DNA from: Diplocarpon mali
Lineage: Eukaryota; Ascomycota; Leotiomycetes; Helotiales; Drepanopezizaceae
Length of the DNA stretch: 40,939 nt
Direction of reading: 5' to 3'
Assembly: GCA_024741835.1 (NCBI GenBank)
Contig: JAENRP010000373.1
Location: forward strand, 1-40,939
The notes under the pieces were generated by a model. The model did no database searches. It was not told the DNA's origin and saw only the letters and a program-made list of their open reading frames with translations. Below, in pieces: positions 1 to 40,939 of the stretch (its first letter is position 1; each line of letters starts with the position of its first letter). Made by a program: the position numbers and the translations under genes.

Positions 1-881
1 AATATACTTAATAAATATATACTCTTTACTTTAGTCTATTAGCTTCTTACTTTTTATACTTATAGGCTAGGACTTTAGGCTAATATAGGAGTAGCAAACG
101 CTTCTAAAGACGCAGATATAGTCTAAGCTTAATTTCTATCTAAAATATACCTTATATAGTGATATTTAGGTACTATTGACTATTAGTCTACTACTTATTC
201 TATTTTATAGATATACGTCTACCTCTACCGCAAGGTCCTAGAATTCCAATAGTAGGTCAGCATCTTATAGTAGAGCGCGATAGTCAGTCTCTGCTTGCTA
301 AATGCTTCGCTTAGTAATGCTATTCTAATAGGAACCTTTGTATATTACAGTTAGTTTATAACAAACTCCTTATTTTGCCTATTTGTTAAGCTTTACCTTA
401 ATCTCTAATGCGTTATTAAACCTAATAGCTATTAGCTTTAACTAGGTCTAGCGTTCCTTTATCACTTTCTAAGTTTCCAGCTTTTCTATAAGCTTAGATT
501 TGGTCCTAGTATAAATGGTCTATATCTATTAAGTAGAGTTATCTACTATTTAAGAAAACTAATTATTTCCTTTAATTAAGGTTATAAATAGTCTAGTAGT
601 ATTAATAGATATTAGCGCTAGTATCGAATCTTTCTATAGACTAAGCTTAGTTTGCGTCCGATTTCGAAGTTTTATTAGCTTGCAAATTCGGCATATTAGG
701 CGATCCTTTAGTACTTAAATCTTCTGTTTTAGGGTCGAGACCTTATGCAGGCCCTTTAATTTCTTTAGCCTTAGATATGCGAATCTTCTATATATTAGCT
801 AATACCTTAATAGGCTTTCGGCTTCTAATAGCTTTAGTAGCCTATTATTAGTTAATGCTTTATTATCGGCAGTTGGAAAGG
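1..881 (-). pseudogene. Copia A gag-pre-integrase and integrase fragment
   Basis: The minus strand, read through TAA/TAG stops, gives a gag-pre-integrase domain near 840-660 (motif YRRFAYLRLKKLKGLHKVST, then CRICKL, a fit to the zinc-binding part). Integrase follows. Near 350-200 the segment QDADLLLEFQDLAVEVDVYL-type sequence, with NR soon after, matches the region behind the catalytic Glu of copia integrases. Near 130-1 a segment ending KSKKLID matches the SH3-like domain at the integrase C-terminus. The enzyme would insert retrotransposon cDNA into chromosomes. No intact frame remains, and the fragment is cut by the window start. Confidence 0.7.
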
Positions 882-916
882 ACTAGTAATAGCAGTTTAA
901 GGTTTTGCCGTTTTCT

Positions 917-1290
917 AATTGCGAGCCTAGCTTAGGAGTTGTCTCTAACGAATTTGCGAATTTCACTCGCGGTCCCGGCCTAAGAGTCATTTCTGCGAAT
1001 TTCACTTGCAATCTTAGCCTAAGAGTCGTTATTAGCGAATTTGCAAAATCCACTTGCAGTCCTAGCCTAAGAGTTATTTCTACTAAATTCACTTATAATC
1101 CTAGCTTAGGAGTCATCTTTAAGGACACTTTGCAATCTACTTATAGTCTTGGCTTAAGAGTTATTTTTGCGAATTTTATTCGCAATCCTAGCTTAAGAGT
1201 CCATTTATTCTCCTTATCCTCACTTAATTATATTAGGGCAAAGAGTGCACTTTCCTTAAAGGAATCTACTTATAAGTCCGGCCTAAGAGT
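917..1290 (-). repeat. Array of eight 23-bp palindromic modules in copia A pol
   Basis: Eight copies of a 23-bp core of the form ACTC-N15-GAGT start at 917, 965, 1004, 1052, 1091, 1139, 1178 and 1268. A few copies have decayed edges. Spacings are 48, 39, 48, 39, 48, 39 and 90, so the array is built on an 87-bp (29-codon) higher-order unit, and every spacing is a multiple of three. On the coding (minus) strand each core reads T-L-x-P/L-x-P/L-x-V, the best kept being TLRPGPRVKF. The array lies between the protease and the gag-pre-integrase domain, an interdomain linker. Both strands are open over much of it because the unit is nearly palindromic. Confidence 0.85.
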
Positions 1291-1377
1291 CAATTTCTAT
1301 AATATTACCTTTAAGATAACGTAAAGTCTATCTTTGATTTTAGCTTTAAAAATCACTTTATAATTATTATTTATAAA

Positions 1378-1620
1378 CTATATAAATTGATTATTAAAAA
1401 CTCCTATATAATTCAACTCTATATAGATCTTATAGCTAGATAAAAGATTAATACTTAAGCTAGGTATAAGGAGAATATTTTGCAAAAGGAAAGAAACGCT
1501 AGCAACATTTATCTTTACTATACCTATTGAATCTATATATAACCTTCTACTGCCAACCTTAATAAAGCGCCTTTTTATTTTGATAAGCGGGCCTTTAAAT
1601 AGGTAGGGTTTATTAGTCAT
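1378..1620 (-). pseudogene. Copia A aspartic protease segment
   Basis: An 80-codon stretch without stops on the minus strand. Its end reads LLQNILLIPSLSINLLSSYK, the conserved L-x-N-V-L-x-x-P-x-x-x-x-N-L-L-S stretch that closes copia proteases. The middle (IDSIGIVKI) fits the G-x-G-x-V flap. The catalytic D-S-G-A motif should lie just upstream (above 1620) and is not clearly preserved. The protein would cut the Gag-Pol polyprotein. The open stretch is a chance survivor inside a RIP-damaged gene, since stops occur on both sides; its first Met need not be a real start. Confidence 0.7.
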
Positions 1621-2817
1621 ATATGCTATATAACTAGTATTACTATACTAATCGAATTTAAGGATCTTATAAAGATCGGCTTTTAAAACGTAGGCATCTT
1701 TATTATAATTATTATTTAAATTATCAAAAGTAGATTTAGGTTTAAATAACCTACTATTATTATTAAAGGTATCTGCTAAAGTTTTAGCTAAATAGCCTTT
1801 TCCTTTGCCTTTCCTTAGTAGTTACGGCCTTTAGTAGGATAAGGGTAGTTTGCTTCTTAACTTCTGCTTCGATTGCTTTTTAATATTAAAGCTAGCAACT
1901 ATATTAATCAGTTGCCTTTTAACTTTACAATTAGTAATATTATAAGTACTATTATAAAAGTAGTATCCCCGATAAGCTTAAGGGCTCGTCCTACGCTCCT
2001 TCCTCTTCTTAGGCTTATTGTTACCCTATAACGCAGCATTTGCCGATTTAAAGCGTCCTTTAAGGTCTTACTTAATAGTTCAAAGGAGGTCGATCTTCTT
2101 ATAGATCTTAAGGTTAGGTTAGATAAGAAGAGATTGTTTTGCGATAGCAAACTTAAAAGGGAGGCTATTAAGTAGGAAACCAAAAAGCTGAGTTTCTTTA
2201 AAAGTCATAGCTATCTTAGGATCTGCGGCTCTTACTCTCCTCCTTACTTTATATAGTATAGATTAGGTAGAGTCTATATTTATATTTATATCCTTACTAT
2301 CTTTATCTTTTTTATACTAAAATAAAGTGATCTGCTATAGCAGATGCTAGGTATTAAAGGCAATTGTTTAAGAGTATTTTACCTTTAATATATCCTATCT
2401 TATCTTTGCATTATTATAAACTCAAATAAAATCTTAGTCTTTATCGCTTAAACCTCTATTAATCTTAAGCTTATATTTGGCTAAGGCTAGCCTATACTCC
2501 TTCTCCTTTTCCACATTTAAAATCTGCCTTTAGGATTCTTAGTTATTATCTACTAAAGCTCTTAAGCTAAGCTTATTTAATATATTTGGCAAATCCTTAG
2601 CAGTTGTATTAGCTATTAAAGTAGAAGTAGACAAATCAGTAGAAGGAGTATAAAGGGCTATTCTTACGTATTTAATAAGTGTCTTTTAAATCGCTATTTT
2701 AATGCCTTTGCTCTTAAAGTAAAGCTTTAAATCGTCGAACTATTGTTGCTAGTTCTTCCGAAAGAGTTAAAGGTCTTTAGGCTTAGTGTTTCGATCGGAA
2801 TCGGAAGCCATTACCAT
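1621..2817 (-). pseudogene. Copia A gag remnant
   Basis: Begins at an ATG at 2817 (MVMASDSDRNTKPKDL, then a TAA where Gln is likely; a second ATG is at 2811). The next residues, a short hydrophilic stretch then FDDLKLYFKSKGIKI, resemble the N-terminus of copia Gag proteins. Gag would form the particle that packages the element RNA. A Tyr/Cys-rich stretch around 1990-1900 may be a ruined zinc knuckle, but the spacing is not convincing. TAA/TAG stops recur throughout. A 91-codon open frame at 2183-1908 lies in another frame and is judged incidental. Confidence 0.55.
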
Positions 2818-3369
2818 TTCAAATAGAATTGCATTTAAAATCAAATAAATTAAATAGTTAAAGGCACTCCTCCTATTGAAAAGTTGAAATGATTAAATAG
2901 CAGGTATTATAAAAGTATTAAATAGGGAGGAAGTCCTTTTATCGAAAAGGGTTTTTAGGCTATAACGCAGGGAATCATACCTCTTATAAAATATAGTAAA
3001 GTAAGGAATCATACCTCTTGCAGTACTAAAGGGTTATAAAGCAAGGAATCATACCTCTTATAATACAAGTTAGCTAAATAGGGAATTACACCTCCTATTC
3101 GCCGATTGCTCGCCTCTTACTATAAGTCTTATTCAACTTCCTACTAATAGTTATAGCGCAAGTGCTTTCTAAGGGAAGTTAATAATCTATTATTAGTCTA
3201 TTTAAGGCTTATAACCTATTAAGCTTAAGTAAGTTAGTGCAGTAGGTATAGGAAACTTCTAAAGGTCGATAGTCGATATATTAGTAAGAGTTAAGGAAGG
3301 AAGGTTACCCCTTTCTTCCCTATAGCTATATACGTATCAATATCCTACTAACTAAGCAGTAGGGTCACA
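2818..3369 (-). repeat. Copia A 5' LTR and leader region
   Basis: About 550 bp of non-coding DNA upstream of A gag. If the minus-strand TGTGACCC at 3369 is the LTR start, this stretch holds the 5' LTR and the untranslated leader. The other LTR is outside the window, so the inner LTR edge and primer-binding site cannot be placed. It contains the 34-40 bp tandem repeat described separately. Confidence 0.45.
2971..3100 (-). repeat. Four tandem copies of a GAGGTATGATTCC-type repeat in the A leader/LTR
   Basis: On the plus strand, GGAATCATACCTCTT (last copy GGAATTACACCTCCT) begins at 2971, 3005, 3045 and 3082, so the period is 34-40 bp. The core is well kept while the spacers vary. Short tandem repeats in the U3 part of retrotransposon LTRs often act as enhancers; that role here is inference. 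Confidence 0.65.
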
Positions 3370-3672
3370 TGATAATATATCGGAGTAATAGCTGTATCAC
3401 CCATCTCAACAATTATATCAATTGGTTCTTAAGCTTAATAAAGCGAAGCCTTATAAGCTCCTTATTAAAGGTAACCCTTAGAGTATACGCCTCGCTCAGA
3501 GGAGTAGGCAATTATACTAATCTAAGAGCATTAAGTAAAGGCAAGGTAAAGAAGACTCTCGAGGGGAGTATTAAAAAGTGCCCTTGCCCTTAGGTCAAAA
3601 ATCACTTCTGGATCCTAGAGGAGTATAATAGGCTGAAATACGCCTTAACTAGCGCTAAAGAAGGTACGCTTC
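3370..3672 (+). pseudogene. Copia C gag fragment with zinc-finger-like motif
   Basis: A 74-codon frame (3369-3593), then a TAG, then the same frame runs to 3672. The sequence KKCPCP at its end, followed after the stop by VKNHFW, matches a C-P-C-x-x-x-x-x-H-x-W motif. The same motif appears as CPCGGFKNHY in copia B (near 9790). It is therefore taken as the C-terminal part of gag. It is cut on the left by A and on the right by B, and the frame resumes at 11262. The N-terminal gag and 5' LTR of C must lie beyond A, outside the window. Confidence 0.6.
3668..3672. repeat. TSD of element B, left copy
   Basis: GCTTC next to the LTR start TGTGGTGC; identical to the bases after the right LTR (11257-11261). 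Five base pairs is the usual TSD length for LTR elements. Confidence 0.9.
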
Positions 3673-3869
3673 TGTGGTGCGGTCGGCTGGAGGGCCTTCA
3701 TTAGGTCGCTTAGGAGGCTCGCTAATATAAATAAAGATAATTAATTGTATTATTATCTAGTATATATATAGTAAGGAGACTTCGGAAAGAAAAGGGAGAG
3801 TCTATGACTTAGCAAAGTCATATAGAGGGTCTTTAGAATAAGTGGAGACTCCGCCTATTTTATATAATA
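3673..3869 (-). repeat. Copia B LTR, left copy (3' LTR)
   Basis: 197 bp. On the plus strand it begins TGTGGTGCGG and ends TATATAATA, which aligns base for base with the other LTR's CTGCACGACA through transitions only. The termini are inverted-repeat-like (TGTGGTGC and GCACGACA). This copy has lost more C and G at its right end than the other copy. Confidence 0.9.
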
Positions 3870-3882
3870 TACCCCTTAATTA
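3870..3882 (-). promoter_or_regulatory. Polypurine tract of copia B
   Basis: On the minus strand the 13 bases TAATTAAGGGGTA directly precede the 3' LTR. The AATTAAGGGGT core recurs at the end of copia D pol (34640-34650), which supports its role as the plus-strand DNA primer. Confidence 0.7.
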
Positions 3883-4199
3883 GGCGATGCTCTTAAAATT
3901 GCTTAGCTATATAGATAAAATAAAAGAAAGAATGGCAGTTATAAAGAAAAGAGGCTTTATCTTATATGCTGCTCTTTTAAAGGTCGTTCCTTTTAAAATA
4001 AAAAGGGTTGCTATAGGCAATAAGCGCGCTTAGGAATCTTTGCGATTCTATACTAGTACTCTATTAGGCTTCCTATAAAGTATTTCTATTGCAAAGGTTC
4101 TCCTTCCCTTCTTTTAAAAATAACCCTCCTTTATTATTTAAAAATATCATCTTTATATTAATAATTTTAAATATAAAAGGAACTCTTGCTTATTATAGC
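3883..4199. other. Non-coding stretch of element B
   Basis: AT-rich DNA between the polypurine tract and the GC-richer accessory ORF. I see no motif beyond RIP-type base composition. It may hold the decayed end of the accessory gene. Confidence 0.4.
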
Positions 4200-5160
4200 C
4201 CTGGCCGCCCTTGTAAAGTAAGACCCTTAGAGTCTCTATACCCTACGTTATTATACTAACTTTACGCTAGGTCGCTAGCGCTCCTCAGGGAGTAGGAACC
4301 CTAGCCTAGTTGTCCTAGCGCCTGCTAGGCAATAAGCCGCCGCTGCTATCCCTGCCGCCCCTGCTGCCGCCGCTACCGCCGCTGCCGCTTAAGAGCCCTG
4401 CCCTTACTACGCATTATATGCTAAAGCCTATAATAGAATATAATAACGCGTGTATATATTATATTATATATAAGAGTACTAGCAATCTCAATTGTTAGTA
4501 CTTTAATAGCACCTTTAGTATGCGTTATATCTATTATACTATGCTAAGTAATAGCTGCTAATAAGCTAGCGGCCTTCTCCTTGCCTCCTAGGAGGCTATT
4601 GTATTAGCTTACGCCTATAGCGCCTTTAAAGAGGAGGTAGTACTATTATTTAATATAATAAAAGGTACGCTTTAGAGCTTCTATAGTATATTTATCGAGT
4701 CTTATTAAATTCTAAGTTAATTTTAAAAGATAGGAGCAATCGGACCCTAGTGCTAAGAGGGCCTGCTACTCTTGCAAGTAGTAGTACTACTGCCTCCCTT
4801 GCTCTTAGCATACTATTTGCATTCGCTCTTAGCCTATCCTCCGCCGCCTTATTCCCTCCCTTCGCCGCCGCCGCTCTTATCCCTGCTGCTACTGCTAACG
4901 CCGACCCGTTTGTATCTCCGTTCGTCTCCTTAGCCCTTGCTATCGCCGCGCCCGCCTTCGCCCCTACCGCCCTCGCCCCTGTCGCCCTTGCCGCACCCCC
5001 TGCCTTCGCCCCTGCTGTCGCTAGTATATTCGCCAGCGGGCCTCTGGCTAAGGGAGTGCTAATAGGCCTCTCTTAAGAGGAGATCTATGCAAAGCTCTTG
5101 GCTATAATATCTTAGCTCTTAGCCCTAGTTAGGAGAATTTAAGAGAGGGTTGCGCCTTGC
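4200..5160 (+). pseudogene. Antisense accessory ORF of copia B
   Basis: Runs opposite to B pol, between pol and the 3' LTR. It is GC-richer than its surroundings. A Pro/Ala-rich part (4330-4390) is followed by a segment near 4496-4560 (YFNSTFSMRYIYYTM). Near 4620-4730 comes KEEVVLLFNIIKGTL, then a long Ala/Pro-rich tail open from 4750 to 5076 in an adjacent frame. Two segments match the antisense ORF of copia C: YFNS-x4-RY-x-YY, and KE-x-VVLL ahead of KGTL, in the same order. I recognise no known family. Shared sequence in two diverged elements argues for a real protein before RIP. The frame changes mean the exact exon or frame structure is unsure. Confidence 0.55.
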
Positions 5161-5339
5161 AATAGTAGCTTAAGAACATTACCTATTTTATATTTTTAAA
5201 AAAGGAGAAGCTTTTATAATACGCTTTATAAGAGAAAACAAATGAATATAACTATAAAAGAGTAAGAGCTTATAAGTATAAGTCTTTTAATAATAAGTAA
5301 TTACTTGCTAGTAAGTGCAAGTTATTAAATAATTATTTA

Positions 5340-5980
5340 AAAGCTTTAGAGGTTTAATAAATGAATAAAGCTCTTAAACTTCTAGCGGTCTAGGTTCTTA
5401 ATAAGCCTATCTGCATATATCTCCTTAGTAAGGAGGTAGATTATTTAAAAGCTTCTTCTTTAGTACTCTTAGCGGATTTATATATTATTGATTTTAATAT
5501 ATTAAAGGCTTATTTTGATCTTCTTATTCTTTATAATAATTAGCCGAATTGTCTATTAGTTATTATAATATATATTCTATTTAAAGAAGGAGTCTATATG
5601 AATCTCTTTAAAGAGGCGTTTTATAGCTATTATCTCTTTTGCAATAGATACTATATTATAAAGTTCTGCTTTAGTAGAGGAGAGCGTAATAGTTGCTTAG
5701 CGATTCGCTTTTTAAATAATCGGTCCTTTAAATAGGAAGAAGACGTATCCTTAAAAGGATCTGCAGGTCTTTTAATTATCTTTAAAAGAAGCGTCTAAAG
5801 ATGCGACCAATTAGTATTCCTTAGCTTTAAAGCTATAGGCAATTCAAGAAGTGCGTATTATATAAGTATTAAAGCGTCTAGTCCGCGGTTAAAAGGTACT
5901 TAGAGCTTAAATTAATTAAGAAGAAAGATAATTAAAAGGCTATAAATGCAATATCTAGGTGTATTATAATTACTATATAA
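5340..5980 (-). pseudogene. Copia B RNase H domain
   Basis: Minus-strand frame with TAA/TAG stops. It contains a C-x-SF-x-GYVFFLFKGPII segment, then ATITLSSTKAELYNIVSIAK, the copia RNase H motif (S-S-T-E-A-E-L/Y with a catalytic acidic residue; here the first E reads K, a G-to-A change). It ends with a KFKSFIHLLNL stretch equal to the C-terminal end of copia C pol (KFKSFIKLLNL). The domain would remove RNA from the RNA:DNA hybrid during reverse transcription. Confidence 0.75.
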
Positions 5981-6800
5981 AGAATAGAGCCTATTTTCTT
6001 TTAATACTCCTTTACCTTTTCTAAAAAAGCTTGCCCTAAGTTCTTAATAAACTCCTTCTTTAATAGTAAAGTATTAGGCACTCTTCTTATATTAGCTCTA
6101 AACTTTTAAGCGATCTTCTTAATATAAGTATTATAAACTAAAGAGATCCTCTTTACCTTTTTATTTTAAATAATCCTTACTCTAAGGAACTAGGAGATAT
6201 CTCTTATAATAGTAAGCTTATACGCCCTCTTTAGGTCTTTAATTAGATAAGTCGCCTAATTTAAGTTAAAGGCCTTATATAATACTTAAATATTATTAAT
6301 ATAAAACGCTATAAAGACTATGCGATCCTTTATTATAAAAATACAAGGCTCCTTACTTAGTAGCTTAAGTTAAAGGCCCTTAAGCGTTCTTGCGAAGTTC
6401 CTATACTATAGTGCTAGAGAGTCTTTTAGCCTATAGAGCGCGCGATCCAGTTCTACTACTATACTAGGGCGCTTAAAGCTATCTAGTAGAAAGCATATAA
6501 CTAGAGCACTCCTTAGGTCTTTAAAAGTGTTAATAAACACATTAATAATATCGAATTGCTTTACTTCTATATTAAAGTACGCGGTAAGCGCTATTAGTAC
6601 CTTAAAAGAACTTGCTATAAGCGTAGTTGTATAGGTTAAGAAAATTAAAGCTTTATCTTAAAGATCCCCTTGTATAATTAGCTATAATCGGCACTTTAAA
6701 AGCTTGCCAGAGCTATTGACCTTATAAGTAAAAACCCATTTTAATAGTATCGGTAGGGACTTTAAGTAATCCCTTTATACGATTCTTTAGCAACTCTAAG
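5981..6800 (-). pseudogene. Copia B reverse transcriptase
   Basis: Minus-strand frame. The segment FKVLIALTAYFNIEVKQFDI, followed by INVFINT, is the copia RT motif around the first catalytic Asp (QFDVVNAFLN in relatives). Further on come DRALYRLKDSLALQY (Y-G-L-K-Q-S-P-x-x-W in relatives) and AFYINN, where the catalytic Y-V-D-D has become Y-I-N-N. Both Asp losses are G-to-A changes, as RIP makes. The enzyme would copy the element RNA into DNA; this copy is dead. Confidence 0.85.
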
Positions 6801-8099
6801 ATTCTAGATTCTTAATCTTTTAACGCCTTCCTTCTTTAAATCGTTTACTAAAAGGGTACTTCTTTAGGTCTTGCTATCCTTTTAAAGGCTTTAGTAGAGA
6901 GCCTTAGTGCTATAGGCGGTTAGAAGATTATACTCTATCCTTTGTCTAACTATCAATTATAGCTTTAATAATTATATAAATTGTTAAATAGTCCTTCCTA
7001 TCCTCCTTTATCTATTCGTTCGCTTAGAAGGTCGATATAAACTCCTATGTATATAAGGAGTAAGGTAAATTAATATTACTTTAAGAGAGTATATACTCTA
7101 AAGTAGTAGTATATACTTTTAAAGTCTCCTATTACTTAATATTTAAGTGTCTTATTCTCTTTTACTTAAGAAGAGGGAGTTCCTTCTTGCGCTTTTTTCT
7201 ATAGGTCTCCTCCTCTATTTTTATTATTGCTAAAGGTTCCTTTAAAAGTCTAAGTAGCTCTATCTCCTAAGCCTATAGTCTTTGAGCTAGTATTATAACT
7301 TAAGGTATTATATTATTAAGGCCTACTCCTTTTACTAGGTTGCTTTTTATAAGACTATTAAAGCTTCTTCCGAATCTTAGTAGTAGTGCCTCTAGCCTTC
7401 TACTAGAGTTTATTAAGGCCTACCTTTATAACTAAAGATTCTATTTTAAAGCCCTTAAGCTATCTCTATTCTTATATAGAATAGCAGCTAGAGATCTGCC
7501 GATCGCCTTATAGAACTTGTCTTTAAAGACTCCTTTAAAGTCGTCTATAGTTCCTTCTTTAATAAGGCTTTTATAAGGAATTATTACCCTTAAGCTCTGG
7601 TTGCTATCTGCCTTCTTAAAGACTGGCGAAGTAGCTTCTAGTTCGCTTACTTCTACTTTTAAGTTTCTAAGTAGGTCTTTTAAAGAATTTAGATTTAAAT
7701 TAAGGCCTTTTATATTATTAATTAAAGGCTATAGAGTAGCGTCGGTTTATAATATAGGCTCTTCTTATATAGCGGCTTCTTCTGCGGCGATTGCGTTTAG
7801 CCTTATAATAAGCTCTAATTCCTTAAAAATGCCTTTGAACTTAGCATCTTAAGCTCCTTCTCCCTTTCTGATCAATTAAAGGGTTATCTTAAGTTCTTAG
7901 CGCGATATAGGGTTTGCGCACTTAACTTTTAGACTATAGAAGAGAGACTTATCGAATTTGATATTATAAGTTATTATTACTCGCTAAAGTATAAGAACTC
8001 AGATTCTATAAATATTAAAGGTAATATATCTAACTAAGTAACTTAAGTACCTTTATAGTTTAATTTTAAAGGTTCGGCGGTCCTTCCTTGCCTTCTTCT
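6801..8099 (-). pseudogene. Copia B integrase C-terminal region and linker to RT
   Basis: About 1.3 kb between the integrase core and RT on the minus strand. In copia elements this region carries the SH3-like integrase C-terminal domain and a poorly conserved linker. I could not fix a clear motif in it. An 83-codon plus-strand open frame at 7601-7852 is a shadow. The 23-bp module of A, D, E1 and E2 is not found here. Confidence 0.5.
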
Positions 8100-8760
8100 C
8101 TTTAATTAAAGGGTATACGCAAGCGCTATATATTTAAATATGACTTTAGTTAGGCTTTAAGCTTGCTATTATCTACTTAATAAGTAGCAGCTTATAGAAT
8201 TGAAAATACTATTTAAACCAATTATAAAGAGCCTTGCTTAATAAGATCATCTTCTTCCTAGCAAGTAGGGAGATATTATAAAGGTATATAGTAGCCTCTA
8301 CTACCTTTAGCCAAAGGCTTGCTAAAAGCCTAGCGTAAATCCTTATTTTAATAAAGCGTTTAATCAACTCCTTTCCTACTTACTTTGCGCTTCTATTAGG
8401 TTAATATATATAAGTAGGAGTAAGCTTTAAATCGATTCCCTCCTCTTTTACCTATCTTTAGTACTTTATAAAAGAGTCTTCTCTTAAGGAGATTATTAAA
8501 GTATTATTATCTTACCTAATCTTGCAAATAGAAAGCTTATATTAGCATTTTACTTATGCTTTAAAGGCTTAAAGGACCTTTATAACTACGTCTTTGCCCT
8601 TCGATCTTAATAGGAATGTCTAAAGCATACTACTATACTTATCCTTAATTAAAAGAACTTATAAGCAACTATTATATAAGTTATTTAAAAAGTTAAAGAG
8701 ATCCTAGGAGATCTTAAAGAAGGGCTTTAAAGATTAGTTCTTAAAGGTAGCATAAGAAAT
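8100..8760 (-). pseudogene. Copia B integrase core
   Basis: Minus-strand frame with a D-D-E layout. The first Asp is in DLFNFLNNL, with LLIKDKYS following. The second is in a DNNTLIISL context. The third site lies in GKELIKR, after a P-N-R-S motif (P-N-G in relatives). Copia C has the same blocks (DLFDYNTLS, LLIKDEFS, NNNTLVF, GAEIIKK), so B and C belong to one lineage though they are well diverged. Stops are TAA/TAG at Gln or Trp sites. The protein would join cDNA ends to the target, giving the 5-bp TSDs. Confidence 0.8.
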
Positions 8761-9560
8761 AACTTGCCTAGCAGACGCTACTGCGCATATAGGGTACTTT
8801 AGCCTTTATATTCCCCTAATCTTCACTCTCCTAGTGCACTTGACTAGCGCTTAAAGAGCCTCTGCGCTTAGGTAGCTAGCGTAAAGGTGCTAAGTATATA
8901 CATTATTATCCCGCACCCTAATAGGTATATAGCTAGACTAGAACCTATTATAAAGTATTATCTTAGCTATAGGAAACGCTATTAAAGTAAAGAAGTCATA
9001 TTAAAGTATATTTAGAAGATCTAAATAATTAATAAGCTTATATTTAAAGAAAACGAGATTATAGTAACGCTTTAATTAAGCTTGCTTTATAGAATCTCTA
9101 ATGCTTTTAAAGCGCAAAGTAAGGTCTACCCTAAAGTACTAAAAACCCTTATCCGTAAGGAGCCTTTTTAAGATAATATTAATAGTAAACTCCTTTATAA
9201 TAGTAATATTATAAAGCATTATCTCTATAGGAGAGCTATTACGCTATAGAAGAGAGTCTGCTATATATCTATTACCTCTCCTAATGATTAGGAGTCTTAA
9301 GGTACCTACTTTAATATATTGCTATAAGTCGCCAGAAGGCTTAAAGGTGCTTGCGATAAGTAAATCCTTCGAATTAATAATATAAGTAGCCGCGTAATTA
9401 TTAAAGAGCGTACTTAAGGAGAGCGGGTGGCGTTCCAGCTTAAAGAGGTAGTAGATATTGAACGATTCTTCAAAAGTATTAAAGGCAAAGGGATCTATTA
9501 CTATAAAGACTGGTGAGTTCTTCCTTTTGCCTAAACCATCCTCTTCAAAGGCTGAAGCCT
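8761..9560 (-). pseudogene. Copia B protease and gag-pre-integrase region
   Basis: Minus-strand frame. FIVIDPFAFNTF near 9510 may be the former catalytic segment. The block IMLYNITIIKEFTINIILKR (about 9225-9165) matches the L-x-N-V-x-x-x-P-x-x-x-x-N-L-L-S stretch of copia proteases and has its counterpart in copia C. A Cys-containing segment near 8800 (YPICAVASARQ) fits the C-x-x-C region of the gag-pre-integrase domain. Function by family: polyprotein processing. No intact frame. Confidence 0.6.
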
Positions 9561-10990
9561 TTCTTTTAAATTTATCAATTACTATTACTATAATATCATT
9601 TTCCTTAAGTTATACTTAGAGACCCTTAAACTGGTCTCTTGCGTTTAACGCCTTTTGTATTCGTAGGACCTCCTCTTGCAAGGGGAGAACCTTTATATTT
9701 TCCTTGCGCCTATCTATAGTATATAACAGTTTCCGATAGTCCTAGGGCTTTTAATAGTGATTTTTAAAGCCTCCACAAGGGCACTTAGGCCTAATCTCCC
9801 TTCTGGGGCTTATAGAGCGATTTCAAGAGCTGCTTACTAGAGCCTGCAAAGGGGTTTCGGCATTTAAGAGAGACTCTTAAGTAGTAAAAACTACTAGCCC
9901 TTTATTATTAATTGCTTTATTAGATTCAATGCTAGCCAAGGCGCGACTTAGCTGCATTAGGTTATACTTATATAAGGTTCCTATCTACTTATTAATAATA
10001 ATTTCCTCCTTTAAGCGAGTCGCCTAATTCAGATTGATCTTTATTATAACTAAGTCTAAAAAGTCAGTTACTCTTAGTCTCCCTTTAATCTTAGGGAGAT
10101 TGTATTATTCTATTAAGTAGTATGCCTCCTGCTACTCCCAGATCTACTGCTAAGTATTAGTTCTTTTAGTCTTACCTTAGTATAGTACGTCGCGGTATTA
10201 AAGCCTTGTCTAAGACTGAATAGCCTTATCAAAAGGCGTAATATCACACTTTAAAATAGATACTAGGCCTTAGAGTAAGAGTTGCTAATTCACTAAAATA
10301 GAATGTAGGTCGTTAGCAGTAGTTCTAATTATAAGAGTATCTTTATCAAGTATTAAGAAGGAGAGCTTCTTAGCTTGGATTTATACTTAAGCTATCGCAG
10401 AAGCTAAGAGCGTTTTATTAACAGTTTTAAAGACCTATTCTAAGAGTAGCTTATAGTATTTGCATTAGGTCTTTTAAGTTTCCTTATATATATAGTACTC
10501 CTTTATTAGGATTTTATATTTATCTTTAATATCCTTATAAGAAGCTTATAGAAGAGGAGCCTTTAATAGATCTCCTAAGGGAAAGTAGGCGTAAATCTAT
10601 TCAAATGGAGTTGCTATATACTCTTTATACAACCTTGCGTATACTATACAAAGGTTAGCCGTTTCCAATTCCTTAAGCTCTTATATAAAGGAAGCTTAAG
10701 GCTTGGTCTCTATAATTGACTTAAATAAGAGTCTCAGATTGGCAAAAATAGTAATATTATAAAGCTTAGCGAAGAATATATATTTACTAAACCACTTTAC
10801 TTAAGAGGCAGAAGTATTAAGGCGAGGTTTAGAGATGCTTAAAACGTTAGATATATTAAATAGAGTCTAATAAAAAAGGGTAGGTATATAGATAAAGTTT
10901 GCAAATAAGATTCGATCGGAAATTGGAGATTTATTAATTAAAAATAAAGGTCCTTTGAGTTATTATAAGTACTCGAAAAGTCAGTCAAAA
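9561..10990 (-). pseudogene. Copia B gag
   Basis: Minus-strand frame from about 10950. The frame shows YNITIFANLRLLFKSIIETK and, further on, ELKELETANLCIVYARLYKE, a helical pattern typical of copia Gag. Near 9790 the motif CPCGGFKNHY lies in front of protease and matches CPCP-x-x-KNHF of copia C. The ATG start is not certain, since RIP would turn ATG into ATA on one strand. Gag would build the particle. Confidence 0.6.
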
Positions 10991-11059
10991 GCTCGAAGGG
11001 CCCTTTAGCCGGTTATATGCAAAGAGAAAGCATATTAAAGTGCTTATAGGACTTATAAC
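10991..11059 (-). other. Copia B leader with primer-binding site position
   Basis: Directly inside the 5' LTR on the minus strand the sequence reads GTTATAAGTCCTATAAGCAC. This is where the primer-binding site must lie. RIP changes prevent naming the tRNA. Confidence 0.4.
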
Positions 11060-11256
11060 TATAGTACGGTCGGCTGGAGGGCCTTCATTAGGTCGCTTAA
11101 AAGGCTTACTAATATAGATAAAGATAATTAATTGTATTATTATTTAGTATATATATAGTAAGGAGACTTTAGAAAGAAAAGGGAAAGTCTATGACTCAGC
11201 AGAGTCACGTAGAGGGTCTCCAGAATAAGTAGAGACTCCGCCCATTCTGCACGACA
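11060..11256 (-). repeat. Copia B LTR, right copy (5' LTR)
   Basis: 197 bp, ending CTGCACGACA on the plus strand, so the minus-strand LTR starts TGTCGTGCAG. It keeps C and G at the right end where the other LTR has T and A, while at the left end the other copy is better kept (TGTGGTGC against TATAGTAC). Opposite polarity of decay at the two ends fits RIP acting on each copy independently. Confidence 0.9.
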
Positions 11257-11261
11257 GCTTC
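11257..11261. repeat. TSD of element B, right copy
   Basis: GCTTC, identical to 3668-3672. Confidence 0.9.
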
Positions 11262-12150
11262 GAAACCTCCCTAGCTATAATAAGGTTAAAAGAACGCGCG
11301 AAAACCTTGCTTCCTTAGAATAGAAAGAGCTTTGAGCTAAGCTCTCCTATATCAAATAAGCTCTTATAGATCAATTTAAGGAAAGAATATCTACCGAAGC
11401 TTTAAGGAGCGGCAAATCCAAGATTATAGCCGCCCTCTTAGATCCAACTCTCTTTAAAGACTTTACCTTAAGAATATACTTTACCCTTAGAGCTCCTTAC
11501 GCTCTTTTAAATATAACCCTACTTAATAACTGCGCTGCGACGCACCTTATTAATCGAAAGGAGCTTCTAGTTCTTGGATTATTGAAAATCGCATATCCTT
11601 AAGACTATATAAAGGCAGGGAGCTTAAGTCTGCCAATAAGAGGGAGGGGTATATGTCTGATAAAAGGGGTTCTTATTAATAGAAGAGACTTAGAGCTTAG
11701 GAATATAGTACTCATAGATAGGTTTAATATTAATATTATCTTAAAGCCTCTTTTAAAGAAGGCTAGGGTATAGTATATAGGCCTAAATGCGACGCTTTAA
11801 AGGGGTATAGCAAATAATAACGTAGTTATAAAGTAGCTAAAGCATAGGTCAAACGTTATAGTATTTGAATATAAGCCTATCAACTTTTATAACACTCCTA
11901 ACTCGCTATACTATGCTTAACTAACCTGCTTAGCCTTTCCTACTTTATAGCAGCGTCTGCGAAGCTAATATAAACCCCTAAGGAGCAGCGTATTCTTAAG
12001 AGCTAGGAATAATTCAGTAGATATTTAATACCTTTAATTAGGCTATTTAAGAGCTAAGGCGCTTAAGAAGCTTATACTAAACGCAAAAGGGGTAAAGATT
12101 AAAAGGAAGCTATAAATCAATTATAAAGCTTACGCTTAGGCAAAAGCTAA
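11262..12150 (+). pseudogene. Copia C gag C-terminus, protease and gag-pre-integrase
   Basis: Plus-strand frame with several stop-free stretches. After a charged Gag tail and an LDPTLFKDFTLRIYFTLRAP stretch, the segment DLELRNIVLIDRFNINIILK (about 11690-11750) matches the copia protease end L-x-N-V-x-x-x-P-x-x-x-x-N-L-L-S. Near 11925 a Cys-containing segment (LTCLAFPT) and the run around 12000-12060 fall where the gag-pre-integrase domain is expected. The catalytic Asp-Ser/Thr-Gly motif is not clear. Confidence 0.6.
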
Positions 12151-13000
12151 GCAAAAGCCTTTTAGAAAAGAGTCAGATTTTAAGGCTCTAAGATTATTCT
12201 TTAGGTACTCCTAGGACCTATTTGACTATAATACATTAAGCCTCTCCTTAGAAAGCTGGCTTCTCCTAATTAAGGATGAATTTAGTAGAAAGTTATTTAG
12301 ATATACTTTGCTTTATAAGTCCTTAACGCTAGTTTTAAAAGCTCTTTAATCTTTTGAAGTATAGGTAAAGCGCTATTACTGCCTCTCTTTATATATTTTA
12401 AAAAGCAATAATAATACCTTAGTGTTTCCCTTATAGGGAGCATCGAAATATAAAGAGTAGTGCAAAGCTAAAGGCATAGAGGTAGAAGTCACTCCATCTT
12501 ATACTTATAAACCAAATGGAGCTTTTAAAAGAGCAGGAGCAGAGATCATTAAAAAGGCACTTACTATACTAATCTCTACTAACCTCCTAGAGTACCTATA
12601 GCCTAAAGCCGTACTAGCTGTAATATACCTTTATAATATCGGCCTATTAAAGCGCAAGGGATAGAAGAGTCCAAATAAGGTACTCTAGCTTTAGTTTAGA
12701 TAATACTTTAAGTAGTATGATCCGCAGATTATTATAAAGCTTACTACCAATTTAAGACTAAAATAGGGGGGTATAAAAGCATATAAAGCGCGCGCATATT
12801 TATTAGCAAAGGAAAGGGAAGCTCTAAAGAATAAGAAAGCTTTTAAAACTATACTATAAGGGCATATTAGATACCTAATTGGTTACTATACTACTAATAT
12901 ATATAGGATCTAAATGCCTAAGCTTCGAAAGGTTATAATCTCTCGAAACGTCGAGTTCGATAAGTCCAAATTCTACTTTAAGGAGTATAAAAAGGTAGCT
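12151..13000 (+). pseudogene. Copia C integrase
   Basis: DLFDYNTLSLSLESW at 12215 carries the first catalytic Asp and LLIKDEFSRKLF follows. At about 12405-12425 SNNNTLVFPL stands where T-D-N-D is usual, so the second Asp reads Asn (G to A). EVTPSYTYKPNGAF then leads to GAEIIKKALT with the catalytic Glu at 12542. Downstream, KSPNKVL and a segment near 12900 (IQ-type MPKLRKVIISRNVEFDKSKF) are the SH3-like C-terminal domain. The layout gives DDE with one site lost. Family role: strand transfer of cDNA. Confidence 0.85.
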
Positions 13001-14010
13001 GGCTACTTGCTCCTAATTATTAAAGAGATTATGCAAATAATTAAAGAGAAGGAAGAAGAAGCTTAAGACGCTAAGTTAATTATCGAGAACGTAAAGGAAG
13101 CTTTAGATAAGCAGTCTGCAAATAACCTAGTAGGGGGTAAGCCTATTAATCTTTTATTAATAGAAGCTTTAAGCTCAGATCTATTAAAGGCTATCATCCC
13201 TTATAAGGCTACTTATAGCATTTCTACTCTAGTTACTTAAGAGCAGCTGCTTAGTAGCGAAGGGTTAGACGCTTTAAGATAACTATCAATAGTTGGAAAG
13301 AGCGTCGAAAGTAATATTATATATACCAATTCCGCTAGGGAGCGCAATACCAGGCCTTTAGTTACTATACGGACTAAGCAATCGCAAGGGTAGGAGCAGG
13401 CCTTTTAATTACTAAAAGCTCTACTATAAGCAACTGATAAAGAAGTATACTAGCTTTTATTAGAAGTACCGATCGATCGAAAGCTACGCTAGGATATGGA
13501 AGCTCTTAAGGTAATACTAAAAGAGGGAGCTCTTTGAAACTAATAGAAGCTCAGCCTAAAGTACTTAATATAAGGGCCTTTTGAAAACGCAAAAAGCCTA
13601 ATAAAGAGTAGGAAATAGTACTTATACTACTCCGCAGGTTAAAAAGGAGAAGAGGAAGCGGGAATGCTATATATACAACGTGCGTTAAAGATCTCCTACT
13701 AGCCCTTAAAGAACTTAAAACATATTAGTTAAAGTAGGTAAATAGCTTTATATCGACTTTCTAGCTAAGTTAAGAGCTTGCGAGAACTGATAGAGAAGAG
13801 TATAAAGCAGTATACTGCATTATTACCGCGGCGACTTAATCTAGAAGCTCTAAAGGAAACTCTACCCTTCTAATTCCACCTTAAGACAAGCTTCCTAAAG
13901 CGCTAACTTATTAGAAGGAGCTTGCAAATCACCCTTTCGAAGAGCAATTTAAAGAGGGAGCTAAAACTGAGATTAGGAACCTAGAAGTATGCAATTGCTA
14001 AAGAGTGATC
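13001..14010 (+). pseudogene. Copia C integrase-RT linker
   Basis: About 1 kb, rich in Glu/Lys/Leu when translated in the pol frame, with long stretches between TAA/TAG stops (for example from 13020 to 13220). This region is variable in copia elements. It lacks the 23-bp ACTC-GAGT module that the other elements of the window carry in their linkers. Confidence 0.55.
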
Positions 14011-14870
14011 AATAGAAGCGAGGCTACTATAAGGCCTATACTACTAAAGTAGGTCTTTAACTATAAGTTAAACTCCTCTAAGGAGATTAGCCGCTTTAAG
14101 TCAAGAATAGTAGTAAGGGGAGATCTTTAGAAGGAAGCTTCTATTTTCTCTACCTATACTGCGACGCTTATATTAAGATCTTTTAAGGTTATAATGGCAA
14201 TTGCTGCTAAATTCGATATAGAGCTCCGATAGTTCGATATTATCAACGCCTTTATAAATGCTAAGAGAGACCTTTAGAGCGCGCTAGTTATTTACTTCTT
14301 ACTAAATAGTTAGAAGTAGAAAGATAAAGTAGTAGAGCTCGATCGCGCCTTATATAGCCTTTAAGACTCTCTAGCGCTCTAGTATAAGGATTTCACTAGT
14401 ACTCTAAAGTCTCTAAAGCTTACCCCTTTTAATAAAAAGCCTTGCATATTTATTAATAAGGATAGGACTATATTCATAGCCTTTTATATTAACGATATAT
14501 AAGTAATATACTACTCCTCTTATATAGAAGAAGCTTAAAAGACTATAGAAGGACTATATAAAGTATATAAATTAATAGCTATAGGAGATATTGAGTAGTT
14601 CTTAGAGGTAAGAGTCTCTTAAGATAGGAAGCAGGGTATAATTACTTTACTCTATGATACTTATATCGAGAAGATAGCAAAGAGGTTTGGCCTTAATATA
14701 AGGCGTTTCCCTAGTACGCCGCTCCCTTACTTCGAACTTAAAAAGAATTATAAAATAGCTCCCTACTTGAGAATTAAGGAGTTCTAGGAAAAAGTAGGCT
14801 CCGCCTTATATATAGCTATTATACTATATCTAAATATAGCTTTTGCAATCGCCTAGCTATCTCATTTCTA
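14011..14870 (+). pseudogene. Copia C reverse transcriptase
   Basis: Starts with SRIVVRGDL-type sequence (K-A-R-x-V-x-R-G in relatives). The first catalytic Asp is intact in QFDIINAFINAKRDL-type sequence near 14232. DRALYSL and DSLAL follow. At 14481-14498 AFYINDI stands for the Y-V-D-D box, so one Asp has become Asn by G to A. TLLYDTYIEKIAKRFGLN is the thumb-side motif of copia RT. The domain is complete in length but interrupted by TAG/TAA codons. Confidence 0.9.
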
Positions 14871-15480
14871 TATAAACTTAAGCTCCGAATACCTTAAAGC
14901 TATCAATTGGATAATTCGCTACCTTTTTAATATACGCTTCCTAAGAATCACTTATAGTCGATTTAGTAGATCAAATAACCTAGTAGTATTATTAGATGCT
15001 TCCTTTGCAAATGATCTAAAAATAAGGCGCTCCTTTTACAGTTTTATTATATTCCTATTTAAAGGAGCAATCATTTGGAAAGCCTTAAAGCAACCGACAG
15101 TTACTACTTCTACTATAAAGGCTAAGCTCTTAAGAGTAGCATATATAGCAAAGGAGATAATAGCTTTAAAGAGGTTCTTTAAGGAAATAGAGCTTAAGGT
15201 AGAAGCTCTATAGTCTATATTTTACAATAATCAATAGATAATACGGCTTATTATAAGAGACTTTTAAAGGATTTTTATAAAGCTCTAATACATTAATATA
15301 TATAATATATAGCTATAATAGGAGCATTAAAAAGGGAGCTTTTAAGTGGCCTATCTCCCTACTAAGGATATATACGCTAATAGCCTTACTAAAAACCTTC
15401 CTCGATAAAAGTTCAAGAGCTTTATTAAGCTTTTAAACCTTTAAGACGCAAGAGGTCTAATTAAGAAGCTAGCATTTTAA
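14871..15480 (+). pseudogene. Copia C RNase H domain
   Basis: VVLLDASFANDLKIRRSFYS near 14985 carries the first acidic residue of copia RNase H (D-A-S-x-A-D). PTVTTSTIKAKLLRVAYIAK near 15097 is the S-S/T-T-E-A-E-L motif with E read as K, and YNNQ stands for the D-N-Q motif. The frame ends near KFKSFIKLLNL and a stop at about 15478. This is the end of pol. Confidence 0.85.
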
Positions 15481-15599
15481 ATGCTTTATAATCCTTTTAT
15501 ATCTCCTTTATAATAGCAAGTAGGAAGGAAGCGTAAGATAAGGTTCAATTTTCCTTATATTAATATATAAGGAGGCCTAAAACCAACTCCCTTAGATAA

Positions 15600-16505
15600 T
15601 TAGAACCTTTAATAGCTCTGCGAATAATATAAGGGCGTATCCCTATCGAGAAGCAACCGACTCCTCTGGTGGTATAGCCCTAGGAGCCGCTTAGGGAGTA
15701 ACGCCGGAAGCAATAATAGGAGCAGCCGCAGGAGCCTCAAAAGCCTCTGCAAGGCGGGCGGCGAGGCTAAGAGGTACCATAATCGGCAGCAGGAGCTCCT
15801 AAGCCACTGGTTCTAGGAAGCTATTAGCTATAGTATAAGAAAAGCTTATAATTAACGTACCCTTTAATAATACTACCTCCTTTATCTCTCTCTAGTGCGC
15901 CTTCTGAAGCTCCTCTCTTACCTTCCTTTTAGTAGTAGTAAGGCCCTAAACGACTTATTAGTAGCAAACCACTTAAAGGGAGCTTGAGAATATACTATAG
16001 CATTACTATCATTCTCCTTTAATAAGAATATATAATCTTCCTACGCCTTTAAGGCGCCGATAGGAAGCTCCTAATATATATAGCCTCCCTTTGCATAATA
16101 GAAGTAACGTACTCCTACTATGCTATTAAAGTATACCTTAGCAGATTTTCCCGCTAGCAAGCTCCGAACGTACCTCTTATATAGTATATTCCTTATCAAC
16201 CCCTGCTTCGGCTTACGGCAAGAGGAGGAAGCCGCAGAGGGGACCGCCGGTATTCTAGGAACTATAGCCTAAGGGGTGGCAAGGAGGGGAGGGAGCGCGC
16301 TCCCTCTTAAGGGTATTACTATATCGAACGTCTTAGGCGCGTTATTATCCTCTTGCTATCTGCCGCGCTAAGAAGCTCTAAGCTGTATTTAGGTATAACG
16401 ACTTTACTATAAGTATATTAATAGGAGTAAGGGAGCATAATCAAGAAGCGTATAGTAGTAGCCCTAATAGGGCGCTCCTTAGAGTTGTTATTACTATTTT
16501 CCATT
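15600..16505 (-). pseudogene. Antisense accessory ORF of copia C
   Basis: Minus strand, opposite to C pol, between pol and the 3' LTR. An ATG at 16505 (MENSNNNSKERPIRATT) may be the start, but the best coding frame downstream is a different one. That frame shows a Pro/Ala-rich part (VPRIPAVPSAASSSCRKPKQ, about 16260-16190), then RYVRSLLAGKSAKVYFNSIV and GVRYFYYAKGGYIY (to about 16080), then KENDSNAIVYSQAPFKWF. Near 15870-15840 comes EIKEVVLLKGTLIISFSYT, and it closes with an Ala/Pro-rich tail (FEAPAAAPIIASGVTP). Few stops interrupt about 200 codons. The YFNS-RY-YY and VVLL-KGTL blocks match the antisense ORF of copia B. I recognise no family. Confidence 0.6.
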
Positions 16506-16709
16506 TTTTAAAGTAATTATTTAAAAAAGTATAAGGAAGGAAAGCTTCATAAGGAAAAATGCATACTTTTATAGGCGCGCTGCCTTTATTAACTTTCCTT
16601 TATCACCTGATTTAGCTTCTATTCTATAAAGGAAGCATTTAGAACGCACTCCCTCTTTCATTTATTATAGCTTTATTAAGCAATTTTCATTATTCTAAAA
16701 GCTAGGGAG
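16506..16709. other. Non-coding stretch between the antisense ORF and 3' LTR of C
   Basis: AT-rich DNA with no visible gene. It would contain the promoter of the antisense ORF, if one existed. A purine-rich GCTAGGGAG at 16701-16709 may be the polypurine tract. Confidence 0.4.
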
Positions 16710-16963
16710 TATAATAAAGGAGTCTTATATACTAGATCTGGCGCTAGTTATAGCTGAGCCTAGCTAGGAGCTGCTTCTTACCTAAAGGGTATATTGCGCT
16801 ATAAAGAGCCTTAGGCACTAAGGCCTCTAAGGACTGGCTTATATAATATACCCCTGAAGTAGCCACGGAGCACTTCTATAAAGGGAGCTTAGGTATACAG
16901 TTAGAGTAGGATTTTACAAGCTTCTGCCACCACTGAGAATCCACCTCTGAATACAGCACGACA
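16710..16963 (+). repeat. Probable 3' LTR of copia C
   Basis: The right end GCACGACA at 16956-16963 equals the terminal octamer of the B LTR and is followed at once by the D protease frame. The left end is a guess: TATAATA at 16710 could be a RIP-altered TGTGGTG following GGGAG. Length would be 254 bp. The 5' LTR is not in the window for comparison. Confidence 0.5.
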
Positions 16964-18555
16964 ACTCTCTATATACCTTAATCACCTATCTGCTTATACT
17001 TAGGTGGCAAACTTAATAAAATCAAAGGCTTCTATCGAAATAGCAAGCTATTCCTATCTAATGAAAAGGAAATTTGCACTATTGATAATAATATATATAT
17101 TAATAAGGAATAGCCTTCTACTAACTCCTTTGGTTATATAAGTGGATATGCTCTCTTAGCTGCTATCGAAAATAGACCTCTTAATATTAAGCTCTAGTAC
17201 TATCGATTAGGCTATACTAGCCTATAAATAGTTAAAAAGACCTAATCTGCTATTACTAATATATAGATTAAGGAAATAAAATCAGAGAAGATGCGAATTT
17301 GCGCTCCTTGCGAGAAAGGCAGACCTCTTTAATATATTAATAAACGTTTAGCTTGCCCTTGACCTACGAAGGCACTTAATAAGCTATATATTAATATTAT
17401 TTATCTAAAGCCAATTAGCTTTAACGGCTATAAATACGCTTCTATCTTCACTTGCTTAGCTATAATAGCTAGATAGGAATAGACCTATATAAATAAATCT
17501 AACGCCTTTAAGGCAAATAAGAAGATGATCAGCCTCTTATAAACTTAGTATAATCGCATAATCAAGCGTTAGAGAACTGATAGAGGTAAGGAGTACTTTC
17601 TTATATAGATGCGAATACTTATAGAAAACCTTAATATAATTTTAAAGGAATCTACTTTATATATACTAAAATAAGACGGCAGATCGGAACGATTAATTTG
17701 CATACTAATAGAAAAGTTGCAAATAGCTATAATTAACTAAAATATCCCCTCCTTTCTTTAGCCTTACCTCCTTCTTTCGGTAATATATATTACTAATCTT
17801 ACTGCCTTTAATATTCTAGGTAGTAAGACTTTATATAAGGTCTTTTAGGATAATATTAAGCCTAATAAGCCTTATACTCCCTTAGTCAAGCATCTTCAAG
17901 TACTAGGCTGTTGCATCTATATGCTAATCGAGAAAGAAAGGCGAACTTAGAGTAATAAACTCGCTTTAAGAGTAGAGGTAGGTACTCTTATCGGATTTAA
18001 TAGTAGAAGTATCTATCAAATCTATATGCTATTGCAAATAGGTAATAAGATTATTCAATCATCTTATATTCGATTTGATAAAGATAGCTTAATTATAAAG
18101 CTGCAATTAAGGGGTGATTTTACTCTTAGGCCAGGACCGCGAGTCAATTCTGACTCTTACGATAACTTCACTCCTAGGCCGGCGCCACGAGTCACTTCTC
18201 AAAATAATGATAATTTCACTCCTGGGCCGGGACCGCGAGTCAATTCTAATTTAGGAGAAGCTAATGAAGCTAAGCTTCTAACTCTAAGGAAGAGAGGAAG
18301 ACCTCTTAGTTCAAAGAACAAGGCTTACCCTTAGCCTTCCGAGAAGAGAGCTACTTGCTCTACTGCTCTTGGATTTAAAGCTGATAACTCTAATGATAAG
18401 GAAGCTTATTTAAGCGCCTTCTATATGGCCTTACTCGACTCTCCTTACTCAAATAACCCGAAAACAGTCGAATAAGCCCTCTCTTGCGCTAATGCTAACA
18501 AATGGCGATCTGCGATCAACTCTAAGTATAATTCCCTTGCTTATAAGGATATATA
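16964..18555 (+). pseudogene. Copia D pol part 1: protease end, gag-pre-integrase, integrase, linker
   Basis: Reads TLYIP at the first base after C, the L-Y-I/V-P end of a copia protease, then LGGKLNKIKGFYRNSKLFLS. YYRLGYTSL (about 17198) and CAPCEKGRPL (about 17305) are the gag-pre-integrase zinc motif with H changed to Y. In the integrase core the first Asp is now Asn (YINIIYL, about 17382). TDRGKEYFL (about 17578) keeps the second Asp and DGRSERL (about 17675) the Glu. LGCCIYMLIEKERR, then NKLALRVEVGTLIGFNSRS, is the SH3-like domain. The stretch 18026-18334 is open and carries three 23-bp modules. Then ANKWRSAINSKYNSL (about 18497) begins the RT region. Element E1 interrupts at 18560. This part is less RIP-mutated than its neighbours. 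Confidence 0.88.
18109..18240 (+). repeat. Three in-frame 23-bp modules in copia D pol
   Basis: Cores at 18122-18144, 18170-18192 and 18218-18240, spacing 48 bp (16 codons). They read TLRPGPRVNS, TPRPAPRVTS and TPGPGPRVNS. These are among the least mutated copies in the window and are GC-rich. The first is preceded by AATTAAGGGGTGATTTT (from 18106), which is the same block as at the end of D pol (34640-34656), so about 50 bp are shared between the two places. Location: between the integrase SH3-like domain and RT. Confidence 0.9.
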
Positions 18556-18560
18556 GGTAG
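18556..18560. repeat. TSD of E1, left copy
   Basis: GGTAG before the LTR start TGTTACGG; repeated at 25790-25794. Confidence 0.92.
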
Positions 18561-18812
18561 TGTTACGGCCGCATCACGTGCACATCATATGAACGGTTAT
18601 ATCACGTATCGAAGTCAGGTGCACGCTAAGGTAGCGAGGTGGCTAAATCATATGCACGCTAGCGAAGCACCTGTACTTATTCTAGAGGAGCTCTTTTAAA
18701 GACTCTCTCTTCTTCTTTATCTTTTCTTCTTTATTATATAGCATACCTTTTGAGGTAATATAGTCAGCGTTCGATTCTCGACCTATTATATGCTTTAAAG
18801 TAAGTTATAATA
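18561..18812 (+). repeat. E1 5' LTR
   Basis: 252 bp, from TGTTACGGCCGCATCACGTG to GTTATAATA (RIP form of GTCGTAACA, as kept in E2's 3' LTR). It contains a GTGCACGCTA motif twice (near 18620 and 18653) and a CT-rich tract before 18730. Confidence 0.93.
18719..18728 (+). promoter_or_regulatory. LTR tract complementary to the E1 primer-binding site
   Basis: ATCTTTTCTT in the CT-rich part of the LTR is the exact reverse complement of AAGAAAAGAT at 18814-18823. In Tf1/sushi-type chromoviruses the mRNA 5' end pairs with the primer-binding site and is cut to give the primer, so this tract could be the start of the R region. Confidence 0.45.
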
Positions 18813-18813
18813 T

Positions 18814-18823
18814 AAGAAAAGAT
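18814..18823 (+). promoter_or_regulatory. Putative self-primed primer-binding site of E1
   Basis: AAGAAAAGAT begins one base after the end of the 5' LTR, where the primer-binding site must be. It is not an obvious tRNA 3'-end complement but is complementary over 10 nt to the LTR at 18719-18728. The same holds in E2. Confidence 0.45.
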
Positions 18824-19800
18824 CAACTCAACCTCTGCTAAGAAGCTTAATATCTACCACCTTTAGAATTATTATTTCGAACTGCCTTAAGCAACTTGAT
18901 CTCTCGATCTCGACTTCTACTATAAACTGCCTTAAGCAACTTATATATAGCGCCTAGATCTTACTAATCTAGTTTTTAAAGAAAGCTGAAAAACGACCTT
19001 CGAATATAAGATTAGCTCGTTTTTTCGACCCCTTACCTCCTCTATTTTACAAACGGAAATTCACCTTCAATTTTAATTCGAAAAAATTTTTATTTACTAT
19101 GCCCTCGCTTTACTAGCATAGGCTGCTACCTAAAGCAGTATAATAACTTTTCTCTTCTTAACTTTCTCCCTCCCTTATAAATACTCTATACTACTCTTTT
19201 TCATCGACCTTATACTTATTAATAATATACTTATCGACAACTCTCCTTATACTCTTTAAAGCTCCTCTTCTTCTGCAAAAGCCTTGAATATAACTCGACT
19301 CCTTAAAGACCCCTCCTTGCGAACAAGTCGTCGACCTTCTCCATACTCCCTATCGACCTATACTTATCGACAACTCTCCTTATACTCTTCAAAGCTCCTT
19401 ACCTCTTTAAAGCTCCTTACTCCTTCCTTTAAAACACTTAGGTGCAAACTAAGGGACCTATACCTATATATATATATAAAGACTTAATTAGCCTTAGTAG
19501 GTTATACTATACTATTAAAGACTAGGTCAACTTTAGTAGAATGATAAGCTTTAAATCCCTAGACCCTACTTCCCTAGATTTGCACTATACCCTTAAGCAA
19601 CCTTATTATAACTCCTAATTAGTAAAGAGACGTAATCCCAAAGTAAAACCTTCTTTCTTAAGATCTATAAACCTATAATACCTTAATATATATTCTATTA
19701 AAAGGCTTTAAGAATATACACAGCTCCGCTTATACTAATCTTCCCCCTTTTAAATAGGTCACTATTTAGCATTAGGTCCCTTTAAACTAAACTAAATAAT
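18824..19800 (+). other. E1 leader region
   Basis: About 1 kb between the primer-binding site and recognisable gag. It contains a direct repeat (19227-19265 and 19360-19398, ATACTTATCGACAACTCTCC and following) and a small open frame at 19284-19487. Gag N-terminus may begin in its last part, but no start codon is convincing. Confidence 0.5.
19284..19487 (+). CDS. Small leader ORF of E1 (67 aa), conserved in E2
   Basis: An ATG-to-stop frame starting 472 nt after the 5' LTR. E2 has a matching frame of 65 aa (27632-27829) that starts 469 nt after its LTR. Both begin MN(I/T)TRL(L/F)KD, share SRRPS and a Tyr/Leu/Ser-rich body, and end DLYLYIYI(K/E)T. Survival of start, stop and frame in two RIP-damaged copies is notable. 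The frame has few codons that RIP could turn into stops, so survival may be chance. It could be an upstream ORF or the start of gag; no family is recognised. Confidence 0.3.
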   Translation: MNITRLLKDPSLRTSRRPSPYSLSTYTYRQLSLYSSKLLTSLKLLTPSFKTLRCKLRDLYLYIYIKT

Positions 19801-19881
19801 ATAAAGAGAGTTAGTACTTATAACCTCTAATCTTATACTACTTAAGAGAAGTGAAAGGTTAACCGCACCTCTACTACTAGG

Positions 19882-19975
19882 CCTTACTGCTACCAGTTCT
19901 ATAGGCCTTACTGCCACCAGTTCCAGTTCTACAGGCCTCACTACCACCAGTTCCAGTTCTACAGGCCTTACTGCC
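19882..19975 (+). repeat. Ser/Thr minisatellite in E1 gag N-terminus
   Basis: Three units of GGCCTYACTRCYACCAGTTC type (24, 30 and 30 bp) and a final partial unit, encoding GLTATSSSSTGLTTTSSSST-like sequence. E2 has only one unit plus the terminal partial one (28217-28262). All length changes are multiples of 3, so the frame is kept. Confidence 0.7.
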
Positions 19976-20044
19976 AACCCTGGTCCTAGAGATATTCCCC
20001 CTCCTAAGCCTACTTAAGAAGAAACCTCCCCTAGTACCGATTTT

Positions 20045-20067
20045 ACTCCTAGGCCCAGACTGTAAGT
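20045..20067 (+). repeat. 23-bp module in E1 gag
   Basis: ACTCCTAGGCC-N6-TAAGT form of the ACTC-N15-GAGT core (G to A in the last arm). In frame, reading TPRPRL-x-V. The orthologous copy in E2 is at 28330-28352. Confidence 0.8.
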
Positions 20068-21200
20068 AAATTCTTAAAATACTCCCTTTCTATCAATTGA
20101 AGTTAAGGAAGAATTGATATCTACCCTTATTATATTAGCCCCTCTCTTTTCAACTACTTAATAAGCCGAAATCGCGAACCTTATTAGCGCTGCTATAGCT
20201 ATTGCTTTTTAAAATAATACTATTGCCCCTTCTTCCTTAAGTACTAGCCCTTAAAATACTCAGTCCTTTACCGCCGACTTACTGCCTCTCTTAAACTACT
20301 ACCTTTTAATTATCTAACCTTTAGTCCTAGCCATTGACCCTTATCGAATTAAGTACCTTTAAACCTATTTTAGCAACTACTAAGGCGAAATCACTTATAA
20401 TACTTAAAAGATAGCTATAAAGGTATTTATTTAAAAGTACTTAGGCAACTTCACTTTAGAAGAGGACTAGATTATTGCTTACTTTAAGTGTATAATAGGT
20501 AAAGCTTAGAATTTAATCTTATAATATATAGATCTTATCTTTACTAATAAGTTTATATACGCTATTAATATCCTTAAGGTCTTAGATCAAAGGTTCTTTA
20601 ATTATAACTATATTTAATCTGCTAAGCTTAAATATAGTAGGCTAACTATAGATTTAATATTATATAATAAGTTCTAATCTAAATTTATTACCCTTATAAT
20701 AGCTAGTAAAATCAATTAATCTTATTAGTTTGATAATATTTATAAAAAGGTCTCCTTAGTTTTAAAGAACAACCTTTAAATAGAGAAGTATAAAATAAAT
20801 AATAATTATACTACTTTAGATAAGTTCTTAGCTATTGCGAATCGCAAAGCTTATAATATCAAATAAGAAGAAGCCTATAATGCTTAATAAGTCGCTCCTA
20901 CTATTGCGTTCTTCCCTTTGAAGGACCGCGTCCTTAGTATATTGAAAAGGGAGTTATAAAGACCTATAGTTATAGCTACTTCCTTAGCTCCTTGCACTTA
21001 TTCTCCTTTGCCGGCGGCCTATTAAGAAAGGTCTGCTAGCCTAAAGCCGTCGTTTAATCTCTATTATAATTGCAAAGCCTTTAGTTATTATACAATAGAC
21101 TGCCTTAAGCTAAAAAAGTAAGGCAAGTTTATAATAGCTAAAGTTAAGATAGAAAACGACCTACTATTAAGAAACTACTAAACTATAGCAAAGACTCCTA

Positions 21201-21800
21201 TTATAATATAAGTTATAATTTATAAAAAGACTTGGATTTTAATTCCTACTTATTAATAAGCGGCTACTAGTTCTTAATTCCTATAGAACTAGCTTAAAAT
21301 AGATCATTTATTAAAATAGTTACTTATATTAATAGTAGAGCTAATATTTTCGGTATTATTAAGACGTCTTTAGCTTACTAGCTCTTTTAAAGACTTAAGG
21401 TAAAGTTTATTAAATTGCTTAAACCGATTATTCTTATTAGCTATAATAGTCTTAAAGGAGAAACTATTCGATTTGCTATCTTACTTACCTTTATAATTAA
21501 TAGGTAATAAATAAACTTCCCTTTCTTAATTATAAGCTTAAGAGCAACTGACGTTTTAATTAATAGGAAGTTCCTAGAGTACTATAACCTTAAATAATCC
21601 TATAGAAAAGGGAAAAACAGTATCTCTTAGCTTAAGGATATACCTATTATCCCTTACTTTAATTAATATATACTAATCAATCTCTTATAGCTAATAAAAC
21701 CCTTAATAGCCTAATAAGACGTCGATCGTTAAGCAGCTATAATAGATGCTAAGGATAAAGACTTAAGAATGGCCTAAGCCTAGCTTTTAGTATTAATAAG
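21201..21800 (+). pseudogene. E1 aspartic protease
   Basis: INSRANIFGIIKTSLAYQLF-like sequence near 21330 stands for D-S-G-A-x-x-x-F-I-D with Asp read as Asn. PFLIISLRATDVLINRKFLE (about 21515-21575) is the conserved P-F-x-I-x-x-x-x-A-x-D-x-L-x-G-R-x-F-L end of gypsy proteases. Family role: cutting Gag-Pol. The catalytic Asp is lost through a G-to-A change. Confidence 0.75.
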
Positions 21801-21819
21801 TAATAACGCTTTGAATCTC

Positions 21820-21977
21820 ACTCTTAGTCCCAGCCTGCAAGTGAAATCTGCGATCTTGAATCCTACTCCTAGTCCTAGCCTGCAAGTAAAATCTGCGATT
21901 TCGAATCCTACTCCTAGTCCTAGCCTATAAGTGAAATCTGCAAACTCGAATCTTACTCCTAGTCCTAGCTTGCAAAT
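21820..21977 (+). repeat. Four in-frame 23-bp modules in the E1 protease-RT linker
   Basis: Cores start at 21820, 21865, 21910 and 21955, spaced 45 bp (15 codons). They read T-L/P-S-P-S-L-Q/x-V/M in the pol frame. The last copy ends AAAT in place of GAGT. E2 has three units here (30102-30214), so the array has gained or lost one whole unit since the two split. Confidence 0.9.
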
Positions 21978-23300
21978 GGCCTCTTATAGACCTAAGGATA
22001 GCAGTTTCTTTAAAGACTTAAAAAGAGATCTGAACTATATAAAGAAGGCCTTATTAAGAGTATTAGACTCCTTACTCCCTCTTTTAGTAAAGAGAAATGC
22101 TCTATTAAAGACGGCTTACTAAATTAGCTTAATCTTAGCCTTAGCAATTAGCGCCTTCTACTACTACTTTATAATTAAGGTAAGACAAGCTATATAAACT
22201 TAAGAACTAGCATTTAAAGAGTTCATATTTGTAAGCTCTATTTATAATCTAGATTAAGAAATCAATCGCTAAGAAATCAATCGCTAAGAATCAGTTAAAT
22301 AGGCTGAAATTAGCTCCTTTAGCCTTAGTTCAGCGCTATAAGCTAAGTATAAGAGCAATAATAAGCTAATAGACTAGAAGCTCTTGCCTTAGTACGCTAA
22401 GTTTAAGAATGTCTTTAATCGCTAGGCCTTTAATTAGCTATTAAAACCTAAGCTAAGGGTAGATCATAAAATCGAGCTAATAAGCGAGAATAACTTAATA
22501 ATCGAACCCTTCTATCGCCTTATTGATAAATAGCTCTTAAAGGTTAAGAGATATATTCTTAAGAACCTATATAAAGGATTTATTAAAGCTTTAAGTTCTC
22601 CTTAAGTAGCTCTAATCCTCTTTATTAGAAAAGCTAATAGCTCTTTACGTTTATATATCGACTATCGGAAACTGAACGCCTTAATAAAGAAAGACCCTTA
22701 CCTAATTCCTTTTATTAATAAGATAATAGTACGTATATTAAAAGCTTGTGTTTTTATAAAAATCGATATATAATAAGCCTTTTACTATATTTGCATATTA
22801 GCTGATACTAAAGACCTAACTACCTTTCGCACGCGTTATAAGACTTATAAATATAAGGTTTTACTATTTAGGCTAATAAATAGGCCTGCTACCTTTTAGT
22901 AGTTTATTAATAATATTCTCTTAAACTACCTTAATGATTTTTATTCTACCTATTTAAATGATATTTTAATCTACTTAGAAAACTCCCTTAACTATAAGAT
23001 TTATATTAAGAAGATCTTAGGAATTCTTTAATACTATAGCCTTTAAGTAGATATTAAGAAAAGCGAGTTTAGGGTTATTAAGACTAGGTTCTTAGGGTTT
23101 ATTATTAAAGTTTATAGAATTAAGGTAGACCTTAGTAAGGTCTTAGTCATTTAGGAGTAGAAATACGCTAAGAATATATATAGTATATAAAGCTTCTTAG
23201 GTTTTTATAACTTCTATCGAAGGTTTATTAAAGGCTATAGTTATATTTGCCAACCTTTAATAGCTTTTATAGGAAACGTTCCTTTTGATTTTAATAACGC
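21978..23300 (+). pseudogene. E1 reverse transcriptase
   Basis: The stop-free part 21931-22122 is the linker after the module array. In RT proper, ALILFIRKANSSLRLYIDYR (about 22611-22670) and KLNALIKKDPYLIPFI are fingers/palm motifs. FIKIDI near 22757 keeps the first catalytic Asp. RPATF-x-QFINNIL follows, and TYLNDILIYL with YLND at 22951-22962 is the Y-L-D-D box with one Asp changed to Asn. SFLGFYNFYRRFIKGYSYIC (about 23193-23252) is the usual end of gypsy RT. Confidence 0.92.
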
Positions 23301-23858
23301 TTATAAGAAAGCTTAGAAAGCTTTGCACTTAAGCCTTTAAACGATCCTGATTTTATACTACTATTACCCTTAGAAGTAGATAAGGCTTAAGACCGACGCC
23401 TTTAATAGCGTAATTGCCAGCGTACTCTTTTAACTCTAGGAAGATAATAACTACTACTTAATTAGGTACTTTTTAAAGATAATAAATAACGCTAAGCTAA
23501 ATTACCTTATTTATAATAAGGAGCTCTTAGCGATTTTTAAATCGTTCTATTAATATAAGGCAGAGCTACTTAAGGCCTAGAAAATAGTATATATATATAT
23601 ATAGATTATAAAGCCCTTAAGTACTTTATAATAACTAAGGACTTAATAGCCTAGCAGGCTCGCTAGGCGGAGTTCTTCGCTAACTTTAACTTCCTTATTA
23701 TATACTAAATAGGTATAACAAATACGCTAGCTAATATACTCTTATATCAAGACTAGGAGCTAACCCCTCTTAAGGCCAGGAAACGAGCTTTACGCTATTA
23801 GTAGCTCTTGCTTAATAATAAGCTTTTTATAGAAGTACTTACTATTAGAAACGATTCT
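23301..23858 (+). pseudogene. E1 RNase H
   Basis: LKTDAFNSVIASVLF (about 23388) carries the first catalytic Asp, KLNYLIYNKELLAIFKSFY (about 23498) the Glu of the Y-x-x-x-x-K-E-L-L-A-I motif, and a following I-I-K-P-L stretch matches D-H-K-x-L with Asp/His lost. The tether region runs on to the module at 23859. Role: removal of template RNA. Confidence 0.85.
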
Positions 23859-23881
23859 ACTCCTAGGCCTAGCCTACAAGT
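23859..23881 (+). repeat. 23-bp module at the E1 RNase H-integrase boundary
   Basis: Core ACTCCTAGGCCTAGCCTACAAG plus T, in frame as TPRPSL-x-V (Q codon CAA intact here). Single copy; E2 has its equivalent at 32094-32116, ending CGAGT. Confidence 0.85.
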
Positions 23882-25190
23882 GATAATTGTGCCAATCGCG
23901 CTAATAGAGGCACCTGCCGACCTAATATTAAGGGTTAAGTATAATATAGCGAGCTATTATATTATTAATAAGGTCATTTAAGCTAATAAGACCTCCCTTA
24001 AGCTATAAAAGTTCCGAGATAAAGCGTAGAGCTATAGCCTTAATTATAAACTTAGCTAAAGCAAACTCTTCTTCTAAGGTAGACTTATTATGCTATCTTA
24101 ACCTCTTAAACTACGAATAGCCTTGATTCGTTATATATATAAGCAACCTTGTATCGCATATATTAGAATTGGGAAAATAAGGCTTTTAATAAGAAGAAAA
24201 TACTATTAGAAAAGCCTTAGTAGTAATATTAGTACTTATATCTAGAACTATTGTTATTTGAGAATAAAAGCTTATTATAATAAGACCCTCGGTTTCTTAT
24301 AACCTTTGCCAATTCCTAAATAAGCTTACTAATACTTAATAATAGATTTTATAGAGCTTTTGCTTAACGAACTCAGCTACGACTTTGCACTAGTAATAAT
24401 AGACCGATTATTAAAGAAGGTAGTATTAATCCTATACTATAAGACAGTTAATGTAAAAGGCTTTATAGAGTTGTTTTTAATTTACTAGATATACTATTTC
24501 AATATACCTGATTCAATTCTATTAGATAAAGGCGCTTAATTCGTCTCTACCTTTTGAAAGGAGCTCTATTAGATACTAAATATAAAGGTTAAGCTAACTA
24601 TAGCTTATAATCCTAATATCAATAGGTAAATTAAGATTATAAACTAATACTTAAAATAATGCCTCCGACCGTTCTACTTATACTATTAAGATAATTGGAG
24701 TCGTCTCTTACCTTTAATAGATATTACTTAATTAACTTTACCTTATGAATCCCTAGGGCAAATTTCCCCTTTCTAAGTGCTAAATAGCTATAAAGCTCGC
24801 TCCTCTTAGAATTTAATTAACTTAAAACCTTTATAGATAGCAATTAAGAGATTAAATTATAAAACGGCACTTTATATAGCTATTAGAGCTTAAAAAGTAG
24901 TCTAATTCGCTCAATTATCTCTTTAAGTATAATAGGCTAAAATAAAATAGCTCGCAGATCTCTACTGCTAGCTAGTTGATTAGACTATAAGAGATAATAT
25001 ACTAATTAGTACTAAAAACTGGAAACTGGACCGGCTAAGCCGAAAGCTCTCTAATAAGTAGTATAGCTTAGTAAAAGTACTAAAAAAGGTAGGAGAAAGC
25101 TAAAAGCTATAATTGCCTAATTCGCTCTATTTGATTTACCCTATTTTCCACTTGCACTTATTGCGTAAATACCTTCCTAACCCCTTACTA
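23882..25190 (+). pseudogene. E1 integrase
   Basis: The H2C2 zone (about 24130-24260) reads CIAYIRIGKIRLLIRRKYY, then ISTYI and NYCYLRIKAYYNKTLGF, with some Cys/His lost. In the core, YLIIDFIELLLNEL (about 24335) and ILLDKGAQFVSTF (about 24517) keep two Asp. In INRQIKIINQYL-like sequence (about 24620) the catalytic Glu now reads Lys. The GPY/F-like end LPNSLYLIYPIFHLHLLRKY is near 25107-25166. DDE layout with one residue lost by G to A. Confidence 0.88.
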
Positions 25191-25460
25191 AGATAAGTTT
25201 AGGAACCTCCTGCCCTAATTAAAGTGCTATTAGAATAGGAGGAATAAGAGATAAAAGAAATAATTAGATCTTATATTCAAGCTAAGAAGCTCAAATATCA
25301 GATTAAGTAGAAAGGAGCTAATAAAGACCTCGAATAGTACCTATGCTCTAATACTATAATAGCGCTATATGCTATTTGAAATTTCCATTTAAAAAACCCT
25401 TAAGCTAAAGGGCTACCAAGGGCACTATTAAGCTAGCTTAGGTCATATAATAATAGAGTT
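25191..25460 (+). pseudogene. E1 integrase chromodomain
   Basis: A frame after the GPY/F part reads EIKEIIRSYIQAKKLKYQIK, a TAG (Trp in relatives), KGANKDLE, a TAG, then YLCSN. This is the chromodomain pattern E-x-E-x-I-L-D-x-R-x-x-x-x-x-x-x-Y-x-V-K-W-K-G. The domain binds modified histone tails and guides chromovirus insertion to heterochromatin, which suits the nested layout here. Aromatic cage Trp codons have become TAG. Confidence 0.82.
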
Positions 25461-25523
25461 GACGATTATAGGGAACTAAAGGATAATACGCCTATAGATA
25501 TAATTGCGCAGGCGCAGTTTTTC

Positions 25524-25537
25524 AAAGGGGGGGGTAG
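25524..25537 (+). promoter_or_regulatory. E1 polypurine tract
   Basis: AAAGGGGGGGGTAG directly before the 3' LTR start at 25538. E2 has AAAGGGGGGAGGTAG in the same place. It would prime plus-strand synthesis. Confidence 0.85.
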
Positions 25538-25789
25538 TATTACAGCCGCATTATATGCATATTATATAAACGGTTATATTACGTATCAAAGTCAAATGCA
25601 CGCTAAAGTAGCGAGGTAGCTAGATCACGTGCACGCTAGTAAAGTACCTGTACTTATTCTAAAGGAGCTCTACTAAAGACTCTCTCTTCTTCTTCATCTT
25701 TTCTTCTTTATTATATAGCGTACCTCTTAAGGTAATATAGTCAGCGTTCGATTCTCGACCTACTATACGCTCCAGAGCAAGTCGTAATA
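25538..25789 (+). repeat. E1 3' LTR
   Basis: 252 bp, starting TATTACAGCC (TGTTACGGCC in the 5' copy) and ending GAGCAAGTCGTAATA. It is followed by the TSD at 25790-25794. Confidence 0.93.
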
Positions 25790-25794
25790 GGTAG
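25790..25794. repeat. TSD of E1, right copy
   Basis: GGTAG, identical to 18556-18560; the D frame resumes across it. Confidence 0.92.
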
Positions 25795-26196
25795 TAGTAA
25801 AACGCTTAGAACTCTCTAAAGATAATAAAGTACTTAGATCAAGGCTTATCTTTAAAATAAAAAGAGACTAAGATAGGGAAATCTCTTAATAGAAGGTCAG
25901 ATTTGTTATATAAGGCTATATATAATAATAAGGTCGAGATTGTAACTAAACCTTCGCTAGCGTTTGCAAATCTGCTATTTAAAAGATTGCAATTTCGCTT
26001 ATAGCTCTTTATAACTTCGAGCTAGATTAGTTTAATATTAAGATAGCTTTCCTTAATTTAAAAGCTGACTCTAATATCTATATTAAGTTACCTCTTAGAT
26101 ATACTTAAGATAAGGTCGTTCTTTTACCTTAAGACTACTATCTTAAGCTTCTTAAGGCCTTATATAGCTTGAAGCAATCTTTACAACTATAGTAAG
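25795..26196 (+). pseudogene. Copia D pol part 2: reverse transcriptase, N-terminal half
   Basis: Continues the D frame after E1. NKVLRSRLIFKIKRD (about 25829) matches the copia block K-V-L-x-x-R-W-V-F-K-x-K. TFASVCKSAI is followed by ALYNFELDQFNIKIAFLNLK (about 26009-26065), which holds the first catalytic site (D read as N). YIKLPLRYT and LLKALYSLKQSL-like sequence (about 26150) follow. The solo LTR interrupts the frame just after the L-K-Q-S motif, and the frame resumes at 26443. Confidence 0.88.
26192..26196. repeat. TSD of solo LTR, left copy
   Basis: GTAAG, repeated at 26438-26442. Confidence 0.92.
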
Positions 26197-26437
26197 TGTT
26201 ACGACTGGCTCTGGAGCGTACAGTGGGGCGAGAATCGAACGCTGACTGTATTACCTCAAGAGGTACGCTATATAATAGAGAAGAAAAGATGAAGAAGAAG
26301 AGAGAGTCTTTAGTAGAGCTCCTCTAGAATAAGTACAGGTGCTTCACTAGCGTGCACATGATCCAGCCACCTTGCTACCTTAGCGTGCACCTGACTTCGA
26401 CACGTGATAATACCGCGCACGTGATGCGGCCGTAACA
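26197..26437 (-). mobile_element. Solo LTR of the E family, inverted, little RIP
   Basis: 241 bp, from TGTTACGACTGGCTCTGG to GCGGCCGTAACA on the plus strand. Its reverse complement aligns with the E1 and E2 LTRs over the full length. The perfect 5-bp TSD GTAAG shows a separate insertion reduced by LTR-LTR recombination. Unlike the other LTRs it keeps many CA and TG dinucleotides (for example CACGTGATGCGG), so it is the best available sequence of the LTR before RIP. Confidence 0.95.
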
Positions 26438-26442
26438 GTAAG
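26438..26442. repeat. TSD of solo LTR, right copy
   Basis: GTAAG, identical to 26192-26196. Confidence 0.92.
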
Positions 26443-26908
26443 AAAAGCTACGGTCTAAGCTGCAAAAGCTTGATTTTCAACCTCTTAATACTAACAATTA
26501 CATATATATTAACTGCGCCTCTCGGATTCTTATTATCACCTATATTAACGACTTCCTTATAGTAGCAAAGAAGGGTGATATATATGATAAGTTTAAGAGA
26601 GATCTTCGCAACCTCTTCGAAATCATAGGTGGCGAACCGGCTAACTACTTCTTAAGAGTATATATAGTTAGAGATTGATAAAATAGAATAATCTCACTTT
26701 GTTAAAATACCTACGTTGATAAGGTTTTTAAATGTTTTTATATAACTAATTGCAAGAGCGTACTAACGCCTTTTGCTAGTAGCTATAAAGTTTATATAGT
26801 CAAATTTGAAGGCTAAGCCACTCTATAGGAAGTAAAGCTATATTAAGAAATCTGCGGTTCTCTATAGTACCTTACGCACTATATGCATTAGGATATACTA
26901 TACCACTG
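26443..26908 (+). pseudogene. Copia D pol part 3: reverse transcriptase, C-terminal half
   Basis: Follows the solo LTR in frame. NCASRILIITYINDFLIVAK holds the Y-V-D-D box as Y-I-N-D at 26541-26552. Then come DKFKRDLRNLFEIIGGEPAN and NYFLRVYIVRD, NTYVDKVFKCFYITNCKSVL with TPF, and CGSLQYLTHYMH-like sequence (about 26848). Few stops interrupt it, so this segment is one of the least RIP-affected coding parts. Element E2 breaks it at 26913. Confidence 0.88.
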
Positions 26909-26913
26909 CTTTA
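26909..26913. repeat. TSD of E2, left copy
   Basis: CTTTA; the right copy is CTCTA (34024-34028), a single C/T difference. Confidence 0.8.
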
Positions 26914-27163
26914 TATTACGGCCGCATCATATATACGGTTATATCACATATCGGTCAGGTGCATAAAGTCAGGTGCACGCTAAGGTAGTAAGGTAGCTAG
27001 ATCATATATACGCTAGTAAAGCACTTATACTTATTCTAGAGGAGTTCTATTAAAGACTCTCTTTTCTTTATCTTTTCTTTTCTATTATATAGCATACCTC
27101 TTAAGGTAATACAGTTAGCGTTCGATTCTCGCCCTATTATATATTCTAAAGTAAGTTGTAATA
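26914..27163 (+). repeat. E2 5' LTR
   Basis: 250 bp, TATTACGGCCGCATC to GTTGTAATA. More mutated than the 3' copy, which ends GTCGTAACA. The self-priming tract ATCTTTTCTT is at 27070-27079. Confidence 0.92.
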
Positions 27164-27164
27164 T

Positions 27165-27174
27165 AAGAAAAGAT
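27165..27174 (+). promoter_or_regulatory. Putative self-primed primer-binding site of E2
   Basis: AAGAAAAGAT one base inside the LTR edge, reverse complement of ATCTTTTCTT at 27070-27079. Same geometry as in E1. Confidence 0.45.
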
Positions 27175-28160
27175 TAACTCAACCTTTGCTAAGAAGCTTG
27201 ATATTTACCTCCTTTAGAATCGTCACTTCGAACTACCTTAAGCAACTCGATCTCGACTCTTCTACTACAAACTGCCTTAAGCAACTTGTATATAGCGCCT
27301 AGATCTTACTAATCTAGTTTTCAAAGAAAGCTAAATAACAACCTTCGAATATAAGATCAGTTCGTTTTTTCGACCCTTTACCTATTCTATTTAGCAAACG
27401 GAGATTTACCTTTAATTTCAATTCGAAAAAAATTTATTTACTATACCCTCGCTTTGCTAGCATAGGCTGCTGCCTAGAGCAGTATAATAGCTTTTCTCTT
27501 TTTGACTTTCTCCCTCCTTTATAAATAACTCTATATTACTCTTTTTTATCGACCTTATACTTATTGATAATATACTTATCGATAACTCTCCTTATACTCT
27601 TCAAAGCTCTTTACTTCTTCTTTCGAAACCCTTGAATACAACTCGACTCTTTAAAGATACCTCCTTGCGAATAAGTCGTCGACCTTCTCTATACTTCCTA
27701 TCGACCTATACTTATCGACCTATACTTATCGACTCTTCCTTATACTTTTCGAAGCTCCTTACTCCTTCTTTCGAATACTTAGGTACGAAACTAAAGGACC
27801 TATACTTATATATATATATAGAGACTTAGTCAGCCTTAATAGGTTATACTATACTATTAAAGACTAGGTCAACTTTAGTAGAGTAATAAGCTTTAGATCC
27901 TTAGACCTTACTTCCCTAGATTTGCACTGCACCCTTAGGCAACCTTATTATAACTCTTAATTAGTGAAGAGACGTGATCCTAAAGTAAAACCTTCTTTCT
28001 TAAGATCTATAAATCTATAATACCTTAATATATACTCTACTAGAAGGCTTTAAGAACGTATATAGCTTTGCCTATACTAATCTTCTCCCTTTTAAATAGG
28101 TTACTATTTAGTATTAAGTCCCTTTAAACTAAATTAGATAATATAAAGAGAGTTAATACT
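27175..28160 (+). other. E2 leader region
   Basis: About 1 kb matching the E1 leader. It contains a tandem CGACCTATACTTAT repeat near 27700-27730 and the small ORF at 27632-27829. No other gene is visible. Confidence 0.5.
27632..27829 (+). CDS. Small leader ORF of E2 (65 aa)
   Basis: Counterpart of the 67-aa frame in E1 at the same distance from the LTR, with the same start (MNTTRLFKD) and end (DLYLYIYIET). Substitutions and small in-frame length changes separate the two. Product unknown; it may be an upstream ORF, a Gag start, or chance. Confidence 0.3.
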   Translation: MNTTRLFKDTSLRISRRPSLYFLSTYTYRPILIDSSLYFSKLLTPSFEYLGTKLKDLYLYIYIET

Positions 28161-28199
28161 TAGGACCTTTAATCTTATACCACTTAGGAGAAGTAAAAG

Positions 28200-29550
28200 G
28201 TTAACCGCACCTCTACTAGGCCTTACTGCTACTAGTTCCAGTTCTATAGGCCTTACTGCCAATCCTAGTCCTAAAGATATTCCCCCTCCGGAGCTCACTT
28301 AAGAAGCTACCTCCTTTAATACAGACTTTACTCTTAGGCCCGGCCTATAAGTAGATTCTTAAAATACTTCCCTTCTATTAATTAAAGTTAAGGAAGAACT
28401 GATATCTACCTTTACTATATTAGCCCCTCTCTTTTTAGCTGCTTAATAGGTTGAAATTGCGAACCTTATTAGTACTGCTATAGCCGCTGCTCTTTAAAAT
28501 AATACTACTGCCCCTTCTTCCTTAAGTACTAGCCCTTGGAATACTTAATCCTTTACCGCCGACTTACTACCTCCCTTAGACTATTACCTCCTGATTATTA
28601 GACCTTTAATCCTAGCTATCGACTCTTATTAAATTAAGTACCCTTAAACCTATTTTAGTAACTATTAAGGCGAAATTACTTATAACGCTTAAAAGATAGC
28701 TATAAAGGTATTTATTTAAAAGTACTTAAGTAACTTTACTTTAAGAAAGGATTAAATCACTACCTACTTTAAATATATAATAGGTAAAGCTTAAAACCTA
28801 ATCTTATAATATATAGATCCTATCTTTACTAGTAAGTTTATATACGCTATTAATATCCTTAAGGTCTTAGATCAAAGGTTCTTTAATTATAACTATATTT
28901 AATTTGCTAAGCTTAAATATAATAGGCTAACTATAGGTTTAATATTATATAATAAGTTTTAATTTAAATTCGTTACTTTTATTATAATTAGTAAGATCGA
29001 TTAGTCTCGCTAGTTCGATAATATTTGTAAAAAGGTCTCCTTAGCCTTAAAGAATGACCTTTAAGTAAAGAAGTATAAAATAAATAATAATTATACTACT
29101 TTAGATAAGTTCTTAACTATTGCAGACCGCAAGGCTTATAATATTAAATAAGAAGAAGCTTATAATACTTGATAAATCGCCTTTGCTATTGCGTTCTTCC
29201 CTTTAAAGGACCGCGTCCTTAGTATATTAAAAAGGGAGTTATAAAGACCTATAGCTATAGCTACTTCCTTAGCTCCTTATACTTATTCCCTTTTGCCGGC
29301 GGCCTATTGAAAAAGGTCTATTAGCCCGAAGCTGTTGTCTGGTCTCTATTATAACTACAGAGCCCTTAATCACTATGCAATAGATTACTTTAAGTTAAAG
29401 AAGTAGGGCGAGTTTATAATAGTTAAAGTTAAGATAGAAAACGACCTGCTATTAGGAAACTGCTAAGCTATGGTAAAGACTCTTACTATAGTATAAGTTA
29501 CAATTTATAAAAAGACTTAGATTTTGATTCTTGCCTATTGATAGGCGGCT
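28200..29550 (+). pseudogene. E2 gag with zinc knuckle
   Basis: Matches E1 gag in order: short Ser/Thr minisatellite, one module (28330-28352, TLRPGL-x-V), capsid-like part (about 28600-29250) and zinc knuckle (about 29341-29382, YYNYRALNHYAIDY). Here the His of C-x2-C-x4-H-x4-C is kept while Cys residues read Tyr, the complement of the damage in E1. Many TAA/TAG stops. Confidence 0.8.
28330..28352 (+). repeat. 23-bp module in E2 gag
   Basis: ACTCTTAGGCCCGGCCTATA plus AGT; orthologous to 20045-20067 in E1. Confidence 0.8.
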
Positions 29551-30095
29551 GCTAATTCTTAGTTCTTATAGAATTAGCTTAAAATAGATCATTTATTAAA
29601 ATAGTTGCTTATATTAATAGTAGAGCTAATATTTTTAGTATTATTAAGACGTCTTTAGTATATTAGCTCTCTTAAAGACTTAAGGTAAAGTTTATTAAAC
29701 TGCTTAAACTAATTACCCCTACTAGCTATAATAGCTTTAAAGGAGAAACTATTCAATTCGCTATCTTACTTACCTTTATAATTAATAGGCGATAAATAAA
29801 CTTCCCTTTTTTAATTATAAGCTTAAAAGCAATCGACGTTTTGATTAATAGGAAGTTCTTAAAGCACTATAACCTTAAATAGTCTTATGAAAGGGGAAAA
29901 AATAGTATCTCTTAGCTTAAGGATATACCTATTATCTCTTACTTTAATTGATATATACTAATCGATCTCTTATAGCTAATAAAACCCTTAATAGCCTAGT
30001 AAGATATCGATTGTTAAGCAGCTATAATAGATGCTAAGGACGAAGACCTAAGAATAGCCTAAGCCTAGCTCTTGGTACTAATAAGTAATAACTCG
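29551..30095 (+). pseudogene. E2 aspartic protease
   Basis: INSRANIF (about 29619) again has Asn for the catalytic Asp. FLIISLKAIDVLINRKFL (about 29808-29861) is the conserved protease end. Same role and same loss as in E1; since the D-to-N change is shared, it may predate the split or be a repeated RIP hit. Confidence 0.72.
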
Positions 30096-30101
30096 AATTC
30101 T

Positions 30102-30214
30102 ACTTTTAGTCCTAACTTATAAGTAAAATCTGCGAACTCGAATCCTACTCTTAGTCTTAGCCTGCGAGTAAAAACTGCAAACTCGAATTCCACTCTTAGT
30201 CCTAGCTTATAAGT
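30102..30214 (+). repeat. Three in-frame 23-bp modules in the E2 protease-RT linker
   Basis: Cores start at 30102, 30147 and 30192, spaced 45 bp. E1 has four. The middle copy keeps GCGAGT, showing that GAGT is the older form of the right arm. Confidence 0.88.
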
Positions 30215-31545
30215 AACCTCTTATAGACTTAAGGATAGCAGTTTCTTTAAAGACTTAAAAAGAGATCTGAACTATATAAAGAAGGCCTTACTAAGAGTAT
30301 TAAACCCTTTGCTCCCTTTCTTAATAAAGAGGAATGTTCTTTTAAAACCGGCTTATTAGATTAGCCTAATCTTAGCTTTAGCAATTAGCGCCCTTTACTA
30401 CTGCTTTATAACTAAGGTAAGATAAGCTATATAAATTTAAGAATTAGCGCTTAAAGAGTTTATATTCGTAAGCTCTATTTACAATCTAGATTGAGAAATC
30501 AATCGCTAAGAAATCAATTGCTAAGAATTGGCTAAGTAAGCTAAAATTAGCTCCTTTAGCTTTAGTTCGGCGCTATAAGCCAAGTATAAGAGCAATAATA
30601 AGCTAATAGACTAGAAGCTCTCGCCTTAATATACTAAGTTTAAGAACGTCTTTAATCGCTAGGCCTTTAATCAGCTGCCGAAACCCAGGCTAAGGGTAGA
30701 TTATAAAATCGAGCTAATAAGCGAGAATAACTTAATAATTAAGCCCCTCTACCGCCTTACTAATAAATAGCTCTTAAAGGTCAAGAGCTATATTCTTAAG
30801 AACTTATATAAAGGATTTATTAAAGCTTTAAGTTCCTTTTAAGTAGCCCTAATCCTCTTTATTAGAAAAGCTAATAGCTCTTTATATCTTTACGTTAACT
30901 ATTAGAAACTGAACGCTTTAATAAAGAAAGACCCTTACCTAATTCCCTTTATTAATAAGATAATAGTATATATATTAAAAGCTTATGTTTTTATAAAAAT
31001 CGATATATAATAAGCCTTTTACTATATTTGCATATTAGCTGACGCTAAGGACCTAACTACTTTTCATATATATTATAGAACCTATAAATGTAAGGTTTTG
31101 CTATTTAAGCTGATAAATAGGCCTGCTACCTTTTAGTGGTTTATTAATAATATTCTCTTTAATTACCTTGACGATTTCTGCTCTACCTACTTAAATAATA
31201 TTCTAATCTACTTAGAAAACTCCCTTAATTATAAGATTTATATTAAGAAGATCTTAGGAATTCTCTAATGCTATAGCCTTTAAGTAGATATTAAGAAAAG
31301 CGAGTTTAAGGTTATTAAAACTAGGTTCTTAGGGTTTATTATTAGAGTTTATAGAATTGAGGTAGACTTTAATAAGGTCTTAGTTATTTAAGAGTAGAAA
31401 TACGCTAAGAATATATATGGTATATAAAGTTTCTTAGGGTTCTATAACTTCTATTAAAGGTTTATTAAAGGCTATAGTTATATTTGCCGACCTTTAATAG
31501 CTCTTATAGGAAATATTCCTTTTGATTTTAATAACGCTTATAAGG
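30215..31545 (+). pseudogene. E2 reverse transcriptase
   Basis: Same motif series as E1: ALILFIRKANSSLYL near 30848, FIKIDI near 30990, and TYLNNILIYL with Y-L-N-N at 31188-31199. Both Asp of the Y-L-D-D box are lost here, against one in E1. SFLGFYNFY near 31430 closes the domain. Confidence 0.9.
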
Positions 31546-32093
31546 AAGCTTAAGAAGCTTTGCGCTTAAGCTTTTAAATGACCTCGATTTTATACTACTA
31601 TTACCTTTAGAAGCAGATAAGGCTTAAGACCAACGCCTTTAATAGTATAGTTGCTAATATACTCTCCTAACTTTAGGAAGATAATAACTACTACTTAATT
31701 GGGTACTTCTTAAAGATGATAAATAACGCTAAGCTAAATTACCCTATTTATAATAAGGAGCTCTTAGCGATTTTTAAATCGTTCTATTAGTATAAGGCAG
31801 AGCTACTTAAGGCTTAGAAAATAGTATATATATATATAGATTATAAAGCCCTTAAGTACTTTATAATAACTAAGGACTTAATAGTCTAGTAGGCTCGCTA
31901 GGCAGAGTTCTTCGCTAACTTCAACTTCCTTATTATATACCGAACTAGTATAACAAATACGCTAGTTGATATACTCTTACGTTGAGACTAGGAGCTGACC
32001 TCTCTTAAGGCTAGGAAACGAGCTTTATACTACTAGCAGCTCTTACTTAACGATAAGCTCTTTATAAAAGTACTCGCTACTAAAGGCGATTCT
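31546..32093 (+). pseudogene. E2 RNase H
   Basis: LKTNAFNSIVANILS-like sequence (about 31625) has Asn for the first Asp, and YNKELLAIFKSFYQYK-like sequence (about 31750) keeps the Glu. The tether leads to the module at 32094-32116. Confidence 0.82.
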
Positions 32094-32116
32094 ACTCCTA
32101 GGCCTAGCCTACGAGT
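32094..32116 (+). repeat. 23-bp module at the E2 RNase H-integrase boundary
   Basis: ACTCCTAGGCCTAGCCTACG plus AGT, reading TPRPSLRV in frame. It keeps both 4-bp arms exactly. Confidence 0.88.
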
Positions 32117-33430
32117 GATAAGTGTACTAATTACATTAATAAAGGCACTTGCCGACCTAATGTCTAAGGTTAAGTATAATATGGCGAACTACTATATTAT
32201 CGATAAGGTTATTCAAGCTAATAAGACTTCCCTTAAGCTATAGAAGTTCCGAGATAAGGCGTAGAGCTATAGCCTCAATTATAAACTCAGCTAAGGTAAA
32301 CTCTTCTTTTAAGGTAGACTCGTTATACTATTATAACCTCTTGAACTATAAACAGCCCTAATTTATTATATATATAAGTAACTATGCGTTATATATGCTA
32401 GAATTGGGAAAATAAGGCTTCTAATAGGAAGAAAATACTATTGGAAAAGCCTTAGTAGCGACGTTAGCACTTATATCTAGAACTGTTATTATTTAAGAAT
32501 AAAAGCTTATTATAATAAGACCTTAGGTTTCTTATAACCCTTGCTAATTCCTGAATAAGTATACTAATACTTAACTATGGATTTTATAAAGCTCTTGCTT
32601 AACGAACTCGGCTACGACTTTGCACTAGTGATAATAGACCAATTGTTAAAGAAGGTAGTATCGATCTTATGCTATAAGACAGTTGATACAAAAGGCCTTA
32701 TAGAATTGTTTTTAATTTACTAGATCTGCTATTTTAGTATGCCTGATTCGATTCTATTAAATAGAGGCGCTTAATTTGTCTCTTCCTTTTAAAAAGAACT
32801 CTATTAGATACTAAGTATAAAGATTAAGCTAATTATAGCTTATAACCTTAATATTAATAGGCAAACTAAGATTATAAACTAATACTTAAAATAACGCCTT
32901 AGACCGTTCTACTTATACTATTAAGACAATTAGAGTTATCTCTTGCCTTTGATAGATATTACCTAATTAACCTTGCCTTATAAATCCCTAGGGCAAATTT
33001 CCCCTTTTTAAGTGCTAAATGGCTACGAAGCTCGCTCCTCTTGGAATTTAATTAACCTAGAGCCTTTATAGATAGCAATTAAGAGAGTAAATTGTAAAAT
33101 AGCGCTCTATATAGCTATTAGAGCTTAAAAAGTAGTTTAATTCATTTAATTATCTCTTTAAGTATAATAAGCTAAAATGAAATAGCTTGCAGATCTTTAC
33201 CGCTAGCCAATTGATTAGACTATAGGAGATAATATGCTAATTAGTATTAAAAATTAGAAACTGGACCGGCCGAGCCAAAAGCTCTCTAATAAGTAGTATA
33301 GCCTAGTAAAAGTATTAGAAAAGCTAAGAGAAAGCTAAAAGCTATAATTGCCTGATTCGCTTTATTCAATCTACTTTATATTCTATTCCCACTTACTGCG
33401 AAAATATATTCCTAACCCTTTGCTAGGCTA
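32117..33430 (+). pseudogene. E2 integrase
   Basis: H2C2 zone near 32370-32480. The core has MDFIKLLLNELGYDFALVII (about 32579-32638), then a segment corresponding to LLDKGAQF in which Asp now reads Asn (LNRGA, about 32758), and an N-I-N-R-Q-T-K-I segment with Glu read as Lys. A Pro-rich GPY/F-like end follows near 33350-33410. Dead through several G-to-A changes. Confidence 0.85.
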
Positions 33431-33690
33431 AGCTTAGGAACCTCCTACTTTAATTAAAGTATTGCTAGAATAAGAGGAGTAGGAGATAGAAGAAATAATT
33501 GGATCTTATATTTAAGCTAAGAAGCTCGAATATCAAATTAAGTAGAAGGGAACTAATAAAGACCTTAAATAGTACCTATACTCTAACGCTATAACAGCGC
33601 CGTATACTATTTGAGATTTCCATTTAAAAAACGCTTAAGCTAAAGGGCTACTAAGGGCACTATCAAGCTAGCTTAGGTCATATAATAATA
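33431..33690 (+). pseudogene. E2 integrase chromodomain
   Basis: Same pattern as E1: EEIIGSYI, AKKLEYQIK, a TAG at a Trp site, then a KG-x-NKDL segment. Confirms that the chromodomain is a fixed part of the family. Confidence 0.78.
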
Positions 33691-33758
33691 GGATTGACAA
33701 TTATAAGGACCTAGAGGATAATACGCCTATAGATATAACTGCGCGGGCGCAGTTTTTC

Positions 33759-33773
33759 AAAGGGGGGAGGTAG
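33759..33773 (+). promoter_or_regulatory. E2 polypurine tract
   Basis: AAAGGGGGGAGGTAG just before the 3' LTR at 33774. Confidence 0.82.
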
Positions 33774-34023
33774 TATTATAGCCGCATTATATGCATAGTT
33801 ATATTATATATCAGTTAGGTGTATAAAGTCAGGTGCACGCTAAGGTAGCAAGGTGGCTAGATCATATGCACGCTAATAAAGCATCTATACTTATTCTAAA
33901 GGAGTTCTATTAAAGACTTTCTCTTCTTTATCTTTTCTTTTCTATTATATAGCATACCTCTTGAGGTAATACAGTTAGCGTTCGATTCTCGCCCCACTGT
34001 ACGCTCCAGAGCAAGTCGTAACA
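33774..34023 (+). repeat. E2 3' LTR
   Basis: 250 bp, TATTATAGCC to GTCGTAACA. Its right half is close to the un-RIPed solo LTR (GCCCCACTGTACGCTCCAGAGC). Confidence 0.92.
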
Positions 34024-34028
34024 CTCTA
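34024..34028. repeat. TSD of E2, right copy
   Basis: CTCTA against CTTTA at 26909-26913. Confidence 0.8.
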
Positions 34029-34645
34029 TTCTTAGCAAATTCCTTACTAACCCTTTGCTATAATATATGGCAGCTTTAAAACGAGTTTTATAATACTTAT
34101 AAGGAATACGATTCTATTATACTACCTTTGGAAGTAAAACAATTGACCTAAAGCTTTAGAAATTGTATAGCTACTACGATTCTAACTAGGTAGGTAATAG
34201 AAGAACTAGAGCCTCCTATTCTAGGGCTATCTTCTTCCTTAATAATAGTGTAATTACCGCCTCCTCTAAGTGATAAACTATCGTCGCTCTCTTATTTATA
34301 AAGGTAGAGTACGTCGCTATATGCAAATTCGCATAAGAAGCCTCTTAAATACGCTAGGTACTTAAGGAAATAGGCTATGCTAGTAATAACGCTACTAAAG
34401 TTGAGATGATCTGCGATAACTAAAGAGCCCTTTATCTTACTGAAAACCCCAAATATTATTAGAGAATAAAGCATATTAATATCAAGTTCTATTATATTCG
34501 GCAAGAGCTTTAGAAAGGCCATTTGGACCTTTGGTATACAAATATTAAAGATAACGCCGCCGACGGCCTTACTAAGAGCTTAAATAGCTCCAACTATGCC
34601 GCCTTTATTAAATTGTTAAATATGAAGGTTCTGCACCTTAATTAA
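34029..34645 (+). pseudogene. Copia D pol part 4: RNase H and end of pol
   Basis: Continues the D frame after E2. YSYYDSN (about 34165) with VGNRRTRASYSRAIFFLN is the copia RNase H start. VEYVAICKFA (about 34303) has the Glu, and MICDNQRALYLTENPKYY-like sequence (about 34408) the D-N-Q motif. RIKHINIKFYYIRQEL-like sequence and DNAADGLTKSLNSSNYAAFI (about 34545-34604) close it, and the frame stops at TAA 34642-34644 after KVLHLN. The catalytic acids D, E and D are kept, with only scattered TAG/TAA codons, so this is the best preserved domain of the window. A 76-codon minus-strand frame here is a shadow. Confidence 0.92.
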
Positions 34646-34769
34646 GGGGTGATTTTTTTTATACCTCTATTATAAGGTGATTTTTTTTTTTTTTTTTTAC
34701 TTCTATTAAGGGGTGATTTTTTTTTACTCCTGGGCCGGGCCCGCGAGTTGATTTTGACTTACTAAGGGG
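34640..34769 (+). repeat. Reiterated polypurine-tract/LTR-start block at the end of D, with one module
   Basis: AATTAAGGGGTGATTTT directly follows the pol stop and matches the polypurine tract of copia B. The block AAG(GG)GTGATTT recurs with starts at 34644, 34674, 34708 and 34764. An 18-T run fills 34681-34698. After the third block comes a full 23-bp module (34726-34748, ACTCCTGGGCCGGGCCCGCG plus AGT), the most GC-rich of all copies and here outside a coding frame. Confidence 0.75.
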
Positions 34770-35143
34770 TGGATTTCGCGCTAGCGAACTCTACTCTATT
34801 TCCTATATCTGCAGATTGATTTTTCATATGAAATTGTAAATTATAACAAAAGTTATAATATTATATATATTACTAGCAAGTACCTTTAAAGGTCTTCCTA
34901 AAGGGGTGTATTGCAGGTATGCCCGTTATATATTTATCATATAATCTATTATATAATATATCATATATATAATATATTATATGACTTGCCATATGACTTA
35001 GTGGCAGCCCTTGTTAAATAGCTCATAGTTAGAGAAGCTCTTATAAATAAAAGATATCTAATATCGTCGTTTATACCTTATACTTCTTCGTGCCCTCTTC
35101 TAGTTTACTATCAAGTTCACTATTAGAGAACCTTATTGCTACA

Positions 35144-37899
35144 TTATATTAGCTTAGCGCTTTTATATAATTATATACTTACTCTATAGTTCCTTAAATC
35201 TATATAAACCTTTTAAATTCTAATAATTGTAATATTTATTAGGTATATACTTATATACCTATATTAGGTACCTATATAACCTTGGATTTCACTATAGAAT
35301 TAGCAAAAGTGGTAGGGGTAGATTTGTATATAATATGCATATATACCTTATAGTAGCATTATAACATTTTACTTAATTCCTTTGTATCTTTTGCACTCTT
35401 TCTGAATCCTTAAGATTCAGATAATACATATCTTAAATACTTATTGCTTTTACCCTTTGTAATAGTTAGGCCATTTATACTTAAGATTTAGCTCTAGGTT
35501 TTACTATATTATAAGCTAAGCAAATACTATATACTTAGTCTATAGGGAAATAATCTAAGGTTTTCTATTTATATGCTATACTAGAACTTTCTTTTATATA
35601 AGGGTTTCGATAGGGGGTACTTGAAGCTTAAGAATCAATAACAGTTGAGATAATTAGAGATTTGAATAGGGAAATGCTAAATAGATATAAAGCAGTAATT
35701 ATCGCAAAAGGTGGCTATATAAAATACTAAGGAATTTAATAAAAGTAGCATTGCTAAGAATCTAGTATATATAGATAGGGAACCTTAGATTATTATACCT
35801 TATATAAATTATATAAGCTTAATTCAACTTCACTAGCTATCTATAGTAGTAGGAGATTTAATCGCAAGCCTTATAGAGTTTAAAACTATATTTTAAAAAG
35901 AGTTAGTTACTATATAGTATAATTTATAATACTATTAGCTTAAGTTTTTTTATTTTATAACCTTTAATTCTAATTATATTACTTAAAACATTATCATTTT
36001 TTACTATAAATATTATAATACTTCTTCTTAAAACTGGATTTTTAAACTACTATATATCTTTAAATGCAAATTTAAGTTGCTAAATAAGCATTAAGCTAGG
36101 GTCTCCCTCTTAAGTAGTTCTTATAATGCTTTATTACTAGTTAAACGGATACTTTAAAAAAGTATATTTAACCTTGCAAACCTACTAAGAACCCCTTTGG
36201 ATTCTATACTTATATTACTCCTATTTGGCCTGCGATAAAGTACTTTAAATACAAGGGCAGCTATCTAATAAAAAGCAAGTATTCCGATAATATAAAACGT
36301 AAGTATAGTAAGTCGAATGCTTTAAGCCTTAATACTTAAATAAAATATTAAGACCTTATAGTCTTGCAAGCTTTAAGTTAATAATTTATAATGCTTTTTT
36401 CTTCTTTAAGAATAGTAAATCGGTATTCTAGCTAATATACTCTTCCTTTATCGCAGACCTTAACTTTAATTAAAATATAATATAAAAGTATATTTATTTA
36501 GAAATACTATATAGCTGTCTTATATAATACTAATAACTAACCTCCTATATTAGCTTAACGCTACTTGGTATTTACTTCCTTACCCTATAGTAGTTTAACT
36601 TGGCAAAAGCTTTAATTCATCCTTAAAAGTATATTATTATACTATTTATTTACTTTACGAGTCTTTTATAGTATTTAACTTTTAAAAGTATATCTTTCTT
36701 TCCTTTAAAATAGAGTATAATATAGTAGTTCTTATATTTATATTATATAAAGAAAAATAAGTACTTAATTTAAAGGCTAAGCTTTATATAAAAGGGATAT
36801 TATTTAAAGCTCTATATACAATATCTTAAAAGTATATATTAAAGAACTAGTTAAAAATGTACTTTTATCTTAATGCAAGAGTAAGACCTTATATAGTATA
36901 ATAAGAATTTTTTCTAAGCGTTAATACCCATTTTAATAAGCTATAAATTAGTAGGTTTTACTTTTAAATATATTTATTTGCAAAATTGAAAAAACTAAGA
37001 GCATTACTTATAAGAATTACTATAAGTGCTTTAAGCCTTGCAAACGCACTATATATTGCAAACTCTATAAAAGATACTATATTAGAGTTTATTAGGCTAA
37101 GGATTTAGGGCTAAGGCAGGTAAGGAGAGTAAGTAGACTATAGCGTTTTAAGTTTATATTCTTAATAGGTTTATAAGGTTAAATATAATATACTTTAAAA
37201 TAAAGTACTTCTATATAGTGCTTATTTAATATATAATAAATAACTTCCTACTCCTTTAACCTCCTTCCTTCTACCTTTCCTATACTTTAAATATTGAATA
37301 TTAAGCTTTAAGATCTTATTACTACTACTAATTTTATATTAAGACCAAGAGAGGACTGCAACGAGTGGCTATTATACTAGCGATAAAACAAAAGCGGCTA
37401 ATATATATCGATTTAAGTATATTAAAATATAAAAGTAGAAATTTTCTAGCTAATCTTTAAAGCAATGAATTTTCTTAATTAAGTATTTAGATCTAAAGCT
37501 TTTGGCTTTAAACGCTTACTCTTCTATATAGTAAATACTTTATAATTAGAATTTATACTTTTCAATTTTATACTTAAACTTCTTAGAAAGAAAAGGGGAA
37601 TAGCTAGTAAAAATTATAAAATGATTTAAACTATATAGAGTATTATATTTTATAAATATTTTATAAAATCGCATTATTATAAGTTTATACTTTATATATT
37701 CCTCCTTATGTTATAAGTACTATACTTAATAGGCTAAGATACTTATAGGAAACCTTTACTTAAATGAGTTTTCTATAAAGAGCTCCTCTTAATTGCGATA
37801 TATTACTAAGAACTGATTTAATACTTAAAGTCCTTATTAATAGAATCTCTACCTAACTCTATTATAAAGTAACTTTAAGTTAAGTGCTAATAGTTAGAT
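35144..37899. other. Gene-free interior of unit F
   Basis: Strongly AT-rich, with no plus-strand domain. On the minus strand short protein-like stretches occur (for example around 35440-35290, a KGKSNKYLRYVLSESQGF-like segment), which may belong to the same decayed gene as 37900-39060. Nothing can be named. Confidence 0.4.
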
Positions 37900-39060
37900 A
37901 GTCTAAGTTTTTTAAATAAAGAGTTTGAAAAGAGAGTCTTATATAAGTATATAAACTAATAGAGTTAAGTATAAGGATATTACTATTAAAGCTATATTAA
38001 TCCTTTCCTCTATTTATAGTAGTAAGGCTAAAATACACCGACTATTAGAATAATAATAGTAATAGAGTTCGCTTTAAAATAAAGCTTCCTCGCTTCTTAT
38101 TATCTATACTATCCTTTAAGTATTTAAGCATTATTCTTAATAAAGTCGACCTACTTGCTAATAAAGGCCTCTTTAACCTTATAATATACTAAGAATATAT
38201 TAATAGTACTTATAATATCTATAATGCTTTTAAGAAGAGAGAATAGTATATAAGCGTAACTAGCACTTAAGACTAATCTATCACTTTAGCAATATATTAA
38301 TTAGAATAAAGGTGATTTACTACTAGCTTAGCATAAGAGCTATATCGCAGTAGTACTTTACCTTTAGTCTAAACCTATTAAGATACCTGCTTTAGTAGTA
38401 CTAAGAGCTTGCTTAAGATATAATAATTTTATATTTATATATATATAATAATCCCTAACTATCTATAGTATTATATAATATCCCTTTTTTACTTAAGAAC
38501 TCAATTAAAGGAGTATAGGGCAACTTCCTCTTTTAGTATAGATATTTTATATTAGTATATAAGATAGCTTTATAAGATAAATATAAGTATAATAGATACT
38601 AGTTATATTAGAATTAGGGCTAGTATACTAAGTATACCTTACGATTTACCCTTTAAAAGCTAGGAAGCTGATTATATATAGTAACCTATTGAATTCTCCA
38701 CTCTTTAATAAGAGTAATACTAGCTTATTTAAAAACAGCATTTATTATAAATATCCTAATATAACTTTTTTAAATGCTCTAGCGCCTTTTAATATTATCC
38801 TACTAAGAGAAGGAGGAGAATACGTAATAATAGGGCTATTTAAAGAGTAACTATACCTTTAGATAATTGTCTAGCTATTTCTTCTCTATTCCACTATCCG
38901 TTAAGTCGAAATACTATCTAATACGCCCTTATAGTATAATTATTAACCTCGGACCTATCTCTCCTATTATTAGCAATATACTTGCGAATCCTTAACCTAA
39001 TAGCTATAGCTATAACCCTTGCTATCTCTAATGCAATATAAATATCAATACTTCAGTAGT
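37900..39060 (-). pseudogene. Unrecognised degenerate ORF in unit F
   Basis: The minus strand has a long frame with relatively few stops, all TAA/TAG. Clear stretches include SPPSLSRIILKGARAFKKVI (about 38800-38740), IKLLYLKQALSTTKAGILIG (about 38430-38370), AIQLLCQASSKSPLFQLIYC and VYYKVKEAFISKQVDFIKNN (about 38170-38110). The composition is protein-like, but a second frame on the same strand is nearly as open, as AT-rich RIPed DNA allows. I do not recognise the family. It may be an accessory gene of F or a remnant of another repeat. Confidence 0.3.
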
Positions 39061-39120
39061 TACTACTATAAATTATATATATATACTTATTATAGATCCC
39101 TTAAATTCTAATATCTACTA

Positions 39121-39212
39121 GTTTTAAACGGTTATATAGGGCCAGTTTGAGCTTAGGAAGTAGGGCGTCTACGCCGGCTTGTATTATATAGTTGGAGCTG
39201 ATCCTGGCAGGG
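39121..39212. other. GC-richer junction before the second F copy
   Basis: GGGCCAGTTTGAGC to GATCCTGGCAGGG keeps C and G that neighbours have lost. It has no counterpart before the first copy, where copia D ends. It may be the true 3' end of the internal region. Confidence 0.4.
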
Positions 39213-40939
39213 TGGATTTCGCGCTAGCGAACTCTATTCTATTTCCTATATCTGCAGATTGATTTTTCATATGAAATTTTAAATTATAATAAAAGTTATA
39301 ATATTATATATATTACTAGCGAGTACCTTTAAAGGTCTTCCTAAAGGGGTGTATTATAGGTATGCCTATTATATATTTATCATATAATCTATTATATAAT
39401 ATATCATATATATAATATGTTATATAACTTGCCATATGACTTAGTGGCAGCCCTTGTTAAATAGCTTATAGTTAAAGAAGCTCTTATAAATAAAAGATAT
39501 CTAATATCGTCGTTTATACCTTATACTTCTTCGTACCCTCTTCTAGTTTACTATCAAGTTCACTATTAGAGAACCTTATTGCTATATTATATTAGCTTAG
39601 CGCTTTTATATAATTATATAGTTACTCTATAGTTCCTTAAATTTATACAAACCTTTTAAATTCTAATAATTGTAATATTTACTAGGTATATACTTATATA
39701 CTTATATTAGGTACCTATATAACCTTGGATTTCACTATAGAATTAGCAAAAGTGGTAGGGGTAGATTTATATATAGTATGCATATATACCTTATAATAGC
39801 ATTATAACATTTTACTCAATTCCTTTATATCTCTTATACTCTTTTTAAATCTTTAAGATTTAGATAATATATATCTTAAATACTTATTGCTTTTACCTTT
39901 TATAATAGTTAGGCCATTTATGCTTAAGATTTAGTTCTAGGTTTTACTATACTATAAGCTAAGCAAATACTATATACTTAGTCTATAGGGAAATAATCTA
40001 AGGTTTTCTATCTATGCGCTATACTAGAACTTTCTTTTATATAAGGGTTTCAATAGGAGGTACTTAAAGCTTAGGAATTAATAACAGTTGAGATAATTAG
40101 AGATTTGAATAGGAAAATGCTAAATAGATATAAAGTAGTGATTATTATAAAAGGTGGCTATATAAAATACTAAGGAATTTAATAAAAGCAGCATTGCTAA
40201 GAATCTAGTATATATAGATAGAGAACCTTAGATTATTATACCTTATATAAAGTATATAAGCTTAATTTAACTTTACTAGCCATTTATAATAGTAGGAGAT
40301 TTAATCGCAAGCCTTATAGAATTTAAAACTGTGTTTTAAGAAGAGTTAGTTACTATATAGTATAATCTATAATACTATTAGCTTAAGTTTTTTATTTTAT
40401 AACCCTTGATTCTAATTATATTACTTAAAATATTATCATTTTTTATTACAAATATTATAATACTTCTTCTTAAAACTGGATTTTTAAATTATTATATATC
40501 TTTAAATGCAAATTTGAATTGCTAAATAAGCACTAAGCTAAGGTCTTCCCCTTAAGTAGTTCCTATAATACTTTATTATTAGCTAAATAGATACTTTAAA
40601 AAAGTATATTTAACTTTATAAACCTACTAAGAACCCCCTTAGATTCTATACTTATATTGCTTCTATTTAGCCTATGATAAAGTACTTTAAATATAAGGGT
40701 AGCTATCTAATAAAAAGCAAGTATTCTAATAATATAAAACGTAAGTATAGCGAGTCGAATGCTTTAAGCCTTAATACTTAAATAAAATATTAAGACCTTA
40801 TAGTCTTATAAGCTTTAAGTTAATAATTTATAATGCTTTTTTCTTCTTTAAGAATAGTAAATTAGTATTTTAGCTAATATGCTCTTCCTTTATTATAGAC
40901 CTTAACTTTAATTAAAATATAATATAAAAGTATATTTAT
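39213..40939. repeat. Unit F, second copy, cut by the window end
   Basis: 1727 bp matching 34770-36497. Each copy has C or G at sites where the other has T or A (for example GCAGGTATGCCCGTT in copy one against ATAGGTATGCCTATT here; ACTAGCAAG in copy one against ACTAGCGAG here), so both decayed independently by RIP-type change. Confidence 0.85.

Follow-up and report, generated by a model that had tools for sequence, protein, structure and literature searches.

LTR retrotransposons of Diplocarpon mali carry a strictly self-complementary DNA word of 27 bp (YNACTCNYRGKCCNGGMCYRNGAGTNR), which is found in hundreds of places in elements of both the copia and the gypsy superfamily. In coding linkers it is mostly in one frame, it occurs in both orientations, its two halves vary independently, and it has been multiplied by tandem and segmental duplication. 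In unrelated transposon families, a short DNA word common to their interiors is not expected. The palindrome resembles a shared docking site more closely than it does an accident or a simple peptide repeat, and quite possibly, with a confidence just short of even, it is a dyad-symmetric binding site for a putative dimeric protein that LTR elements of both superfamilies have kept and multiplied.

The starting point is a window of 40,939 nucleotides (contig JAENRP010000373.1, assembly GCA_024741835.1), for which the original prediction listed 23 modules with the core ACTC-N15-GAGT, allowing decayed arms. All 23 are present; strictly, seven have exact arms (965, 18122, 18170, 18218, 30147, 32094 and 34726) and the other 16 are decayed. 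The constant length of 23 bp is borne out as well. At the other spacings from 9 to 23 the arms occur zero times or once each, and with one arm mismatch allowed a spacing of 15 gives 35 matches versus 7-20 elsewhere. A loose score returns 43 plus-strand and 45 minus-strand matches in the window, which include all 23 modules and much background; a stricter criterion gives 22 modules, that is, the whole list minus 18170, which has GGCGCC in its middle. Genome-wide, the strict pattern is matched 542 times forward and 572 times reverse (control 0 and 0), and the self-complementary degenerate motif has 649 strict copies (reversed-pattern control 0), an abundance far beyond chance. Every one of these 649 copies of the 23-bp core also fits the 27-bp form, with Y at -2 and R at +2, two positions that were not used in the search and that random flanks would match in about a quarter of cases. 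Counted per flank cluster, the values are 20.9 and 21.0 of 21.

Copia A, on the minus strand, contains eight modules (917, 965, 1004, 1052, 1091, 1139, 1178 and 1268; 917..1290), mostly in 39- or 48-bp units. They lie in a PR-IN region that was judged by eye to be gag_pre-integrase-like and are read in frame 1, e.g. TLRPGPRVKFAN. Copia D has three plus-strand modules in its integrase-RT linker (18122, 18170 and 18218; 18122..18240), spaced by 48 bp and also in frame 1; less mutated genomic copies of this linker (L055-L058) read, for example, ..RGDLTPGPGPRVNSHSHDFTPGPGPRV... A further plus-strand module (34726..34748) follows the RNase H of copia D (34190-34531). It lies in the 3' untranslated region, to judge from the homologous copy L055, where the pol stop codon precedes the module. 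Nested in copia D, both on the plus strand, are gypsy E1 (18556..25789), with LTR-like direct repeats at 18556-18812 and 25533-25789 (86%), and gypsy E2 (26914..34021), with LTR-like direct repeats at 26914-27161 and 33774-34021 (87%). All their modules are on the plus strand. E1 has one in its 5' part (20045..20067), four in a 45-bp array upstream of RT (21820, 21865, 21910 and 21955; 21820..21977) and one downstream of RT (23859..23881); in L028 the homologous array shares the phase of the RT-like piece, as assigned by hand. E2 has one in its 5' part (28330..28352), three in a 45-bp array (30102, 30147 and 30192; 30102..30214) and one downstream of RT (32094..32116). By the stricter criterion there is no module in copia X (3672..11246, minus strand, with LTR-like repeats of 188 bp and an RT-like stretch at 6345-5848) or copia C (11257..16963, plus strand, RT-like stretch at 14398-14982).

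By a kinesin match of 100% identity over 97% of the part searched, the host is most probably Diplocarpon coronariae, the apple-blotch fungus. Across the 49.4-Mb assembly, modules are dispersed over many contigs and occur in five or more families of LTR retrotransposons, of copia as well as gypsy type. The 194 unique modules fall into 21 flank clusters and occupy many unrelated positions. Descent of the surrounding domains does not explain the unit common to the two superfamilies. Restriction to A, D, E1 and E2 had been named beforehand as part of an outcome for which simple recombination between these elements would suffice, and it is not what is seen, as at least two more elements, a second gypsy and another copia, are carriers too. 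The sites are polyprotein linkers, with modules mostly in one frame and in both orientations, and two copia 3' regions judged untranslated; in the other copia the modules lie downstream of an RNase H-like stretch, where there is no open frame. For ten stop-free pieces of module-bearing tiles, Pfam returned nothing over the cut-off. The undegraded pattern is matched by one stretch of a viral collection and 26 stretches of a prokaryote collection. On a loose rescan the viral stretch and 21 of the 26 prokaryote stretches had a single match, three had a second, weaker one (L066, L076, L083) and two had none above the filter (L063, L079), and we read these matches as chance in GC-rich genomes of that volume.

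One alternative is that the polyprotein linkers contain a functional, TPxPGPRV-like peptide repeat, maintained by selection at the protein level. It would account for the use of frame 1 at 10 of the 11 coding positions whose phase is tied to the coding frame (phases by hand; p = 1.3e-4 under random frames), and for coding repeat units that are multiples of 3 (39, 45, 48, 54, 72, 78 and 90 bp), unlike the 61-66 bp of the 3'UTR array. We nevertheless hold it to be improbable. The original prediction placed all polyprotein copies in one frame and on the coding strand, and this applies to the frame of most of them; it fails in the PR-IN region of copia D, where reverse-oriented modules are translated as T-R-x-P-G-x-G-V, a different peptide, and at one gypsy site, which is in frame 2. 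Further copies stand outside the coding region altogether (after the D pol stop and in the other copia), and the untranslated and reverse-oriented copies already largely refute the idea of a peptide as the unit. Among 161 candidate proteins, none matched the repeat region with E<=1.

The pattern of variation within the module also counts against a peptide. The constraint search pattern left seven third-codon positions free, and among the 100 matches listed, of 483, the synonymous positions 3 and 21 never vary (100/100), position 9 is only G or T, position 15 only C or A, and position 12 takes all four bases. Constraint therefore follows the symmetry of the palindrome and not codon degeneracy, and this symmetric rule is obeyed at sites judged coding and untranslated, in both orientations. 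In the same 100 copies, the pairs at 9/15 (counted by hand) are GC 48, GA 32, TC 13 and TA 7, versus 48.8, 31.2, 12.2 and 7.8 expected. Such independent variation of the halves suits two half-sites that are read separately, and not a stem.

This bears on a further possibility, that of an RNA hairpin or RNA-dimerisation element of retrotransposon transcripts with a role in packaging or priming. The unit is self-complementary, and a Conserved Hairpin Site is described for fungal GalEa copia elements in the available text of PMC5445492. That site (CHSeq1/CHSeq2) is 9+9 bp long and lies directly after the 5' LTR, whereas the placed modules differ from it in sequence and occupy linkers and 3' regions, so that an identity of the two was rejected. 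The description of the module as hairpin-prone holds only approximately: in 52 of the 72 unique exact-arm modules positions 5/19 form an unpaired C:C, the commonest state, and no covariation is seen within the inner pairs. Watson-Crick pairs in these 72 modules number 39 versus 41.2 expected at 9/15, 26 versus 26.0 at 6/18, 40 versus 34.3 at 7/17 and 59 versus 55.1 at 11/13, and the other set of 100 copies shows the opposite of the small excess at 7/17; there is no clear covariation in either set. Rfam gave no match for the window, L018, L031 or L028, and an RNA element appears very improbable.

The main rival to a binding site is an old mobile palindromic mini-element, similar to Rickettsia palindromic elements (RPEs) or the GC clusters of mitochondria. 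It would have entered LTR retrotransposons, perhaps when reverse transcriptase switched templates, and spread further as these elements were copied, with frame 1 surviving as it is open and harmless. Such an element would leave behind a precise unit in several LTR families, at many positions unrelated to one another, in both orientations and mostly in frame. The module is absent from three homologous copia proteins of other origin (two span the linker and the third covers its start), one clean empty copy of the copia D 3'UTR was read (L106), and segmental copying is visible in the left flank 'attaaggggtgattt' common to the D linker and D 3'UTR modules. However, a deletion between two ACT triplets would explain L106 equally well, and empty sites are nearly absent. 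The gypsy E 5' site (20045 in E1) is filled in 36/36 spanning genomic copies, the gypsy F2 site in 39/39 and a third site in 32/32, or 107/107 when pooled, each count including the query's own locus. In a local search for empty sites, those no-insert matches that were inspected, a part of the whole, were tandem arrays or alignment shifts, and none was accepted. Target-site duplications were not detected in a test of low power, with sites merged into 15 groups: flanks of the same site show no direct repeat beyond consensus (the observed value is reached in 366/2000 shuffles, and in 386/2000 with bases collapsed to R/Y). The proposal of a module that moves at present is thus not supported. A copied unit would moreover be expected to mutate everywhere and not mainly at symmetric positions, and nothing that fits the motif occurs where 20 sampled 10-kb tiles (0.2 Mb) are GC-rich and gene-like. 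We regard the mini-element as somewhat unlikely.

Known systems resemble the module in part. RPEs, to which it had been likened, are palindromic repeats that lie in frame inside unrelated coding sequences, and the likeness extends to in-frame behaviour (10/11 in frame 1) and to many unrelated positions (21 flank clusters). By the available text of PMC10969869, however, RPEs are bacterial, are about 150 bp long and lie in host ORFs in nearly half of the cases; the module has 23-27 bp, belongs to a fungus and was met in LTR retrotransposons only, with no match in the GC-rich, gene-like parts of the sampled 0.2 Mb. Fungal mitochondrial GC clusters and palindromic repeats are likewise short, often GC-rich palindromes dispersed in fungal DNA, and families from Neurospora and Allomyces are mentioned in the accessible part of PMC7218506. 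Yeast GC42, as presented in the available text of PMC4478555, is mitochondrial, is constrained in its stem, is present in some strains and absent from others, and has AG as its target site, whereas the module shows no stem covariation, its sites are almost always filled and it resides in LTR elements of a 49.4-Mb assembly. Identity with a mitochondrial GC cluster was rejected, given the lack of stem covariation and the dispersal over contigs inside LTR elements. Bacterial REP sequences also amount to hundreds of short palindromes per genome, but they are extragenic and linked to tyrosine transposases (PMC2817692, in the text available), and the module lies inside retrotransposons. In the literature search, which covered titles and abstract starts among the matches listed, with subscription papers and preprints outside its scope, no such fungal nuclear palindrome appeared, although mitochondrial palindromes did.

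The VANC motif arrays of Arabidopsis VANDAL transposons consist, like those of the module, of short motifs repeated within elements and multiplied in tandem. In the available text of PMC5735166 the motifs are 8-9 bp long, mainly non-coding and not called palindromic, and their TE-encoded binder is known; for the module the binder is only putative and sites lie in coding linkers. According to the same text, VANC6 motifs occur in VANDAL6 and in the unrelated AT9TSD1, a precedent for a motif shared by unrelated TEs and targeted by one DNA-binding protein.

A binding site is the reading that we prefer. The module would be a cis-acting, dyad-symmetric site of 27 bp for a putative sequence-specific dimeric binder, host- or element-encoded. 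LTR retrotransposons of both superfamilies have one to about ten modules each, multiplied via tandem and segmental duplication, and they tolerate them both in the linkers of polyproteins and in 3' untranslated regions. Insertions that persist in a linker are almost all in frame 1, with the site read as a presumably harmless T..P..V peptide, and the sites may be retained because the protein binds them, with activation or relief of silencing as possible effects. The Y/R flank in 649/649 copies, the symmetric constraint, the independent halves and the two module-free copia elements count for such a site. On the other side, in roughly 20 independent sites with shared ancestry the frozen positions could have been kept by descent, since neither 3 nor 21 is a RIP or CpG target. 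Nor would a pure DNA site lead one to expect the strong bias to frame 1. Transversions at position 14, the deviation in 2 of 20 clusters (the largest, merged cluster left out), count against binding, as does the absence of local RIP protection: RIP traces, the only measurable silencing proxy, show nearby DNA to be no less mutated, with (CA+TG)/(AC+GT) at 0.554 (0-50 bp), 0.567 (50-150), 0.559 (150-400), 0.542 (400-1000) and 0.613 (>1000) from modules. That LTR elements were the only place where the module was found is weak evidence, since DNA transposons make up only 0.29% of a published D. coronariae assembly (PMC11527701, available text).

A strict 27-bp motif in copia and gypsy elements, in hundreds of places and inside coding sequence, points either to overlooked tiny palindromic insertions or to a common exploited protein, and both readings bear on how transposon families evolve jointly under RIP and silencing. 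It is possible, though we say so tentatively, that a single dimeric DNA-binding protein has a common 27-bp site in both LTR superfamilies of one fungal lineage, even inside polyprotein genes. If this is true, the site would serve otherwise unrelated elements as a shared address for regulation or anti-silencing.

Palindromic units of 23 bp with the core ACTC-N15-GAGT are present in both copia and gypsy elements. All 23 places listed for the window in the original prediction were found again when RIP-decayed arms were allowed; seven copies there are exact, and spacings from 9 to 23 other than 15 give zero or one match each. The census goes well beyond that report, because in the assembly with the window as contig C373 (49.37 Mb, 676 contigs) the strict pattern matches 542 times on the forward and 572 times on the reverse strand, and a reversed-pattern control on neither. 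The self-complementary motif ACTCNYRGKCCNGGMCYRNGAGT has 649 matches and its control none, which shows the unit to be genuine; 649 of 649 are retained when Y at position -2 and R at +2 are added. Arms alone, with spacers of 12-18, give 6978 matches versus 3238 for the control, and among the 66 distinct places listed for them (all on contig C1) spacer 15 accounts for 27 and the six other spacers for 3-9 each. From this excess and the spacer-15 share, we estimate the number of exact-arm copies at about two thousand.

In a sample of 20 tiles of 10 kb (every 15th contig, C5 to C290), 17 matches passed a loose filter; two of these (tiles L020 and L026, 47-51% GC) did not fit the inner motif, and the remaining 15 lie within 1-kb stretches of 25-34% GC. 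Less mutated copies of copia D with modules reach 45% GC (L055). The DNA of the window is RIP-like, with CpA at 0.35 and TpG at 0.40 of expectation, compared with 1.07 and 1.01 in the gene-rich tile L014. A kinesin encoded in that tile matches entries from Diplocarpon coronariae, the apple blotch fungus (Helotiales), at 100% identity across 97% of the searched part, and D. rosae entries at 97% (P0006) and 92% (P0077); D. coronariae is therefore the most likely host. The GC-rich module form ACTCCCGGTCCGGGACCGCGAGT contains neither CpA nor TpG, so RIP has no preferred target there and the module is conspicuous in decayed elements. In the published D. coronariae assemblies, copia accounts for about 20%, Ty3 for 6% and DNA transposons for 0.29% (PMC11527701).

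The 194 unique modules form 21 flank clusters, the largest of which (90 modules) merges several sites and tandem arrays. Up to ten modules lie in the PR-IN region of copia A, where superfamily and region are assigned by eye from characteristic motifs. Copia D, which has RVT_2 matches, carries two modules in its PR-IN region (in three copies) and one in the 3'UTR after the stop codon; the copies read also have two or three in the linker between integrase and RT. At the end of this linker L055-L058 have a basic AT-hook-like KRGRPP, and proteins P0001 and P0002, from other sources, have KRGRPKG at that place. In gypsy E one site lies in the 5' part, and RT is preceded by a 45-bp array and, in the copies read, followed by one or two units. 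An RVT_1 match at C15:102521-103003 is flanked by E-type modules. An inverted E-type LTR-like sequence within copia D between E1 and E2 (window 26190-26433) is probably a solo LTR. A second gypsy family, F2, has several modules in tiles L018, L031 and L032; in its frame RT-, RNase H- and integrase-like stretches can be made out by eye, by motif rather than by profile match. A further copia has an array of 61-66-bp units with no open frame, and the D RNase H query finds 26-30% identical stretches 5' of this array in L008, L019, L021, L022 and L028. Copia X (3672-11246) and copia C (11257-16963) have no module by a stricter criterion; together (window 3672-16963) they adjoin module-bearing elements. 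Directly after the D 3'UTR, AT-rich direct repeats without modules lie 4.44 kb apart (34767-36245 and 39210-40687; two 300-bp pairs, 96% and 90%) and may be LTRs belonging to D or to some other element.

The module begins a codon (frame 1) in A, the D PR-IN region, the D linker, the E array and the E 3' units; of the six F2 positions, five behave likewise and one is in frame 2. With phases worked out by hand and arrays counted once, this is 10 of 11 coding positions (p=1.3e-4 under random frames). At the E 5' site, which is not tied to a coding frame, frame 1 has the fewest stops in four of four copies. The D PR-IN modules are reversed and retain frame 1, which is possible because the module is a palindrome. 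Unit lengths in coding arrays are multiples of three; in the array that has no open frame most are not.

The proposal that a peptide is the unit does not hold as a sole explanation. A pure peptide would leave all seven third-codon positions (3, 6, 9, 12, 15, 18, 21) free. A pattern with N at each of them has 255 and 228 matches on the two strands (control 0/0), and only some vary: among the 100 matches listed, position 3 is T and position 21 is A in all 100, position 9 is G in 80 and T in 20, position 15 is C in 61 and A in 39, and position 12 is A in 34, G in 34, C in 19 and T in 13. Part of the freezing at positions 3 and 21 may be explained by descent, since neither is a RIP target and independent sites number about 20. 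A stem should couple positions 9/15, 6/18 and 7/17, and the independent variation of 9 and 15 among the 100 listed copies speaks against one. In 72 unique exact-arm modules, observed versus expected pairing is 39 versus 41.2 (9/15), 26 versus 26.0 (6/18), 40 versus 34.3 (7/17) and 59 versus 55.1 (11/13). Between 20 clusters, leaving out the largest, purine-pyrimidine changes fall at positions 5, 9, 12 and 15, and at 14 in two clusters, in a comparison where the orientation rule fixed position 19 and detection favoured conserved inner positions. A two-fold protein contact would give degeneracy that is symmetric and independent by half, as in the module. The reading favoured from these sequence patterns is that LTR elements have retained the module as a putative protein-binding site with dyad symmetry.

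The main rival is that the module is an old palindromic insertion element, which was examined with queries of flanks joined without the module (best 40 of 158-247 candidates scored per search). Filled sites predominate, each count including the query's own locus. Exactly 23 extra bases occur at the E 5' site in 36 of 36 spanning matches among the best 40 candidates; two more copies match one flank and two match both flanks separately. Similarly, 39 of 39 spanning matches are filled at the F2 site of L047, plus one left-flank match, and 32 of 32 at the site of L046, where a further eight copies have the left flank and, in four of those, the right flank follows 24-26 bases later (best 40 candidates each). 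The D 3'UTR has at least 40 spanning matches with net lengths of -6 to +25 relative to the joined flanks, but T-runs and repeat units vary, so length is no guide to filled or empty state. Of two copies read by sequence, that on C320 is filled, minus a repeat unit, and that on C100 is empty. The empty copy (L106, G000:C100:113489-113685) is 90% identical to a module-free junction made from L056. As read by eye from the alignment, what separates the two forms is a stretch of about 31 bp, made up of the module and TGATTTTG, together with the length of the T-run. There is an ACT triplet at either end of this stretch, which makes insertion and deletion equally compatible. Direct repeats in the flanks of module sites do not rise above consensus similarity.

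The module is absent from all three homologous copia proteins of other origin; two, from JGI, span the whole linker, and one, from Podosphaera aphanis, stops within it. The repeat region as a protein query gave no match at E<=1 among 161 candidates, a weak negative because mutated transposon genes are often without annotation. Duplication within elements is visible in 39-, 45- and 48-bp arrays and in a left flank common to the D linker and D 3'UTR modules. The binding-site and insertion-element readings are compatible, and the module could have spread by copying and then been retained for a putative function.
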